DNA from: Bacteroidota bacterium | GTDB lineage: Bacteria > Bacteroidota > Bacteroidia > UKL13-3 | Direction: 5' to 3' | Assembly (NCBI GenBank): GCA_027488905.1 | Contig: JAIYAT010000035.1 | Span: 558,001 to 622,000 of the forward strand | Length of the DNA: 64,000 nucleotides | Shown here: piece after piece, positions 1-64,000 of the stretch | Layout: the number at the start of each line of letters is the position of its first letter | Numbering within the stretch: position 1 is the stretch's first letter | Notes under the pieces: model-generated | Seen by the model: the letters and a program-made list of their open reading frames with translations, nothing else | Told to the model about the DNA's origin: nothing | Database searches by the model: none | Translations under genes and position numbers: made by a program

Positions 1-440
1 ACAATGGCCAAGCCACCTTCTTTTAAATGGGCACTGCTACAAATGGTTTGAGCCAACAAAGCTATTTGGGATAAGGCATAAGGCGGGTCTGCAAAAATAA
101 TGTCATATTGCATTTTGTTTTGGTTCAAAAAGGCAAATGCATCCTGCTTCCTAGCCATTATTTGGTTCAAACCGAAACCTTTAGACGCTTGTTTGATAAA
201 ATTAATGCACCCAAAGTCTTGGTCGATACTTATTACTTCTGCCGCACCTCTAGAAGCAAATTCGAAACTTAAGTTGCCAGTGCCAGCAAATAAATCTAAA
301 ACCTGAATTCCGGATAAAGTTAATCTTGAATCAAGCATGTTAAATAAACTCTCTTTTGCTCTATCTGTAGTTGGCCTAACGGGTAATCCTTTGGGAGGCT
401 GAATTAATAAGCCGCTTTTTTCACCTCCAATTATTCGCAC
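1..440 (-). CDS. rsmD: 16S rRNA (guanine-N2)-methyltransferase RsmD, C-terminus cut by window edge
   Basis: SAM-dependent methylation of a guanine in 16S rRNA (G966 in E. coli). Reading leftward from a GTG at 440-438, the protein begins MRIIGGEKSG and carries the RsmD signature RPTTDRAKESLF (residues 22-33), the SAM-binding loop DLFAGTG (49-55) and the catalytic ADPPY (117-121). About 146 codons are visible; the usual length is near 180, so only the C-terminal part is missing. The GTG start overlaps the last codons of the upstream DUF3822 gene by 10 nt, which implies translational coupling. This rsmD/DUF3822 pairing is common in Bacteroidota. A GGTTCAAACC repeat lies inside at 164-173 and a one-base variant at 45-54. 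Confidence 0.9.
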   Translation of the reverse strand, partial: MRIIGGEKSGLLIQPPKGLPVRPTTDRAKESLFNMLDSRLTLSGIQVLDLFAGTGNLSFEFASRGAAEVISIDQDFGCINFIKQASKGFGLNQIMARKQDAFAFLNQNKMQYDIIFADPPYALSQIALLAQTICSSAHLKEGGLAI

Positions 441-1285
441 AATATTGCAGCAGATTCTGTGAAAAATTGATATTCTGCAAACTCTTTAAAACTGATAGGA
501 TAAGTGAAGTTCTTTGGTTTTATAGCAAACTGCACGCTCCTAACATATTTAGTTAATAAATTTTGCAGTGAAGGCAAAGTTGGTGAATTGCCATAAATGA
601 CAACATCGCAAGCATGAGAAATTTGAAGTTGTTCTGCTGAAGCCAACAAGAAATAAACTATTTCTGTTTCACTTTCAAAATCAAATGTATTATAAAAACG
701 AATTTGCTTATCAATGTTTAACAATTCGAAATATCCGGGATGAATATGCAAGTGCAACTTATTTGCGGCCTCAGAGAATTGCTGATGCTCTACTGCTTTA
801 ATAAACAACAAAGAGCCATGGTAAACATCAACCATTGGCATGTTGAAACGAATTAACTTAACCAATTCATTTCTTACATTAAACAAAACCGCAGTTTGCT
901 GAACATGCATTTTGCAATAAAGCACTTGAGAGTTTGGCAACAAATGATGGTTCAATTGGTAATAACTTTCCGTTTCAACCACGTTAAGCAAGGCATCTGG
1001 CACCAAAGTGCAATTTTTATCAGAAATAACAACCTTTCTTTCTTTATACTTAACCTTAAGTTCCTCCATCAAGGGAAGAATAGATTTAAGTTCATCATAG
1101 CTGAGCTGCAAAACATTATGATGAATGCCCGAAAAAACCTTCATTTCAAGGATTTGCTTGGCAATTGGATCAAACGTAACAGTGCTAATATGGTTGGGTG
1201 AGAAAAAGAGAATATTCGTCAACCTTTGGTTATCAGCTGAATGATATTGATTATCAGAATATGTTTTGATGTTTATGGATTGCAC
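431..1285 (-). CDS. DUF3822 family protein
   Basis: A 284-residue protein that I place in DUF3822, a Bacteroidota family with a distant actin/hexokinase-like (ASKHA) fold and no established function. Support is the length, the overall character (an N-terminal half resembling one beta-rich ASKHA lobe, with no signal peptide or membrane segment) and its place directly upstream of rsmD, where the family normally sits. Its stop codon is embedded in the rsmD start (GTGCGAATAA). The job is unknown; coupling to rsmD suggests something in ribosome biogenesis, but that is inference. Family assignment is from memory of the sequence pattern, without a search. Confidence 0.65.
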   Translation of the reverse strand: MQSINIKTYSDNQYHSADNQRLTNILFFSPNHISTVTFDPIAKQILEMKVFSGIHHNVLQLSYDELKSILPLMEELKVKYKERKVVISDKNCTLVPDALLNVVETESYYQLNHHLLPNSQVLYCKMHVQQTAVLFNVRNELVKLIRFNMPMVDVYHGSLLFIKAVEHQQFSEAANKLHLHIHPGYFELLNIDKQIRFYNTFDFESETEIVYFLLASAEQLQISHACDVVIYGNSPTLPSLQNLLTKYVRSVQFAIKPKNFTYPISFKEFAEYQFFTESAAILCE

Positions 1286-1338
1286 AATATTTCCTTCTTA
1301 CTTTCGCAAAGTAGTAAAACCAATACAAATAAAGAAAA

Positions 1339-1776
1339 GTGCAAGCATTTATCCCACAAAATCCAAATTTTGAGCAAATGATTAAAGACAAAATGGCTCA
1401 AAATCATTTCATGAATCATCTTGGGTTCAAACCTACCTTTATTGAGGCTGCTAAAGTCATTGGAATATTAGAAGTTAAGCCAGAACACAAACAACAAATA
1501 GGTTTTTTACATGGAGGTGTTACCGCTACCTTAGCAGATTTAGCTGCAGGATTTGCGGCTTTTACCTTGGTAAAAGAAGGTCAGACGCTAGTAACCATTG
1601 AAATGAAAGTTTCTTATCTCAACCCTGGTGTTGGAAGCCATGCTAAGGCCATTGGAAGTGTAGTTAAAATTGGCCAGAAAATGGCATTTGCGGAAGCAGA
1701 AATCTATTCTATTAACAATGATATAGAAACATTAATTGCCAAAAGCTCTGCAACTTATGCCATTCTAGATATTTAA
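1339..1776 (+). CDS. PaaI-type hotdog-fold thioesterase
   Basis: Small acyl-CoA thioesterase of the PaaI/YdiI hotdog superfamily, 145 residues, which is the usual size. The family hallmark is visible as GFLHGGVTATLADLAAG (residues 55-71), with the HGG turn and the acidic residue of the long central helix, followed by the strand TIEMKVSYLNPG. It probably hydrolyses aromatic or fatty acyl-CoA; the substrate cannot be read from sequence. The start is a GTG; the next in-frame ATG (1378) would remove the N-terminal strand. It is divergent from the DUF3822 gene, and a TACTTTCG box (1299-1306) lies in the 53-bp gap. Its stop codon abuts the convergent redoxin gene with no spacer. Confidence 0.8.
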   Translation: MQAFIPQNPNFEQMIKDKMAQNHFMNHLGFKPTFIEAAKVIGILEVKPEHKQQIGFLHGGVTATLADLAAGFAAFTLVKEGQTLVTIEMKVSYLNPGVGSHAKAIGSVVKIGQKMAFAEAEIYSINNDIETLIAKSSATYAILDI

Positions 1777-2376
1777 TCATTTCTTCCATTTTATACCACA
1801 GCCAATTGCTTTGGTAACCGGATTTAAGATTGGCTTTCCATTCAAGAAGGCATCAAGTGCATTCTCAAGGTATTTTTCTTTTACCAATTTAGCATCTTCA
1901 AAGTTATCGTCTATTGCACCAATGTAAATCACATTTCTATTGGCATCCAATACATAAACATGCGGTGTTCGCATGGCGCCATAAGCTTTTGCAATGGCTT
2001 GGGTTTCATCTACCAGATAAACAAATGGATATTTATACTTCTTGGCGCGCTTCTTCATGTTGTCATAGCTGTCTTCTGGCTCACGTAAGGGATCATTAGG
2101 GTTAATAGCCACCACAGGCATTCCTTTGGGAGCATACTTTTTATGTAGTGCAATTATTCGTTGCTCATAGGCTTGTGAAAATGGGCAATGGTTGCAAGTA
2201 AAAATAACAATAAAACCCTTCCCTTTACTCAAGGAAGCTAGGGATTGAAAACTACCATCTGTACTTTTTAAATTAAAGTCAATGGCTTTGTCTCCAGGTT
2301 TATACCCGCTCGTTTGCGCTTGGGCAAAGTATGAAAGAGAAAGTAAAATTGTGATAACAACACTTAGTTTTTTCAT
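1777..2376 (-). CDS. Secreted thioredoxin-fold protein (redoxin, CxxC)
   Basis: A 199-residue exported redoxin. Residues 1-20 form a Sec signal peptide ending AQA, so it works in the periplasm. The thioredoxin fold follows, with active-site CNHC at 61-64 (FTCNHCPFSQAYEQ), then the conserved cis-proline region MRTPHVYVLD. This resembles the PRX_like1 / AhpC-TSA-type thioredoxin proteins common in Bacteroidota. The start codon overlaps the stop of the upstream TlpA-like gene as ATGA, so the two are cotranscribed and probably act in the same disulfide pathway. The substrate is unknown. Confidence 0.8.
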   Translation of the reverse strand: MKKLSVVITILLSLSYFAQAQTSGYKPGDKAIDFNLKSTDGSFQSLASLSKGKGFIVIFTCNHCPFSQAYEQRIIALHKKYAPKGMPVVAINPNDPLREPEDSYDNMKKRAKKYKYPFVYLVDETQAIAKAYGAMRTPHVYVLDANRNVIYIGAIDDNFEDAKLVKEKYLENALDAFLNGKPILNPVTKAIGCGIKWKK

Positions 2377-2855
2377 GGTGAAATTTTGTTAATAATGGCG
2401 TTTAAAGTATTTTCTGTTAAGCTTCCTTCATGGAAAAATCTCTTGTTCTCACTGCCTTTAAAAATAAGCGTTGCAGGCAGTGAACCTTCCCAGTTTGGTT
2501 CAACCAAGTTAATCCAAATATTTGGATCAGTTTCACTCATCCACCAAACTTCGGATTGAATATTTTTATCTAACAAGAATGGTTTAAGCTTTGGCTTGAT
2601 TTGCTTTTTAAAATCATTACTAATCAAAATAATCTTAACTTTTTGCCCAGCAAAATCTTTATTTATTTTCTCAAATAGAGGTAACTCCTCTACGCAAGGT
2701 TTACACCAAGTTGCCCAAAAGTTAATTACATAAACAGTATCACTTTTGCTATTTATTAAGGCCAATAGATCTGATTTATTAATAACTTTAAGCTCTTGGG
2801 CATTTGCAATAAATTGGCCTCCAAGATAGAATAATGTAAATAAAAGAATTCTCAT
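2373..2855 (-). CDS. TlpA-like thioredoxin, periplasmic
   Basis: Periplasmic disulfide reductase of the TlpA/ResA type. A signal peptide covers residues 1-19 (MRILLFTLFY...), then the thioredoxin active site INFWATWCKPCVEELP with C51 and C54. I chose the ATG at 2855 over the one at 2921, because the longer form puts a hydrophobic stretch in front of an already complete signal peptide; the shorter protein has 160 residues. It overlaps the downstream redoxin by 4 nt (ATGA). Likely roles are cytochrome c maturation or reduction of exported proteins; which of these cannot be told. Confidence 0.8.
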   Translation of the reverse strand: MRILLFTLFYLGGQFIANAQELKVINKSDLLALINSKSDTVYVINFWATWCKPCVEELPLFEKINKDFAGQKVKIILISNDFKKQIKPKLKPFLLDKNIQSEVWWMSETDPNIWINLVEPNWEGSLPATLIFKGSENKRFFHEGSLTENTLNAIINKISP

Positions 2856-2963
2856 ATGCTTAAAAGATATCAAGTTAATAGGGCACAATATAATTAAATC
2901 AAACAAAATTAAAGAAAGCAACTTTATTTGTAAGTTGATAAATAATATCGAATCGAAATAAGA

Positions 2964-4382
2964 ATGAAGTTAAGTTTTTTAGGAGCAGCTAAGCAAGTTA
3001 CAGGAAGTATGTATTTAATAACCCTTGAAACTGGTTACAAAATACTCATCGATTGTGGGATGGATTATGAAATGAAGAAAAATCCGGTAAGTCGTGGAAA
3101 TTTATTTCCGTTCGAACCTGTTACGCTTGATTTAGTAATCTTAACGCATGCACATATCGATCACAGTGGTAATCTTCCTGCACTTACAGCTGGAGGCTAC
3201 AAAGGACCAATTATCTGCACGCCAGCTACTGCAGAACTCACTGAATTTTTACTTTTTGATTCGGCAAATATCCAATGGAACGATTATCGCAAAAACTTGG
3301 GTCGAACCAAAAAAACCAGAAGAGATTTTATTCCTAAACCCTTATTTACGGAAAAACAAGTTCAAGAGTGTGTAGACCAGTTTTTAACACTGCACTTACA
3401 TAAGTCTTTTAAAATTAATGACCAAGTAACCATAAAACTCATAGAAGCTGGACATCTTTTAGGCGCAGCCAGTATAGAGTTAACACTTACGGAAAAAGGA
3501 GTTACACAAAAAATTGGCTTCACAGGAGACCTTGGTAGAAGCAATAGCAAACTCGTTAAAAATGGCGAAGTATTTAGCGATATCAATTACTTAGTTACAG
3601 AATCTACTTATGGTGGAAGAAAACATTTAGTTGAAAAAAATCCTGAAGATGAACTGCTAGACTATATTCAGAAAACTTGCATCGAATTTAGAGGTAGATT
3701 AGTGATTCCAGCTTTTAGTGTTGGCAGAACCCAAGCCATTGTATTTACCATTCATCAATTAAAACAAAAGGGTTATATTCCTTCTTGGCTCAAGGTTTTT
3801 GTGGACAGTCCGCTGGCCATAAAAAGCACTCCAGTTTATGAAAGGCACCCCTATTTGTTAAATGAAGAAGCCGCAGATTTTCTAAAAACCCATGGAAATT
3901 TGTTTCATTTTGATGGCATCGAATACCTCGAGGGAATGGACGAACATGATGAGTTGATGAACTATTTTGAACCTTGCATCATCATTAGTGCAGCTGGCAT
4001 GGTAGAAGGAGGAAGAATCCAAGAGCATGTTTCTAATAACATTGAAAATCCCTACAGTACAATATTAATTGCAGGTTATTGCGCTGATGGAACCCTTGGA
4101 CATCGTTTGTTGCAAGGCCAATCTTCCATTAGAATTAAAAATACAGAAAGAAATATATACGCTAAAATTGCGAGAACAGATGTATTTAGTTCGCATCCCG
4201 ACCATGATGAGGTTAAAAATTATGTATTAACCGCTATTAAAAATAGCGATCAAAAATTAAGAAAAGTATTTTTAGTGCATGGTGATATTCCGCATTTACA
4301 AGCCATGCAAGATGACTTAGCTGCTTCTGGCTTATCAGATAAGGTTGTGGTTCCCGAAATGCTTGAAGAATTTTACTTATAA
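2964..4382 (+). CDS. MBL-fold/beta-CASP RNA-processing exonuclease
   Basis: Zinc-dependent nuclease of the metallo-beta-lactamase/beta-CASP group (CPSF73/YSH1-like), 472 residues. Motif 2 is THAHIDHSG (H62, H64, D66, H67). Further signatures are the TGDLGR aspartate, TESTYGGR, PAFSVGRTQ, FVDSPLA, the beta-CASP SAAGMVEGGR, and a C-terminal VHGD. All metal-binding motifs appear intact, so activity is expected; RNA is the usual substrate. It starts a rightward three-gene run, with the EamA transporter 3 nt downstream. Confidence 0.9.
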   Translation: MKLSFLGAAKQVTGSMYLITLETGYKILIDCGMDYEMKKNPVSRGNLFPFEPVTLDLVILTHAHIDHSGNLPALTAGGYKGPIICTPATAELTEFLLFDSANIQWNDYRKNLGRTKKTRRDFIPKPLFTEKQVQECVDQFLTLHLHKSFKINDQVTIKLIEAGHLLGAASIELTLTEKGVTQKIGFTGDLGRSNSKLVKNGEVFSDINYLVTESTYGGRKHLVEKNPEDELLDYIQKTCIEFRGRLVIPAFSVGRTQAIVFTIHQLKQKGYIPSWLKVFVDSPLAIKSTPVYERHPYLLNEEAADFLKTHGNLFHFDGIEYLEGMDEHDELMNYFEPCIIISAAGMVEGGRIQEHVSNNIENPYSTILIAGYCADGTLGHRLLQGQSSIRIKNTERNIYAKIARTDVFSSHPDHDEVKNYVLTAIKNSDQKLRKVFLVHGDIPHLQAMQDDLAASGLSDKVVVPEMLEEFYL

Positions 4383-4385
4383 ACC

Positions 4386-5300
4386 ATGGGATACTTAGCT
4401 GCCTTTGCAACTTTAATCTGCTGGACAATTGCAACCTATGTATTTGCATTTGCCGCTAGAAAAGCATCACCAGCCTCGGTAAATAGGGTAAGACTTTTAT
4501 ATGCAGCCCTTGCCTTAAGCATTATTTGCTGTTTTTTATTCGGTTTGAACCCAATCGAACTTTTCACAAATATTAGTGCAGAGCAGTACTTATGGTTTGG
4601 AATTTCAGGTTTTATTGGACTAACTTTAGGAGATTATTTTGCATTTTCTGCTTTTAAAATTTTAGGCAACAGAAGAACAAGTTTATTCTCTTGTTTTGCG
4701 CCAGGTGCAGCATTTCTTGGGGCTAGTTTGCTGCTCAATGAACCCATTACTTTACAAGGAATTTTGGGCATGTTAATTTCTGTGGCAGGAATTCTAATCC
4801 TTGTCTTATCTAGAAAGGAAAAGGCAAATGTTAACCAAGAAGGGCATGGCAATTTTTTGGTCGGAGTTTTGTTCGGTATTCTTGGTGCAGTTGGGCAAGG
4901 TGTTGGATTAGTATTTGCAAAGAAGGGATTTGAAGTTTCTGCACCTAACTTCCATCCTATTTATGCCACTTGGGTGAGAATGTTAATTGCCTCCATAACA
5001 GTATATCTAATTGGCGCATTTAAGGTGAATTTATGGCAGGAGTTTAAAGACATTAGCTTCAATAAATCCATCAATAAACAAGTTCTATTAGGCACTTTAT
5101 TTGGACCGATGATTGGAATTAGTTTTTCATTGTATGCGGCCACCCATCTAGAAGCAGGCATTGCTCAAACCATTTTTTCTATGCTACCCATAACCGTTTT
5201 AATTGCAGCTGTGATTTGGTTCAAGGAAAAGATAAATCCAATTTCTTACCTTGCTGTGGCCATTAGTTTGGCAGGGGTTTTAATTCTTGTTTGGCGATAA
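4386..5300 (+). CDS. EamA/DMT-family transporter
   Basis: Inner-membrane permease of the drug/metabolite transporter superfamily, 304 residues with about ten hydrophobic helices arranged as two EamA repeats (roughly 1-140 and 158-304). Loops between helices carry the expected positive residues (for example SRKEKANVNQEGHG near 139-152). The substrate is not predictable. It sits 3 nt after the beta-CASP nuclease and 27 nt before the PolX-like gene. A GGTTTGAACC repeat lies inside at 4542-4551, encoding FGLNP. Confidence 0.85.
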   Translation: MGYLAAFATLICWTIATYVFAFAARKASPASVNRVRLLYAALALSIICCFLFGLNPIELFTNISAEQYLWFGISGFIGLTLGDYFAFSAFKILGNRRTSLFSCFAPGAAFLGASLLLNEPITLQGILGMLISVAGILILVLSRKEKANVNQEGHGNFLVGVLFGILGAVGQGVGLVFAKKGFEVSAPNFHPIYATWVRMLIASITVYLIGAFKVNLWQEFKDISFNKSINKQVLLGTLFGPMIGISFSLYAATHLEAGIAQTIFSMLPITVLIAAVIWFKEKINPISYLAVAISLAGVLILVWR

Positions 5301-5327
5301 AGATTTGGTTCAATACCTTGCAAGGGT

Positions 5328-6980
5328 ATGAACAACTCAGACCTTTCAGATATTCTAAAAGCATATGCCGACCTTAGCGAATTGCATGGTGGAAATTCCT
5401 TTAAAATAAAATCCTTTAGCAATGCTTCTTTTAGAATAGATAAATTGCCTACGCCTTTAGAAACAAAAACTTTAGCAGAACTAGAAGCCATCGAAGGCAT
5501 TGGCAAAAGTATAGCCAAAGTAATTTTTGAAATTAACCAAACCCAGCGTTTTCCAGAACTAGAAGAGTTACTAGCCCAAACCCCAAAAGGAGTATTGGAA
5601 ATCATGCGCATCAAAGGAATTGGACCTAAAAAAGTTGCTACAATTTGGAAAGAATTAAGCATCGAATCCATTGGTGAACTGTTATATGCATGCAAAGAAA
5701 ATCGATTGGTTCAAGCCAAAGGATTTGGACTGAAAACACAAGATGCCATCATCAAGCAAATAGAATTTATGTTTGCCAATGCAAACAAATTTCACTACGC
5801 TAAGGCCTACCCTATTGCCCTAAATTTAATTGAATTGTTGAACCAAATTCCGTCCATAACCTCAGCAAGTTTATGTGGCCAAATTGGTAGAGGTTTTGAG
5901 GTATTAGATAGTGTAGATATTCTAATTGAAACAGAAGAACAATCCTTGGCAGCACAAGCCATTCCTGAATTGCCAGGCATTACCATTTCAAAAGATAAAA
6001 TTAGTTTTCAAGGTTATTCAATTGCCTTTCACTATTGCGATGAAACTTCATTTGCATGGGAGTTATTTAGGTTATGTTCAGATGCACAACATGCAGAATC
6101 TATTTTACAACGCATTGGATTTCCATTACCAGAAGTTAGGGATGATGAAGAAATTTATGAAGCAGCAGATTTGCCATTTATTCCTGTTGTGTTAAGAGAC
6201 AACCGTGGAGAAATTGAATTGGCAGAAAAAAATGCACTCCCTAAGTTAATTGAATATTCAGATTTAAAGGGACCCTTGCATAACCATTCAACATGGAGTG
6301 ATGGTTTAAATACGGTCCTTGAAATGGCTAATTTTTGCCGGTTACAAGGCTTTGAATACTTAGGCATGGCCGACCATAGCAAGAGTGCGTTTTACGCCAA
6401 TGGATTATCAGAAGAACGTGTATATGCACAACAAAAAGAAATTTTCGTTTTGAACCAACAATGGACAGACTTCAAAATTTTCACAGGAATTGAGTGCGAT
6501 ATTTTATATGATGGTAGCTTAGATTATGCTAATGAGGTGCTCAAATCTTTTGATTATGTTGTTGCCAGCATTCACAGTGTACTTAAAATGACCGAAGAAA
6601 AGGCAATGGAACGATTGCTTAAGGCCATTGAAAATCCATTCACAACCATATTAGGACACCCAACAGGCAGGTTGTTGTTGATGCGAGAAGGTTATCCAAT
6701 TGACCATAAAAAGGTGATTGATGCTTGTGCAGCGAATCATGTGGTGATTGAACTTAACGCAAACCCATATAGATTAGACATGGATTGGAGACATATTAAT
6801 TATGCTCTAGAGAAAGGAGTAATGATAAGTATTAATCCAGATGCGCATGAGACCGCAGGCTTTTTAGACATGCATTGGGGAATTGTTGCAGCACAAAAAG
6901 GCGGACTTACCAAAGAAATGTGTTTCAATGCTAAATCCGCCTTAGAATTAGACGCTTGGTTCAAAACCAAACGTGGTTAA
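5328..6980 (+). CDS. polX: PolX-like protein: HhH + degenerate polymerase X + intact PHP phosphoesterase
   Basis: A 550-residue protein with bacterial PolX layout. Helix-hairpin-helix DNA-binding motifs are IEGIGKSIAK (~56) and IKGIGPKKVATIW (~94). A nucleotidyltransferase-like region follows (~150-290), then a C-terminal PHP domain (317-550). The PHP metal ligands look complete: LHNHSTWSDG, ADHS, GIECDIL, ASIHS, GHPTGR, NANPYRLD, NPDAHE. The polymerase half does not: the usual GSxRRG is CGQIGRG, the GDIDLL catalytic pair reads DSVDIL, and the third aspartate (VDLR) reads IAFHY. I infer loss of DNA synthesis and retention of nuclease/phosphoesterase activity, probably in base-excision repair. 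Its stop abuts the convergent phaC stop. Confidence 0.85.
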   Translation: MNNSDLSDILKAYADLSELHGGNSFKIKSFSNASFRIDKLPTPLETKTLAELEAIEGIGKSIAKVIFEINQTQRFPELEELLAQTPKGVLEIMRIKGIGPKKVATIWKELSIESIGELLYACKENRLVQAKGFGLKTQDAIIKQIEFMFANANKFHYAKAYPIALNLIELLNQIPSITSASLCGQIGRGFEVLDSVDILIETEEQSLAAQAIPELPGITISKDKISFQGYSIAFHYCDETSFAWELFRLCSDAQHAESILQRIGFPLPEVRDDEEIYEAADLPFIPVVLRDNRGEIELAEKNALPKLIEYSDLKGPLHNHSTWSDGLNTVLEMANFCRLQGFEYLGMADHSKSAFYANGLSEERVYAQQKEIFVLNQQWTDFKIFTGIECDILYDGSLDYANEVLKSFDYVVASIHSVLKMTEEKAMERLLKAIENPFTTILGHPTGRLLLMREGYPIDHKKVIDACAANHVVIELNANPYRLDMDWRHINYALEKGVMISINPDAHETAGFLDMHWGIVAAQKGGLTKEMCFNAKSALELDAWFKTKRG

Positions 6981-8039
6981 TTAACTTCTTTCTATTACCC
7001 AACTTGCCACTTTTGGTCCAAGTTCTTTTTGAGACCTTGCACCCACAAAAACGCCTATGTGGCCGCCAGGGAAAGCATATTCTTCTTTGTCTTTAGAACC
7101 AACAATTTTCATCACCGGCCTAGTTGAACTATTAGGAATGATATTGTCTTCAGTAGCAAAAATGTTTAAGAAGGGCATGGTTACATTTTTCAAATCTACT
7201 TTGTACTTACCTAATTCAAATTCACCTTTGATTAGTTTATTATCTCTCCATAAATCTTTGATGTATTTTCTAAACATTTCACCTGCCAAATCAGGGCAAT
7301 CATTCTTCCATTTTTCCATGCGCAAGAAGTTAGAAAGCTTAGCTTCATCTTGCATCATATCTACCATTCCAAAGTATTTACTAATGTCGGCGCTAGGCTT
7401 AAGTGAACCAAAACCAGCATTTAACATATCCGCAGGGATGATACCTAAACTATCTACCATTACATCCACATCAATGTCTTTAGTCCATTTGTATAACATG
7501 CACTCGTTCTCACCAAAATCATAAGGTGTAACATAAACGGTGAGTGATTTTAATTTTTCTGGGAAAATAGCAGCATAAATAGTGCTAAATGTTCCACCTT
7601 GGCAAATACCCATTTTATGAATTTTTGGGCTTTTAGTTGACTTGCGGATAAAATCAACAGCACCATCCATAAAATCGAGGATATAATCTTCCATGGTAAG
7701 GTATTTATGTTGTTGTTTTGGGTATCCCCAATCCATGATATAAATATCTAAACCTTCATCTAAGAGTTTTTTCATAAGACTTCTGTCTGGCTGTAAATCC
7801 AAAACATCATGTCTATTCATAATCGCAAAAGAAACCAATACAGGTATTTTTGATTTAGCAGGTGTATCACGTTTATAGTGATATAATTTTACTAAATCAT
7901 TTTCCCATACCAATTCTTTTGGTGTTGTGGCAACTTGTACCTCCTCTACTTTTGACAATACTTCATAACCTTTAACCATTTTTTGGCTGGTTGCATGAAG
8001 TTCTTCCATCATTCCTGCAAAATTGAAATTTTGTATCAT
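6981..8039 (-). CDS. phaC: Class III poly(R)-hydroxyalkanoate synthase subunit PhaC
   Basis: Catalytic subunit that polymerises (R)-3-hydroxyacyl-CoA into PHA storage granules. From the ATG at 8039 the protein has 352 residues, matching class III PhaC (about 355). The lipase-box-like nucleophile GICQGG places Cys at 146, with Asp 298 (ATEDNIIP) and His 327 (PGGHIG) completing the triad; spacing agrees with Allochromatium PhaC. An upstream ATG (8105) would add 22 hydrophobic residues not found in the family, so I reject it. It lies about 107 nt downstream of phaE on the same strand; class III synthases need both subunits. Confidence 0.92.
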   Translation of the reverse strand: MIQNFNFAGMMEELHATSQKMVKGYEVLSKVEEVQVATTPKELVWENDLVKLYHYKRDTPAKSKIPVLVSFAIMNRHDVLDLQPDRSLMKKLLDEGLDIYIMDWGYPKQQHKYLTMEDYILDFMDGAVDFIRKSTKSPKIHKMGICQGGTFSTIYAAIFPEKLKSLTVYVTPYDFGENECMLYKWTKDIDVDVMVDSLGIIPADMLNAGFGSLKPSADISKYFGMVDMMQDEAKLSNFLRMEKWKNDCPDLAGEMFRKYIKDLWRDNKLIKGEFELGKYKVDLKNVTMPFLNIFATEDNIIPNSSTRPVMKIVGSKDKEEYAFPGGHIGVFVGARSQKELGPKVASWVIERS

Positions 8040-8146
8040 ACGCGCATTTAATTGTAGGCTCAATATAATATGTTTAAATAAAAAAGCCACAGAAATTTGG
8101 TTCACCCAAAAATCTGCAGCCCTTTATCACTAAACAAACCCTAAAC

Positions 8147-9454
8147 TTATTGACTGTTTTTAGCTGCTTTTTTAGGAGCTGCTTTTGGCTCTTCTGAAAC
8201 TACTTCTTCAACATCTACTTGTTTCTCAAGTGTATTGATGCGTTTTCTTAGTTCATAAATGGTTTTGTATAATTCGTCCATTTCGGTGCGATTTATAATT
8301 GGCAAGTGAGCCATTGCCTTTTCCATTTGTGCTTCAACTTTCTTTTTAAGTGTCAATTGCATTGCGCTAACTTCACTCATTAACTTAGAATACTCTTCAG
8401 TTTCAAATAAGCTAATAAAATTTTTATCGTTATGATTTAACCACTCTTGGTAAATTGTCATAAAGCTTTTGAACTCCTCTCCATTTTGCATTCTTGTATA
8501 CAAACCTTCTGAAAATTGATCCATAGCCTTTAAACCAGTTGTATACATCATGTATTGCATTTGAGAATTCTTCATGTTGTATACAGCCATCATATTTGCC
8601 ATTTCTTTCATTACTTCCATGTTTTGAGTGCTTGCATTTGAAGGCATTATTTTTGTTAATGGCGCAAAAGTAGCATTCATTTGGTTGTACCATTGTTCGT
8701 AGTTATTGAACATTGTACCAAACATATCAGCAGGCATCATTTGATTGAACTGTTGTTGCATGTTGCCTTTCATGGTATCGAACATAGATTTGTTCATACC
8801 CATCATTTTATCCATGTTTGCTTTCATGTCACCACTCATGTTGCCCATGAAGGTCTTCATGAAATCAGGTTGCATGTTAAACATCTTATCCATCATGTCT
8901 TTGTAAGCAGAGGTGTTAAACATTTGCTTAAACATTTCAGGTGTATATGTTTTGTCTTGTAAAGAATTGATCATAGGCATCATAAATTGATACATCTTCA
9001 TGAACATTTCTGCATTGTTAAATAATCCAGTAAAAGAACTTTTTGGAGTACCTTCATTCATTTGAGCCATCATTTGGTTATACGCACCTGTCATGGTTTC
9101 TTTCCAAGAATTGAACATACCTAACATTCCATTCATATCTGTGTTCATTGCATTTGCAGCAGGCATAGATTTGAACATATTTTGGCTCATATCTACCCAA
9201 TTTTTACCCATGTCCATTTGGCTTTTCATCCAATTGTTAAAGAAATCAAAAGCAGGCATATTAGGGTTTTGAGAATTTGATTGGTTGAACCAAGACATTT
9301 GATTATCGTACCATTTCTTGAAGAAATCAGAATTAAAATCAACTGAAGAAGAATTAAACATTGCTTTTTGCATTGTTTCTGCTGCATTTGTGATAGTTTC
9401 GGCAGCTTGCTTTTGCATATCTGCAAAAGTTTCAAACATGTTTTTATTTTCCAT
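8147..9454 (-). CDS. phaE: Class III PHA synthase subunit PhaE, methionine-rich
   Basis: Non-catalytic partner of PhaC, 435 residues. The family C-terminal motif is clear: LPIINRTEMDELYKTIYELR followed by a short coiled coil (RINTLEKQ). The N-terminus starts with a phasin-like amphipathic helix (FADMQKQAAETITNAAETM) and the FKKWYDNQMSWF pattern. The tail is Ala/Lys-rich (KAAPKKAAK), as in granule-associated proteins. By hand count 67 of 435 residues are Met, concentrated in residues 60-320, with many Asn, Gln and Phe, which is far outside normal composition. A good promoter candidate lies upstream (9513-9542). It is transcribed toward phaC. Confidence 0.85.
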   Translation of the reverse strand: MENKNMFETFADMQKQAAETITNAAETMQKAMFNSSSVDFNSDFFKKWYDNQMSWFNQSNSQNPNMPAFDFFNNWMKSQMDMGKNWVDMSQNMFKSMPAANAMNTDMNGMLGMFNSWKETMTGAYNQMMAQMNEGTPKSSFTGLFNNAEMFMKMYQFMMPMINSLQDKTYTPEMFKQMFNTSAYKDMMDKMFNMQPDFMKTFMGNMSGDMKANMDKMMGMNKSMFDTMKGNMQQQFNQMMPADMFGTMFNNYEQWYNQMNATFAPLTKIMPSNASTQNMEVMKEMANMMAVYNMKNSQMQYMMYTTGLKAMDQFSEGLYTRMQNGEEFKSFMTIYQEWLNHNDKNFISLFETEEYSKLMSEVSAMQLTLKKKVEAQMEKAMAHLPIINRTEMDELYKTIYELRKRINTLEKQVDVEEVVSEEPKAAPKKAAKNSQ

Positions 9455-9512
9455 TTTTTTTGGTTATTATTGTATTTGGTAGCTAGACACTTTGTTTGTC
9501 TCAAATCGGGCG

Positions 9513-9542
9513 CAAAATTAGTATAAATTATTTATTTTCAAT
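9513..9542 (-). promoter_or_regulatory. Candidate Bacteroidota-type promoter for phaE(-phaC)
   Basis: On the minus strand ATTG, an 18-nt spacer and TAATTTTG fit the TTTG-N19-TAnnTTTG consensus of the Bacteroidota housekeeping sigma factor. Transcription would begin near 9506, giving a leader of about 50 nt before the phaE ATG. The rest of the 250-bp gap (9455-9704) is AT-rich; I see no clear promoter for the divergent MaoC gene. Confidence 0.5.
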
Positions 9543-9704
9543 ATACTTACTGTTATTTAATTGTCAATTCGCCTCAATCCTTTGTGGCTCTAAGAAAGAA
9601 ATTATTTTCGCAACAAATTGAATGATCCTTTTTTGATTTTTTATTTAGCTTGATTATTAATTTTCTGCGTAAAAAGTTTATACTTCAGAAAATTTATTAA
9701 AAAT

Positions 9705-10121
9705 ATGAATGCACCAAAAGTTGGGGATATATTTACCCATGACATTACCTACACACAAGAAAACGTTAACCTCTACGCTCAAATAAGTGGAGATGTAAAT
9801 CCATTACATATAGATGAAGAGGCTGGAAAAAACAGCATGTTCGGACGCAACATTATTCATGGCCATTACAGTGCAAGTGTTTTCACTAAAATATTTGGAA
9901 CACTATTATATGCAGATGGCCATATTTACATGAAACAAAACAATACTTTTTTAAGACCAATGTTTGCAAACACCCCTTATAGAGCTATCATTACAGTAAA
10001 AGAAGTTTTTCCAGAGAAAAACAGAGTTTTATACGAAACTAAGGTTGTTGAAATTGAATCTGGACAAGAAACCATCACTGGTGATGCGCTTTTAATGAAT
10101 AAGAAGCAGTACGTTTGGTAG
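9705..10121 (+). CDS. MaoC-like (R)-specific enoyl-CoA hydratase
   Basis: A 138-residue hotdog-fold hydratase. The hydratase-2 motif is present as AQISGDVNPLHIDEEAG with catalytic D30 and H35, then FGRNIIHGHYSASVF. PhaJ-type enzymes of this family convert enoyl-CoA from beta-oxidation to (R)-3-hydroxyacyl-CoA, the PHA monomer, and the location 250 bp from divergent phaE-phaC supports that role. Specificity for chain length is not readable. A strong bidirectional terminator follows at 10141-10181. Confidence 0.85.
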   Translation: MNAPKVGDIFTHDITYTQENVNLYAQISGDVNPLHIDEEAGKNSMFGRNIIHGHYSASVFTKIFGTLLYADGHIYMKQNNTFLRPMFANTPYRAIITVKEVFPEKNRVLYETKVVEIESGQETITGDALLMNKKQYVW

Positions 10122-10140
10122 TTTAAAATAATTCAAAAAA

Positions 10141-10181
10141 AAATCGGAAGATCATTTTCAAAGAATTTGGTCTTCCGATTT
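10141..10181. terminator. Bidirectional intrinsic terminator
   Basis: An 11-bp perfect stem (AAATCGGAAGA pairing with TCTTCCGATTT) with a 19-nt loop, flanked by an A-run on the left and a T-run on the right. It serves the MaoC gene (+) and the glycosyltransferase (-). The stop codon of the latter (10158-10160) lies in the loop, so the right arm is coding sequence. Confidence 0.85.
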
Positions 10182-11402
10182 TTTGTTTTTAGCCATGATG
10201 TATTTGCTCAAATATCTTGTACTTGCCATGGTATGATGCTGCAAAATCTGACCCATGAAATTTCCTTGCCTATGAACTTTTAAATTTAAGTTTAGCTCCT
10301 TCAAACCTTCAAAAAAGTTTGGTTCAAACCGTACCCTGCTAAAACTATTTTCTAGTATTTTTTTTCCGGTTTGAACCGATTCTGTCCAAAGCGTAATATC
10401 TGAATAAAGCAAACATGCTTTATAAGCAAATTCGTTTAAATCATTGGAAACAAAGCCAGGCCAATCCGAGTTACTTGCAATTCCTTCAGCACCAATAGAA
10501 GTGGTAACGGAAGGTGTTCCAGCTTGCATGGCTTCTAATAATTTCCCTTTTAACCCAGCGCCAAATAACATGGGAGCCAAACAAACTCTTGCCTTTTTCA
10601 TGACTTGTGCTACCTGCTCTGCCCTACCCTTTACCATAAATCCATCTTTCTCGCTATGCAAACTATTTAGTTTTTCATCGCAATAGGCTCCATAAATATT
10701 TAAGTTGGCTTCAGGTAGTTTCTTATGAATAAGTGGCCAAATTTTTTCTTTTAAAACTATTACTGCATGTCTATTTGGTTCATGGTAAAAGTTACCAATA
10801 AATATAAAATCCTTTCTTTCCTCAAAAATTGGAGAAGATTCATTTGTTGGTTCAAACCAAATTGGAAAATACCAAAGCAACTTTGAACTTATATTAAAGG
10901 TTTCTATGAGCAATGAAAGCTCATAAGTAGAAATAATTAGGCTTAAATCGCACCTTAAAATACTTGCAATTTCTCTCTTGGCAATGTCAGTTTGCATTTC
11001 AGCTAAGCTCATTTCTACGCCCTTCTTCACTGCATTATGCCTAGCCTTTCTTAAAAAATGCAGGTCTTCTGTATCTAAAATTTTAATGGCAGTAGGTAAA
11101 ATTTCAGAAACCCTCCAACCAAATTGTTCTTCAATCATAAATCGATCAAACAAAACTATAGTTGGGTTTAAAGCTTTAAGAAATTCATCAAAAGAATCAT
11201 CATTCAACTTTATTGAGCAAGTTTCAATCTCTAACTTAGCTAATGGGAATTCAAACTCACTGTGTTGTGCCGCAGAAGCAAAAACCACTTTATATCCATA
11301 ATTGGAAAATCCTTTTATCAATTGCATCATTCTTACGCCAGCTGCACTTGAATTTGGTTCAGGCCAAACAAAACCAATAATTAATAGGATGGGTCTTTCC
11401 AT
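10158..11402 (-). CDS. Glycosyltransferase, GT4-like (GT-B fold)
   Basis: A 414-residue cytoplasmic glycosyltransferase. The N-terminal Rossmann half begins ILLIIGFVWPEPNSSAAGVRM, a typical GT4 acceptor-site opening. The C-terminal half has IGNFYHEPNRHA and the nucleotide-sugar region APMLFGAGLKGKLLEAMQAGTP, with the GxGxKxKxxEAM pattern. Substrate is unknown. The last eight codons (KKSEDQIL) run into the stem of the shared terminator. It contains three GGTTCAAACC-type repeats (10321, 10369, 10849), the densest cluster in the window. It is divergent from miaE, 39 bp away. Confidence 0.8.
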   Translation of the reverse strand: MERPILLIIGFVWPEPNSSAAGVRMMQLIKGFSNYGYKVVFASAAQHSEFEFPLAKLEIETCSIKLNDDSFDEFLKALNPTIVLFDRFMIEEQFGWRVSEILPTAIKILDTEDLHFLRKARHNAVKKGVEMSLAEMQTDIAKREIASILRCDLSLIISTYELSLLIETFNISSKLLWYFPIWFEPTNESSPIFEERKDFIFIGNFYHEPNRHAVIVLKEKIWPLIHKKLPEANLNIYGAYCDEKLNSLHSEKDGFMVKGRAEQVAQVMKKARVCLAPMLFGAGLKGKLLEAMQAGTPSVTTSIGAEGIASNSDWPGFVSNDLNEFAYKACLLYSDITLWTESVQTGKKILENSFSRVRFEPNFFEGLKELNLNLKVHRQGNFMGQILQHHTMASTRYLSKYIMAKNKKSEDQIL

Positions 11403-11416
11403 TTCACAAATAAACC

Positions 11417-11424
11417 TATTTTTG
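11417..11424 (+). promoter_or_regulatory. -7 box (TATTTTTG) for miaE
   Basis: A perfect TAnnTTTG box in the 39-bp gap between the divergent glycosyltransferase and miaE, 17 nt before the ATG. No convincing -33 TTTG is seen at the right distance, so this is a weak call. Confidence 0.35.
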
Positions 11425-11441
11425 CAAGTAAATAAACAAAC

Positions 11442-12023
11442 ATGTTAGGATTAAAACTCGCAACAGACCCTAGATGGGTTGATATTGTAGAAGAAAATAT
11501 TGAAGCCATACTTTCAGACCATGCTTGGTGCGAGCAAAAGGCTGCAAGCAATGCAATTACAATTATTACTAATAACTCAGAGCACCCCGACTTAGTTACT
11601 GCCATGTTGGGTATTGCCAAAGAAGAAGTGGAGCATTTTGAAAGGGTTCATGAGTTAATTGTAAAACGCGGACTTACCTTACAAAGAGAGAAAAAGGATG
11701 AATATGTAAATGATTTAATGAAATTTCTTAAAAAAGATGGCAGTAGAAAAGCCTCATTTGTAGATAGAATGTTGTTTTCGGCACTCATTGAGGCAAGAAG
11801 TTGCGAACGGTTTAAGGTGCTATCCAAAAACATTAGCGACCCCGAGTTATCAGCCTTTTACAGAGAACTCATGGAAAGTGAAGCCAATCATTATACAACC
11901 TTCTTAGGTTATGCAAGAAAATATGGCGATGGTATTGATGTAGAAAAAAGATGGAAAGAATGGCTTGATTATGAAAACTCAATCATTGTAAATTATGGTA
12001 AACGCGAAACCATGCATGGTTAA
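11442..12023 (+). CDS. miaE: tRNA-(ms2io6A)-hydroxylase MiaE
   Basis: Non-haem diiron monooxygenase that hydroxylates the isopentenyl group of ms2i6A37 in tRNAs reading U-starting codons. The protein has 193 residues. Diiron ligands sit in the four-helix bundle: DHAWCEQKAA, AKEEVEHFERVH, EARSCERF and ESEANHY. The partner that installs the isopentenyl group, miaA, lies in the same window (30644-31528). A strong terminator follows. Confidence 0.92.
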   Translation: MLGLKLATDPRWVDIVEENIEAILSDHAWCEQKAASNAITIITNNSEHPDLVTAMLGIAKEEVEHFERVHELIVKRGLTLQREKKDEYVNDLMKFLKKDGSRKASFVDRMLFSALIEARSCERFKVLSKNISDPELSAFYRELMESEANHYTTFLGYARKYGDGIDVEKRWKEWLDYENSIIVNYGKRETMHG

Positions 12024-12042
12024 TCAAATAGTATAAAAAAAG

Positions 12043-12070
12043 AAAGCCCGATGATTTCTCATCGGGCTTT
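12043..12070. terminator. Bidirectional intrinsic terminator
   Basis: A 12-bp perfect stem AAAGCCCGATGA / TCATCGGGCTTT around a 4-nt loop, with A-rich and T-rich flanks on both sides. It separates miaE (+) from the convergent CstB-like gene (-). Confidence 0.9.
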
Positions 12071-12088
12071 TCTTTTTAAAAAATTGTA

Positions 12089-13510
12089 TTATAACATCGT
12101 TGTAGGACAAACATAATTTGTTTTAGGAATTTCAGTTTCGCTCAATTGTTTAAATCCTCCTAAAATATTTACAAGGTTATCAAAACCTCTTGCTTTAAGG
12201 ATTGAAGCTGCAATAACAGATCTATATCCTCCTGCACAATGCAAATAATAGGTTTGTTCTGGTTGAACACTACTCATATTTGAATTAATAAAATCTAATG
12301 GAAAGCTTGTAGCACCCATTAAATGTTGGCTTTTAAACTCACTGTCTCTGCGAACATCTAAAAGTTTGACATGTTCATGAGAAAGATAAAAATCAGCAAA
12401 AGCACTTGCTTCCATTTCTTTAATTGAATCTACCGGCTTACCTTCTTTTATCCAAGCCTCCATTCCTCCTTTTAGAAATCCTTTTGCATTGTCATAACCA
12501 ACACGAGATAATCTCAATACAACTTCCTCTTCTCTGCCCTCTTCGGCAATAATTAAAATGGGTTGTTTTAAATCGGTTACCAAGGTACCAACCCATGGCG
12601 CAAAGCTATCATCAATTCCAATAAAGATTGCACCCGGAATAAATGCTTTGGTAAATTCATCTTTCTTACGTGTGTCAATAATCAATGCATTCTCTACTTC
12701 CTGAACCAACTGAAATGCATCAGGTGAAAGTGCAATGGTACCTTGCTTCAAGACTTCATCAATGCTTGTTAAACCACCTAAGATATTCATCAAAACATTA
12801 TGCGGAAAATACTGAGGAGGTTCAACTAAACCATCGGTAACTTCTTTGATAAATTGTTCTTTTGTTAAACCTGGTCTTAAAGCATAATTTACCTCCTTTT
12901 GATGGCCTAAAGTATCTGTTGTTTCTTTGCTCATATTCTTGCCACAAGCGCTGCCTGCGCCATGTCCAGGATATACGATAACATCATTTGGCAAAGGCAT
13001 AATTTTGTTTTGTAAGGAATCAAACAACAATCCAGCTAGGAATTGTGGGGTAATGTCAGCCTTAACTTTTTGAACCAAATCTGGTCTACCAACGTCTCCA
13101 ATAAATAAAGTATCACCTGTAAAAATCGCAACATCTTTTCCTTGTTCATCACGCAATAAAAAAGTTGAAGATTCCATGGTATGTCCTGGTGTATGTAAAA
13201 CCACTATTTCGGCATTTCCAAATTTTAACACTTCACCATCTTCAGCCACATGTGCCTCGTAGGATGGTTTAGCTGTTGGTCCAAATACTATGGTTGCGCC
13301 AGATTTCTTGGCAAGGTCAATATGGCCACTTACAAAATCTGCATGGAAGTGGGTTTCCAGGATATACTTAATCTTTGCTCCATTTTTTTCGGCACGCGCA
13401 ATATAAGGGGCATATTCTCTTAGGGGGTCAATGATTATTGCTTCCCCATTGCTTTCTAAATAATAGGCAGCCTCTGCAAGACAACCTGTGTAAATTTGTT
13501 CAACTTTCAT
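12089..13510 (-). CDS. Persulfide dioxygenase-sulfurtransferase (CstB-like: MBL + two rhodanese domains)
   Basis: A 473-residue sulfur-detoxifying enzyme. The N-terminal MBL domain has ETHFHADFVSGH (H54, H56, D58), HTPGHT and TGDTLFIGDVGRPD, the mononuclear-iron persulfide dioxygenase pattern. The first rhodanese domain (~270-360) has no cysteine in its loop (IAEEGREEE), so it is a pseudo-domain. The second has the nucleophile C425 in LHCAGGYRS. This matches staphylococcal CstB, which oxidises persulfide to sulfite and then makes thiosulfate. Expected location is the cytoplasm. It is monocistronic, with a terminator downstream and 140 bp upstream without a clear promoter. Confidence 0.85.
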   Translation of the reverse strand: MKVEQIYTGCLAEAAYYLESNGEAIIIDPLREYAPYIARAEKNGAKIKYILETHFHADFVSGHIDLAKKSGATIVFGPTAKPSYEAHVAEDGEVLKFGNAEIVVLHTPGHTMESSTFLLRDEQGKDVAIFTGDTLFIGDVGRPDLVQKVKADITPQFLAGLLFDSLQNKIMPLPNDVIVYPGHGAGSACGKNMSKETTDTLGHQKEVNYALRPGLTKEQFIKEVTDGLVEPPQYFPHNVLMNILGGLTSIDEVLKQGTIALSPDAFQLVQEVENALIIDTRKKDEFTKAFIPGAIFIGIDDSFAPWVGTLVTDLKQPILIIAEEGREEEVVLRLSRVGYDNAKGFLKGGMEAWIKEGKPVDSIKEMEASAFADFYLSHEHVKLLDVRRDSEFKSQHLMGATSFPLDFINSNMSSVQPEQTYYLHCAGGYRSVIAASILKARGFDNLVNILGGFKQLSETEIPKTNYVCPTTML

Positions 13511-13650
13511 ATCTGTAATTGTTTAGTTTGAGAATTTGTAACAACACAAAGGTCAAACAATCACTTCATATAAAAGGTGATTAAAGTAACATAAGCACCT
13601 TAAAAAAGTTGATAGAAATCAGGTTTTCCTATTTGTAAGGAATTTTGAAA

Positions 13651-14550
13651 TTATTTGCTATCTAAAATCACAGGAGTATTTCCTTTACCCATGATAATAA
13701 CCTTTGAATTTGGAGATTTTGCTAATTCTAGGTTTGCCTTAATAGTTTCGTATTGCAATTGCTTATCTGTTAGTCCAGAGCTAATAATACGCTGATAATC
13801 TGCAATACCTTGCGCCTCTACCCTTTTTCTTTCTGCTTCTTGCTTTTCCTTTTGTAAGACAAATTGCATTTTTTGAGCATCTTGCTCTGCATTAATTTTC
13901 GATTCAATGCTTGCTTTAACAGATGCGGGTAAGGTTATGTTTCGAACCAATAATTGTTCTAAAATGATTCCTCTATCTCTAAAACTTTTTTCAATTGTTT
14001 TATAGATTCTATTTTGAAACTCATCTCTTCTGCTAGAATACAAAGCCACGGCATCATAATAAACTGCATTGTCTCTAATGGCAGTTCTGGTAATTGGGCG
14101 AATAATTTTGGTATTGTAATCTAAGCCAGTTTCATTTAAAATTTTTGGTGCATCTGAGGGAACAACTTTAAATAAAACGGTCAAGTCAATGGTCACTTCC
14201 AATCCATCCGCTGTTAATATTCTAATGGCATCATCTCCTGCTTTGTCTCCTTCATCATGTATGCCACTCATGGTGTAATTTTGCGTTCTAACATCTAATG
14301 TCTTTATATCTAACAAAGGATTAATCACGTGTAACCCACTTTCTAAAATATCGCTTTGCACTTTACCAAATAAGACCTTTACACCTATAAAACCGGCATC
14401 AATTTGTTTAAAGCATGAGGTAACAAATCCTAACAAGGCCAAGGCTATTCCAACTACTCGTAAGGTTGGAAGAAATTTTCTAATGGCATCTACATTTGAG
14501 ATAAACAAGGTGGCTATAAAAATAATAGCGCCTAATACAATAAATAACAT
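13651..14550 (-). CDS. SPFH/prohibitin family membrane protein
   Basis: A 299-residue membrane-anchored scaffold protein. Two hydrophobic segments (1-17 and ~30-47) precede an SPFH domain (~52-220: FIGVKVLFGKVQSDILESGLHVINPLLDIKTLDVRTQ) and a charged coiled-coil helix (KEKQEAERKRVEAQGIADYQRI). Prohibitin-like proteins form large rings in the inner membrane, often with FtsH; no ftsH is next to it here. A TATATTTG -7 box lies 19 nt upstream of the ATG (14570-14577). Confidence 0.85.
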   Translation of the reverse strand: MLFIVLGAIIFIATLFISNVDAIRKFLPTLRVVGIALALLGFVTSCFKQIDAGFIGVKVLFGKVQSDILESGLHVINPLLDIKTLDVRTQNYTMSGIHDEGDKAGDDAIRILTADGLEVTIDLTVLFKVVPSDAPKILNETGLDYNTKIIRPITRTAIRDNAVYYDAVALYSSRRDEFQNRIYKTIEKSFRDRGIILEQLLVRNITLPASVKASIESKINAEQDAQKMQFVLQKEKQEAERKRVEAQGIADYQRIISSGLTDKQLQYETIKANLELAKSPNSKVIIMGKGNTPVILDSK

Positions 14551-14569
14551 GGTGGTAATTATTAAGACT

Positions 14570-14577
14570 CAAATATA
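14570..14577 (-). promoter_or_regulatory. -7 box (TATATTTG) for the SPFH gene
   Basis: A perfect TAnnTTTG on the minus strand, 19 nt before the start codon. The nearest TTTG is 24 nt upstream of it, longer than the usual spacer, so confidence is modest. The remainder of the 141-bp gap (14551-14691) holds a GGTTCAAACC repeat at 14679 and nothing else I recognise. Confidence 0.4.
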
Positions 14578-14678
14578 CAATGTATTAGTAGGTATTGATA
14601 CCAAAGTTCATCAAATAATGAAGCCATTTAACATCATTTTTTGAAGAAATACAGGAAAATATAGATTTTACAGTATTG

Positions 14679-14688
14679 GGTTCAAACC
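14679..14688 (+). repeat. Intergenic copy of GGTTCAAACC
   Basis: This copy lies 3 nt beyond the mltG stop codon, in context TTGGGTTCAAACCGATTT. It is one of four copies outside coding sequence, which shows that the motif is not a by-product of protein coding. Confidence 0.85.
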
Positions 14689-14691
14689 GAT

Positions 14692-15777
14692 TTAATAAAT
14701 GCCTCTTTGATTGAGTGCTTTTTGATACCTACGAGCATTGTTAATATGCTGCTCCAAGCTAGATGCAAAAGCATGGTAGCCGCTAAAATCCTCTTTGGCA
14801 CAGAAGTAAAAATAATCGTGTTGCTCGGCATTGAGCACTGCATCTATGGCTTGGATAGAAGCTGTGCAAATTGGACCAGGCGGCAACCCCGCATTCTGAT
14901 AAGTATTATAAGGAGAATTAAGCGCCGTATGAATACTAGTTACCCTTTTGATGTTTTTATCATTCCAAGCATAGATAACAGTTGGGTCAGCCTGCAATGG
15001 AATTCCTTTTGCTAAACGGTTCAAATAAACGCCTGCCACGGTATGCATTTCGCTTTTTTGATTGGTTTCTTTTTGTACAATTGACGCAAGCACACTTACT
15101 TGCGCTAAACTCAGTCTCTTTTCAATAGCTTTGGCAATGCGCTCTTGAGTCCAAAATTTCAAATATTCCTTATGCATTCTAGCTAAAAAAGCATCTGCAC
15201 TAGTGTTCCAGTATAAATTATAAGTATTCGGAATAAACATCGAGATAATGTTTAAGGTATCAAATCCATACTTCTTAACCATTGCCGTATCTATGAGTTT
15301 TGCTAAGAATACAGTGCTATCAATTTCTAAATTCTGAGCAACAAAAGAGGCTAAATCAACTGGTCTTTCTTCATACTTTAAGACTAAATCAATTGGTTCT
15401 TGCCTACCTTTAATAATCATTCTCACCAATTCAAAATTATTCATTCCTTCCTTTAGCTTATACCTTCCAGGCTTCATCTTTTCTTCCAATTTAAGCAATG
15501 CAGCCAAGCGAATGAAGGATTCAGGATTAATAAAATTGTAGTTATTTCTAATTTGCGAAAGAAATTTATAATAATTCTTCTGCGAGTTAACTGTAATAAA
15601 TGCCTCCTTACTTTGTTGTTGTTTGACAATATTTGATGAAAACACATCAGTGTAAATCTTATATGCGGCAACTACCAACAATAATAAACTCACCCACAAA
15701 ATGGGTTTAAAATTTTTAGATGCGTTTTGAAATTGGTTATTATGAGCAGGCATTACACTTTTTTTATGGCTATTCAA
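14692..15777 (-). CDS. mltG: Endolytic murein transglycosylase MltG
   Basis: Inner-membrane lytic transglycosylase (YceG family) that cleaves nascent glycan strands and sets their length. The 361-residue protein has a cytoplasmic N-terminus, one membrane helix (~27-44), a LysM-like region (GRYKLKEGMNNFELVRMI) and the catalytic domain with the essential glutamate in ASIVQKETNQ, followed by VAGVYLNRL and LQADPTVIYA. It is the last gene of the leftward operon, 33 nt after the cytochrome gene. Confidence 0.92.
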   Translation of the reverse strand: MNSHKKSVMPAHNNQFQNASKNFKPILWVSLLLLVVAAYKIYTDVFSSNIVKQQQSKEAFITVNSQKNYYKFLSQIRNNYNFINPESFIRLAALLKLEEKMKPGRYKLKEGMNNFELVRMIIKGRQEPIDLVLKYEERPVDLASFVAQNLEIDSTVFLAKLIDTAMVKKYGFDTLNIISMFIPNTYNLYWNTSADAFLARMHKEYLKFWTQERIAKAIEKRLSLAQVSVLASIVQKETNQKSEMHTVAGVYLNRLAKGIPLQADPTVIYAWNDKNIKRVTSIHTALNSPYNTYQNAGLPPGPICTASIQAIDAVLNAEQHDYFYFCAKEDFSGYHAFASSLEQHINNARRYQKALNQRGIY

Positions 15778-15810
15778 ATAAATAACTTTTGCAATAGGTT
15801 TCTTAGTATA

Positions 15811-17760
15811 TCAACTTAAAGTCTTCAACAAATTTTTCACCTCTTTATTGTTTGGATCTCTTTTCAATATCTTTTTCAATTGAAAAGCAGCCAATTTTTT
15901 GTTTCCTTGTAAATTATATAAAGCCGCTAGATTTAACAAAGCCTGAGGATGGTCTGGGTCTAATGCCAATGCCTTTTCATAACTTCTAAATGCCTTTTCT
16001 ATTGCCCCCATTTGAAGGTAACTAAATCCTAAATTAACCCAAGGTTCTACTTGTTTTGGATTCAAATTTAAACTCTCCTCCAGCAGTATATTGGCGGTTT
16101 GTAAATCACCTTTTTGTATGAATAAAATTGCCCTTTTGTTTTTAAACTCCAAATTAGCCTTAGCCAATTCTGAAGCCTTAGAAACATAGCTTAAAGCCTT
16201 TTCAAACTCTCCTAAATTCTGAAATGCCTGACCAATTCTATAGTTTGTCCATGCATCTGTAATTAAGTTAATGTCTTTTAATTCGGTTTGAACCAAACGG
16301 ATAATGCTGCTCCAATCTTCTTGGAGATATAATTTATGAATATTTAGTTGAATAGAAGGTACTCCATTTAAAGCTCGTAAAAAAAACTTTGCAGAGTCTA
16401 AGGCCGACCTTTCTCCATCAAACTTCTCATAATAATTTAAATAAGCTGCTGCTTTAAATATGGCACTAGTATTTGATTTATTAACACAATACAAGCCTTC
16501 AAAAACTTTAATTTTAGAAAGTTCCTTTTTAGCTACCTGAATTGCAATTTTATGATCGTGTACACTTACATGGGGTATATCAATTGAACCACTTCTTGGC
16601 ATATGGCAGCTCACACAATCGTTATTTGCTAACTTTAACTGTTGTGGTTGTTCTGTACAAGCTTTATCTGAATGACATTTAAGGCAAGCATTATTAAAAA
16701 TTTGTTTACCAGTTTCCTTTACACTCACATGCGGATTATGACAAGTAATGCAGGTTAAGGCCAAAGTTTCAAATCCTTTCTTGCCATCAGGTTTTAGGTT
16801 GCTTTTTTGGTTTGAACCTAAAAAACATTTACTCAATTGCAGTCGCTGTGCATGAGAAGCCATGATAAATTCGTCATCTCTGTCTTTGTATTTAGGCAGG
16901 TAAACTTCCATATATTCAGAAAGCACCATTCCTGGCCTAAAATCTGTAAACTTTTTTCCCTCTTTTAATACAGCATTGCCTTGCAAATGGCAACGTTGAC
17001 AAACATCTATTTGTAATTCCCAAGGCAACTTTCTAGGATTAACAATGGTGTAATCGATTTGGGTTGCTGTATCTACAATTATACCTTTTAGCTTTTCTTG
17101 AACATGCAATGAACCAGGGCCATGGCAACGCTCGCAATCAATACCGTCTGGAATAGAAACAAATTTGTTTACTGAACCTTCTTCTGCTTTGGGCATCGCA
17201 TTGTGACAACTCATGCATTCCATTTCTATGCCTCTGCTAAACCTTACATTTCTGCCGTTTTCGAAACCTGGAGGTAAATCCCATTTCCCTTTCTGAGCAT
17301 ACCAAGTGAGCGGCATTTGAAATATATAACCATTGATATTGGTCAAGTGACTATTGGTATGTTGGCCTGAACCGATGATATAATCCACACGCTCCGTTCT
17401 TTTAAAAACAGTATCTCTTCCATCCAAGCGAAACTCGGAAATATACATCGAATCGCCTTTCCAAAATGGCAGGTAATAGAAATCTAATGCAGCATCATAC
17501 AAAGGTTTATGCGAAAAATTAGCTGCAGATTTTTGTTTGGTAGCCGCACCAAACGATTGGCCCATGCCAGTTTTTATGAAAGAACTATAAATGTCTTCAT
17601 GGCATGAACGACATTGCTGCTTTCCAACATACTGAACAGCTGTATCATGATTGAGGTAAGCAAGCTTAGCAGATTTTACGGTATCCCCACAAAACAAATT
17701 GAGCAAACTTATGCAGGCGAGTAAACCAAATAGTGCCACATAAAAAAGGCTCCTTTTCAT
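15811..17760 (-). CDS. Seven-haem cytochrome c with C-terminal TPR domain
   Basis: An exported 649-residue redox protein. The N-terminus is a signal sequence (hydrophobic 5-23, with a Cys at 24 in a weak lipobox). Seven CxxCH haem sites are visible: CRSCH (50), CMSCH (~181), CERCH (~210), CQRCH (~255), CITCH (~337), CLKCH (~358) and CVSCH (~381). The spacing resembles cytochrome c554-type multihaem proteins. Residues ~430-649 are tetratricopeptide repeats (EKAFRSYEKALALDPDHPQALLNLA). The role is electron transfer at or outside the periplasm; donor and acceptor are unknown. It lies 9 nt after the rhodanese gene and contains two GGTTTGAACC repeats (16285, 16809). Confidence 0.85.
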   Translation of the reverse strand: MKRSLFYVALFGLLACISLLNLFCGDTVKSAKLAYLNHDTAVQYVGKQQCRSCHEDIYSSFIKTGMGQSFGAATKQKSAANFSHKPLYDAALDFYYLPFWKGDSMYISEFRLDGRDTVFKRTERVDYIIGSGQHTNSHLTNINGYIFQMPLTWYAQKGKWDLPPGFENGRNVRFSRGIEMECMSCHNAMPKAEEGSVNKFVSIPDGIDCERCHGPGSLHVQEKLKGIIVDTATQIDYTIVNPRKLPWELQIDVCQRCHLQGNAVLKEGKKFTDFRPGMVLSEYMEVYLPKYKDRDDEFIMASHAQRLQLSKCFLGSNQKSNLKPDGKKGFETLALTCITCHNPHVSVKETGKQIFNNACLKCHSDKACTEQPQQLKLANNDCVSCHMPRSGSIDIPHVSVHDHKIAIQVAKKELSKIKVFEGLYCVNKSNTSAIFKAAAYLNYYEKFDGERSALDSAKFFLRALNGVPSIQLNIHKLYLQEDWSSIIRLVQTELKDINLITDAWTNYRIGQAFQNLGEFEKALSYVSKASELAKANLEFKNKRAILFIQKGDLQTANILLEESLNLNPKQVEPWVNLGFSYLQMGAIEKAFRSYEKALALDPDHPQALLNLAALYNLQGNKKLAAFQLKKILKRDPNNKEVKNLLKTLS

Positions 17761-17769
17761 TCCGAAGAA

Positions 17770-18075
17770 TTACGAATTAACTTCTGATTGATAGGCAATC
17801 ATTCCGCCTAGTAAGTTGCGCACATTTGTAAATCCTTCACTCATCATATACATTTTGGCATTTGCACTTCTAGCACCACTTCTACAATGTACAATGATTT
17901 CTTCATCCTTAATTGATTCAAGTTCAGTTAATTTTTCTGGTAAAGTACCAAGTGGAATGAGTTGTGCTCCAATATTAAACTCTTCATACTCATAGACTTC
18001 TCTAACATCTATAATATTTAACTTCTCACCTTTTTGCATGCGCTCATGCAATTCTGTAACGGAAATATCTGCCAT
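17770..18075 (-). CDS. Single-domain rhodanese
   Basis: A 101-residue cytoplasmic sulfurtransferase with the whole rhodanese fold: NIIDVREVYEYEEFNIGA, then the active-site loop VHCRSGARS with C64. It can carry a persulfide on C64. It sits 2 nt after the T9SS cargo gene and 9 nt before the multihaem cytochrome, so it is cotranscribed; a link to sulfur metabolism of the cytochrome is possible but only inferred. Confidence 0.88.
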   Translation of the reverse strand: MADISVTELHERMQKGEKLNIIDVREVYEYEEFNIGAQLIPLGTLPEKLTELESIKDEEIIVHCRSGARSANAKMYMMSEGFTNVRNLLGGMIAYQSEVNS

Positions 18076-18077
18076 AT

Positions 18078-20948
18078 TTAATTGGGTTGAATGATTAACT
18101 TCTTTGCAAAGGTTTGTCCAGTTTCTCTATTTTCTATGTAAAAAATATAAAAACCTTCAAGTCCACTTGGAACGCTAAAACTTTCGTCTTCTGGAAACAA
18201 TTCACAAACCATGCTTCCTTTAATATCATAAAGCTTAAAATTATACTCCTTTAAATTTGTTAGGTTAGTTTTAAAGCTCTCATTTGTAGGGTTTGGATAA
18301 ACGCTTGGTTCAACCCGAGAAATTGAATTTGTAACTTCTGGCAATTGCGTTGGGCTTCCTAAAAAAGTTCCCATGATAGGCCTAATCATAAGTGCTCCTT
18401 TTGTTTCTGATGGGTACCACCTACCATCCATTTTAAATGCCATATTAGGATTAACGCCTTTAGGATAATTCCTATCTAAACCAATATTCAATACAAATGA
18501 ATTTACTTGATCCCAGCCAATATAAAAGGAATCTGAAACTGCAACAGGCTTAGGAAGTTTGTATGCCGTAAAACCATCTCTTTGACTTGTATATAAAGGT
18601 CTTATTTGTTCTAAACTCCAAATAACTTCATCAGAAGTTGCATTGGTGAAAAAGGGTGAAATTTTCTTCCAAATTTTCAAATTAAACCTTTGCAAACTAA
18701 CATCTTGTTCGCTTCGATTATAAAAAACATAAAAACCAACAATCGAATCTGGCTTTTGAATATTGTACTTAAGACAAGCGCCAACATTAGGTTTAATCTC
18801 GATTCCATAACCAGCTTCGGCGCTTCCATCATCGTAAGCAAAGTAGTTGCTAAACACATTTTGAACCGTGAAAGTATCATTGCTAGGCACATTATCTAAG
18901 GCTGTACCACTAATCTTAACGCGATACTTGGTTTCAAATACTAGACTATCTGCTTGAACCGAAGTAGCGAAGTCGAAGGGTTTATTGATTTCTACCTTCG
19001 TGGTAGATTGCCCGGCAAAAGAACCAATAATCTGAATAAATTTATCTAATGTATCTCCTTCTGGCCTAATTACACTTCTAAAATAATCTATCGCATAGGC
19101 TTGGTTGTCATGATTGACTAATCTTAAAGAATCCTTAGCGCCTCTGAAGGCTGCCTTATTTGTTAGGTAATGATCCCATGGCATGCTGCTATACTGACCT
19201 AAATAAATCCTTGGTGCATTTCCCAAACTAATATCTTTATTAACATCGTTTTGGGTTCTACCCTTATTGAACCTAACATAATCTACATGCCAATGACTTA
19301 GATTTCCAGTAAAACTTCCTCTGTTTTTTAGCCTAAATTGAAAATCATCATGAAAAAACTTAGGGTCAAGCAAGACGACACTAAAATAATTGAATTTATA
19401 AAATAGGGAATCATCTGCTCCAATCAATTTTATTACCTCAAATGAGTCTGCGCCAAATCGAGAATTTCTAAACTCAAGAATAAGAGAATCATCAGGAAAA
19501 AATTGGTCATTTTTTCCTTGCGGTTCATATTGATAGTAGAAACTCAACATAACTGAATCTGATGCTTTTAAGCTGCTTAAGTTAAAATTTAAAGAAGTAA
19601 GTTGATCGCAAATTCCTTTGTTAGCGAAGGTTGAGTAAGGAACACCATTTTCCTTTAAACCGTCAAATGTGGCTACATTTACACTTGGGGGTGCAAATGG
19701 AAAGGTATTATTAATATGCACATTTCCATTTATCCAGCGGTCTTTATCTGGCAGTCCTGTTGAAAAAGAAAAATCATCAAATAAAGGCAATTCAATTCTA
19801 CGATTTAGCCTAATTGCTCCAAGCAACCAATGTGCTTTGTTGGCTAGACTTCTCTCCGACTTAAATATAAAACGTGCTTGAAAAAATCCATGCCTGTTTC
19901 TACCGAAATTAATATTGTAATTGTAAGTTAATAGTGCCTGACCTTGGTTTCCACCTAAGGCAAGCATGCGAACCCAAACCCCAAGATTGTTTTTAAACTC
20001 CACAATAAATGAATCGCCAGGTGTGGCACCCGCAGAAGCCTTGCAAGAAAACCCATAAAAAATTGAGTCAGAAACAGCTTGGTTCAAAACGTTTATGGCA
20101 TGTGTGTATAAGGTATCATTGCCTCCATAGGAATTGTCTGCATTTGCATAAACATTATCGTTGGCATCCTGAATATCTAACTTCGCTAAAAAACCCCAAT
20201 TGATTCCATTCGCAGGACCTGATACAATTTTCACATCTTCAGCAGCATATCTTAATCGCGGAGGAACCGAATCTGGAATTTCGAATACACTAAAATTATC
20301 ATAATTTCCAAGCTTTGTTTTTGCTGCCACTACCAACTTGCTAATTGCAAAAGTTGCTGTATTTGAATTGGAGTAATTGGCAGAATAAAGCACAAACTTT
20401 AAGGCAAATGCGCCAGACTCAAAGTTAGATTTTGGAAGATTAAATATCACCTCTCTCCAAGTTGTTTGTCCTGAAGTGGATTTCCAAATTTCTACCCATT
20501 GTCCAAAAACATCTTTACCAAACAAAACCAATGAATCACCTGCTGCTGCTGTTGGACCTTGCACATAGCTAAATGAAACAAATACGTCTGTACCTTGACC
20601 AGAAATGTCTATTGACCTAGATTCTACCTCATCTGCATTCAAAGCCGTTGCTGGATATACTTGATTTGTGCTGTCCAATGTATTTAAGACCAAACTGCGG
20701 TTTTCAATGCTTGCATTAGATTTGAACCAAAACAATGAATCTACCTGCAGATTTTGTTTGGTAAAAAAATCTACCAAAGGAAAAAAGCCAACATTTTTAT
20801 TTAGAAATTTCTTCGTTCCTAATTCATTTGTAGTCTCGTTATGGATTGAACCTGAATAACCCTTTGGCCATACAACTTCTTGCCCAAAAGAATGACTTCC
20901 AAAAAGACTAAGTACAGAAACTAGGAAAAATATCTTTAGTTTATTCAT
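18078..20948 (-). CDS. Large secreted protein with T9SS type A sorting domain
   Basis: A 956-residue exported protein. Residues 1-22 are a signal peptide ending SFGQ. The body is beta-rich and carries repeated phrases such as DSLVLFGKDVFGQW, DSFIVEFKNNLGVW and DSLILEFRNSRFG, which suggest three related jelly-roll modules; I recognise no enzyme motif. The C-terminus (VYPNPTNESFKT...LYDIKGSMV...GFYIFYIENRETGQTFAKKL) is a T9SS type A sorting domain, so it is predicted to be surface-attached or released. Its ATG overlaps the PASTA gene stop by one base (TAATG), showing translational coupling. Confidence 0.85.
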   Translation of the reverse strand: MNKLKIFFLVSVLSLFGSHSFGQEVVWPKGYSGSIHNETTNELGTKKFLNKNVGFFPLVDFFTKQNLQVDSLFWFKSNASIENRSLVLNTLDSTNQVYPATALNADEVESRSIDISGQGTDVFVSFSYVQGPTAAAGDSLVLFGKDVFGQWVEIWKSTSGQTTWREVIFNLPKSNFESGAFALKFVLYSANYSNSNTATFAISKLVVAAKTKLGNYDNFSVFEIPDSVPPRLRYAAEDVKIVSGPANGINWGFLAKLDIQDANDNVYANADNSYGGNDTLYTHAINVLNQAVSDSIFYGFSCKASAGATPGDSFIVEFKNNLGVWVRMLALGGNQGQALLTYNYNINFGRNRHGFFQARFIFKSERSLANKAHWLLGAIRLNRRIELPLFDDFSFSTGLPDKDRWINGNVHINNTFPFAPPSVNVATFDGLKENGVPYSTFANKGICDQLTSLNFNLSSLKASDSVMLSFYYQYEPQGKNDQFFPDDSLILEFRNSRFGADSFEVIKLIGADDSLFYKFNYFSVVLLDPKFFHDDFQFRLKNRGSFTGNLSHWHVDYVRFNKGRTQNDVNKDISLGNAPRIYLGQYSSMPWDHYLTNKAAFRGAKDSLRLVNHDNQAYAIDYFRSVIRPEGDTLDKFIQIIGSFAGQSTTKVEINKPFDFATSVQADSLVFETKYRVKISGTALDNVPSNDTFTVQNVFSNYFAYDDGSAEAGYGIEIKPNVGACLKYNIQKPDSIVGFYVFYNRSEQDVSLQRFNLKIWKKISPFFTNATSDEVIWSLEQIRPLYTSQRDGFTAYKLPKPVAVSDSFYIGWDQVNSFVLNIGLDRNYPKGVNPNMAFKMDGRWYPSETKGALMIRPIMGTFLGSPTQLPEVTNSISRVEPSVYPNPTNESFKTNLTNLKEYNFKLYDIKGSMVCELFPEDESFSVPSGLEGFYIFYIENRETGQTFAKKLIIQPN

Positions 20949-21694
20949 TAAGGAATTGATAAATAAATGTCTACAATATCACCGCCTTTAATTGTGCCAC
21001 CTTCTACATAAGGTGGACTTTGACGAATAACCACAGCCTTGGAACTGTCTTTTCCATTGCCTTCATAAAGTACTGAACCCAAATTAAGCAATGAAGATTT
21101 TAAAACATTTTGGGCATCCAACAAATTAAGACCCTTTAAATTTGGGATAGAAACCAAAGCCCCTCCACTCCCATCACCAACGATTAAATCAATGGTGGCT
21201 CCTTTAGGTATTCTTGTATTTGGCTGTATACTATTCCCCCGCCACATTTGGTCTAAAACCGCATTCTGAGCAATATCTGGTTTGTAGGATATTTCTCCAG
21301 CGTTTAATCCCAGTGTGCTCAAAACTGTTTGCGCGTATGGCAAGGAAGCATTTATTAAATTAGGCATTAGCACAGTTGCCCGTGCATCAGAATTAATGCT
21401 TAGATAAATTATTCTACCCTCCTTCACTTTACTATTAGGTGCAGGATTTTGTTCTACTACGGCTAATTTGGGCATATTGTCTACGAAAAAGGTATCAGTG
21501 ATGAGGTAACGTAATTTTTTCTCATTTAATACTTCCTCGGCTTCAGAAATTGGTAATCCTTTAAGATTAGGCAATGTCAAAGATTGTCCATGTCTGGTAT
21601 AGGAACTTAAAAAACTAGCCGCTATCCAAGTAATGATTAAAATTACCAAGATAATCAAGGCTATATTGATGGTTAAGGATTTTAGGAATCTCAC
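20948..21694 (-). CDS. Membrane-anchored PASTA-domain protein
   Basis: A 248-residue protein: short cytoplasmic start, one membrane helix (~7-29) and three PASTA domains facing the periplasm (~37-103, 104-173, 180-248), each with a xxxPNLxGxxxxxAxxxL core. PASTA domains bind peptidoglycan or beta-lactams and are normally fused to kinases or penicillin-binding proteins; here they stand alone. It heads the leftward operon ending with mltG, which fits a cell-wall role. No kinase gene is nearby. Confidence 0.88.
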   Translation of the reverse strand: MRFLKSLTINIALIILVILIITWIAASFLSSYTRHGQSLTLPNLKGLPISEAEEVLNEKKLRYLITDTFFVDNMPKLAVVEQNPAPNSKVKEGRIIYLSINSDARATVLMPNLINASLPYAQTVLSTLGLNAGEISYKPDIAQNAVLDQMWRGNSIQPNTRIPKGATIDLIVGDGSGGALVSIPNLKGLNLLDAQNVLKSSLLNLGSVLYEGNGKDSSKAVVIRQSPPYVEGGTIKGGDIVDIYLSIP

Positions 21695-21706
21695 GGCTGC
21701 AAAATA

Positions 21707-21739
21707 TTGATATTTTAAGAGAGTACAAAGCTATCTTTG
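21707..21739 (+). promoter_or_regulatory. Candidate leaderless promoter of marC
   Basis: TTG, a 22-nt spacer and a perfect TATCTTTG box, which ends only 4 nt before the ATG. Transcription starting 5-7 nt after this box would begin at or next to the start codon. The spacer is slightly long. Confidence 0.45.
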
Positions 21740-21743
21740 CCAC

Positions 21744-22304
21744 ATGTTTTCATTAAAGGATATCACAACCATCACCCTTACCCTATTTGCTATCATTGAT
21801 ATTATTGGCGCTATTCCAATTATTATCAACATAAAAAACCGTCAAAAACACCTCGATAGTGGCAAAGCTACCTTGGCTGCAGGGGCATTAATGGTTATTT
21901 TTCTATTGGTTGGAGAGAAGTTTTTAAAGCTTTTTGGCGTAGATTTACAATCCTTTGCAATTGCTGGTTCAATCGTAATTTTTATCATAGGCTTAGAAAT
22001 GATTCTTGGAATTGAATTACTAAAAGATGACCCAAATGCAAAAACAGGTAGCATCATCCCAATTGCCTTCCCAATCATTGCAGGTTCAGGAACTTTAACT
22101 ACCATTATTTCAATGAGTGCTGTTTATAGCACTTATAATATTTTAGTTGGGATTGTAGTTAATCTTACTTTTGTGTTTTTAGTTTTACGCTCTAGCAGCT
22201 GGATTGAAGGCAAGCTAGGAGAATCCGGACTTACCCTTGTAAGAAAGTTCTTTGGAATAGTACTCCTTAGTATTGCAGTCCGGATTTTTAAAGACAATTT
22301 CTAG
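21744..22304 (+). CDS. MarC family integral membrane protein
   Basis: A 186-residue membrane protein with six hydrophobic helices, beginning LKDITTITLTLFAIIDIIGAIPI, with the conserved SGTLTTIISM segment; both are typical of MarC (UPF0056). Function is unsettled: the family was once linked to multiple antibiotic resistance in E. coli, but that link was later withdrawn. It is divergent from the PASTA operon and convergent with the DUF3467 gene; the two stop codons touch with no spacer. Confidence 0.88.
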   Translation: MFSLKDITTITLTLFAIIDIIGAIPIIINIKNRQKHLDSGKATLAAGALMVIFLLVGEKFLKLFGVDLQSFAIAGSIVIFIIGLEMILGIELLKDDPNAKTGSIIPIAFPIIAGSGTLTTIISMSAVYSTYNILVGIVVNLTFVFLVLRSSSWIEGKLGESGLTLVRKFFGIVLLSIAVRIFKDNF

Positions 22305-22619
22305 TTAAGCTTGACCAGTTGGTCCGCCAAATCCCATTGGAAATGGAGGAATTTGCTCATTAATGGCTATGTTGCCATTTTGATCTTCAAATTTGTTGAT
22401 GTTATCGTTAAGTGCCATTAATAAACGTTTGGCATGGTCTGGTGTCAAAACTATTCTCGACTTTACCTTTGCCTTTGGAACGCCTGGCATTACTCTAATA
22501 AAATCAAAAACAAACTCGCTGGTTGAATGTGTGATAATTGCCAAATTTGAGTAAATGCCTTCAGCCATTTCCTCGCTCAACTCAATTTGTATTTGATTTG
22601 GATTGTTTTCTTCTTGCAT
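22305..22619 (-). CDS. DUF3467 domain protein
   Basis: A 104-residue soluble protein matching DUF3467: IQIELSEEMAEGIYSNLAIITHSTSEFVFDFIRVMPG, then KVKSRIVLTPDHAKRLLMALNDNI. The family is widespread in Bacteroidota and has no known function. It is the last gene of a leftward unit with the GT39 gene (8 nt upstream) and the aldehyde dehydrogenase. Confidence 0.85.
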   Translation of the reverse strand: MQEENNPNQIQIELSEEMAEGIYSNLAIITHSTSEFVFDFIRVMPGVPKAKVKSRIVLTPDHAKRLLMALNDNINKFEDQNGNIAINEQIPPFPMGFGGPTGQA

Positions 22620-22627
22620 GGTTGTGT

Positions 22628-24274
22628 TTATTTTTTAATGATTAAATATGTTTTCTTAACTTTTTGGTCTCTAAACTTTTTTAGCAAAAACTCAGGGTTT
22701 AACTGGGTTACAGGGTAGGCGTTGTAAGTTGCTAAGGTATCAAATTCGGTTTGAACCAAAGTGTCAATTTCTTGCAAGGATTCGGCAGTAGCAGCCAAAA
22801 TTGCCCCAGAAGCTAAATTTTTTATCTCTGGTTTGGTTAGTAATGGAACTTTATTTAGTGTATAAAACCCAAAACTTCTATCATAAATCCCAAATCTATA
22901 AACTGCCTTTCCTTCATATTTTGCTGAAGCAAGGTCTTTGCCCATCTGTGAACTAAATTGGTATTTAAGCAGGTTAGGATAAAAATAAACAGACATTAAT
23001 AAACCAAAAACCCCAAATGCAAAAAGCTGTGAATGGTACCATTTTAAGTTTAATGATTTTGATTTTGCATAAAGAAAAACAAAGCCTAAAAAACCTGTAA
23101 CTAAGAGGAATATTGAGATGAAATTTGGGGTAAAAAAGAATGAAAAAGCAACAGCCACAGCTGCAAGCAAAAGCATATTCAAAGCAAATTGAAACGCTTT
23201 CATTCCTTTGAAAGTGGCTTTAAATTGAGGTAGTTTGTTACATATAAAATCAGCAGTAATAAGGGCAGCAAACGGGAAAATAGGAAAAACATAATGAGGC
23301 AGTTTGAACCGAGAGGCTGACAAAGCAATTAGAGGCAATAAAAAACCAAATAAAGAAACATATTCTGAGTTTGGTTCAAACCGAAACCTATTTTTAACTA
23401 AAGAAACAAGACGAATGATTAATGCTAATAAAAATAAGTGAAACCAAGGTTGCATGTCCCAAGCCATGGTATCAAAAAAGTAATGCCATGGTGCATGGTT
23501 GTCCCAATAAATATCACCTGTAATTCTCCCAAAGCTTTGCGTATAAAAGAAAAACAAAATGCCAGAAGGACCTTTTAAATCATACACTTCCTTTTCTGGA
23601 TGCAAGTCAAATTGATGGTAAAGGCCATATAACATGGGACCTAGCAAAATCCCTACAATTAGCAACATTAATAACCATTGCCATTTGAAAATAGCTTTCC
23701 AATCTTTTAAAACAAGCCAATGAAAACCTACAGCCATTCCAATAATAACCAAACCAATTGGACCTTTTGACATCATAGCTGCTGCGATTCCAATAGCTGC
23801 ACCTAACAAATAAATCCACCTTTTCGAATTCGCAAATTCAATGACTTGCCAAACTGAAAACACAATAAAACCGCTCAAAATGCCATCCGTTCTCACATCA
23901 TTAGTCATGAGTAGCCATGCGTTGTTAAAACACAAAAGCAATGCTGCTAATTGAGAAGTTTCTTCATTGTACCAATTCCTAGCAAGTTTGTATAATGAAA
24001 AAACACCAAGCAATAAAACTAACATGGCAGGTAGCTTGTAGGCCCAATTAGAAACCCCAAAAACCTTCATTGAAAATGCACTCAACCAAAACAACAAAGG
24101 AGGTTTGTCAAGGTAGTCATGCCCTTGGTCGTAAACTTCTAAATAGCTATTAGTTTGAAGCATCTCCAAAGAAATACTTGCATACTGCGCAGCATCAATT
24201 TCCATTACATCCAAGCGGAGGTTTAATACGAAAACAACCAGAATGAAAAGGAATAAAAATTTATTATACTTCAA
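22628..24274 (-). CDS. GT39-family (ArnT/PMT-like) glycosyltransferase
   Basis: A 548-residue integral membrane glycosyltransferase with about eleven helices. The GT-C signature is in the first periplasmic loop: MEIDAAQYASISLEMLQ (acidic catalytic residue) and YLDKPPLLFWL. Such enzymes move a sugar from a polyprenyl-phosphate donor to lipid A, protein or another envelope acceptor; which one is unknown. It lies 3 nt after the aldehyde dehydrogenase stop. Two GGTTCAAACC-type repeats are inside (22749, 23373). Confidence 0.85.
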   Translation of the reverse strand: MKYNKFLFLFILVVFVLNLRLDVMEIDAAQYASISLEMLQTNSYLEVYDQGHDYLDKPPLLFWLSAFSMKVFGVSNWAYKLPAMLVLLLGVFSLYKLARNWYNEETSQLAALLLCFNNAWLLMTNDVRTDGILSGFIVFSVWQVIEFANSKRWIYLLGAAIGIAAAMMSKGPIGLVIIGMAVGFHWLVLKDWKAIFKWQWLLMLLIVGILLGPMLYGLYHQFDLHPEKEVYDLKGPSGILFFFYTQSFGRITGDIYWDNHAPWHYFFDTMAWDMQPWFHLFLLALIIRLVSLVKNRFRFEPNSEYVSLFGFLLPLIALSASRFKLPHYVFPIFPFAALITADFICNKLPQFKATFKGMKAFQFALNMLLLAAVAVAFSFFFTPNFISIFLLVTGFLGFVFLYAKSKSLNLKWYHSQLFAFGVFGLLMSVYFYPNLLKYQFSSQMGKDLASAKYEGKAVYRFGIYDRSFGFYTLNKVPLLTKPEIKNLASGAILAATAESLQEIDTLVQTEFDTLATYNAYPVTQLNPEFLLKKFRDQKVKKTYLIIKK

Positions 24275-24277
24275 AGC

Positions 24278-25720
24278 TTATAGTTTTATACAAACATTTT
24301 TGGGTTCGGTAAAAAATCTAAGTGCTTCCCAACCACCTTCTCTGCCAACGCCACTTTGCTTCATTCCACCAAAAGGAGTTCTAAGATCGCGAAGCAGCCA
24401 GCAATTTACCCAAACAATTCCACTCTTTACGGCAGCCGCCACACGATGAGCACGCGTTAGGTTTTCTGTGAATAGAATACAGGCTAATCCATAGTTATTA
24501 CTATTCGCAAACTCAATTACCTCTTCTTCTGTTTCAAATTTTTGCAAGGTTACTACTGGACCAAAAATTTCTTCTTGGTTGGTTCGGCACAAATGATTTA
24601 AACCTTCAATGACTGTAGGTTCAATAAAAAAACCATCTTTACAACGCTCTTCAACAGCTGCGGTTTTGCCTCCACACAAAATTGTCCCACCTTCTTCTTT
24701 GGCAAGAGCTATATAGCCTAAAATTTTATCATAATGCAATTGAGAGGCAATAGCTCCAACTTTGGTTTGAGGCAATAATGGGTCTCCTACTTTTAACTTT
24801 TTTACCTCTTCAACAAATGCCGATTTGAACTTTTCGTAAATAGAGGCTTCGATATAAATCCTAGAACCGCACAAGCAAATCTCACCTTGATTCGTAAAAG
24901 AGGCACGAACACTCTCTTTCACAGTTTTTTCAAAATCACAATCGGCAAAAATGATATTAGGATTTTTCCCACCCAATTCAAGTGAGAGTTTCTTAAACAT
25001 TGGCGAAGCCACACGAGCTATTTCTGCCCCAGTTTTTGTACCGCCAGTAAAAGAAATGACAGGAATATTTGGGTGTGATGTGAGTGCAGCACCAACTTTG
25101 GGCCCAAGTCCGTGCACAATATTCAAAACCCCTTTTGGCAAACCCGCTTCTATGCAAATCTTACTAAACAAAAAGGCCGTCATCGGTGTAACTTCAGAAG
25201 GCTTTGCCACCACACAATTCCCAGCAGCCAAGGCAGGAGCAATTTTCCATGTAAATAAATACAAGGGCAAATTCCAAGGACTGATACAAGCTACCACCCC
25301 AATAGGTGTTCTAAGTGTATAATTGAGTGCATGATTTCCCATCGGGTGGGCTTCTGAAGCAAAATGTTCGATAGCAGTCCCAAAAAAATGAATATTTGCC
25401 TGCGCTCTCGGGATTTCTCCATTTTTAGCTAGCCATAACGGTTTGCCTTGGTCTATACTTTCAGCCAAAGCAAGTGCATCTAAATTCTCCTCAATTAAAG
25501 CAGCTATTTTAAGCATAACCTTGCTTCTATCAGAACTTGAAGTATTGCTCCAGGCTGGAAAAGCAGCAAGAGCCGCTTCGGTAGCTAAGGCAACATCTTG
25601 ATTATCACTATCTGCACACAAACTATAAATCTTGCCAGTTGAAGGGTCAATATTTTCTAAGTAAGAATTAGAAATAGGGGTTACAAGTTCACCATTGATA
25701 TAGTTCAGAATTTTTTGCAT
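24278..25720 (-). CDS. NAD(P)-dependent aldehyde dehydrogenase (AMSDH/ALDH8-like)
   Basis: A 480-residue oxidoreductase with the full ALDH set: ISPWNLPLYLFTWKIAPALAAGN, SFTGGTKTG, general base glutamate in LELGGKNPN (~247) and nucleophile Cys in QGEICLCGSR (~282). The GEICLCGSR form is typical of 2-aminomuconate or 2-hydroxymuconate semialdehyde dehydrogenases, so a role in kynurenine or aromatic catabolism is possible, though no other pathway gene is here. The promoter sits directly in front of the ATG and incorporates a GGTTTGAACC repeat. Confidence 0.88.
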   Translation of the reverse strand: MQKILNYINGELVTPISNSYLENIDPSTGKIYSLCADSDNQDVALATEAALAAFPAWSNTSSSDRSKVMLKIAALIEENLDALALAESIDQGKPLWLAKNGEIPRAQANIHFFGTAIEHFASEAHPMGNHALNYTLRTPIGVVACISPWNLPLYLFTWKIAPALAAGNCVVAKPSEVTPMTAFLFSKICIEAGLPKGVLNIVHGLGPKVGAALTSHPNIPVISFTGGTKTGAEIARVASPMFKKLSLELGGKNPNIIFADCDFEKTVKESVRASFTNQGEICLCGSRIYIEASIYEKFKSAFVEEVKKLKVGDPLLPQTKVGAIASQLHYDKILGYIALAKEEGGTILCGGKTAAVEERCKDGFFIEPTVIEGLNHLCRTNQEEIFGPVVTLQKFETEEEVIEFANSNNYGLACILFTENLTRAHRVAAAVKSGIVWVNCWLLRDLRTPFGGMKQSGVGREGGWEALRFFTEPKNVCIKL

Positions 25721-25730
25721 GGTTCAAACC
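25721..25730 (+). repeat. GGTTCAAACC copy between ALDH start codon and its -7 box
   Basis: The repeat touches the ALDH start codon (25718-25720). On the minus strand it reads GGTTTGAACC then ATG. Its GGTTTG supplies the last six bases of the -7 box TAGGTTTG. Confidence 0.85.
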
Positions 25731-25755
25731 TACTTAAACAAGTGCAAAACACAAA
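25725..25755 (-). promoter_or_regulatory. Consensus promoter of the ALDH-GT39-DUF3467 unit, apparently leaderless
   Basis: TTTG, exactly 19 nt, then TAGGTTTG: a full match to the Bacteroidota consensus. The -7 box ends 4 nt before the ATG, so the transcript should start at or next to the first codon. This is the best promoter in the window, and it shares bases with the iterated GGTTTGAACC motif. Confidence 0.65.
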
Positions 25756-25841
25756 ACTGGCTAGACAGTAACTTAAAATGTTTTTTTTATGAGAAAATTA
25801 AACCTTTTATCCTTACCTTTATCTTAAAGAAAACAAAAGGT

Positions 25842-27557
25842 ATGAAACAATTATCCAGAAAAGCCTTTTTAAAAAGCGCAGGGTCGGAATTATTGTCGGA
25901 ATCACTTCCTCCTAAGCCTTATCCATACAAGGATCCTTCGAATAAAGACTTGCCAAGGCATCTTCAAAAAACTAGCACTGGCATTAATCCTTATGTTGGA
26001 AGTTGGGGCGAAACTCAAATTTTGCATCTTTTGCGAAGAACCCTTTTTGGGGTCAAAAAAACGGATTTAGATTTCTTCAAAGGAAAATCTATGAATGAGT
26101 GTGTGGCAAGTTTGTTAAGCCTACCACCAAATCCACCTTTTCCTCCTTTGAATAACTATGGCAACAATCCTAATCAGAATGATGCTGAAGTACCTTATGG
26201 AAGCACTTGGGTAAATGCCGCCGTTAATCCAAACATAGAAGGTGCCCGTATCCTTTCTTTAAAAGCATGGTGGACAGGTTTATTGTTGAACCAAGACCGA
26301 ACTATCAGAGAAAAAATGACTTTGTTTTGGCATAATCATTTTGCCACTGAAACTATTACTGTACAGGATTCTAGGTATTCCTATAAGCACCATGCCATGT
26401 TGAGAGCCAATTGTCTTGGAAATTTCAAGGAATTGCTCAAACAAGTAACCCTTGACCCTGCTATGTTAAGCTATCTAAATGGCGAGCAAAATACCAAAAC
26501 GGCTCCAGATGAAAACTATGGCAGAGAATTACAAGAGTTGTTTACGATTGGAAAAGACCTGCCGCAACATTATACAGAAGAGGATGTAAAACAAGCCGCA
26601 AAAGTACTAACAGGTTGGAGGAATAATAGACTTGGAATCAGTTCATTTTTCGACAGTAATAAACATGATACTGGAAATAAAACTTTTTCAGCATTTTATA
26701 ATAACACCGTAATTACAGGCAGAACAGGAGCCAATGCAGGTTTATTAGAATTGGATGATTTATTAAATATGTTGCTGGCACACCAGGAAACAGCCAAATA
26801 CATCGTTAGAAAAATCTACCGTTTTTTTGTTTATTATGTAATTGATGATAGTGTAGAAAAAAATGTAATTGTACCTCTGGCAAATTTATTTAGGAGCAAT
26901 AATTATAACATCTTACCTGTTATTGAGACCTTATTAAAAAGTGAACACTTTTATGATGCTCTTAATAAGGGCTGCATGATAAAATCTCCACTTGACCACT
27001 TGGTTGGATTATGCAGGCAAACAAACCTAGTTTTTCCAGATAATTCTGATGCCCAAAAGCAATACGGCCATTGGCAGGTGGTTCAATTCTCGGCCCAAAC
27101 GGCTAACCAAGACCTTGGCGACCCGCCTAATGTAGCTGGATGGCCTGCATATTATGAGGACCCTCAGTATTATGAAATTTGGATCAACTCTGATACCCTT
27201 CCTAAAAGAAACTCCATAGCAGACTATTTATTATACCTTGGATATTCAAGATTTGGATTTAAAACTGTAATTGATACAATCGCATTTGCTGAGCAGTTTA
27301 GTAACCCTTCAAATCCAGACCAATTACTTACTGATATAATTACTTTGATCTACCCAAATGACCTTAGCGCAACCACTAAAAATTTTATAAAAACATCCTT
27401 CTTACTTTCGGGTCAAACCGAAAATTACATTTGGACAGATGCATGGAATTTGTACAAAACCAATCCTTCGAATAATGCAAATAAGGATGCGATTAAAATT
27501 CGCTTACAAGCATTGCTAAAATATTTATTTGGACAGGCAGAATATCAACTTTGTTAA
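25842..27557 (+). CDS. DUF1800 family protein
   Basis: A 571-residue protein of the DUF1800 family, recognised from LHLLRRTLFGVKKTDLDFF, WTGLLLNQDRTIREKMTLFWHNHFATE, GRELQELFTIG and DPPNVAGWPAYYEDPQYYEIW. These proteins are usually exported and always travel with a DUF1501 gene, as here (11 nt downstream). Function is unknown. An in-frame TTG- or ATG-led extension to 25719 would run into the ALDH promoter; I prefer the ATG at 25842 (MKQLSRKAFLKSA), which gives a twin-arginine-like or signal-like N-terminus similar to that of its partner. Confidence 0.85.
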   Translation: MKQLSRKAFLKSAGSELLSESLPPKPYPYKDPSNKDLPRHLQKTSTGINPYVGSWGETQILHLLRRTLFGVKKTDLDFFKGKSMNECVASLLSLPPNPPFPPLNNYGNNPNQNDAEVPYGSTWVNAAVNPNIEGARILSLKAWWTGLLLNQDRTIREKMTLFWHNHFATETITVQDSRYSYKHHAMLRANCLGNFKELLKQVTLDPAMLSYLNGEQNTKTAPDENYGRELQELFTIGKDLPQHYTEEDVKQAAKVLTGWRNNRLGISSFFDSNKHDTGNKTFSAFYNNTVITGRTGANAGLLELDDLLNMLLAHQETAKYIVRKIYRFFVYYVIDDSVEKNVIVPLANLFRSNNYNILPVIETLLKSEHFYDALNKGCMIKSPLDHLVGLCRQTNLVFPDNSDAQKQYGHWQVVQFSAQTANQDLGDPPNVAGWPAYYEDPQYYEIWINSDTLPKRNSIADYLLYLGYSRFGFKTVIDTIAFAEQFSNPSNPDQLLTDIITLIYPNDLSATTKNFIKTSFLLSGQTENYIWTDAWNLYKTNPSNNANKDAIKIRLQALLKYLFGQAEYQLC

Positions 27558-27568
27558 TTAAGGCAATT

Positions 27569-29149
27569 ATGAATAGAAAAGAATTTTTAGGCAAATCCAT
27601 CACTGCTGGATTCCTACCTGTTGTGCTCAATGGCTTTTCACTGCAAGCCTTTGCAGATTCTCCTTTGGTTGCTTTTTTAAATAAAGCAGGCAATGAAGAT
27701 CGTGTTTTAGTTTTGATCCAATTAAATGGAGGAAATGATGGATTGAACACCGTAATACCCCTCGATCAATACAGCAAGTATTATTCTGCTCGAACCAATA
27801 TTGCCATTCCAGAATCAAAAGTATTAGGACTAGGAAGTTCGCCTAGCTTAGGATTACACCCTGGAATGAGCAAAATGAAAACCATGTTTGATAACGGCTT
27901 ATTAAGTGTAGTTCAAAATGTGGGGTATCCTAACCAAGATTTCTCTCATTTCCGCTCAACAGATATTTGGCTTACTGGAAGCGATTCAGATGAAGAAGTT
28001 GAAACCGGTTGGATGGGTAGATATTTAGATACCAAATTTCCTGACTTTCCTACAAATTACCCAAATACAACTAATCCAGATCCACCTGCAATACAAATTG
28101 GAGCAATGATTTCTCCAGCTTTGCAAGGACCAAATATGAGTATGGGTATGAGTATAACAGACCCAACAAACTTTTATCAATTTGTCAATGGAACGGTAGA
28201 CCCTGCGCCAAATACCCCAATGGGACATGAACTAACTTTTGTAAGATTAGTTGCCCAACAAACGCAAGCATATTCTGGTAGCATTAAAGCAGCAGCTGAT
28301 AAAGCAACCAATAAATCTACCTTATACCCAAACAGTGGTACAAACACTTTAGCAGACCAATTGAAAATTGTTGCAAGGCTAGTTGCCGGTGGATTAAAAA
28401 CAAGGGTTTACATGGTTAGTTTAGGAGGTTTTGATACCCATTCTTCACAAGTAGCTACTAGCGGAACAGAAACAGGGGCACATGCTACTTTGCTTACAAG
28501 AGTTTCTGAGGCTGTTAATGCATTTCAAGACGATTTAAAGCTATTAGGAGTTGATAACCGAGTACTAGGAATGACATTTTCTGAATTTGGAAGAAGAATT
28601 AAATCCAATGATAGTTTAGGAACCGACCATGGTGCAGCAGCACCTTTGTTTTTATTTGGAGCTAAAGTAAATGGTGGTGTTTATGGAAAAAATGTGGTGA
28701 TTCCAACAGAACCAAGTCCGGGAGACAATTTACCAATGGAATTTGACTTTAGGACAATTTATGCTAGTATTTTAAAGGATTGGTTTGAGGTAAGTGATGC
28801 CGACTTAAGTTCAATCATGATGGCTAATTTTCCAATTATTCCAGTAATAAACACTGAGGCGAGCAGTTTAAGAGAATTAAGCGAAAATGAAATTGCAAAA
28901 CTTAGTAACTATCCCAATCCAGCCACTACAGAAACCACCATACAGTTTAGTTCAACAGGTGGATTGGTTCAAATAGCTTTATTTGATAATTCAGGAAAAG
29001 AACTTATGCTCATTGTGAATGAACCTTTTTCACATGGCATACACGAAATAAAATTGAATGTTTCCCATCTTCCTGAAGGAGTTTATTTTTATCAGTTGGT
29101 AAATGGAAATAGGAAGCTTAGCAAGAAGTTGCTTGTTACAAATAAATAG
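27569..29149 (+). CDS. DUF1501 protein with T9SS type A sorting domain
   Basis: A 526-residue exported protein, sulfatase/alkaline-phosphatase-like in fold. It starts MNRKEFLGKSITAGFLPVVL (signal), then VLIQLNGGNDGLNTVIP, SLGGFDTHSSQ and MTFSEFGRRIKSN...GTDHGAAAP, the DUF1501 signatures with potential metal ligands. The last ~80 residues (LSNYPNPATTETTIQF...GVYFYQLVNGNRKLSKKLLV) are a T9SS type A sorting domain, so this half of the DUF1800/DUF1501 pair goes to the cell surface. ATG at 27569 is preferred to an upstream TTG at 27551 that overlaps the DUF1800 gene. Its end overlaps the convergent lipB by 14 bp. Confidence 0.87.
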   Translation: MNRKEFLGKSITAGFLPVVLNGFSLQAFADSPLVAFLNKAGNEDRVLVLIQLNGGNDGLNTVIPLDQYSKYYSARTNIAIPESKVLGLGSSPSLGLHPGMSKMKTMFDNGLLSVVQNVGYPNQDFSHFRSTDIWLTGSDSDEEVETGWMGRYLDTKFPDFPTNYPNTTNPDPPAIQIGAMISPALQGPNMSMGMSITDPTNFYQFVNGTVDPAPNTPMGHELTFVRLVAQQTQAYSGSIKAAADKATNKSTLYPNSGTNTLADQLKIVARLVAGGLKTRVYMVSLGGFDTHSSQVATSGTETGAHATLLTRVSEAVNAFQDDLKLLGVDNRVLGMTFSEFGRRIKSNDSLGTDHGAAAPLFLFGAKVNGGVYGKNVVIPTEPSPGDNLPMEFDFRTIYASILKDWFEVSDADLSSIMMANFPIIPVINTEASSLRELSENEIAKLSNYPNPATTETTIQFSSTGGLVQIALFDNSGKELMLIVNEPFSHGIHEIKLNVSHLPEGVYFYQLVNGNRKLSKKLLVTNK

Positions 29150-29831
29150 CTTCGAATTGTTTTGCAATTTCTTCCTTTAAAACCATGGAAACCTCTTCAA
29201 AATTGGGTTTGTACCCTAATTCCCTTTCCATAGATGTAACATCCTTATCATCAATTCCGCAAGGAATGATGTGTTTAAAGTAATTCAAATCAGGATGAAT
29301 GTTTAAGGCAAATCCATGCATGGTAATCCATCTACTGCAACGAACACCCATAGCACATATTTTGCGCGCAGATGGCAATTCGGGTTCAATCCAAACGCCA
29401 GTAAACCCTTCATATCTGCCAGCTGCGATATGAAATCGCTTTAGCATTTGGATAACAGCTTCCTCCAAGAATCGCAAATATTTATGTATATCAGTAAACA
29501 CTTGTTCTAAATCAAAAACGGGGTAGCCAACCAATTGTCCGGGGCCGTGGTAAGTAATATCTCCTCCTCGATTTATGGGATAAAACTTTGCGTCTACTTC
29601 CTTTAGTTCAATTTCATTTAGCAATAAATTTGCTTTATCACCACTTTTACCAAGGGTGTAAACATGCGGGTGCTCGCAGAAAAACAGGTGATGCGAAATG
29701 GGGGGTGTTTCAACTTCGGGATGTTGTCGCTGTTGAAATTTAAGATTCACTTTTTCTTGGAAGACCGCTTCTTGCTTATCCCAAGCTTGTTGATAGTCGA
29801 TAGGTCCCCAATTTTCGAAATGAATTTGCAA
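29136..29831 (-). CDS. lipB: Lipoyl(octanoyl) transferase LipB
   Basis: Transfers octanoate from acyl carrier protein to lipoyl domains of 2-oxoacid dehydrogenases and GcvH. The 231-residue protein has all signatures: HPHVYTLGKSGDKANLL, NRGGDITYHGPGQLVGYP, the catalytic lysine in ARKICAMGVRCSRW and the acyl-accepting cysteine in IIPCGI. It lies 4 nt after terC on the same strand. Confidence 0.95.
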   Translation of the reverse strand: MQIHFENWGPIDYQQAWDKQEAVFQEKVNLKFQQRQHPEVETPPISHHLFFCEHPHVYTLGKSGDKANLLLNEIELKEVDAKFYPINRGGDITYHGPGQLVGYPVFDLEQVFTDIHKYLRFLEEAVIQMLKRFHIAAGRYEGFTGVWIEPELPSARKICAMGVRCSRWITMHGFALNIHPDLNYFKHIIPCGIDDKDVTSMERELGYKPNFEEVSMVLKEEIAKQFEAIYL

Positions 29832-29835
29832 AGAA

Positions 29836-30600
29836 TTATTTATAAATGTCTTTTAGCTCGACAGGATCTGACTTTTTCTTGCGCATTTTCATGTTTAGTA
29901 ATTCAACCATCACGGCAAATGCCATGGCAAAATAAACATATCCTTTTAGGTTGTAGTGTTCAGCTAAATCATGACTCCAACCTTCAACTAGCAACATAAT
30001 TCCAATTACCAAAAGGAAGGCTAATGCCAATAGTTTAATGCTTGGATGAGAATTGATGAAGTGAGCAATATAATTTGCAAAAAACAACATAATAATCATA
30101 GAAATAATAACAGCTAAAACCATAATTGGCAAGTGTTGCGCTAGGCCTACAGCAGTTATGATAGAGTCGAAAGAGAAAACAATGTCAATCAAAATTACTT
30201 GAAAAACCACTCTCCAAAAAGTGGGAGCCACTTTGGAACTAGTAACTTCAGGATCATGTTCTAACAATTCAAACATCTCTAAAGTACTTTTATAAAGCAA
30301 AAACAATCCACCTAAGATTAGAATAATATCTCTCCAACTGATGGGATGATCTAATAAAAAAAAGATGGGGTCTTTTAATTCACGCACAATATAACTAATG
30401 AATCCAAGCAGCACTATTCTTATAAAAAGCGCAAAGAAAATACCGAGTTTCCTGGCTTTATTTTGACTTTCGGCAGGTAATTTAGAGGTAACTAAGGAAA
30501 TGAAAATTACATTATCAATACCTAAAACAATTTCCATTACAGTTAAGGTAATCAGAGACAACCAAGCAGCGGGGTCGTTAAATAGTTCTATTATTGTCAT
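29836..30600 (-). CDS. TerC family integral membrane protein
   Basis: A 254-residue membrane protein with about seven helices. TerC family marks are EIVLGIDNVIFISLVTSKLP near the start and IVFSFDSIITAVGLAQH in the middle, each carrying the conserved acidic residues thought to bind metal. Relatives take part in tellurite resistance or manganese efflux (Alx, MeeF/MeeY). No ter genes lie nearby, so a manganese export role is more likely; this is inference. Confidence 0.88.
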   Translation of the reverse strand: MTIIELFNDPAAWLSLITLTVMEIVLGIDNVIFISLVTSKLPAESQNKARKLGIFFALFIRIVLLGFISYIVRELKDPIFFLLDHPISWRDIILILGGLFLLYKSTLEMFELLEHDPEVTSSKVAPTFWRVVFQVILIDIVFSFDSIITAVGLAQHLPIMVLAVIISMIIMLFFANYIAHFINSHPSIKLLALAFLLVIGIMLLVEGWSHDLAEHYNLKGYVYFAMAFAVMVELLNMKMRKKKSDPVELKDIYK

Positions 30601-30643
30601 ATTTATTTACAGGGTGCAAATGTACAAATAAAAATTGCTTTTT

Positions 30644-31528
30644 TTATTCGGTTTGAACCAAGTTTACAATCAGGTTATCCAATTCATTAGGAAGCAGCCA
30701 ATGCACATTTGGGTCGGCCTTGAACCAAGTAATTTGTCGTTTGGCATAATTACGGGTATGTTGTTTGATTAACTCAATTGCACGGTCAAGACTTGTTTTT
30801 CCATCCAAATAATCAAAAAGTTCTGCATACCCAACTGTTTGTAGCGCATTACAATCTTTAACATCATAAAAAAAAGAGGCCTCTTTTAACAATCCCATTT
30901 CCATCATTTGGTCAACTCTTTCATTTATTCTCATGTAGAGTTCTTCTCGTTCCCAGGCTATTGCATACTTTTTTACCTCAAAATTTCTAGGAGCCTTAGG
31001 TTTGTATAACACAACACCTTGTTTGTTCATCTCTAGCGCCCGCATGATTCGTTGCGGATTATTATGGTCAATTTTTTCGTACTTTTCAGGATCTAACTTT
31101 TGTAATTCCTCTTGTAACCAAGAAATTCCAAAAGCTTCAAATTTACCAATAAGTTCATTTCTATAGGTAAAATCTACTGGCGGCATTTCGTCCATACCTT
31201 CGCACAGTGCTTTAATGTAAAGCCCAGAACCGCCAACAGCTACAGCATTTTTTTTTCTTTTAAAGATATCTTCTACAAGGATTAAAGCATCTCTTTCAAA
31301 ATCTCCCGCAGAGTAGTAATCTGTAGGCAATCTATTGTCTATAAAATGATGTTTAACTTTGTTTAATTCGCCTAGACTAGGCTTTGCAGTGCCAATGTCC
31401 ATGCCTTTATAAAATTGTCGGGCGTCAGCAGAAATGATTTCCGTTTGTAATTTACTGGCAATTTCAATGGCTAAATGAGTTTTACCACTAGCAGTTGGGC
31501 CAACAATTACATGTAAAATTTTTTCCAT
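30644..31528 (-). CDS. miaA: tRNA dimethylallyltransferase MiaA
   Basis: Adds dimethylallyl to A37 of tRNAs reading UNN codons; its product is the substrate chain that MiaE (11442) later hydroxylates. P-loop GPTASGKT (residues 10-17), SADARQFYKGMDIGTAKP, VGGSGLYIKAL and the tRNA-contacting segment TRNYAKRQITWF are all present. I take the ATG at 31528 (294 residues); longer starts at 31540 and 31564 run into the rplI terminator hairpin. A GGTTTGAACC repeat (30650) overlaps the last codons, encoding VQTE. Confidence 0.95.
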   Translation of the reverse strand: MEKILHVIVGPTASGKTHLAIEIASKLQTEIISADARQFYKGMDIGTAKPSLGELNKVKHHFIDNRLPTDYYSAGDFERDALILVEDIFKRKKNAVAVGGSGLYIKALCEGMDEMPPVDFTYRNELIGKFEAFGISWLQEELQKLDPEKYEKIDHNNPQRIMRALEMNKQGVVLYKPKAPRNFEVKKYAIAWEREELYMRINERVDQMMEMGLLKEASFFYDVKDCNALQTVGYAELFDYLDGKTSLDRAIELIKQHTRNYAKRQITWFKADPNVHWLLPNELDNLIVNLVQTE

Positions 31529-31540
31529 AGGATTAGGCAT

Positions 31541-31570
31541 AAAAAAAGGAGATTGCAAATACAATCTCCT
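31541..31570 (-). terminator. Intrinsic terminator of the rpsF-rpsR-rplI operon
   Basis: Minus-strand hairpin AGGAGATTG / CAATCTCCT (9 bp, 6-nt loop) followed by seven T residues, 22 nt beyond the rplI stop codon. It separates rplI from miaA and argues against the longest miaA start. Confidence 0.85.
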
Positions 31571-31591
31571 CTTCTTATAATTTAATAAAAT

Positions 31592-32032
31592 CTATTCTGC
31601 AATTACTTCTATGGCAATGTTTAAAGTTACATCGCGGTGTAAGTTGAGCGTAGCTTCATATGAACCAAGCATTTTAACATCATTGATTTCGATTTTGCGT
31701 CTATCGATTTCAAAACCTTTTGATTTAAGTGCTTGTGATATTTGCAATGGCGTAATTGAACCAAAGATTTTTCCATTTGCACCAGCTTTTGTGCCGATGG
31801 TGATAGACATTTCTTTTAATTGTTCTGCCAAACCTTGTGCGTCAGCTTTCATCTTCTCGCGCTTCAGAGCACCTTGACGGTTGTTCTCTTCATGCATTTT
31901 CAAGTTTGAAGCTGTTGCCATAATAGCATAACCACGAGGGAATAGGTAATTGTTAGCGTAGCCATTTTTTACCTCAACCACGTCACCTTGGTGACCTAGG
32001 TTTTTCATGTTTTCTTTAAGAATAACTTTCAT
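31592..32032 (-). CDS. rplI: 50S ribosomal protein L9
   Basis: A 146-residue L9 with the two-domain layout: N-terminal rRNA-binding part MKVILKENMKNLGHQGDVVEVKNGYANNYLFPRG (split here only by naming), a long connecting helix (~41-75) and a C-terminal domain (TKAGANGKIFGSITPLQI). It is the last gene of the conserved S6-S18-L9 operon, 17 nt after rpsR. No ssb or priB gene is inserted. Confidence 0.97.
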   Translation of the reverse strand: MKVILKENMKNLGHQGDVVEVKNGYANNYLFPRGYAIMATASNLKMHEENNRQGALKREKMKADAQGLAEQLKEMSITIGTKAGANGKIFGSITPLQISQALKSKGFEIDRRKIEINDVKMLGSYEATLNLHRDVTLNIAIEVIAE

Positions 32033-32049
32033 TGTGCTTCCCTCCTGTC

Positions 32050-32328
32050 TTATTTAAGTGAATCACCAGTAAAAGGTAACACTGCAATGTGACGAGCACG
32101 TTTAACAGCTTGAGCTACCTTACGTTGATATTTTAATGAAGTTCCAGTAAGTCTGCGAGGCAGAATTTTACCTTGATCGTTCACAAATTTCAATAAGAAG
32201 TTTGCGTCTTTGTAATCGAGATATTTAATCCCGTTTTTCTTGAAACGACAGAATTTTTTCTTCTGAGGCGCTTCAGGCATGGTGTTGAACACCATTGCAG
32301 GTGATGAGTTGTTAGATTTCTTTTTCAT
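32050..32328 (-). CDS. rpsR: 30S ribosomal protein S18
   Basis: A 92-residue S18: [20 protein letters not shown], then [19 protein letters not shown] and [14 protein letters not shown]. It binds the 30S platform as a dimer with S6, encoded 2 nt upstream. The N-terminal 28 residues are a longer, less conserved extension typical of Bacteroidota. Confidence 0.97.
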
Positions 32329-32330
32329 GA

Positions 32331-32741
32331 TTACTTAACTCCTTCCTGTTTTAGGTCTTTTTTAGCTTGATTAAATTCACCATTGCGTTTGCGTTGGTTA
32401 AAAATTACAGCGTGTCTGTCTAAAGAAACTGTTAAGAATCTGAGAATTCTTTCATCACGTCTAAAAGCTAGTTCAATTTTTGAAATAAAATCTGGAGTTG
32501 ACCTAAACTCATACAGCGTATAAAACCCTGTAGACTTTTTCTGGATTGGATAAGCCAGTTTAGTCAAACCCCAATTTTCTTCATGAACCATCTCTCCGCC
32601 GTTTTCAGTTATAAGTTTGCGGTATTTTGCTACTGCATCCTTTAACTGCTCGTCGGATAGTACGGGAGTGAAAATAATCACTGATTCATAGTCCTTAGCG
32701 ACAACCGATTCTGTTTTGTTAGATTTGGTTTTAGTTGCCAT
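32331..32741 (-). CDS. rpsF: 30S ribosomal protein S6
   Basis: A 136-residue S6. After a Lys/Ser/Thr-rich N-terminal extension, the ferredoxin-like fold starts at [23 protein letters not shown] and contains the signature [23 protein letters not shown]. It is first in the operon, behind a well-formed promoter at 32771-32801. Confidence 0.96.
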
Positions 32742-32770
32742 TTATCGATTTTTTAATTTTAAAAGGACCG

Positions 32771-32801
32771 CGAAAGTAAGGTAAAATTCATAAATCACAA
32801 A
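32771..32801 (-). promoter_or_regulatory. Promoter of rpsF-rpsR-rplI
   Basis: On the minus strand TTTG, exactly 19 nt, then TACTTTCG, one base from the TAnnTTTG consensus. Predicted start near 32765 gives a leader of about 25 nt. The 167-bp gap to the divergent histidine kinase is otherwise AT-rich with no other feature recognised, except the kinase -7 box. Confidence 0.65.
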
Positions 32802-32895
32802 TATTTATCTCAAAATCCTATCTGTTAAGAGCTAAAAATTATAAAAAACATGATTTAAATTCCTTAATTTAATAGCAAATTAAGCATTAAAATTT

Positions 32896-32903
32896 TATTT
32901 TCG
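32896..32903 (+). promoter_or_regulatory. -7 box (TATTTTCG) abutting the histidine kinase start
   Basis: TATTTTCG, one mismatch from TAnnTTTG, ends 5 nt before the ATG at 32909, again implying a leaderless transcript. No TTTG at -33 is apparent. Confidence 0.35.
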
Positions 32904-32908
32904 TTGTA

Positions 32909-34933
32909 ATGATGATTTCTCTACCCAAAAAAACCAAGGCTTTAATTATATTCTTTTTATTCTTTTGGAACTTCGCCTCCAAAGCTAACCCTATTGATTC
33001 CGCCTTAATAAAATCCCAATATTACTTAGACCATTCTAAACTTGATTCAGCCGAACTTTCTTTAAATTATCTTAATGAAAAGCTTGATATTGATAAAGCT
33101 AGTAAAGAACTATGTCAATTTTACAGAATTAAAGCAGATTTATATTTTAAAAGAGAAGATTTTTCGAATCAATTAAATTTTAAAAAACTAGCACTAGAAA
33201 TTGCTGAAAAACTCAAAGATAAGTCCCTTCAAGCTGATATTTACATTGATTTAGCATCTTATTATGAAACCATTCTAGAAATTAAAAATTCTATTCCTTA
33301 CCTGCTGAAGGCGCAAGAAATTTACACTGAACTAAATATTAAAGATAGACTTGCCCTAGTTTATAGCAAATTAGGCCTTTTACATTATGAAGAAGATAAC
33401 TTCAATCAGGCACTCACCTATTTTTTTGGAAGTTTTGTAATTTTTAATGAAATTAGGGATGAAAAACCTGAGTATGCTTATTGGGTTCAAAACAATCTCT
33501 TGAACATCGGTTTATGTCATCAACAATTGTTTAACCCTAGAAAAGCACTTGCCTATTTTAAAATAGCCCTAGCTTTTTGTCAAAATGCGAAGTTTGAACA
33601 GGAAAGGCCTATTGGTGTGATTTCTACAAACATTGGCGCTATTTATGGCGAGCTAAAGCAGTATAAAATCGCATACGAATATTTAAATAAAGGCCTAGCA
33701 GTATGCCTAAAGCCCGAAAAAAATGAGTTATACCATGGTGTTCAAACAATCATTTTTATTGCCACACTTAAAAGCATAGAAGGTGAATCTACAGAATCTA
33801 CAAATCTTTTTAAGCGTTCTAAATTTCTTATTGATAGTCTTCACTTTGGCGATTTAAATGAATATTGGCTCGTTCAGTTGTCTAAACACTATGCCCGCCA
33901 AAAGAAATTTGAGGATGCTTATGTTACCAAATTATTGCACCTTCAATTTAAAGACTCAGTTAATAAGGTAACAGGCAGAAATACCTTATCTAGGCAAATG
34001 CTAATATATAAGTTAGGCCAAGAAAAGGCAGAAAATGACCTCTTGATTGAACAAAGTAAGAATAGCAACCTTATCACAATTGGTATTTCTGGATTAGTGA
34101 TATTCTTGATAATAACCCAAATAATTGCAATTTATTTTTACAGAAAAATCAAGAACAATAATGCCCGCTTGCAGGAAATGAATAAACAAATTATGCAACA
34201 AAAGTTTTCTTTAGAGGCACTAAACCATCAATTACTTCAAGCCAATGATAATAAAACCTACCTAATCAAGACAATTGCACATGACCTTCGAACTCCAATT
34301 GGGAATTTGGTAAGTTTACAAAGTTTGTTAGATGAATACATACAAAAAAGTCCAGAAAGCGAAGAATACCAAAAATTAATCTCAAGTAGTTGCTTTATGG
34401 CAATGCACATCATTGAAGATATTTTGGATCAATCTGTTATTGAAAAAGGTATACTAACTTTATCTATGGAAAACATTTTAATCAATCCGATTATTAATGA
34501 TACAATAAACTTATTAAGATTTAGGTTTGAACCAAAACAAATTCAGGTAGTTACATTATTGGAAGAGGAAATAAGAATTTCAATTGATGGAGAACGCATC
34601 AAACGTGTGATTATAAATATTCTAATGAACGCAATTAAGTTTAGTCCAAGAAAATCAGTAATCCACATAAAACTTTTCCAAAAACAGGATAAATGTTTAT
34701 TAAGTATTTCAGATCAAGGCATTGGGATGACAAAAGATGTGATAAATAAGTTGTTTGATAAACACCAAAAAATAGGAAGAGTTGGTTTAGAAAAAGAAAA
34801 ATCATTTGGAATTGGATTAACAATTTCTCAATCTATAATTGAAGCCCATGGTGGAAAAATATTTGTAGAAAGCCAACCTAATTATGGTTCAACCTTTTAT
34901 ATAGAATTACCACTCTACAATTCTGAAGCTTAA
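32909..34933 (+). CDS. TPR-containing sensor histidine kinase
   Basis: A 674-residue membrane sensor. Signal sequence (1-26), a periplasmic array of tetratricopeptide repeats (~40-370), one membrane helix (~386-411), a coiled coil, then HisKA with phospho-acceptor H458 in IAHDLRTPIG and HATPase_c with N box NILMNAIKFSP, DQGIGMTKD and FGIGLTIS. No receiver domain is fused and no response regulator is adjacent, so the partner is elsewhere. It is followed 44 nt later by dnaX, which appears to have its own promoter. Confidence 0.9.
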   Translation: MMISLPKKTKALIIFFLFFWNFASKANPIDSALIKSQYYLDHSKLDSAELSLNYLNEKLDIDKASKELCQFYRIKADLYFKREDFSNQLNFKKLALEIAEKLKDKSLQADIYIDLASYYETILEIKNSIPYLLKAQEIYTELNIKDRLALVYSKLGLLHYEEDNFNQALTYFFGSFVIFNEIRDEKPEYAYWVQNNLLNIGLCHQQLFNPRKALAYFKIALAFCQNAKFEQERPIGVISTNIGAIYGELKQYKIAYEYLNKGLAVCLKPEKNELYHGVQTIIFIATLKSIEGESTESTNLFKRSKFLIDSLHFGDLNEYWLVQLSKHYARQKKFEDAYVTKLLHLQFKDSVNKVTGRNTLSRQMLIYKLGQEKAENDLLIEQSKNSNLITIGISGLVIFLIITQIIAIYFYRKIKNNNARLQEMNKQIMQQKFSLEALNHQLLQANDNKTYLIKTIAHDLRTPIGNLVSLQSLLDEYIQKSPESEEYQKLISSSCFMAMHIIEDILDQSVIEKGILTLSMENILINPIINDTINLLRFRFEPKQIQVVTLLEEEIRISIDGERIKRVIINILMNAIKFSPRKSVIHIKLFQKQDKCLLSISDQGIGMTKDVINKLFDKHQKIGRVGLEKEKSFGIGLTISQSIIEAHGGKIFVESQPNYGSTFYIELPLYNSEA

Positions 34934-34942
34934 GTTTCTAAA

Positions 34943-34973
34943 TTGCGGTTTCAAGAAAAAGCTACTATTTTCA
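34943..34973 (+). promoter_or_regulatory. Candidate leaderless promoter of dnaX
   Basis: TTG, 20 nt, TATTTTCA; the box ends 4 nt before the dnaX ATG. One mismatch from TAnnTTTG. The same 4-nt spacing occurs at marC and ALDH. Confidence 0.45.
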
Positions 34974-34977
34974 CCGC

Positions 34978-36705
34978 ATGGAAAATTTTGTGGTAAGTGC
35001 GCGTAAGTATCGTCCATCCCGTTTTGATACTGTAATTGGACAAGAACATGTGGTTCAGACTTTAAAAAATGCCATTAAAAATAGGCATTTGGCGCATGCC
35101 TTCTTATTTTGTGGTCCAAGAGGTGTTGGCAAAACTACCAGTGCGCGACTTTTAGCAAAAACTATCAATTGTACCAACTTAAGTGATGATTTTGAAGCCT
35201 GCAATGAATGCGATAGCTGCAAAGCCTTCAACATGAATGCATCTTTTAATATTTATGAATTAGATGCTGCTTCCAATAACTCAGTAGATGATATTAGAGG
35301 CTTAGTTGAACAAGTAAGATATGCCCCTCAAGGAGCTCAATATAAAATCTATATCATAGATGAGGTTCACATGCTAAGCTCGGCCGCATTTAATGCCTTT
35401 CTTAAAACCCTTGAAGAACCGCCTTCTTATGCTAAGTTTATTCTAGCAACTACAGAAAAACATAAGATTTTACCTACCATTCTTTCTCGTTGTCAAGTTT
35501 TTGATTTTCATAGAATAAAAATAGAGGATGCAGTAAAACAACTCAAAGAAATATGCACCAAAGAGCAAATTGAAGCAGAAGAAGAAGCCTTACATGTTAT
35601 TGCGAAAAAGGCAGATGGCGCCATGAGGGATGCCCTCTCTATTTTTGATAGAATTGTAAGCTTTAGTGGAAATAAAATTTCATATTCAGATGTAATCAGT
35701 AATCTAAATATGTTAGATTATGATTACTATTTTAAGGCGGTAAACCTAATTATGAATGGAAACATTGCAGGAAGTTTATTGCTGTTTGACGAAATCTTAA
35801 ACAATGGTTTTGAAGCCCAACACTTTTTGCAAGGTTTTGCTGAACATCTTAGAAATTTGATGGTTTGCAAACATCCTGATACCCTTAAACTCTTAGAAGT
35901 TGCCCCAAATGTAGCTGGAAAATTTGCCCAACAATGTCAAACCACAAGTTCCAGCTTTTTATTAAATGCCCTTAATCTTATTAACCAAACAGATTTAGGG
36001 TACAGGCAAAGTAAAAATCAACGACTTCATGTAGAGTTGGCTCTAATGAAATTATGCAATCTTAATCGTGTAATTCAGCTAAACACTCAGCAACCTTTGG
36101 TTGATGAGAAAAAAAAAACTCCTGACTTAATTCCTCAAAATGAGGTTTTGGATCAAACAGAACATAAAGTTGAAACAAACCCTCAACCTTTAATAATCCC
36201 AATTACCACAGCTTCTCCTCAAGGAAATCTTAGCGCTCTAGAGAAACTTAAAGCACAAATTACAAAGAACAAGGAACAATTATCAAAAGAAGATATAATT
36301 GAAACTTCAACTTCTTTTGAGGACATAAAAAGTGATGAAGTAACATTAGAAATGTTTAAGTCTACCTTCGACGAGTTCCTTAAAATACTAGAAACCAATA
36401 GCAAAGCCAGACTTTCAGCTTTCCTTAAAGAATCCCCTATTGAATGGAAAGAACCCAATACTGCAGTAATAGAATTGAAAAGTGAAATGGAATTCGAAAT
36501 GATTCAAGAAGAACGATTAGAATTTATGCCTTGGTTCAGATCTAAACTAAAAAATTCAAATCTTGAAATAGAGTTTACAATTAATAAAGATAGAATTGTT
36601 AATCTTGGAAGAATTAGCAAAGGCGACCAATTAAAAATGATGATAGAAAAACAACCTATTCTTGGTGAATTTGTTCAAAGTTTAGGATTGGAAATTGATT
36701 ACTAA
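34978..36705 (+). CDS. dnaX: DNA polymerase III subunits gamma/tau
   Basis: Clamp-loader ATPase, 575 residues. Walker A GPRGVGKTTSAR (~46), zinc-binding cysteines (CTNLSDDFEACNECDSC), Walker B IIDEVHML (~125), the sensor ATTEKHKILPTI and the SRC motif LSRCQVF (~169). Residues 370-575 are the lineage-specific tail that links to the polymerase in tau; whether a shorter gamma form arises by frameshift is not clear. It begins a tight four-gene run with DUF502, UbiA and PagL genes (gaps of 1-2 nt). Confidence 0.95.
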   Translation: MENFVVSARKYRPSRFDTVIGQEHVVQTLKNAIKNRHLAHAFLFCGPRGVGKTTSARLLAKTINCTNLSDDFEACNECDSCKAFNMNASFNIYELDAASNNSVDDIRGLVEQVRYAPQGAQYKIYIIDEVHMLSSAAFNAFLKTLEEPPSYAKFILATTEKHKILPTILSRCQVFDFHRIKIEDAVKQLKEICTKEQIEAEEEALHVIAKKADGAMRDALSIFDRIVSFSGNKISYSDVISNLNMLDYDYYFKAVNLIMNGNIAGSLLLFDEILNNGFEAQHFLQGFAEHLRNLMVCKHPDTLKLLEVAPNVAGKFAQQCQTTSSSFLLNALNLINQTDLGYRQSKNQRLHVELALMKLCNLNRVIQLNTQQPLVDEKKKTPDLIPQNEVLDQTEHKVETNPQPLIIPITTASPQGNLSALEKLKAQITKNKEQLSKEDIIETSTSFEDIKSDEVTLEMFKSTFDEFLKILETNSKARLSAFLKESPIEWKEPNTAVIELKSEMEFEMIQEERLEFMPWFRSKLKNSNLEIEFTINKDRIVNLGRISKGDQLKMMIEKQPILGEFVQSLGLEIDY

Positions 36706-36707
36706 CC

Positions 36708-37301
36708 ATGACAAATACAAATAAAATCAAGGAATCCTTGAGTTTGAAAGCAAGAAAATTCATTAATTACTTCTTAAAAGGATTATTAATCTCTCTGCCT
36801 ATTTATGCCACCTATCGCATTATTAGGGGCTCGTTAGAAACCCTTGATGCCGTGCTTGCATTTGAAACTAAAGGCTTAGGATTTTTAATTGTTATTTTTA
36901 CTATTACGTTGTTAGGCATTATTGGATCAACCATCTTTACCCGTCCTGTTATAGACCTTATGGACGATATATTTTCTAAAATTCCATTGGTTAAGGTTAT
37001 TTATACTTCAATTAAAGATTTAATTGAAGCATTTGTTGGCGATAAAAAGAAATTTAACAAACCAGTTTTAGTCCAACTTACACCTGGCATATATAAACCA
37101 GGGTTTATTACCCAAGATGATTTAGAGTTTATGGGCTTAAAAGAGATGGTTGCTGTTTATCTACCTCATTCTTATGCCTTTTCTGGGAATGTTTTTTTAG
37201 TTGAAAAAGAAAAAATTATTAAATACTCTGGGGAAAGTGGAGATTTGATGAAATTTATAATTTCGGGTGGTGTCATTCAAAATGACGATAAAAATAAATA
37301 A
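36708..37301 (+). CDS. DUF502 membrane protein
   Basis: A 197-residue inner-membrane protein of the DUF502 family: helix one near 20-40 (FLKGLLISLPIYATYRII), helix two near 55-80, then the conserved FTRPVIDLMDDIFSKIPLVKVIYTSIKDLIEAF. The function is unknown; plant relatives (COV) affect vascular patterning, which does not help here. It lies 2 nt after dnaX. Confidence 0.88.
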   Translation: MTNTNKIKESLSLKARKFINYFLKGLLISLPIYATYRIIRGSLETLDAVLAFETKGLGFLIVIFTITLLGIIGSTIFTRPVIDLMDDIFSKIPLVKVIYTSIKDLIEAFVGDKKKFNKPVLVQLTPGIYKPGFITQDDLEFMGLKEMVAVYLPHSYAFSGNVFLVEKEKIIKYSGESGDLMKFIISGGVIQNDDKNK

Positions 37302-37303
37302 TT

Positions 37304-38185
37304 ATGCTTTTGATCAGGGATTTTTTAAGGCTTATTAGGTTCAATAATCTTATAATAATTTCCTTTACCCAATTATTTGCATATTACTTTTTATCTCCTT
37401 CCATCTCGCTTAGGGATGTCATTTCGCCTCAATTCATTATTTTACTCACAAGTACATTTTTGGTTGCAGCCGCAGGTTACATCATCAATGACTACATGGA
37501 TGTCATGCTTGATTTGGTTAACAAACCCGAAAAAGTAATTGTTGGAAAAACCATTAGTAGACGATGGGCGATGTTCTTACATTTTGGGTTGAACCTAATT
37601 GCCTTCTTATTAGCCCTGCAACTCAGCAACACAATTGCTTTAAGTGTTTTTCTATCTGGTTTATTTCTTTGGATTTATTCTCAATTACTAAAAAAAACCT
37701 ACTTAATTGGTAATTTAATGGTTGCCACCCTAAGTAGCTTTACATTACTAGTTATTTATTTTTTCGACCATCGGGTAATGGTTAATGGCATTTGGGTTTA
37801 TGCGGCCTTTGCCTTTTTAACAACACTAGTGCGCGAAATAATCAAAGACACCGAAGACATGCGTGGGGATGCAAAATTTAAATGCAAAACCTTACCAATT
37901 GTTCTTGGAGTTAGAAAAACTAAAGATGTAATCACCTGGCTTCAAGTACTTTTGGCAGGCCTAACCTTAGTCTATTGTACTTTTTTTGGTGTGCTTAGTT
38001 ACAGCAGTAATAAAGTGTTTGGCATTTTTGTTATGTATATGTTGTTGGCAGTAATTATTCCAATGTTTTCAAGTATTTGGCTTATTCGCATGGCAGATGT
38101 AAAGCAAGATTTTAGTCGCTTAAGCCTCATTGCCAAAGTTACAATGATTACAGGAATCCTCAGCATGGTCTTTTGGAGATATTAA
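37304..38185 (+). CDS. UbiA-family prenyltransferase (geranylgeranylglyceryl-phosphate-synthase-like subgroup)
   Basis: A 293-residue membrane prenyltransferase with about nine helices. The first aspartate-rich motif is INDYMD (61-66) and the second KDTEDMRGDAKFKCKTLP (~186), both metal/diphosphate sites. The sequence resembles the Bacteroidota proteins annotated as digeranylgeranylglyceryl phosphate synthase-like; substrate could equally be a quinone or haem precursor. It is 2 nt after DUF502 and 1 nt before the PagL-like gene. Confidence 0.85.
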   Translation: MLLIRDFLRLIRFNNLIIISFTQLFAYYFLSPSISLRDVISPQFIILLTSTFLVAAAGYIINDYMDVMLDLVNKPEKVIVGKTISRRWAMFLHFGLNLIAFLLALQLSNTIALSVFLSGLFLWIYSQLLKKTYLIGNLMVATLSSFTLLVIYFFDHRVMVNGIWVYAAFAFLTTLVREIIKDTEDMRGDAKFKCKTLPIVLGVRKTKDVITWLQVLLAGLTLVYCTFFGVLSYSSNKVFGIFVMYMLLAVIIPMFSSIWLIRMADVKQDFSRLSLIAKVTMITGILSMVFWRY

Positions 38186-38186
38186 A

Positions 38187-39308
38187 ATGGAATCAATGCT
38201 TGGGTCAAACAGAAAAACACTTGTTGTATTGCTATCATGCCTTAATCTCTTTGGTTATTCGCAAATTACCAAGATTGAAATTTCAACACTTTATGGCCAT
38301 CATTTTGCGACAAATGTAATTGATAAAACCAAAGCTTCTTTGGATGGAACTATCAAAGGAATAGAATTTGGTTTCGGTAAAAATGGAATAGGAAAACCAT
38401 CCTATAAAAGCATTTACGGCGAACAAAAAGTAATGCTCAATTTTAGAGTAGCAGCCTTAAATAAAATAGATACTTTTGGGTATGCTTTTGGCATTTTACC
38501 AAGTATTCATATACCACTCAACATAACCAAAAATCAAGCATTGCGCGCCAAAGTTTCTTATGGGATAAATTTTAATACCCAACAATACAATAAAGAAACT
38601 AACTTCGACAACAGAGCTATTAGTTCACACATTAACTTTGGCCTTGATTTAGGATTAGATTGGGAAATCAATTTAAAGGAAAAATATTACTTTGTATTAT
38701 CACCAGGCGTTTACCACATTTCAAATGGTAGCATAAAAATGCCAAATGGTGGTATAAATTTATTATACCTAAAAGCAGGCTTCGGTTTGAACCGAGGGAA
38801 ACCAAACAGCGAAATTCTAAAACATGATTATAATTTGGATAAGAAAGCTTGGAAGTATTGGTTGTATGGATTTGCTACCCATAGAGAGTATAATTATTTT
38901 TCATACTTAGATAGGTTTTGGGTTTTTGGTTTGAACCAAAACATTCAATACCAGCTTAATAAACTATATTCTTTAGGATTAGGATTGGATTTCCATTATG
39001 ATGCAACGCAATCTTTAACAGATAAAACTAAAAAACTTTACCAAGTAAAAGAGAACGAGAAGTATTTAGTAGCAATTGGCATTTCTCAAAGATTTAGTTT
39101 AGGAAAGTTTTTCTTACCCTTTGGTGTGTATACTTATATTGCCCCATTAACATATATCAAAGAACCGCTGTACATTAGGTTTGGATTGGGTTATAACTTA
39201 GGGCCAAATTGGTTTATTGGAAGTTTCTTCAAAGGTACCATTAATGCAAAAGGCCAACTAAAAAGCGATTTTATGGAATGGAGCTTAGGGTATCGTTTAA
39301 GAAACTAA
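38187..39308 (+). CDS. Acyloxyacyl hydrolase / PagL-like outer membrane protein
   Basis: A 373-residue outer-membrane beta-barrel. After a signal sequence (to about residue 26, GYSQ), alternating hydrophobic strands follow. The PagL active-site signature HxSN is present as VYHISNGSIKMPNGGIN (~175-190), providing the His-Ser dyad and Asn. PagL removes the 3-O acyl chain of lipid A; the protein is longer than PagL itself (~185), with an extra C-terminal barrel-like half. Contains two GGTTTGAACC repeats (38784, 38929). Its stop overlaps the convergent COG3014 gene by 4 bp. Confidence 0.8.
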   Translation: MESMLGSNRKTLVVLLSCLNLFGYSQITKIEISTLYGHHFATNVIDKTKASLDGTIKGIEFGFGKNGIGKPSYKSIYGEQKVMLNFRVAALNKIDTFGYAFGILPSIHIPLNITKNQALRAKVSYGINFNTQQYNKETNFDNRAISSHINFGLDLGLDWEINLKEKYYFVLSPGVYHISNGSIKMPNGGINLLYLKAGFGLNRGKPNSEILKHDYNLDKKAWKYWLYGFATHREYNYFSYLDRFWVFGLNQNIQYQLNKLYSLGLGLDFHYDATQSLTDKTKKLYQVKENEKYLVAIGISQRFSLGKFFLPFGVYTYIAPLTYIKEPLYIRFGLGYNLGPNWFIGSFFKGTINAKGQLKSDFMEWSLGYRLRN

Positions 39309-40786
39309 CGGTTTTGGTATCCAATAAAATTGGGCGTTTGAATCGAAATCATTTGGATTTGATTAGGCTTAACTTCAATTGAAATGCTTTTCTCTAATTC
39401 TGCTGCATTTTCTCCAACTGCTTTAAATTTGAGTTCTTGATTTCCAACAGGTAGTTTTACTCTGGTATAACTAATTTGGTATGGAAGCAATTGCCAATTC
39501 CTTGTATCAGCGTGTTCTGAAATAGCACCAATAACCGAGGCTGCCAAGGCAAAACCGTCTTTCTGTTTATCCTTACTAGCTTTATAAACAGCTAGTTGCT
39601 TTAAGGCAAGCCGTGTTAAGCCAATTGACAATTCTTTCAACATTCTGTCTTGCAAACTTTTATAGGCAATTGCGTTGATATCTTGCGCCAAATAGAATTG
39701 ATAACTGCCTTCTTTAGAAATAAGGTTTGCAGATTGAAACATCGGAATTCTCGTAACATATTTAGGAAGGGATAATCTAAAAAAACGCATGTCTGCAAGC
39801 CCTTTACTGTCTTCCTCACCAACATATATTGGAAACGCAATTCCTAGTTCAGTGTTAATGAATTGAACATATCCATTTCCTTGAGGGACAATTGAAATCG
39901 TAATACTTAATTCGTCTTTAACTGGTCCTAAGCCATTATTCCAAAAAACTAAAATATTTCCTGCATTCTTACTTTCCTCAACATTATGACGCATATCAAA
40001 TTCTTTTTCAAAAAACCTCAATTCATCATAAAAGCCAGTTAAATAGGCTGTTCTCAAAATATCTTTTTTAAGTTGAAAGGGCACCTCAGTTTTTAATTGA
40101 GGAGTATAATCTTCTTTATATACTTGCCAAGCATTTCTATAGGCAATAAAAGCGTCGTTGTATTCACGCCTTGCATCATACACAATTCCTAGTAGGTTGT
40201 GCGCGAAGGCATCTCTTTTGTACTTATTCTCGCTTTTATAGGCATCCGTTATTTTTTGCATCTTCTGCAACATGCGTTTGGCTTCGATTAAGGCTTCATC
40301 TAACTTTTGAAGTTCCATATAATTCATTACGCTGTAGTAATGAAGCATGATTTGCTCAAAATTCTCGCCAGGGTAGGTAGTGAATTTAGGGCTAGCAAGC
40401 ATGGTAAGTACTGTTCCTGCCGCACTTTTATTGTAATCTTCCACAAAGTAATCAGCCTTTTGAAGGTAAATATTACTTTCTACGTGTTTACCGGCCATCC
40501 ATAAGACAGTACCTTTATTTAAATAAAATAGAAGTAAGTTTCGTTTTTGCTTCTCCCATTTTTCGTCATCCGACAAAATTTTCTCTGCAGAGGCTAGGTT
40601 ATTCTCATATACTGCCGTCATTAATTCATGGCTGCGCTGATAATATGTTGCGCAAGAACTTATGAATAGCGCAAAGAAAACCAATGCGGCATAGTTTCCT
40701 ATGCCGCTAATATGTTTTTTAGTCTGTTTCAAGTTAGTTCTTGATGAACTTTTTAATTTCCTTTTCACCAATCCAAACCTTTTCAT
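39305..40786 (-). CDS. COG3014-family lipoprotein
   Basis: A 493-residue outer-membrane-type lipoprotein (lipobox LFISSC). The middle is TPR-like (LNKGTVLWMAGKHVESNIYLQKADYF; HNLLGIVYDARREYNDAFIAYRNAW), the C-terminal third is beta-rich. The family is always found with LpoB-like genes and has no proven function. Start is uncertain: the ATG at 40786 lies 53 nt inside the lpoB-like gene, while a TTG at 40732, one base after that gene's stop, gives a normal lipoprotein signal and 475 residues. I list the longer frame but favour the TTG. A perfect hairpin falls in the signal-peptide codons (40686-40707). Confidence 0.8.
   Translation of the reverse strand: MKRFGLVKRKLKSSSRTNLKQTKKHISGIGNYAALVFFALFISSCATYYQRSHELMTAVYENNLASAEKILSDDEKWEKQKRNLLLFYLNKGTVLWMAGKHVESNIYLQKADYFVEDYNKSAAGTVLTMLASPKFTTYPGENFEQIMLHYYSVMNYMELQKLDEALIEAKRMLQKMQKITDAYKSENKYKRDAFAHNLLGIVYDARREYNDAFIAYRNAWQVYKEDYTPQLKTEVPFQLKKDILRTAYLTGFYDELRFFEKEFDMRHNVEESKNAGNILVFWNNGLGPVKDELSITISIVPQGNGYVQFINTELGIAFPIYVGEEDSKGLADMRFFRLSLPKYVTRIPMFQSANLISKEGSYQFYLAQDINAIAYKSLQDRMLKELSIGLTRLALKQLAVYKASKDKQKDGFALAASVIGAISEHADTRNWQLLPYQISYTRVKLPVGNQELKFKAVGENAAELEKSISIEVKPNQIQMISIQTPNFIGYQNR
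40686..40707 (-). other. Perfect 9-bp hairpin with GAAA tetraloop inside coding region
   Basis: On the minus strand GCGGCATAG, GAAA, CTATGCCGC: a GC-rich stem closed by a GNRA loop, encoding part of the lipoprotein signal (SGIGNYAAL). It lies about 25 nt after the likely TTG start and about 27 nt beyond the upstream gene's stop codon. No T-run follows, so it is not an intrinsic terminator. Confidence 0.8.
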
Positions 40787-41321
40787 TGGTTTCCAAATCA
40801 GTTAACTCTAGATTTACTTGATACTTGATTGTTTTTTGTTTTTTGTATTGGTCTACCACACTTAGGATAATACCATTTAGCATAAAATCAGCACCTTTTT
40901 CTTCTCTCCATCTTTTGCGGGTGGCATCACTGGCAAAAGTTTGCTGATCATTGCGTTCATCTCTAATTTCATTGCGTTCTTCGCCACTTTGAACTACAGA
41001 AACTGTTCCAGAATTAATGAAAGTTTTTTCCAAGTTTTTAATAAAGAAACCGGCATCGATATGTTCTGTTGTTTTGTTTCTAACCTGTCCAATTATAACA
41101 ACAGGTTTGCGACCATTTTTTGTTTCAAAATTTGCTCTCCAAGGCCTATTCAACACATCCTGAATCATTTCTTCTGCAACCAATTTAGCATCGGTATCAT
41201 TCCATCTTCCACTTAAATCTGTTGCTGTGTTTGGGTCGATACGCTCTACCTTCCTTGAAGGGCCACAGTTGCTAAAAATTAATAATGAAGCAAAAGCAGT
41301 GGCAAAAAGTATTTTTTTCAT
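40734..41321 (-). CDS. LpoB-like penicillin-binding protein activator lipoprotein
   Basis: A 195-residue lipoprotein with lipobox IFSNC (C19) and the LpoB-family fold: DLSGRWNDTDAKLVAEEMIQDVL, RPVVIIGQVRNKTTEHID-like core (KPVVIIGQVRNKTTEHID), and ADFMLNGIILSVVDQYKKQKTIKYQVNLELTDLETNEKVW. In enterobacteria LpoB reaches through the peptidoglycan to activate PBP1b. The neighbour downstream is the COG3014 lipoprotein, as in other Bacteroidota. The target synthase is not in this window. Confidence 0.85.
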   Translation of the reverse strand: MKKILFATAFASLLIFSNCGPSRKVERIDPNTATDLSGRWNDTDAKLVAEEMIQDVLNRPWRANFETKNGRKPVVIIGQVRNKTTEHIDAGFFIKNLEKTFINSGTVSVVQSGEERNEIRDERNDQQTFASDATRKRWREEKGADFMLNGIILSVVDQYKKQKTIKYQVNLELTDLETNEKVWIGEKEIKKFIKN

Positions 41322-41377
41322 ATTATTGTTTTGTTCTTGTTTTACAAATAACGTTCCAAATTTTCAACTCTTTCAAA

Positions 41378-41911
41378 ATGTTTTTACGCAACAAAGAAAA
41401 TAATTTCAAATGGAACTTTTCTTACCTTATAATAATAATATCATTAAGTGGCTGTATATCTCAAAAATCATACAAAGAAATCAACTTTAAAAAGGAAACA
41501 ATTTTGGTTGGCAGAATTTCTGAAACCAATTTAATGGAACATAAAAAAACAAAATGGTATATTGAAAACTACAATAAATATGTTCCTGATTCGCTTATAA
41601 TGATAAAGTTAAAGCAAAATTTGCCTGGAATCAATTTTATCATTTTTGGTGGAACTTGGTGCAGCGATACAAAAAGAGAATTACCAGCATTTCTATCAAT
41701 TTTGCATCAACTTAGTATTGGTTCAAACCGATATGATATGTGGATGCTTGACTTAAAAAAAGAAAGCACCTATATTAATCCTAAGCTTTATGACATTCAA
41801 TATGTTCCAACCATTTTGATTTATAAAGACGGAAAGGAAATAGGCAGAATTATTGAAAAACCTAAAGAAACCTTAGAAATGGACTTGCTGAAAATAATCT
41901 CAAATCCATAA
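41378..41911 (+). CDS. Thioredoxin-like lipoprotein with a CSDT active site
   Basis: A 177-residue thioredoxin-fold protein. ATG at 41378 gives a lipoprotein signal (IISLSGC, C26); the longer frame from 41285 overlaps the divergent lpoB-like gene and lacks a sensible N-terminus. The active-site position reads GTWCSDTKRELP, so only the first cysteine of CxxC is kept, followed by the cis-proline segment YVPTILIYKDG. A single-Cys site favours monothiol or structural roles over disulfide exchange. A GGTTCAAACC repeat lies inside (41720). Confidence 0.75.
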   Translation: MFLRNKENNFKWNFSYLIIIISLSGCISQKSYKEINFKKETILVGRISETNLMEHKKTKWYIENYNKYVPDSLIMIKLKQNLPGINFIIFGGTWCSDTKRELPAFLSILHQLSIGSNRYDMWMLDLKKESTYINPKLYDIQYVPTILIYKDGKEIGRIIEKPKETLEMDLLKIISNP

Positions 41912-41956
41912 ACAAATTTTGCCGTTTATCTAATTCTAACTCCAATAAAGGCTTAA

Positions 41957-41966
41957 GGTTTGAACC
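41957..41966 (+). repeat. Intergenic GGTTTGAACC copy upstream of the S41 protease
   Basis: Located 28 nt before the protease start codon, in context AAGGTTTGAACCAAAA, in the 83-bp gap after the thioredoxin-like gene. Confidence 0.85.
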
Positions 41967-41994
41967 AAAATATAAAAATATTAACTTGCACCTA

Positions 41995-44001
41995 ATGAAG
42001 AAAATTGCGATTTATATTCTGCTTCTATTTGCAGGATTATTTGAAAGTATAGCTCAAGACAGTTTAAAAACAACTTTAAAAACATTTAAACCAGAAGATC
42101 AGCACGGCATTTCTTACCAATTGGTGGGGCAAATTTTAAGCAGTTATCATTATAGAAAAGTTGAAATAAACGACCAACTTAGCAATAAAATTCTAGATAA
42201 TTACTTAGAAAATCTAGACCCTGGAAAAGTTTATTTTTTGGCATCAGACATCCAAAAATTTGAGGAATATAGAAATCAATTTGACGATGATTTGCTTCAA
42301 GGAAATGCAAGCAAGGCTTTTGATATTTATAATATTTACCAACAGCGCATGTATGATAGAATCCAATTTACCTTTGATTTACTGAGGCAGAACATGGATT
42401 TTAGCGTGATGGACTCGTTTTTGGTAAATAGAGACAGCGCAGTTTGGATAGGTTCTTACAAAGAGTATGATGATTTATGGAGAGATAAAACAAAAAGCGA
42501 GGCCTTACTATTAAAAGCTGATGGAAAAAGTTATGAGGTTTGGTCGGATATTTTACGCAAACGTTATTATAACCTACTAAAGCAGTTGGCCAAAACAAAA
42601 AATGAAGATGTGTTTTCTTATTTTGTAAACTCACTAACAGAAATTGCAGACCCGCACACCAATTATTTTTCACCTAGAGCTGCAGAAGATTTTAACACTA
42701 GCATGAGTTTAAGTCTAGAAGGAATTGGTGCTACTTTACAATCGGAAAATGAATACACCAAAGTTAGAGAAGTTGTTAAAGGTGGGCCCGCAGATAAAAG
42801 CAAGCTTGTTAAGGCCAATGACAAAATTGTTGCTGTAGGACAAGGTAAAGAAGGAGAAATGGTAAATGTCCTTGATTGGAGAATTGATGATGTAGTATCT
42901 TTAATTAGAGGTAAAAAAGGAACTACAGTAAGATTAGAAATTCTTTCTGTAGATGCCATTGGAAATAAGACAAAAATAGTTGAAATTGTAAGAGATAAGA
43001 TAGTCTTAGAAGATCAAGCAGCAAAGGGAAGTATCAAAGAGGTAACCCAAAATGGCAAAAAGCAAAAAATTGGGGTGATTGTTTTGCCTACCTTTTACCT
43101 AGACGTTGCCGCCATGCAAAGAGGCGACAAAAACTTCAAAAGTACCAGCAGGGATGTAAAAAAGTTGATCCTAGATTTAAAAGTTCAGGGCGCAACAGCA
43201 ATGGTTATCGATTTAAGAAATAATGGTGGAGGTAGTTTACAGGAGGCAATAGATTTAACAGGATTGTTCATTAAGAAAGGTCCTGTAGTGCAGGTTAAAG
43301 ACCATTTTGGGGCAATAGAAATTGATGAAGACCGCGACGAAACAATAACTTGGGAAGGGCCGATGTGTGTTTTAGTAAATAGATTTTCAGCTTCGGCTTC
43401 TGAAATTTTTGCTGCGGCTATCCAAGATTATGACCGTGGATTGGTTATTGGAGAAAGAACTTTTGGCAAAGGAACCGTTCAAAACATGTGGGACCTTAAT
43501 CAATTTGTGAAAATTGGCTCAGGAAAAGTAGGTCAGATAAAATATACTATGGCAAAATTTTATAGGATTTCTGGAGGTAGCACCCAATTTAATGGTGTTA
43601 TTCCAGACATTGAATTCCCTGGCATGTATTCTGATAAAATGTTTGGAGAAGCAGCCAGTGAGTTTGCTTTGCCCTACGATGAAATTCCAAAAGTTAACTA
43701 CTCACCTCAAGGCAATGCCAAAGCAAAATTGAATGATTTAAAAGCCATTCACGTTAGCAGGATGGCTAAATCTAAGTATTATCAATTTCTTCTTGAAGAT
43801 ATTGATTTAGCAGCTGCGAACAGAAACAGAAACTATTTCACATTAAACGAAGAGGTTTATAAAGCAGAATTGGCCAAAAATGAGGAAATGAAGAAAGTAA
43901 GGGAAAAACTAAAAAAGGAACTTAAAGAAAAAGGAAATGAGGAAGAAGGAAATTTAATATTAGATGAAGCTATTTTCTTGCTTTTAAATAATGTTCAATA
44001 A
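41995..44001 (+). CDS. Carboxy-terminal processing protease (S41, Prc/Tsp type)
   Basis: A 668-residue periplasmic serine protease. Signal peptide (1-20, ESIAQ), an N-terminal helical lid typical of Tsp/Prc (LVGQILSSYHYRKVEINDQL...LDPGKVYFLASDI), a PDZ domain (~241-330) and the S41 core with Ser ~468 in RFSASASEIFAA and Lys ~492 in ERTFGKGTVQ. It degrades or trims proteins by their C-termini and in other bacteria controls murein hydrolases, in keeping with nearby LpoB-like and RlpA genes. ATG at 41995 preferred over a TTG at 41986. Overlaps rarA by 7 bp at the 3' end. Confidence 0.92.
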   Translation: MKKIAIYILLLFAGLFESIAQDSLKTTLKTFKPEDQHGISYQLVGQILSSYHYRKVEINDQLSNKILDNYLENLDPGKVYFLASDIQKFEEYRNQFDDDLLQGNASKAFDIYNIYQQRMYDRIQFTFDLLRQNMDFSVMDSFLVNRDSAVWIGSYKEYDDLWRDKTKSEALLLKADGKSYEVWSDILRKRYYNLLKQLAKTKNEDVFSYFVNSLTEIADPHTNYFSPRAAEDFNTSMSLSLEGIGATLQSENEYTKVREVVKGGPADKSKLVKANDKIVAVGQGKEGEMVNVLDWRIDDVVSLIRGKKGTTVRLEILSVDAIGNKTKIVEIVRDKIVLEDQAAKGSIKEVTQNGKKQKIGVIVLPTFYLDVAAMQRGDKNFKSTSRDVKKLILDLKVQGATAMVIDLRNNGGGSLQEAIDLTGLFIKKGPVVQVKDHFGAIEIDEDRDETITWEGPMCVLVNRFSASASEIFAAAIQDYDRGLVIGERTFGKGTVQNMWDLNQFVKIGSGKVGQIKYTMAKFYRISGGSTQFNGVIPDIEFPGMYSDKMFGEAASEFALPYDEIPKVNYSPQGNAKAKLNDLKAIHVSRMAKSKYYQFLLEDIDLAAANRNRNYFTLNEEVYKAELAKNEEMKKVREKLKKELKEKGNEEEGNLILDEAIFLLLNNVQ

Positions 44002-45275
44002 CCATATTTTTCTTTCCATCTAGTTTTTAAAAACTGTTTTTGCTCTTGCTCTCTAGCATTTTTTCCCGGCTCAAAGAACTTTTTACCACTAATTGATGCT
44101 GGCAAGAATTCTTGTTCAACAAAGTTATTTTCATAGTTGTGTGAATAGGCATAGTCTTTTCCATAATTAAGTTCTTTCATTAATTTAGTTGGAGCATTCC
44201 TTAAATGTAACGGGACTGGCAGGTTTCCAGACATTTTAACTTCTGCTAAAGCCTCTTCAATTGCCATGTAACTCGCATTGCTTTTTGGAGAACAGGCCAA
44301 ATATATAGCACATTGAGAAAGTATTATTCTGCTTTCTGGGTTGCCAATTACTTTTACGGCGTCAAAGCATTGGCTGGCAAGCAAAAGTGCATTAGGATTT
44401 GCATTTCCAATGTCTTCACTGGCTAGAATTAGCATTCTTCTGGCAATAAAGGTTACTTGTTCTCCTGCATGTAGCATTCTAGCCAAATAATAAACTGCAG
44501 CATTTGGATCGCTACCCCGTATAGATTTAATAAAGGCAGAAATTACATTGTAGTGTTCCTCCCCTCCTTTATCATATTTCAAAGTCCTTTGTTGTAAAAC
44601 CTCTTCAACAAGTATATTATCAATTGAGATTCTGGCATTTGAATCAAACTGATTTGCCAACAATTCAAATAAATTTAATAATTTCCTTCCGTCTCCTCCA
44701 CTATGCGCCAATAAAGCCTCCCACTCTGCTATTTCAATTTGTTTTGAACCAAACCATTCATCCTTTTTTATAGCTTCGAGTAGTATTTTCTTTAATGCAG
44801 AAGCATCCAATTCATTTAAAACATAAACCTGAGAACGACTCAAAAGTGCATTATTTACTTCGAAACTTGGATTTTCTGTAGTGGCTCCGATTAGGATAAT
44901 TGTGCCATTCTCAACTGCGCCTAATAATGCATCTTGTTGACTTTTATTAAACCTATGAATCTCGTCTAGAAATAATAAGACTTTACCAATTTTCTTAGCA
45001 TCCTCAATCACCTTTCTAACTTCTGCCACACCAGCTTGAATGGCACTTAAGTAGTATACATGCAGGCCCAATTCATTACCTATGATTCTAGCAAGTGTGG
45101 TTTTTCCTACCCCAGGTGGCCCCCAAAAAATCATACTTGGAATATTTTTATTTTGGATTACCCTAAATAAAGGTGAGCCAGGCGCTAATAGGTGTTCTTG
45201 ACCGAAAACCTCTGCAATGTTTTGAGGTCTTACCCTTTCAGAAAATGGTTTTTGTGGAGGATTATCGAAAGCCAT
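43995..45275 (-). CDS. rarA: Replication-associated recombination protein RarA/MgsA
   Basis: AAA+ ATPase acting at stalled replication forks, 426 residues. Start at 45275 ([17 protein letters not shown]) matches the family; the ATG at 45326 would overlap the divergent rlpA-like gene. Walker A is [10 protein letters not shown] (51-60), Walker [20 protein letters not shown], sensor [12 protein letters not shown], arginine finger region [10 protein letters not shown], followed by the MgsA C-terminal domain ([28 protein letters not shown]). Confidence 0.95.
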
Positions 45276-45292
45276 ATAAATTTCAAATTCAT

Positions 45293-45300
45293 TATCTTCG
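45293..45300 (+). promoter_or_regulatory. -7 box (TATCTTCG) of the rlpA-like gene
   Basis: TATCTTCG lies in the 33-bp gap between divergent rarA and the rlpA-like gene, 8 nt before the ATG. One mismatch to TAnnTTTG; no clear -33 element. Confidence 0.3.
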
Positions 45301-45308
45301 TGAAAGTA

Positions 45309-45773
45309 ATGCAAAAATGGCTGCACATATTAATTTTTTTGATTGCCTATTTAGGGTCCGAAAAATTATTAGCCCAAACTACCATTCAATTAGATTCTAC
45401 TCAAGAAAAAAAACTATTTTATCAAGAAGGAAAAGCAAGCTATTATCATCCTAGTTTAGAAGGAAGGAAAACGGCAAGTGGAGCTAGGTATCGAAAAAAT
45501 AAACTAACTGCTGCTCATTTAACCTTACCCTTAGGAACTAGAGTTAAAGTAACTAATGTAAAAACAAAAAAATGGGTAATTGTCACAATTAATGATAGAG
45601 GACCTTACTCAAAAAAGTACATTTTAGATTTATCATTTAGAGCAGCTAAACACCTTGGCATGACTAATGGTAAGGGATTTGCCAAAATTAGAATTGAAGA
45701 AGTAGTTCCAAAAGAAAAGATTTGGCAGCAGAGTCATATTCCCGAATTACCTGGGCAAGGGTTAAAAAAGTAA
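45309..45773 (+). CDS. RlpA-like septal-ring lytic transglycosylase
   Basis: A 154-residue exported protein: signal peptide MQKWLHILIFLIAYLG...LLAQ, then a double-psi beta-barrel with GKASYYHPSLEGRKTASGARY, LPLGTRVKVTNV and the catalytic aspartate in TINDRGPY, followed by DLSFRAAKHLGM. RlpA cleaves denuded glycan strands in P. aeruginosa. No SPOR domain is attached. ATG at 45309 preferred; the longer frame has no signal peptide at its start and overlaps rarA. Confidence 0.88.
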   Translation: MQKWLHILIFLIAYLGSEKLLAQTTIQLDSTQEKKLFYQEGKASYYHPSLEGRKTASGARYRKNKLTAAHLTLPLGTRVKVTNVKTKKWVIVTINDRGPYSKKYILDLSFRAAKHLGMTNGKGFAKIRIEEVVPKEKIWQQSHIPELPGQGLKK

Positions 45774-45794
45774 TATTGAGTTTAACTGAGCTTG

Positions 45795-45802
45795 TATATT
45801 TG
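45795..45802 (+). promoter_or_regulatory. -7 box (TATATTTG) of the DUF3817 gene
   Basis: A perfect TAnnTTTG, 17 nt before the ATG at 45820. The upstream ATTG is only 16 nt away, shorter than usual. Confidence 0.35.
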
Positions 45803-45819
45803 CAATTCACTTTTGAAAA

Positions 45820-46113
45820 ATGGACCAAAATTTATTGAATCAGTTTAGAAAAATCGCCTTTTGGGAAGGCGTTTCATTTATCGTATTGATGTTTGTTGCT
45901 ATGCCTTTAAAGTATTGGGCAGGCTTTCCTCTTGCAGTAAAATATACAGGCTGGGCGCATGGTATTCTTTTTGTGATGTATGGAATTTGGTTGTTAAGAG
46001 TAAAAGAAGCCTATGCTTGGAATTTAAAAAGGCAGGCAGCAGCTATGATTGCTGCACTCCTGCCTTTTGGTACATTTATTTTAGAGAAAAAAACGAAATA
46101 TTTCGCTGAGTAA
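45820..46113 (+). CDS. DUF3817 small membrane protein
   Basis: A 97-residue protein with three hydrophobic helices: FRKIAFWEGVSFIVLMFVAMPLKYWAG, KYTGWAHGILFVMYGIWLL and MIAALLPFGTFILEKK. These are the DUF3817 hallmarks, including WEG and GWAHG. The function is unknown. It ends 10 nt from the convergent efp gene. Confidence 0.88.
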   Translation: MDQNLLNQFRKIAFWEGVSFIVLMFVAMPLKYWAGFPLAVKYTGWAHGILFVMYGIWLLRVKEAYAWNLKRQAAAMIAALLPFGTFILEKKTKYFAE

Positions 46114-46123
46114 CTAGTTAAGC

Positions 46124-46684
46124 CTATTTAACTCTTTCAACGTAGTCGCCAGTCCTAGTATCTACTTTTACTTTATCTCCTACGTTTACAAACAAAGGAA
46201 CCATTACTTCTGCCCCATTGTCTAACCTTGCAGGCTTTAATGTATTTGTTGCGGTATCTCCTTTTACGCCAGGTTCAGCATAATCGATAGTTAACACTAC
46301 AAAAGTTGGGGCTTCTGCAGTTAAAGGGGTATCTCCTTCAAAAGAAACCTTTACCATCATTTCTTCTTTTAGAAATTTAGCAGCTGGGCCAACCAGAAGT
46401 TCTTCAATATAGACTTGGTCATATGTTTCAGGATCCATCATTACTAAACTGTTTCCGTCTTTGTAAAGATATTGCATCTCTTTAAACTCAACACGAACCA
46501 TTTCCACTGATTCGCCTGCTCTAAAGCGGTGTTCCATTTGTTTGCCAGATTTTACATTGCGTACTACTACCTGATAAAACGCTCTTAAATTTCCAGGGGT
46601 GCGGTGTTGGTATTCCATTACTTGACATAACTCATTGTTATGACGAATGAAACAACCTTTAAATAAATCTCCAGTATTTGCCAT
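46124..46684 (-). CDS. efp: Elongation factor P with Asn at the modification tip
   Basis: A 187-residue EF-P that relieves ribosome stalling at polyproline. Three OB-like domains are present, with the C-terminal signature VTIDYAEPGVKGDTATNTLKPA-type segment and VPLFVNVGDKVKVDTRTGDYVERV. The domain I loop, normally PGKG (Lys) or PGRG (Arg), reads TPGNLRAF: Asn at position 32 and Arg at 34. So beta-lysyl, 5-aminopentanol or rhamnose modification at the usual place is not possible. ATG at 46684 chosen; the upstream ATG (46774) would start inside rsmG. Confidence 0.93.
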   Translation of the reverse strand: MANTGDLFKGCFIRHNNELCQVMEYQHRTPGNLRAFYQVVVRNVKSGKQMEHRFRAGESVEMVRVEFKEMQYLYKDGNSLVMMDPETYDQVYIEELLVGPAAKFLKEEMMVKVSFEGDTPLTAEAPTFVVLTIDYAEPGVKGDTATNTLKPARLDNGAEVMVPLFVNVGDKVKVDTRTGDYVERVK

Positions 46685-46727
46685 ACTATTGTGTTTTAAG
46701 TTTTTGAGGCTGCGAAAATAGTCTTTT

Positions 46728-47363
46728 TCAGAAAATGTAAACGAGTTTTTTGGTTTCGAAAAAAGGCTCATCAAACCAAGTGCTTAATGGGATTTCTTCT
46801 ACAACAAGCTTTTTATTAATCGACCTTAAGTCTTTCAACTCTTGCTTTAAATCGCCTCCTTTTAGGAAAATATAACCGTTAATTTTAGAATTAAACTCTT
46901 CTCTGTCATCTAAATAGCTTTGTGTCCAACGGTAAAGTTGCTCTGCAGGTGCAACTGCCCTTGCCGTTATAAAATGAAAGGTTTCTCTAAGGTTTTCCAC
47001 CCTTCCAATTGCAAAATCTGTATTTTTAAGGCCTAGTTCTTCTGAGATACCTTCGGCCACTTTAATTTTTTTTGCAATACTATCAATCATGGTAACCTCA
47101 ATTTCTGGAAAGAAAATAGACAAAGGAATGCCAGGGAAACCTCCGCCTGTGCCAATATCTAAAACCTTCGTATTGGGCTTAAATTGAATAAATTTAGCTA
47201 TGGCAAGAGAATGTAAAACATGTCGTTCATATAGTGATTCAATGTCTTTTCTTGAGATTACATTAATTTGTGCATTCCAAGTAGCATAGAGGTTTTGAAG
47301 CTTTTCAAAATGTTGCAATTGGGTTTGGTTCAAACCAGGAAAATATTTTAATAAAATATCCAT
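46728..47363 (-). CDS. rsmG: 16S rRNA (guanine527-N7)-methyltransferase RsmG
   Basis: A 211-residue SAM-dependent methyltransferase (GidB). LYERHVLHSLAIAKFI, SAM loop VLDIGTGGGFPGIPL and ITARAVAPAEQL are diagnostic. Start ATG at 47363 overlaps the GT2 stop as TAATG, indicating coupled translation; a TTG two codons upstream is less likely. A GGTTCAAACC repeat (47327) lies near the N-terminus, encoding PGLNQ. efp follows 43 nt downstream. Confidence 0.94.
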   Translation of the reverse strand: MDILLKYFPGLNQTQLQHFEKLQNLYATWNAQINVISRKDIESLYERHVLHSLAIAKFIQFKPNTKVLDIGTGGGFPGIPLSIFFPEIEVTMIDSIAKKIKVAEGISEELGLKNTDFAIGRVENLRETFHFITARAVAPAEQLYRWTQSYLDDREEFNSKINGYIFLKGGDLKQELKDLRSINKKLVVEEIPLSTWFDEPFFETKKLVYIF

Positions 47364-48499
47364 TACCAAATTTTTCTATTTCTCACGAAAAGGCCTCTAA
47401 TTCCAAAAATCCAAATATAGACTAAATACAATAAATCTAAAATTGGTATAAACCAAATGATACTCATTGACTTAAGCTTTTTTAGCACCATGTAAAATAC
47501 AATAAGTTGAACCAAAAGCCTAAAGGCATAAGTTATTCCAATAACAATGGGATTTACTCCAAAAAAATAGAGAGGAGCAAGCATTGCATAAAAAACCAAC
47601 AAAGTAAAATAGTAAGCTCCAAGAAATAGTTTGTCTTTAGTTTTATAATATTTTCCTGCGTGAATATGTCTAGTTTTTTGGTTGAACCAATCAGAAAATT
47701 TCCTTTTAGGCTCGGTCACCATAAACGCATCTGGATGAATTTGTATGGCAACATTTGAAGAGGTAGCTGCTTGGTTTACAAACAAATCATCATCACCACA
47801 AATAATATGTTGGTGTGCAGCAAAACCCTTTTGTTTAAAAAACAGTGACTTTGTATAAGCCAAGTTTCTTCCAACACCCATAAAAGGTTTTTTTAAAAGT
47901 GCGGCAGATAAATACCCCATGGCAGTGATCACAGTTTCATATCTAATAAATAAGTTTAAAAACCCTTTGTATTTTTTTTGTGGGGAATAACCAAGTACAA
48001 TTTGGATATTATGATTGGCTAAAAAGCTGGTTTGCATTGCTTTTAGCCAATGAGGACTATTAGGGCGACAATCAGCATCAGTAAAAAATAGGTTTTCATA
48101 AAGAGCTGCTTTGATGCCAATTGTTAAAGCAAACTTTTTCCCAGTTGGATATTTTTCCTGTTCAATGAGTTTGCAAATTTTTAGGCGAGGATGGTTTTCT
48201 TGATAATACTCCAATAATTTCTGGCTATCATCCCAACTGCAGTCATTTACAACGATTACTTCGTATTCTGGATAGTCTTGGCTTAACAAAATAGGAAGAT
48301 TTTCTTCCAAATTTCTATATTCATTTCTTGCAGAAATAATAACTGAAACAGGAGGAAAGGCGTGATTTGTTTCTGGCTTGGGTACCTTATAAAAAGCGAG
48401 CTTACTAAAAACAAAAATATAATAGAAAATCTGGGCAACAAGCGCAATTCCAAAAGCAATTAAAAAGACCCAACCCCAATCATTATTTATCTCCAACAT
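47363..48499 (-). CDS. GT2-family membrane glycosyltransferase
   Basis: A 378-residue processive-type GT2 enzyme: one N-terminal helix (~9-31), the GT-A domain starting VSVIISARNEYRNLEENLPILLSQDYPEYEVIVVND with metal-binding FTDADCRP, then CGDDDLFVNQAA and the QKTRHIHAGKYY (Q/RxxRW-like) acceptor motif, and two or three C-terminal helices. The product, probably a lipid-linked sugar or polysaccharide, is unknown. Translationally coupled to rsmG. Confidence 0.87.
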   Translation of the reverse strand: MLEINNDWGWVFLIAFGIALVAQIFYYIFVFSKLAFYKVPKPETNHAFPPVSVIISARNEYRNLEENLPILLSQDYPEYEVIVVNDCSWDDSQKLLEYYQENHPRLKICKLIEQEKYPTGKKFALTIGIKAALYENLFFTDADCRPNSPHWLKAMQTSFLANHNIQIVLGYSPQKKYKGFLNLFIRYETVITAMGYLSAALLKKPFMGVGRNLAYTKSLFFKQKGFAAHQHIICGDDDLFVNQAATSSNVAIQIHPDAFMVTEPKRKFSDWFNQKTRHIHAGKYYKTKDKLFLGAYYFTLLVFYAMLAPLYFFGVNPIVIGITYAFRLLVQLIVFYMVLKKLKSMSIIWFIPILDLLYLVYIWIFGIRGLFVRNRKIW

Positions 48500-48577
48500 A
48501 GCTTACAAAGTTAAATTGCTTTTTCAATCTCTTGCCAACAAATTTCAACAAGTTAATGTGTATACTTTTTTTGTAGG

Positions 48578-49105
48578 TCAATTGAATCCTAATTGCTTGA
48601 TTATTTGTTCAATTTGCCAATCTTCAATTGGGTCGTATTCTTCTTTTAAGTTTGCATCAAAAACTTTTGCTAGCCCTTGCCAATAAACAGCGGTAAGGTC
48701 GCCACGATAGGTTTGTAGTAACTCGTATGTGGTTTTTCCGGTTTCTCTGTAAATGAGTTTAATAAGAATTCTGCCTTGAGAGCGTGTTAATCCTTTTAAA
48801 TCATCCATAAATTGATTTTTAACTGCTTTTTCAGTGCGTTTAAGGTACTCTTTTCTTGCCTTATCAGTTGGTAAAACTTGTAGGTTTTGCTCCATTAGTT
48901 GAAACCTAAAACTAGCCATTTTAGCATAAGGCAAAACCTTTTTAACATTGTATACAAGTCGTTGGTACTTCTTATGGTAATTAGAATCTTTCTGGGCTTC
49001 TACTATAAAATCTGGTAAACTATATTGAAAGGTATCGGGTTCGGCCTGACCCAAAACCTTAAAACTGCATGATAACAGAATAAAACAAAAAAGTAGATTT
49101 TTCAT
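48578..49105 (-). CDS. DUF4294 family exported protein
   Basis: A 175-residue protein with a signal peptide (1-19, KVLGQ) and the DUF4294 pattern: YQRLVYNVKKVLPYAKMASFRFQLME, EKAVKNQFMDDLKGLTRSQGRILIKLIYRETG and AVYWQGLAKVFDANLKEEYDP. It is a Bacteroidota periplasmic family of unknown function. It sits 19 nt after lgt on the same strand. Confidence 0.87.
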   Translation of the reverse strand: MKNLLFCFILLSCSFKVLGQAEPDTFQYSLPDFIVEAQKDSNYHKKYQRLVYNVKKVLPYAKMASFRFQLMEQNLQVLPTDKARKEYLKRTEKAVKNQFMDDLKGLTRSQGRILIKLIYRETGKTTYELLQTYRGDLTAVYWQGLAKVFDANLKEEYDPIEDWQIEQIIKQLGFN

Positions 49106-49124
49106 AAGCCAATAAATCTAAAAA

Positions 49125-50279
49125 TCATGCCACTTTTTTTCGGTTCAAACCTAAATAAACTAAGGCTGTAATAGAAACCAAAACAAAAATTGAAGATATT
49201 ATTTCAGCTTGTGTTATTTCATTTCCAAATATGTGATAATTGGTATTTACCCTAATCTTTTCAATTAGAAATCGTTCTATTCCATTCAACAAAAGATAAA
49301 AGAAAAAGAATGTTCCAGGAATTGTAAATTTCTTCCTAATTACCCAAAGAAACAAAAATAAACCTATACAAGTAACCGCCTCATAAAGCGGTGTAGGGAA
49401 GACCCCATTGGGCAAGGCAGAGCAATGATTTCCAACACAACCCGGTATTGGAATTCCTTCATTTAAAACATTGTTTGGATAATTATAAGCCCAAAACCAA
49501 TCAGGCATAAAACTTAACCATTCTGGTTTAGGCATAAAATTTTCAATCCCCCAATCTCCATCTCCACTTAAATGACATCCAATTCTGCCAATTCCGTAAG
49601 AAAGCATCAATCCAGCGGCGGTACTATCACACATAACAAGTGCAGGAATTCCATTTTTCTTAGTATAATATAAGATACCTGTTGCCGCTACAATGAGCCC
49701 ACCATAAAAAGTTAAACCACTAAAAGAAATAAGCGCTCCAATTGGGTCAGCCATTAACTCATCTATATTTTCGAGGTTGTGAAATATTTTTGCCCCAAGT
49801 AATCCACCAATTGCAGCAATAGCAACAACAGTTCCCATTAATTGATGTGGGTTTTGGCTGACCCAAACTTCTTCACGCTTCTTTCCAATTAAAGCTTTTG
49901 CTTCTTTGTTTTTATAATAATAAGCGATTCCTCCACCTACAAGCGCGCCAAACCAGCTTCCTTTTGCACTTAATAAAAATTTTTGAGGGTTTTGAACCAA
50001 AGCATCATAATCGAGCACCATTTCTAGCAATTTGAAACCAATGAATGCACCAATGATTGTTTGAGTTATGATATCAACCAAAGTAATGGGTTCGTTTTGA
50101 ACCAATTTTACACGAATAGGCTGCAGAAGGCCGTTGGCTTCGAATCTTTTTAATTCTAAAGTTGTCACTTGGTATGCCGCCATAAAGGCAAGGGCCATAA
50201 AAAAACCAAAGGTTTGAATCGGCATGGGGATGTTCAGGCCGAACAAATCGAGTAATAGGTCTGATATTGTTGCGTACAT
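49125..50279 (-). CDS. lgt: Prolipoprotein diacylglyceryl transferase, Bacteroidota long form
   Basis: A 384-residue inner-membrane enzyme that moves diacylglycerol to the lipobox cysteine of prelipoproteins; several lipoproteins here depend on it. Seven or more helices are visible. The Lgt signature is divergent: [17 protein letters not shown] instead of GRxGNFxNxExxG, keeping the essential arginine. It is about 90 residues longer than E. coli Lgt, with an extra loop near 90-150 ([17 protein letters not shown]). Long Lgt-like proteins of this kind are usual in Bacteroidota. A GGTTCAAACC repeat (49142) falls near the C-terminus. Confidence 0.83.
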
Positions 50280-50321
50280 GTATGCGAAGAAACATCAAAA
50301 TTTTTAGATAAATTGTACCCC

Positions 50322-51353
50322 ATGAATAAAAATAAGATTGAATTACGAAGTGATACCTTTACCATGCCTACCAAAGAAATGAAGGAGGCAATGTTTTCGG
50401 CAGAAGTTGGGGATGATGTTTTTGGGGAGGACCCAACAGTTAATGCATTAGAAACATATTGTGCTGAATTATTTGGAATGGAAGCGGCACTTTTTTGCAG
50501 CAGTGGAACACAAACTAATCAAATCGCAATTAAAATGCATACCAAACCTGGCGATGAAGTAATATGTCATGAATTGGCTCATATTTATTTATATGAAGGG
50601 GGAGGAATTGCGTATAACAGTGGTGCTTCCGTTAAATTAATTGCAGGAGATTTTGGAAGGTTTACCTTGAATCAGGCAAAAAACTGCATAAATAAAGACG
50701 ATATTCATTTCCCGTCAACTAGGCTCATAAGTATTGAAAACACAGTAAACCGTGGTGGAGGTTCTTGTTGGGATTTTGAAGAAATTAAAAAACTAAGCGA
50801 GTTGTGTAAAGCAAATGGCTTAAAGTTTCATTTGGATGGTGCAAGGTTATTCAATGCTTTGGTGGCAAAAAAAGAGACGCCTAAACAATATGGTGAAGTA
50901 TTCGACAGCATTTCAATTTGTTTAAGTAAAGGCTTGGGGGCGCCTGTTGGCTCGGTACTAATTGGTTCAAAAACAGATATAAAACAAGCCAAAAGGATTA
51001 GGAAAGTTATGGGCGGAGGCATGCGTCAGGCGGGATTTTTGGCGGCAGCTGGACTTTTTGCCTTAGAAAATCATGTTGATAGACTAAGCATTGATCATAA
51101 AAATGCAAAATACATTGCCGAAATATTAAAAGAGCAAGCTTGGGTGAAGGATATTTTTCCGGTTGAGACCAATATTGTTATATTTAAACTTTCAGACAAT
51201 CTTCCGTTTGAACGCTTTTTAAATTACCTCAATGAAAATGAAATTAGGGCTTCTGGCATTGGAAATAATTCCATAAGATTTGTGTTTCATTTGGGTCAAG
51301 ACGAAGCACAAATTATTAGCTTGAAGGAACATATTCTAAAATTTATCGCTTAA
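50322..51353 (+). CDS. Low-specificity threonine aldolase
   Basis: PLP-dependent enzyme cleaving L-threonine or L-allo-threonine to glycine and acetaldehyde, 343 residues. [59 protein letters not shown] and the PLP lysine in [16 protein letters not shown] (~202) are all typical. ATG at 50322 preferred over a TTG at 50313. The 129-bp gap to the next gene holds a one-base variant of the iterated motif (GGCTCAAACC, 51424-51433) and no clear promoter. Confidence 0.9.
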
Positions 51354-51482
51354 TATTGCCCAAAATTCAGGTATAAAGTCAGAATCACTAATCTTAATAT
51401 TTACTAAATTATTATGTTTTTTAGGCTCAAACCTTTATTTTGTGCGTGAATTATCTAAACTTAAAATATAAGTTAAAATCTT

Positions 51483-54400
51483 ATGGTCAGAAAATTACTC
51501 TTGCTCGCATTATTATTTGCAAGTTTTAAAATAGGCGCTCAAAGCTTTGTCAATGAAATTGCCACCTCAGGATTACCTGCAAATGGAGGTGAAATTATGG
51601 GTGTTTTGGATTACAATAATGATGGTTTTACAGATATCATTTACGGAAATTCACTTACTGGCCAAGTTCAGTTTTACAAAAACAATGCTGGATTGTTTGC
51701 AGATGCAAGCGTATCAACAAATTTTCCAACATTAGGCCTCACAGGAAATGGTAATCAGGCAGCAATTCCATTTGATTATAATGGAGATGGTTTTGTAGAT
51801 ATTCTATTTGCCACCTCTGGGAGTACAGGAGGAATGCGCTTGTTAAAAAACAACTGCGGATCTAACTTCACCGATGAATCAATTACCTCGCAATTACCAG
51901 CAACTTTAGATATTATTGGGCAATACATTACTGATGACCCAATGATCTTAATTTCTGATTATGACAGAGATAATGACAATGACATTGTAGTTTGTAGAAA
52001 ATCTGCTACTGAAAATTCCGTAAGTGTGTATGTAAATGCAGGTGGGATTTTTAGCACCCGAAATGATTTGGTTACAAGTATTCCTACAGCCAGCTTACCT
52101 TTTATTGCATTTTTAGACTATGATAGAGACAATGATGAAGATTTATTATTGGTATTAAGCAGTAACATTAACAATAACTCCACCATTTCACTATATGATA
52201 ATGGATCAGGTAGTTTTACTGTTCAAAGTAGCACAGGGCTTACAAATAGCAGCTCAGTGGGATTTGCTACAATATTAGATGCAGACAATGATGGATATGA
52301 TGATATATTATTAGGAACAAAAGAAGTTATTTCACCGGGACCTGGTAATAATGGAAATCGTGTATTTAGGAACAATGGCGGAAATGGTACTTTTACAAAT
52401 GTTAGCTTACTATATAATACATACCAAAGTTCAATTTTAGGAGATAATTACCAAAGCAATGTTTTTGATTATGACAATGATGGAGATTTAGATGTATTAT
52501 GGTCTGTAAGATCTAATTCTGGAGGTAGTAATAGACCAGCATTCAGAGTACAAACAGGTTTAGGAGTATTTTCAACCAATAGTTCATTAGATGCTTTATC
52601 AATTGCTGGAAATACAAGAAGTAAGTTGGTTGTATTTGACTACAACAATGATGGAAAGATGGATGTTTTTGGCCAGACTTCCACAGGAAATGCATTGATG
52701 AGAAACAACCATTCAGCTGGGAACTATTTAAAAGTAAAACCATTGACCTGCAGTGGACAAGGCTTACCAATTGGTTCTAAAGTTTATGTAAGTTCAGGTG
52801 GAAGTGGACAATTTAAATCTTTTAATTACAACCAAACAAACACAAGTACTTCATCAAATGGCCAAGAATTGCATTTTGGATTAGGCTCTGCAAGTATTGT
52901 AGATACAGTAATTGTCTTTTACCAAAATTTCGCAAACATTGTTATGTTAAACAACGAAAGTGTTAATCAAACGCTTTCGATTACGGATGGCGTTTGTAAA
53001 TTAGGTGAAGCATTAGTATTTAGCTTCCCAACAGATAGTATCACAGATTGCAGTGGAAAGGGAACAATTGTTTCGGCGACTGCTGGTTTTGTAAACTATA
53101 AATGGAGTACAGGAGAATCAACACCAGATATCACTGTTAGTAGCCCTGGTTGGTATGCTTGTGAAGTTGAAAATGTTTCAGGATGTAAGGCAAAAGATAG
53201 TATTTATGTAAAATTCGGTTTCGCCTATGTATTGCCTATAGATACTATTATTTGTGAGGGTGCAAGTGTAACGATAAATGCCTATCCTCGTTTTGATTGT
53301 TCACCATTTGGAGCTCCGAGTAAAGTAAAGAAGATTATTCCAGAATTTATTGATGCTGGTGAATTTAATGGGCATCATTATTATTTGTATACTATCTCTG
53401 GAAGTTGGAAAGATGCTGCACAAACTGCCTTGATTAATGGAGGATTTTTGGCTTCAATAAATAGTGTTGAAGAGCAAAATTTTATTGAGAATAATCCAGC
53501 TCTTGCTGGAAAAAATCTTTGGATTGGTTTACACAATGAGAATAACGATCCATTTAAATGGATGAATTGTGATACATTAAACTACACCAATTGGCAATTG
53601 TCTGCTGGTGCGCCAACACCAGATCCTACAGATAATTATGTATTTATGAGAGCCGAAACTTGCCCTGACGGAAGGCAATGGAAGAATACAAAAATATTAC
53701 CTCCTATTGGAGACCCTTGTGAAAGTGAAATTTTCGGACTAATTGAATTTGATGACGCTACCAATATTGAGTATATATGGAGTACTGGAGAAACTGGTCC
53801 TACTATCACTGTTAATCCAACAGGACCGCTAACGGCAGTTGTCGAGATTATTCAAAATGGCACCACCTGCTATGGGTCCGCTAATATTAGTGTTATTAAT
53901 TTTAGTAGTATATTTAGTTTTGATACTTTAACAGAATGTAATTCAAATTCTGTGTTATTGCAAGCTCAAACTGGATTTTCAAGTTACCAATGGAGTACAG
54001 GTGCTATAACAGATAATATATTGGTTTTTTCAGGCGGGTGGTATAAAGTTACCGCAGTATCAAGTAATGGATGTATTGGCAGCGATAGTATTTTTGTAAT
54101 ATTATTTAATTCTAGCATCAAAACACCAGATACAACCGTTTGTGCAGGTGTTTCTGTAACCCTAAGAGGACCAACAACCCCATTTTCTTATTTACCTGAG
54201 TATTCTCAAGATTTCCAAACTTTAAGCTATCCAAATTGGAATACAAATTCTTCGATTAATTATAGTGGATCAAGAATTTTAGGTCCGTTTGCAAATGATT
54301 CAATTACTTTAAATTTAACAGGACTTGCAACACATGATTCTGTATTGGTAACTTTTGATTTATTTATCCATGACACTTGGGAAGGAGATTGTTCTAGCAA

Positions 54401-57002
54401 TGGTCCTGATAGGTTTAGGTTCAAAAATGGAAATACAAATGTTATCAATACCACATTCTCAAATACAACAGGATGTAATCAAGCTTTCAGTGCTTCAGGG
54501 TTACCAGGCTCATTCCCTCCAAAATCTGGGGCATCCGGAATAAATCTACTTAATAGATGCCAACCAGGAGCAACAACTACAAAATATACTATAACTAGAA
54601 GATTTAGACATACTTCAAGTGATTTAGCTTTATCATGGATAGGAGATTTAAGAGACCTCGTAGATAATTCAACAAAGTGTAATGAAAGCTGGTCAATTGA
54701 CAACTTAAACATACAAATTCGCCGAGAAGGTGGAGGGTTATTATGGTCTACTGGTGATACAACACAAGATATAATCGTTACTCCTACTGATCCAAGCACA
54801 GTGTATTGGGTAAGAATACCAGTTGGTTCTTCCTTTTGTTATGATTCGGTAACAGTTTCAACAGTTGTTGGGGAACTACCTCATAACTTAATAACTTCAG
54901 ACACCGCTAGTATTTGCACATCGCTAGGATTCTTTCCAATTTCTGTAAGTAATAGATATGATTTTTACAATTGGAGCACTGGCGAAACAACCAACCAAGG
55001 AACAGCCTATAATACGGGTTGGTACAAAGTTGTTGCAACATTAGTGCAAGGTTGTTTTGCAAGGGATAGTGTATATGTACCTTTCCACAAACTTGAAATT
55101 ATCCCAACAGATACTTCAATTTGTTATGGTAATCCTTTAGAATTAAAGGTTGATTATAACAATGATTGCAGTCCATTTGGCGGACCTGCTTTGGTAAATT
55201 ACATTGCAGGTGATAGCATCCCAGGATACAGTTATAAAGGAGAGTTTAAGGGAAGTCATTACTATGAGGCACTTACCCCAAGTTCATGGAGTGCTGCGGC
55301 TCAAAGTGCTTTAGCGGCTGGTGGTCATTTGGTAAACATCTTGGATGCCGAAGAACAAGGATATATTAGTGCAATGGTTTCTGAGAATGTATGGTTGGGA
55401 TTGTATAGAAATGATGCTTTAGGGTATCATGCTTGGATGAATTGCGATACGCTTACCTACTCCAATTGGGCAATTTCAGAACCAATAGCTTCGCCTGATA
55501 ATTACACCTTTATGTATGGAGCAGGTTGCACTGAAGCTCAAAAATGGAAAAGTCATGTGGATGATCCTTCAACCTTAATCGACCCATGTTTAACTAATAT
55601 CTATGGGTTAATGGAAATTAGACCTCTTACCTATGAATATAATTGGTATGATAATGCATTCAATATTATTTCCAACGACCCTACAGTTTTTGTAAACCCT
55701 ACAAGTAATACAACCTATAGAGGTTTTCATAGACTTTTCCCTGGTGGTGCAGCCTGCAACTCTGGCGCATCTAATGTGAAAGTTATTAATGAGAACTTCA
55801 ATATTCTCCAAGATAGTATCACTAGAATTGGATGCAATGGCGATACAGCCATGGTTGTTGCCGCTCCTGGTTTTTCAAACTATTTATGGGATAATGGACA
55901 GACAACTCAAATTGCAGTTTACAGCGCAACAATTGGATGGGTTTATTGCTCTTATGATAATGGAATTTGCATATTTAGAGATAGTGTTTATTTATATGTA
56001 CCAGGGAAGTTGAATGCAACAAAAACTATTGTAGATATTGTTTGTAAAGGTGATAATAATGGAAAGGCTACAATTACAGCTTCGGGTGGCATACCACCTT
56101 ATCAATACACTTGGGTGTTAAGTGGTTCTACATTTCCAACAGATTCTAGTTTAATCCCAGGCACATACCCTTTCATCATCACAGACAGTTTGGGTTGTGT
56201 TTATGTAGACTCGGCAATAATTACAGAGCCAGCAATTGCCCTTTCACTTTCAAATATTGAGGTTAAAGGGGTAAGTTGTAGAGGAGATAGTAATGCCATT
56301 TTAGCTCCTAGGATAATTGGAGGTGAAGGTCCATTTACTGGAATTTGGACTGGTTATACTGCTACCGATACCTTATTTAATGTGCCTGCTGGAACTTATA
56401 CCTATACGGTGACCGATGTTAGAGGTTGCACAAAAACGGCAAATATTAGTATCAGCCAACCTAATAGTTTGGTATTAAATGCATCAATTTTGAGCCAAAT
56501 TTTCTGCCCTGAGGATTCAAATGGTACTGTATTTTTATCCGCACTTGGAGGAACCACACCTTATAGTTTCAGTTGGAATGGAAATGTATTGGGCTCTGAT
56601 TCAGTAAAGGAAGTTTATAGAGGAGTGTTTATTGCCAAAGTTACTGACAAAAATGGCTGTACAAGCACCATCCAAGTAACAATGTCGCCATCTAATCCAG
56701 ATGCAGAATTGTGTAACTTACTTGTTCCTTCAGGATTCTCGCCAAATGGAGATGGGCAAAATGATGGATTCTATATCAAAGGGCTTGAAGGTTACCCAGA
56801 CAACGAGCTAACCATTTTTAACCGTTGGGGAGAAACCGTATTCTCTGCAACAAATTATAAAAATGATTGGACTGGAAAACCAACAAGAAATTCTATTATT
56901 AGTACGGCAGATGGCTTGGTACCAAATGATACGTATTACTATGTTTTGGTAACAAAAGCCAATAACAAGACTTATTCAGGTTATGTTTATATCACTAGGT
57001 AA
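51483..57002 (+). CDS. Giant T9SS type B surface protein: FG-GAP, ASPIC/UnbV, two C-type lectin-like domains, SprB repeats
   Basis: A 1839-residue secreted protein. Signal peptide (1-20, IGAQS); FG-GAP/VCBS repeats with calcium-loop motifs (DYNNDGFTDI, DYDRDNDNDI, DADNDGYDDI, DYDNDGDLDV; ~35-410); ASPIC/UnbV-like segment (~413-500); C-type lectin-like domain 1 (~625-757, ends with DPCESEIFGLIEF) and domain 2 (~1251-1380, DPCLTNIYGLMEI); between them a jelly-roll region (~900-1085). WSTGE-type Ig-like modules recur about six times. SprB repeats (~1516-1736) precede a gliding-motility-associated C-terminal domain (VPSGFSPNGDGQNDGF..., 1745-1839). Adhesion or glycan binding is the likely role. 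The PorP/SprF gene follows 11 nt later. Confidence 0.9.
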   Translation: MVRKLLLLALLFASFKIGAQSFVNEIATSGLPANGGEIMGVLDYNNDGFTDIIYGNSLTGQVQFYKNNAGLFADASVSTNFPTLGLTGNGNQAAIPFDYNGDGFVDILFATSGSTGGMRLLKNNCGSNFTDESITSQLPATLDIIGQYITDDPMILISDYDRDNDNDIVVCRKSATENSVSVYVNAGGIFSTRNDLVTSIPTASLPFIAFLDYDRDNDEDLLLVLSSNINNNSTISLYDNGSGSFTVQSSTGLTNSSSVGFATILDADNDGYDDILLGTKEVISPGPGNNGNRVFRNNGGNGTFTNVSLLYNTYQSSILGDNYQSNVFDYDNDGDLDVLWSVRSNSGGSNRPAFRVQTGLGVFSTNSSLDALSIAGNTRSKLVVFDYNNDGKMDVFGQTSTGNALMRNNHSAGNYLKVKPLTCSGQGLPIGSKVYVSSGGSGQFKSFNYNQTNTSTSSNGQELHFGLGSASIVDTVIVFYQNFANIVMLNNESVNQTLSITDGVCKLGEALVFSFPTDSITDCSGKGTIVSATAGFVNYKWSTGESTPDITVSSPGWYACEVENVSGCKAKDSIYVKFGFAYVLPIDTIICEGASVTINAYPRFDCSPFGAPSKVKKIIPEFIDAGEFNGHHYYLYTISGSWKDAAQTALINGGFLASINSVEEQNFIENNPALAGKNLWIGLHNENNDPFKWMNCDTLNYTNWQLSAGAPTPDPTDNYVFMRAETCPDGRQWKNTKILPPIGDPCESEIFGLIEFDDATNIEYIWSTGETGPTITVNPTGPLTAVVEIIQNGTTCYGSANISVINFSSIFSFDTLTECNSNSVLLQAQTGFSSYQWSTGAITDNILVFSGGWYKVTAVSSNGCIGSDSIFVILFNSSIKTPDTTVCAGVSVTLRGPTTPFSYLPEYSQDFQTLSYPNWNTNSSINYSGSRILGPFANDSITLNLTGLATHDSVLVTFDLFIHDTWEGDCSSNGPDRFRFKNGNTNVINTTFSNTTGCNQAFSASGLPGSFPPKSGASGINLLNRCQPGATTTKYTITRRFRHTSSDLALSWIGDLRDLVDNSTKCNESWSIDNLNIQIRREGGGLLWSTGDTTQDIIVTPTDPSTVYWVRIPVGSSFCYDSVTVSTVVGELPHNLITSDTASICTSLGFFPISVSNRYDFYNWSTGETTNQGTAYNTGWYKVVATLVQGCFARDSVYVPFHKLEIIPTDTSICYGNPLELKVDYNNDCSPFGGPALVNYIAGDSIPGYSYKGEFKGSHYYEALTPSSWSAAAQSALAAGGHLVNILDAEEQGYISAMVSENVWLGLYRNDALGYHAWMNCDTLTYSNWAISEPIASPDNYTFMYGAGCTEAQKWKSHVDDPSTLIDPCLTNIYGLMEIRPLTYEYNWYDNAFNIISNDPTVFVNPTSNTTYRGFHRLFPGGAACNSGASNVKVINENFNILQDSITRIGCNGDTAMVVAAPGFSNYLWDNGQTTQIAVYSATIGWVYCSYDNGICIFRDSVYLYVPGKLNATKTIVDIVCKGDNNGKATITASGGIPPYQYTWVLSGSTFPTDSSLIPGTYPFIITDSLGCVYVDSAIITEPAIALSLSNIEVKGVSCRGDSNAILAPRIIGGEGPFTGIWTGYTATDTLFNVPAGTYTYTVTDVRGCTKTANISISQPNSLVLNASILSQIFCPEDSNGTVFLSALGGTTPYSFSWNGNVLGSDSVKEVYRGVFIAKVTDKNGCTSTIQVTMSPSNPDAELCNLLVPSGFSPNGDGQNDGFYIKGLEGYPDNELTIFNRWGETVFSATNYKNDWTGKPTRNSIISTADGLVPNDTYYYVLVTKANNKTYSGYVYITR

Positions 57003-57013
57003 AAAGACAAACA

Positions 57014-57967
57014 ATGAACGTGTTTAAAAAGATATTATATATTGCCTTTCTTACAATTTCAGTTAAGGCAAGCGGACAGCTTTCATATGGTAATGAGCAA
57101 TTTTTGTTCAATCCAGTGCTTATTAATCCTTCTTTAGCTGGCTTACACAATGGGCAGGCGCAATTAGGTTATGATGCTAGATGGGTTGGAGTTGATGGGG
57201 CTCCAAGAACTTCTTTCTTAAGATTTGATAAAATGTTTAATGGAAATACAGGTTGGGATATAGCAGTAATTTCGGATCGTGTTGGCCCAATCAGTAGCAT
57301 TAGCGTTTCCAATGCATTTGCTTATCATTTAAGAATTACTGAAAATACAAATTTGTCATTTGGACTTAGACATCATCTTACCCAGAATTATTTTAACATA
57401 AATCCTCAGTTGTTGATTGACCAAAATGACCCATTGCTACTATCAGAGCAAACAGGCGTTCCAGTTAACAATTTTGATGCCTCTTTGGCCTTTATGAATA
57501 CTTCTAAATTTATGATAGGCTTTAGTTATCGTAATTTAATTCCTCAACCAAGGTTTAGAAATACAAGTAGCACCTTACCAAGCCCAATTCAACATTCAAT
57601 TATTAGCGTTAATGGTTGGTTCAACCAAGATTTTGATGGATTTGCTATAGAAGCATTTGGTAATTTCTCTGCAAGTCCTAATTTGCCTACCACCATACAA
57701 ATTGGCGCATTAGGTTCGGTTCAAGGTAAATTTGGCGCTGGATTAAATTTCAGTCCGGGTAATTTTGTAGGTATTCTTGCTTATGTAAGGGCAACAGAAA
57801 GAATTAATGTTTTTTATAATTATAATTTACCTATTTCTGATATCGCAAAAGTTAGTAAACAATCACATGGAGTAGGCATTGGATTTAGAGTTGGGAAAGA
57901 GACTTTAAAAGCAGGAACCTTCTTTATTCAACCAACAAACGAGAGTACAACTAATAGATTATTCTAA
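57014..57967 (+). CDS. PorP/SprF family T9SS outer-membrane protein
   Basis: A 317-residue outer-membrane barrel: signal peptide (to ~20, KASGQ), then the family opening LSYGNEQFLFNPVLINPSLAGLHN (split across the conserved NP..AG region) and a series of amphipathic strands ending with GVGIGFRV. PorP/SprF proteins are needed for surface delivery of type B cargo and are usually encoded directly downstream of it, as SprF is for SprB. Coupling here with the 1839-residue protein follows that rule. Confidence 0.92.
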   Translation: MNVFKKILYIAFLTISVKASGQLSYGNEQFLFNPVLINPSLAGLHNGQAQLGYDARWVGVDGAPRTSFLRFDKMFNGNTGWDIAVISDRVGPISSISVSNAFAYHLRITENTNLSFGLRHHLTQNYFNINPQLLIDQNDPLLLSEQTGVPVNNFDASLAFMNTSKFMIGFSYRNLIPQPRFRNTSSTLPSPIQHSIISVNGWFNQDFDGFAIEAFGNFSASPNLPTTIQIGALGSVQGKFGAGLNFSPGNFVGILAYVRATERINVFYNYNLPISDIAKVSKQSHGVGIGFRVGKETLKAGTFFIQPTNESTTNRLF

Positions 57968-57975
57968 AAAGGGGG

Positions 57976-57983
57976 TATCTTTG
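57976..57983 (+). promoter_or_regulatory. -7 box (TATCTTTG) of the ABC-F gene
   Basis: A perfect TAnnTTTG ends 11 nt before the ABC-F ATG. No TTTG at -33, so the call rests on the box alone. Confidence 0.4.
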
Positions 57984-57994
57984 CCCACCTTTTT

Positions 57995-59926
57995 ATGATT
58001 GCACTAACAAATATTGGCTTCGAATTTGGAGGCCGTTTTCTCTATCGGAATGCGAATTGGCACATTAAACCTAATGAACGTATTGGGCTTATTGGTCTTA
58101 ATGGTACTGGAAAATCAACACTTTTAAGGATTATCAGTGGAGAGTATACCTTAACAGAAGGTACCATGTCTAAGCCAAGGGATTTAACCATTGGCTTTTT
58201 GAACCAAGACCAATTAAGTTTCGATACAGATGATAGTATTTTAGAAGTTGCCTTAACAGCATTTTCAAGACAACTAGCTTTAGAAAAAGAGATAAATGAA
58301 GTTATTGTAAAGTTAGAAACAGACCATAGCGATGAAGTAATTCAGCGTTTGAGCGACTTGCAAGAAGAATTTGACAGGTTAGATGGTTATGATATTCACC
58401 ACAAAACAGAAAAGGTTTTAGAAGGTCTTGGGTTTACAACGCAACAATTGGCTCAACCCTTTAAAAAATTCTCTGGGGGCTGGAGGATGCGCGTTCTTCT
58501 TGCAAAAATGTTATTACAGGAGCCTAATTTGCTAATGTTAGATGAACCTACCAATCACTTGGATTTGCCAAGTATCATTTGGCTAGAGGAATACTTAAGG
58601 TCGTATCAAGGAACTGTGATAGTTGTGAGTCATGATAGGTATTTCTTAGACAAAATGGTGAGTAAGATTGTAGAGGTTAGCATGCAAAAGATATTTGAAT
58701 ATCCTGGCAACTACAGTTTTTATCTTGAATCAAAGCAAGAACGCATGGATTTGCAGCAGCGTTCTTATGACAATCAACAGCAGTTTTTTAAAGAACAGGA
58801 GAAATTAATCAATAGGTTCAAGGCTAAAGCTAGTAAAGCAACTATGGCGCAAAGTCGTATGAAAATGCTTGAACGTGTTGAAAAGATTGAAGCTCCAGAA
58901 GACGACAATAGAGAGATAAACATTCAATTTAGGGTTGGCGTAACACCAGGTAGAATGTTAGCAGAATTTAAAGATGTTAGCAAAGCTTATCCAGATGTTC
59001 CTATTTTAAACAAGTCGGAAGGAAGAATTGAACGCGGTGATAAAATTGCACTAATTGGTGCAAATGGAAAAGGAAAATCAACAGTCTTAAGGATGTTGGC
59101 TGGTGCCGAAAATTTTGAAGGAACCATTATTCCTGGGCATAATGTTAGGCAGGCTTTTTATGCTCAGCATCAATTAGAATCTTTAGGCTTAGGTAACGAA
59201 ATCTTACAAGAACTTCAAAACTTTGCCCAAGATAGAAGTGACACTGAATTGCGAACTGTTTTAGGCTGCTTTCTATTTGCAGGAGACGAAGTGTTCAAAA
59301 AAATAAAGGTGTTAAGTGGTGGTGAAAAGGCGCGTGTGGCATTAGCTAAGACACTTTTAACAGAGGCAAATTTTTTAATTTTGGATGAACCTACCAATCA
59401 CTTGGACATGCGCAGCATCAATTTGCTCATTCAGTCTTTACAAGGGTATGAAGGTTCTTTTTTGGTTGTAAGTCATGACCGATTTTTTGTATCTCAAGTA
59501 GCCAATAAAATTTGGTGGATAGAAAATGAGCAAATAAAGGAATACCCTGGAAGTTATGAAGAATATGAATATTGGAGAATTAAGAAAGAGGAAGAAGACA
59601 AATTAAAAAAATCTCAAGAGCCAGCAAAGCCAAAAGCTTCGGTTCAAGCGGTTATGGCTGAACCAAAAGAAGATAAAGCAAAAGCAAAGGTTAGCAATAA
59701 TTACATTCAGAATCTTAGAAAACAATTGGATGACTACGAGGCAAAAGCCAAAACCATACAGGCTAAAATCAAAGAAATTGAAAATGCATTTTCACTTCCA
59801 GAAAATAGCAGTGATGCTAAAATGAAGGATTTAAATAACTTTTATGAAGCAGAAAAAAAGGCTTTAAAACATTTAGAAAAAGAGATGGAAGTAATATTGG
59901 AAGAATTAATTGTTTTAGAAGATTAA
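57995..59926 (+). CDS. ABC-F family ribosome-associated ATPase
   Basis: A 643-residue soluble protein with two ABC domains and no membrane part. Walker A sites GLNGTGKST (~34-42) and GANGKGKST (~354), signature loops FSGGWRMRVLLAK and LSGGEKARVALAK, Walker B LMLDEPTNHLDLP and LILDEPTNHLDMR. A charged interdomain linker (~240-310) reaches the tRNA sites, and a coiled-coil C-terminal tail (QNLRKQLDDYEAKAKTIQAKIKEIE) follows, as in YheS/Uup-type proteins. Housekeeping translation factor is more likely than antibiotic protection. A bidirectional terminator lies downstream. Confidence 0.9.
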   Translation: MIALTNIGFEFGGRFLYRNANWHIKPNERIGLIGLNGTGKSTLLRIISGEYTLTEGTMSKPRDLTIGFLNQDQLSFDTDDSILEVALTAFSRQLALEKEINEVIVKLETDHSDEVIQRLSDLQEEFDRLDGYDIHHKTEKVLEGLGFTTQQLAQPFKKFSGGWRMRVLLAKMLLQEPNLLMLDEPTNHLDLPSIIWLEEYLRSYQGTVIVVSHDRYFLDKMVSKIVEVSMQKIFEYPGNYSFYLESKQERMDLQQRSYDNQQQFFKEQEKLINRFKAKASKATMAQSRMKMLERVEKIEAPEDDNREINIQFRVGVTPGRMLAEFKDVSKAYPDVPILNKSEGRIERGDKIALIGANGKGKSTVLRMLAGAENFEGTIIPGHNVRQAFYAQHQLESLGLGNEILQELQNFAQDRSDTELRTVLGCFLFAGDEVFKKIKVLSGGEKARVALAKTLLTEANFLILDEPTNHLDMRSINLLIQSLQGYEGSFLVVSHDRFFVSQVANKIWWIENEQIKEYPGSYEEYEYWRIKKEEEDKLKKSQEPAKPKASVQAVMAEPKEDKAKAKVSNNYIQNLRKQLDDYEAKAKTIQAKIKEIENAFSLPENSSDAKMKDLNNFYEAEKKALKHLEKEMEVILEELIVLED

Positions 59927-59954
59927 CCCTTAATAGAAATTGCTTTTTTAGAAA

Positions 59955-60038
59955 TTTCGGTTTGAACCTAAACTCTTCAGCAAAAAAAGGCTGCTCAAAA
60001 TTAATTGAGCAGCCTTTTTCATTTGGTTCAAACCGAAA
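59955..60038. repeat. Inverted pair of the iterated motif enclosing a terminator
   Basis: TTTCGGTTTGAACC at 59955-59968 and its exact complement GGTTCAAACCGAAA at 60025-60038 flank the terminator hairpin. The right copy ends one base before the htpG stop codon. The two 14-mers could pair in RNA as an outer stem or act as two convergent DNA sites. Confidence 0.9.
59984..60019. terminator. Bidirectional intrinsic terminator
   Basis: A 15-bp perfect stem, AAAAAGGCTGCTCAA / TTGAGCAGCCTTTTT, with a 6-nt loop; A- and T-runs make it work both ways, for ABC-F (+) and htpG (-). Confidence 0.92.
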
Positions 60039-61847
60039 CTATAATTGACCCATGTTTCTATTGATGAAAGCTGTTAGCTCTTCGCCATGTAACAAGTTTT
60101 GGGACAAACGCGCCAAATCAAACGCTTGCTTCATGGTTTGCATTTTTGCATCCCCTTCAGACATTTTGCTAAGTTTAACACTTAAATTATGGTTGGTATT
60201 TATTACAACTCTATAAGTATCTGGTAGGTTTCCAAACATACTCATGCCTTGCATTTTCTGCATTTCTTTCATCCTTCTCTCCCACTCTGGCGTGATTAAA
60301 GTTAGGAATTGATCATCTGGCGCAAGTGCTTCTGTTTCGAAAACAAATTGTCCTGCGTTTCCAAAGCTATTTACAAAACCATCTTTAATGGCGGTTTGGT
60401 CTGCATCATTTAATACACTTTCTTTCTTAACATCTTTGTCAATCAATTTATCGATGCTTTCGCTATCCACACGTTTCCAAACTACACCTTCCCATTTGTG
60501 TTCGATGTTAGAAATAAAATGATTATCAAGCACACCATCCATTTTTAGCACATCATACCCTCTTTTCTCAATGGTCTGAATAAAACTGTCGTGTGCTTTT
60601 AGGTCGTTTGAATATAAGAATACAACCTTACTGTCTTTGTCGGTTTGGCTTGGGGCAATTTTCTCTTTGTATTCGTCTATGGTAAAAGGGTCATTGGCTT
60701 TATTTAACAGCAAACAGAACTTTTTGCCGCGCTCAAAAAACTTCTCGTCGCTGATCATTCCGTATTTTACGAAAGTACCAATGCTCTCCCACTTATTATT
60801 GAATTCGGTTCGATCCGATTTAAAAATCTCTTCTAGTTTATCAGCAACTTTCTTAGAAATATGGCTATTGATTTTTTTAACATTTGCATCACTTTGCAAA
60901 TAGCTGCGACTAACATTTAAAGGAATATCTGGAGAATCAATTACACCATGCAATAACATTAAAAATTCAGGAACTATGTCTTGAACGCTATCCGTTACAA
61001 AGACCTGGTTGCTAAAAAGTTGAATCTTATTACGTGTAACTTCGAATTCGTTTTTAATTTTAGGGAAGTAGAGAATACCTGTTAATTTAAATGGATAATC
61101 TACATTTAGATGAATCCAGAATAATGGTGTTTCACTAAAAGGGTAAAGTTCTTTGTAGAAGTTTTCATAATCTTCTTTGGTACAATCGGCAGGCGCTTTT
61201 GTCCAAAGAGGGGTTGGATTATTAAGAACTTTTTCTTCGAATTCGATTTCTACAGGAAGGAATTTACAATATTTTTCGAGGATGTTTCTAATTCGAGCAT
61301 CTTCATTAAATTCTAAAGAATCGTCGGCTAGGTGAAGAATAATTTCTGTTCCTCTATCTTCTTTTTCTGCTGCTGAAATTTCGAAACTAGTGCTACCATC
61401 GCAGCTCCATTTAACGGCCTCAGCGCCTTCTTTATAGGAGCGCGTAATAAGTTCTACCTTGCTTGCTACCATAAACGCAGAGTAAAAACCTAATCCAAAA
61501 TGCCCAATTACTTGAGCTCCTTTGTCTTTGTATTTATCTAAAAATTCTTCTGCGCTAGAAAAGGCTAATTGATTGATATATTTATTAACCTCTTCTTCTG
61601 TCATTCCAATTCCTCTATCAATAATGTGTAAGGTTTTGGTGTCTTTATCTAGTTTAACTTTTATTTTTAAATCACCTAACTCCCCTTTTGCCTCGCTGGT
61701 AGCTGCCAAAGTTTTGAGTTTTTGTGTGGCATCCACTGCATTACTTACCAATTCTCTTAAAAAAATCTCATGGTCGCTATAGAGAAACTTCTTAATAATA
61801 GGAAAAATGTTCTCTGTGTGAACACTGATATTGCCTTTCATTGCCAT
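60039..61847 (-). CDS. htpG: Molecular chaperone HtpG (Hsp90)
   Basis: A 602-residue Hsp90. The GHKL ATPase domain has FLRELVSNAVDATQKL, DRGIGMTEEEV and GHFGLGFYSAFMVA; the middle domain includes LNVSRSYLQSD with the catalytic arginine; a C-terminal dimerisation domain ends in HGEELTAFINRNMGQL. Length and motifs are standard. It is monocistronic, with a shared terminator downstream. An alternative start two codons in (61841) is possible. Confidence 0.96.
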   Translation of the reverse strand: MAMKGNISVHTENIFPIIKKFLYSDHEIFLRELVSNAVDATQKLKTLAATSEAKGELGDLKIKVKLDKDTKTLHIIDRGIGMTEEEVNKYINQLAFSSAEEFLDKYKDKGAQVIGHFGLGFYSAFMVASKVELITRSYKEGAEAVKWSCDGSTSFEISAAEKEDRGTEIILHLADDSLEFNEDARIRNILEKYCKFLPVEIEFEEKVLNNPTPLWTKAPADCTKEDYENFYKELYPFSETPLFWIHLNVDYPFKLTGILYFPKIKNEFEVTRNKIQLFSNQVFVTDSVQDIVPEFLMLLHGVIDSPDIPLNVSRSYLQSDANVKKINSHISKKVADKLEEIFKSDRTEFNNKWESIGTFVKYGMISDEKFFERGKKFCLLLNKANDPFTIDEYKEKIAPSQTDKDSKVVFLYSNDLKAHDSFIQTIEKRGYDVLKMDGVLDNHFISNIEHKWEGVVWKRVDSESIDKLIDKDVKKESVLNDADQTAIKDGFVNSFGNAGQFVFETEALAPDDQFLTLITPEWERRMKEMQKMQGMSMFGNLPDTYRVVINTNHNLSVKLSKMSEGDAKMQTMKQAFDLARLSQNLLHGEELTAFINRNMGQL

Positions 61848-61975
61848 ATAAATATAGTTTTAATGTTTGCCCATGAAAGTCAAAATTTGTTCCAAGCCCA
61901 TTGAATGCTGTCAAATTGTCTAGTAGCAAAGTTTAAACAATGGCAATTTAGCAAGTAGATTTCCGTTGAAAAGCA

Positions 61976-61983
61976 TATTTTTG
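61976..61983 (+). promoter_or_regulatory. -7 box (TATTTTTG) abutting the porQ start
   Basis: A perfect TAnnTTTG ends 6 nt before the porQ ATG at 61990, again pointing to a leaderless transcript. No good -33 box. Confidence 0.4.
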
Positions 61984-61989
61984 AACACC

Positions 61990-63039
61990 ATGAAAGGAAG
62001 CATTTCGTTTTTCTTATTATTAATAATTGGATTTGTAGCAGAAGCACAAATTGGAGGAAATAGTACGTATCAATTTCTAACCGTCTCGCCAAATGCCAGA
62101 ATCAATGGATTAGGAGGCTACGCAATAGCCACACCAGATGCAGATTTACATTTGAGCGGACAAAATCCGGCCCTTCTTAGAAAAGAAAATGATAGGCAAG
62201 TTGGATTTAGTTACCTTAATTATTTCAACGACATAGGTGCAGGGGAATTTAGAATTGCCAAACATTTTGACAGCATAGAAACCACATTTGCGGCAGGTGT
62301 GCAATACATAACGTATGGTAATTTTACGAGAACAGCACCAGATGGACAAGAACTAGGAACCTTTAGTGCTGGAGAATACAATTATCATGTGAGTGCCGCT
62401 AGAAAATATGAGCAGTTTAGTTATGGTACTACTTTAAAATTTATCTATTCGAACCTAGATGTTTACTCTTCAATGGGTTTTGCAATAGATTTAGGTGGCA
62501 CCTGGAAAAGCGAGAATGAATTGACAACGGTTTCCGCAGTAATAAGCAACATAGGCGCTCAATTTAAAACCTATACCCAAGACAATCGCGAGGAAATACC
62601 TAATAATTTTCAATTAGGAATAACAAAGAAGTTTGCCCATGCGCCATTTAGGTTTGGAATTGTGGCCCATAACTTACAAAAACCAGGGAAGCTACTTTAT
62701 AATATTCAAGACAGAAACATAATTAGTTTAGAAACAGGCGAACCCATAGAAGACGAATTTACTGTTTTTCAAAAAGCGATGGCGCATATGGTTTTTAGTA
62801 CGGAGTTGTTGTTGGGCAAGTCTTTGAATTTTAGATTTGGATATAATATGTTACGTAAGCGAGAAATGGAACTGACTCAAGCCAGAAGCTCAGGAGGCTT
62901 TACCTGGGGATTTGGATTAAGAATCAGTAAGTTTCATTTTTCGTATGGATTTGGCGGATTTATACCTGGAAGAAACTCAAACTCTTTTAGTGTAATTACC
63001 AACTTACACGATTTTAAAAAAGGTAAATCAAAGCGGTGA
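61990..63039 (+). CDS. porQ: Type IX secretion system protein PorQ
   Basis: A 350-residue outer-membrane barrel. Signal peptide (to GFVAEAQ), then QFLTVSPNARINGLGGYAIATPDADLHLSGQNPALL, the PorQ opening related to PorV-type proteins, and barrel strands to the C-terminus. PorQ is part of the T9SS attachment complex with PorU, PorV and PorZ. ATG at 61990 gives a proper signal peptide; the ATG at 61966 adds eight residues and lies over the putative -7 box. Its TGA overlaps the cmk GTG start (GTGA). Confidence 0.88.
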   Translation: MKGSISFFLLLIIGFVAEAQIGGNSTYQFLTVSPNARINGLGGYAIATPDADLHLSGQNPALLRKENDRQVGFSYLNYFNDIGAGEFRIAKHFDSIETTFAAGVQYITYGNFTRTAPDGQELGTFSAGEYNYHVSAARKYEQFSYGTTLKFIYSNLDVYSSMGFAIDLGGTWKSENELTTVSAVISNIGAQFKTYTQDNREEIPNNFQLGITKKFAHAPFRFGIVAHNLQKPGKLLYNIQDRNIISLETGEPIEDEFTVFQKAMAHMVFSTELLLGKSLNFRFGYNMLRKREMELTQARSSGGFTWGFGLRISKFHFSYGFGGFIPGRNSNSFSVITNLHDFKKGKSKR

Positions 63040-63731
63040 GAAAAATTATAATTGCAATAGACGGTTATTCTTCATGCGGTAAAAGCACCATTGCCAAGGA
63101 ATTGGCAAAAGCATTAAACTATCACTATGTAGATTCAGGAGCAATGTATAGGGCGGTAACCTTATTTTTAATACAAAATCATATAGACATTTACCATCCA
63201 GAATTGGTTCAAAAGGCCTTAAAGGATATACAGATTAACTTTGGGGTCAATGAAGAAACTCAAACACAAATCACTTTGCTCAATGGAGAGGATGTAGAAA
63301 ATGAAATTAGGGTAAACTCGCGTGTGGCTAGTGCGGTGAGCGAAGTTAGTTCTATAAGTGAGGTGAGGAAGTTTTTAGTAAACCAACAACAAATGTTAGG
63401 TGCACAAAAAGGGATAGTGATGGATGGAAGAGATATTGGCACTGTTGTTTTTCCTACAGCAGAATTAAAGCTATTTATTACGGCTGAACCAAAAATCAGA
63501 GCACAAAGAAGACTTGATGAATTGAAGTCTTTGGGTCAAAACACCACATTTGAAGAGGTTTTAGCAAACCTAACTAAAAGGGATGAAATGGACTCTAATC
63601 GTCTTGACAGTCCACTCCTAAAGGCCAAAGATGCAATAGAGATTGACAACAGCAATCTTAGTCAGGATGAGCAATTCGCATTAATTATTGATTTGGTAAG
63701 AAAAACCAAAGGGCAAGAGCAACGTAACTAA
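63036..63731 (+). CDS. cmk: Cytidylate kinase
   Basis: Phosphorylates CMP and dCMP, 231 residues. P-loop GYSSCGKST (10-18), YVDSGAMYRAVTL, and the catalytic MDGRDIGTVVFP with the lid region FITAEPKIRAQRRLDEL. The start is a GTG overlapping the porQ stop by 4 nt, so translation is coupled; porQ-cmk adjacency is frequent in Bacteroidota. Complete in this window. Confidence 0.95.
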   Translation: MRKIIIAIDGYSSCGKSTIAKELAKALNYHYVDSGAMYRAVTLFLIQNHIDIYHPELVQKALKDIQINFGVNEETQTQITLLNGEDVENEIRVNSRVASAVSEVSSISEVRKFLVNQQQMLGAQKGIVMDGRDIGTVVFPTAELKLFITAEPKIRAQRRLDELKSLGQNTTFEEVLANLTKRDEMDSNRLDSPLLKAKDAIEIDNSNLSQDEQFALIIDLVRKTKGQEQRN

Positions 63732-63745
63732 TCAAAATTCAAAAT

Positions 63746-64000
63746 ATGGTTAAAAAAATTATACTATCCATAGTTACTATATTTATTGGTACGATTATTC
63801 ACGCTCAAACCAATTACGCAAAACTGGTAAATCCTTTTATTGGAACAGGCGGACATGGGCACACATTTCCTGGGCCGGTAGTGCCCTTTGGAATGGTGCA
63901 AGTTGGTCCAGACACTCGTGTGGATGGCAGCTGGGATGGCTGCAGTGGATATCATTTTGATGATACTACTTTATATGGATTTAGTCATACCCACTTAAGT
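63746..64000 (+). CDS. GH92 alpha-mannosidase, N-terminal part only (window edge)
   Basis: First 85 codons of an exported glycoside hydrolase. A signal peptide (MVKKIILSIVTIFIGTIIHAQ) is followed by the GH92 N-terminal hallmark YAKLVNPFIGTGGHGHTFPG, PFGMVQVGPDTR and CSGYHFDDTTLYGFSHTHLS. GH92 enzymes are calcium-dependent exo-alpha-mannosidases of about 750 residues, so most of the gene lies beyond 64000. It is 14 nt after cmk on the same strand. Confidence 0.9.
   Translation, partial: MVKKIILSIVTIFIGTIIHAQTNYAKLVNPFIGTGGHGHTFPGPVVPFGMVQVGPDTRVDGSWDGCSGYHFDDTTLYGFSHTHLS

What the first reader, a model, noticed from the sequence alone, without database searches (positions are those of the whole stretch)
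164..60034. A highly iterated 10-mer, GGTTCAAACC, saturates this chromosome segment
Seen: 22 exact copies (both strands) in 64 kb, where base composition near 36% GC predicts roughly 0.1; the 7-mer core GGTTCAA/TTGAACC occurs about 60 times against about 8 expected (hand estimates). Copies are evenly split between strands, lie in different reading frames (VQTE, GLNQ, FEPN, GSN) and in intergenic DNA, so selection acts on DNA, not on protein. The motif is an inverted repeat GGTT-CA-AACC whose CA centre gives it direction, with consensus flanks TTT and GAAA. Known analogues in abundance are HIP1 of cyanobacteria, DNA uptake sequences, Chi and KOPS. The lack of strand bias argues against Chi or KOPS. 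Candidates are a methylase-linked iterated palindrome, an uptake or species-recognition tag, or a nucleoid/repair protein site. I know of no described example in Bacteroidota.
Basis: seen in the sequence. Interest (0 to 1): 0.88.

Follow-up and report, generated by a model that had tools for sequence, protein, structure and literature searches.

The report
Genus-wide iterated DNA tag with dialects
A short DNA word is scattered about 840 times through this bacterium's genome, is kept in place by selection, and changes its spelling from one sister species to the next, which is how DNA-uptake tags behave in a few unrelated bacteria, but the usual machinery for reading such tags was not found here.

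Summary
GGTTCAAACC occurs 22 times in the window and 839 times in the 3.55 Mb genome, against 36 for the reversed word. Among 64 family genomes and 395 drawn from the class (196 genera), strong enrichment appears in one genus only. Selection acts on the DNA: 105 in-gene copies face 7.8 in synonymous-codon shuffles, and against a sister species 23 of 36 aligned copies are identical where their own flanks predict 4.0. The element is a 16-bp imperfect dyad, TTTGGTTCAAACCGAA. Sister clades use other spellings, such as GGTTCGAACC and GGTTCAGRCC, in a mix that follows a one-gene tree; some conserved places carry another clade's spelling. No strand bias argues against Chi or KOPS. Two methylase families do not track it. 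The pattern matches DNA uptake sequences, yet no prepilin or pilus ATPase passed the cut-off in 62 family genomes. I favour an uptake or self-recognition tag read by a pilus-independent receptor (0.4); the main rival is a dimeric chromosome-binding protein (0.33). The reader protein was not found.

The parts
164..173 (+). GGTTCAAACC copy
1424..1433 (+). GGTTCAAACC copy
4542..4551 (-). GGTTCAAACC copy
10321..10330 (+). GGTTCAAACC copy
10368..10377 (-). GGTTCAAACC copy
10849..10858 (+). GGTTCAAACC copy
14679..14688 (+). GGTTCAAACC copy
16285..16294 (-). GGTTCAAACC copy
16809..16818 (-). GGTTCAAACC copy
22748..22757 (-). GGTTCAAACC copy
23373..23382 (+). GGTTCAAACC copy
25721..25730 (+). GGTTCAAACC copy, overlapping the start codon of an ORF (25719-27557, +) that faces away from its neighbour (24278-25720, -)
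30650..30659 (-). GGTTCAAACC copy
34524..34533 (-). GGTTCAAACC copy; sister species G007 has GGTTCAAGCC at the same place
38784..38793 (-). GGTTCAAACC copy, identical in G007 with changed flanks
38928..38937 (-). GGTTCAAACC copy, identical in G007
41720..41729 (+). GGTTCAAACC copy, identical in G007
41957..41966 (-). GGTTCAAACC copy, identical in G007
47327..47336 (+). GGTTCAAACC copy, identical in G014 and G007
49142..49151 (+). GGTTCAAACC copy, identical in G014; G007 has GGTTCAACCC
59959..59968 (-). GGTTCAAACC copy, identical in G014, lost in G007 (gaps in the alignment)
60025..60034 (+). GGTTCAAACC copy a few bases past the stop of an HSP90-like gene (60039-61847, - strand); the same gene end carries motif spellings in G014, G007, G018, G017, G004 and G012, within about 6 bp of this place

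Best explanation
The motif is a genus-specific recognition sequence: a 16-bp imperfect dyad TTTGGTTCAAACCGAA built from a strict arm TTGGTTC and a looser inverted arm. It has been driven to hundreds of copies and is held at individual places by selection or biased gene flow. Most likely it is a DNA-uptake or self-recognition tag. Shown here: abundance, genus restriction, DNA-level constraint, dyad anatomy, and dialects that follow a one-gene tree and in some cases occupy the same places. Inferred: that uptake is the driver, and that a receptor independent of type IV pili exists.
For: Copy number and genus restriction: 46-1318 copies in the 19 genomes of genus g1, at most 34 in any of the class genomes outside the family. 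Both strands equal, 63 and 67. All five open reading frames used. In-gene copies 105 against 7.8 in 40 synonymous-codon shuffles. Orthologous copies kept 23 of 36 against 4.0 expected from flanks (P about 7e-14). Dialects congruent with a one-gene tree: the CG-centre share is 4-5% in G000/G014/G007/G003, 79-83% in G011/G015/G016, 32-36% in G012/G017/G004, 20-22% in G013/G018. Some conserved places carry another spelling. Denser in convergent gaps (1.6-2.7/kb) than in divergent gaps (0.25-0.65/kb) in three species, and 64 of 105 in-gene copies lie in the outer quarters of genes (P = 0.03); Pasteurellaceae uptake sequences also lean to gene ends (PMC2346458, passages). Neisseriaceae uptake sequences form tree-congruent dialects, and in S. 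muelleri 1294 lie as overlapping dyads (PMC3630211, passages). In Bacteroidota, Riemerella anatipestifer transformation needs ComEC, DprA, ComF and RecA plus proteins without homology to known transformation machinery (PMC8459023, passages), and R. columbina favours its own DNA (PMC7965970, passages).
Against: No transformation data exist for this genus. The known tag systems use type IV pili (PMC7965970, passages), and no prepilin (PF07963) or pilus/T2SS ATPase (PF00437) passed the cut-off in 62 genomes; 40 of the 62 had weak PF00437 matches below the cut-off, which I take for other AAA ATPases without having checked. CA and TG centres interchange at two orthologous places, which equally fits a homodimer acting inside the cell. 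One-armed copies show only modest excess in G000 (53 against 32.1) once near-complete arms are removed. No reader gene was identified. Competence genes themselves were not searched for.
Confidence: 0.4

Rival explanations
1. Site of an abundant dimeric DNA-binding protein inside the cell (a sequence-specific nucleoid, segregation or repair protein) with roughly a thousand sites per chromosome, avoided near promoters and kept by selection.
For: Dyad symmetry with degenerate positions in mirror places and CA/TG/CG exchange at the centre. Strong site-by-site conservation. Low density in divergent gaps. Dialects could follow drift of the protein.
Against: I know of no nucleoid protein with so long a site and so many copies (recalled, no call). 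Spacing is random on one stretch and mildly clustered on the other, not regular. The two arms are not equivalent: TTGGTTCAA exceeds expectation without the right arm (135 against 45.1) while TCGGTTTGA alone does not (5 against 5.9), though the first excess shrinks when near-complete right arms are removed. Density differs more than tenfold between species of the genus.
Confidence: 0.33
2. A highly iterated palindrome of the HIP1 kind, created or kept through DNA methylation and mismatch repair.
For: Near-palindrome in all open reading frames and both strands; alternate forms in sister species, as with alternate HIPs (PMC4390886, abstract).
Against: PF00145 methylases pass the cut-off in 5 of 17 genus genomes searched and are not detected in motif-rich G005 and G007. 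PF01555 passes in 6 of 17 and not in G000, G007 or G005. The main form in G000 is not a true palindrome. Other methylase classes (D12, HsdM, Eco57I) were not tested.
Confidence: 0.12
3. Transcription-related element (terminator part or regulator site).
For: Denser in convergent gaps; by eye, one pair flanks a terminator-like hairpin downstream of the HSP90-like gene.
Against: 105 of 130 strict copies lie inside predicted genes, on both strands; no sign of covariation between the facing variable positions 2 and 7; low density in divergent gaps.
Confidence: 0.06
4. Chi- or KOPS-like polar signal.
For: Iterated, genome-wide.
Against: No strand bias over 464 kb (63 and 67, P = 0.79); copy number varies widely within one genus. 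The origin was not located.
Confidence: 0.02

Closest known systems
DNA uptake sequence (DUS) and its dialects, Neisseriaceae
   Same: Hundreds to thousands of copies; clade-specific dialects congruent with phylogeny; dyad-arranged pairs in S. muelleri (PMC3630211, passages).
   Different: Sequence unrelated; no type IV pilin or pilus ATPase passed the cut-off here, so a ComP-type receptor is not expected; uptake not tested.
Uptake signal sequence (USS), Pasteurellaceae
   Same: About 10-bp core plus an A-rich side; lean to gene ends (PMC2346458, passages; here); clade-restricted.
   Different: The USS core is not a dyad (recalled); pilus-based uptake. PMC2346458 reports one favoured orientation in the reading frame; here 63 copies run with and 42 against the gene (P = 0.05), but one frame is closed by a stop in the second case.
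HIP1 and alternate HIPs, cyanobacteria
   Same: Near-palindrome, iterated, with alternates in sister lineages.
   Different: HIPs go with cognate methylases (PMC4390886, abstract); here two methylase families do not track the motif, and the main G000 form is asymmetric at its centre.
Chi and KOPS
   Same: Short and genome-wide.
   Different: They are strand-biased (recalled); this is not.

Membership tests
DNA uptake sequence | Large excess over chance, genome-wide, both strands | tested here: met
   839 against 36 for the reversed word; 63/67 strands
DNA uptake sequence | Restricted to one clade, with dialects following phylogeny | tested here: met
   the tree rests on one gene and 17 of the 19 genomes
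DNA uptake sequence | Preferential uptake of DNA carrying the motif | not testable with these tools
   Needs a cultured, transformable strain
DNA uptake sequence | Type IV pilus machinery with a receptor pilin (known cases) | tested here: not met
   PF07963 0 of 62 genomes, 8 of 14 controls positive; PF00437 over cut-off 0 of 62, 13 of 14 controls over it, weak matches below it in 40 of 62
DNA uptake sequence | Competence proteins ComEC and DprA present | not tested
HIP1-type palindrome | True palindrome | tested here: inconclusive
   GGTTCGAACC dominates in G011/G015/G016, the asymmetric GGTTCAAACC in G000 and relatives
HIP1-type palindrome | Cognate methylase present where the motif is abundant | tested here: not met
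   PF00145 and PF01555 only, 17 of the 19 genus genomes; other classes not tested
Chi/KOPS | Orientation bias along the replichore | tested here: not met
   63/67 over 464 kb; genome 404/435; origin not located

The most novel reading that the evidence does not exclude
A sequence-specific DNA-uptake (self-recognition) system of Bacteroidota that works without type IV pili, with its own dyad-shaped tag and species dialects, read by a receptor of a kind not yet described.
Probability: 0.35. Interest if true: 0.92.

Novelty: new variant of a known kind. Interest (0 to 1): 0.78.

Why it matters
Iterated tags with dialects are known to me from few lineages. One in Bacteroidota where no pilus machinery was found would either reveal a new way to recognise kin DNA, or show that a chromosome-binding protein can mark a genome as heavily as an uptake tag does. 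R. columbina prefers its own DNA and its candidate tag words are untested (PMC7965970, passages), so a concrete motif makes the question testable. The tree-congruent spellings also give a natural experiment for finding the reader protein: it should be present in the motif-rich clades, absent in the other genera, and perhaps altered or lost in G002/G008, where copies are few.

Tried and rejected
tRNA T-arm (the word resembles GGTTCAAATCC, recalled): ARAGORN finds no tRNA in the window, and one base is missing from the loop. Protein-level cause: rejected by the synonymous-codon shuffle, 7.8 expected against 105. Paired-hairpin RNA or ssDNA element: no sign of covariation at facing positions 2 and 7. 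Regular chromosomal spacing: gaps are random on C32 (CV 0.98) and, if anything, clustered on C1 (CV 1.25). Difference in gene position between the two orientations: none (P = 0.81). Viruses: the 17-mer TTTGGTTCAAACCGAAA gives two single matches in the IMG/VR scan. The EM run on control seeds (reversed PWM) drifted to other patterns, one of them the motif itself, so EM site totals are given no weight. Motif density in DNA not shared with G007 was uninformative, since the one long unshared run lies at the end of the G007 contig. Printed reports: searches list no paper that I recognised as describing this word or a dialect as a genome-wide bacterial motif; most hits were seen only as listings (20 of the 27 papers that hold the literal word), so absence is not proven.

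Full report
Observation. GGTTCAAACC occurs 22 times in the 64 kb window, 11 per strand, at the stated places; shuffles give 0.18. In the genome it occurs 404+435 times in 3.55 Mb, against 15+21 for the word read backwards. In a 464 kb stretch there are 130 copies against 3.1, 8.5 and 21.6 expected at Markov orders 4, 5 and 6 (and 67 at order 7, which largely contains the word itself). The organism is a Bacteroidota member: window proteins carry type IX secretion and SprB domains, and the named relatives of its RarA are mostly Bacteroidota, the best at 67% identity. The genus is unnamed here; the tools give its family and class only as numbers, and I take the class to be Bacteroidia.

Distribution. 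All 64 held genomes of its family were counted; an order-wide search returned the same 64. The 19 genomes of genus g1 hold 46 to 1318 copies (the lowest, G016, is 68% complete). Genus g3 shows a faint excess (G024 53 against 22 control, G025 22 against 10, G026 19 against 8, G027 16 against 8). The other genera are at background. In 395 genomes drawn from the class, 196 genera, no genome outside the family exceeds 34 copies. The element is thus an innovation of one genus, or of its stem.

Anatomy. Flanks and one-off neighbours give T-n-GG-n-T-CA-A-n-CC-n-A, with preferred flanks TTT and GAAA. The tolerated positions are placed as mirror images. Of 139 sites of the form GGTTNNAACC in 464 kb, 130 have a CA/TG centre, 1 has CG and none has TA or GC. 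Facing variable positions 2 and 7 show no sign of covariation. The left arm is the stricter: in 648.5 kb TTGGTTCAA without a following nCC is in excess (135 against 45.1) while TCGGTTTGA without it is not (5 against 5.9). With both right-arm C positions absent, the excess of TTGGTTCAA shrinks to 53 against 32.1 in G000, while TTGGTTCAG stays clear in G012 (13 against 3.2) and G001 (16 against 2.9).

Selection on DNA. Within predicted genes 105 copies stand against a mean of 7.8 (maximum 12) in 40 synonymous-codon shuffles. All five frames that avoid the TGA stop are used. Aligned to G007 (77% nucleotide identity), 36 strict copies of G000 can be compared: 23 are fully identical where their own flanks predict 4.0 (P about 7e-14). 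Of the other 13, three differ only at the tolerated eighth base, two have a CG centre, one has the centre turned to TG, and seven are otherwise changed, one of them by gaps. For the looser dyad 29 of 42 are kept, against 4 of 10 for a permuted dyad; this control is small and the difference not significant (P = 0.14). Over, two aligned sites have CA in one species and TG in the other, and three have CG in G007. The dyad as a whole is therefore what appears to be kept.

Dialects. GGTTCGAACC, the true palindrome, occurs 300, 272 and 186 times in G011, G015 and G016, where GGTTCAAACC is rare (60, 71, 46), and 34 times in G000; outside the genus it occurs 0-4 times in the 45 other family genomes. 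The CG-centre share is nearly constant within clades of the tree of an HSP90-like protein: 4-5% in G000/G014/G007/G003, 79-83% in G011/G015/G016, 32-36% in G012/G017/G004, 20-22% in G013/G018 (17 of 19 genomes). Of the rest, G005 has 7%, G002/G008 4-6%, G001 44%, G010 48%, and G006 and G009 31% (not in the tree). G002 and G008 are low in both forms (23-35 and 1-2 copies per Mb), and no motif k-mer stands out in 169 kb of G008; still, their 90 and 151 copies exceed the 7 and 6 of the reversed word, so the motif is thinned there, not gone. G012 favours GGTTCAGACC and GGTTCAGGCC. At the end of the HSP90-like gene, G000, G014 and G007 read TCGGTTTGAACCAA a few bases past the stop; G018 reads TCGGTTTGAACCGA, G017 TCGGCTTGAACCGA, and G004 and G012 TCGGCCTGAACCGA, with the motif's TGA lying in frame as the likely stop, about 5-6 bp from the place in G000 (the last two read by eye). 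Five further genomes with enough sequence show no such dyad there (G001, G002, G005, G008, G010); for five others (G003, G011, G013, G015, G016) too little sequence was held, and G006 and G009 were not fetched there. In coding segments of eight genus species other than G007, 14 of 47 aligned pairs of a G000 strict copy and its counterpart fall on a motif form, with 0.04 expected by displacement; part of this may be protein constraint, and one G000 copy can count in several species. Three copies aligned in the outgroup G062 gave none.

Placement. With the pattern GG.T(CA|TG|CG)A.CC, convergent gaps hold 2.71, 1.89 and 1.62 sites per kb in G000, G005 and G007 (14, 9 and 3 sites), divergent gaps 0.65, 0.31 and 0.25 (7, 2 and 1 sites), genes 0.41, 0.42 and 0.30. 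Within genes 64 of 105 strict copies lie in the outer quarters (P = 0.03). Spacing is random on the 500 kb stretch and slightly clustered on the other. Strands are equal, 63 and 67.

Who reads it. No gene was found. Prepilins (PF07963) were seen in 0 of 62 family genomes, with 8 of 14 control genomes positive. Pilus or T2SS ATPases (PF00437) passed the cut-off in 0 of 62, with 13 of 14 controls over it; 40 of 62 had weak matches below it, which I take for other AAA ATPases without a check. C5 methylases pass in 5 of 17 genus genomes searched and are not detected in G005 and G007. N6/N4 methylases pass in 6 of 17 and not in G000, G007 or G005. The draw for these family searches left out G001 and G016.

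Interpretation. The fingerprint (clade-restricted excess, dialects congruent with phylogeny, both strands, gene-end preference) is that of uptake sequences (PMC3630211, PMC2346458; passages), including dyad arrangement in S. muelleri. Known cases use type IV pili, which this family appears to lack. Transformation in Riemerella, also Bacteroidota, involves ComEC, DprA, ComF, RecA and proteins without homology to well-characterised machinery (PMC8459023, passages), and R. columbina prefers its own DNA while its candidate tag words are untested (PMC7965970, passages). I therefore rank an uptake tag with a pilus-independent receptor first (0.4), a dimeric chromosome-binding protein second (0.33) and a HIP-like methylation role third (0.12).

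Noticed in passing
G000:C32 about 541941-542360 (locus L059, next to the window): A tandem array of 22-bp units of two related types in a row (AGTAGCTTCGCACC and ACCCAAATGGTGGG words, eight exact copies each).
   Followed up: partly
G062:C1:100001-200000 (L075-L079): Nineteen copies of CCCGATAGCTATC or its complement in 100 kb, nearly all in L078, where the listed ones are spaced by about 410 and then 80 bases.
   Followed up: partly
G008 sampled loci L092-L099, L201: Strong excess of ATGTACGATGTA- and ACTCATAACTCA-type words, apparently tandem, unrelated to the motif.
   Followed up: no
G012 sampled loci L070-L074, L195, L216-L219: Excess of AATTACG-type words (CGTAATTCGTAA), apparently tandem.
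   Followed up: no
window 15811-17760 (-): Predicted protein with both multiheme cytochrome motifs and TPR repeats.
   Followed up: no
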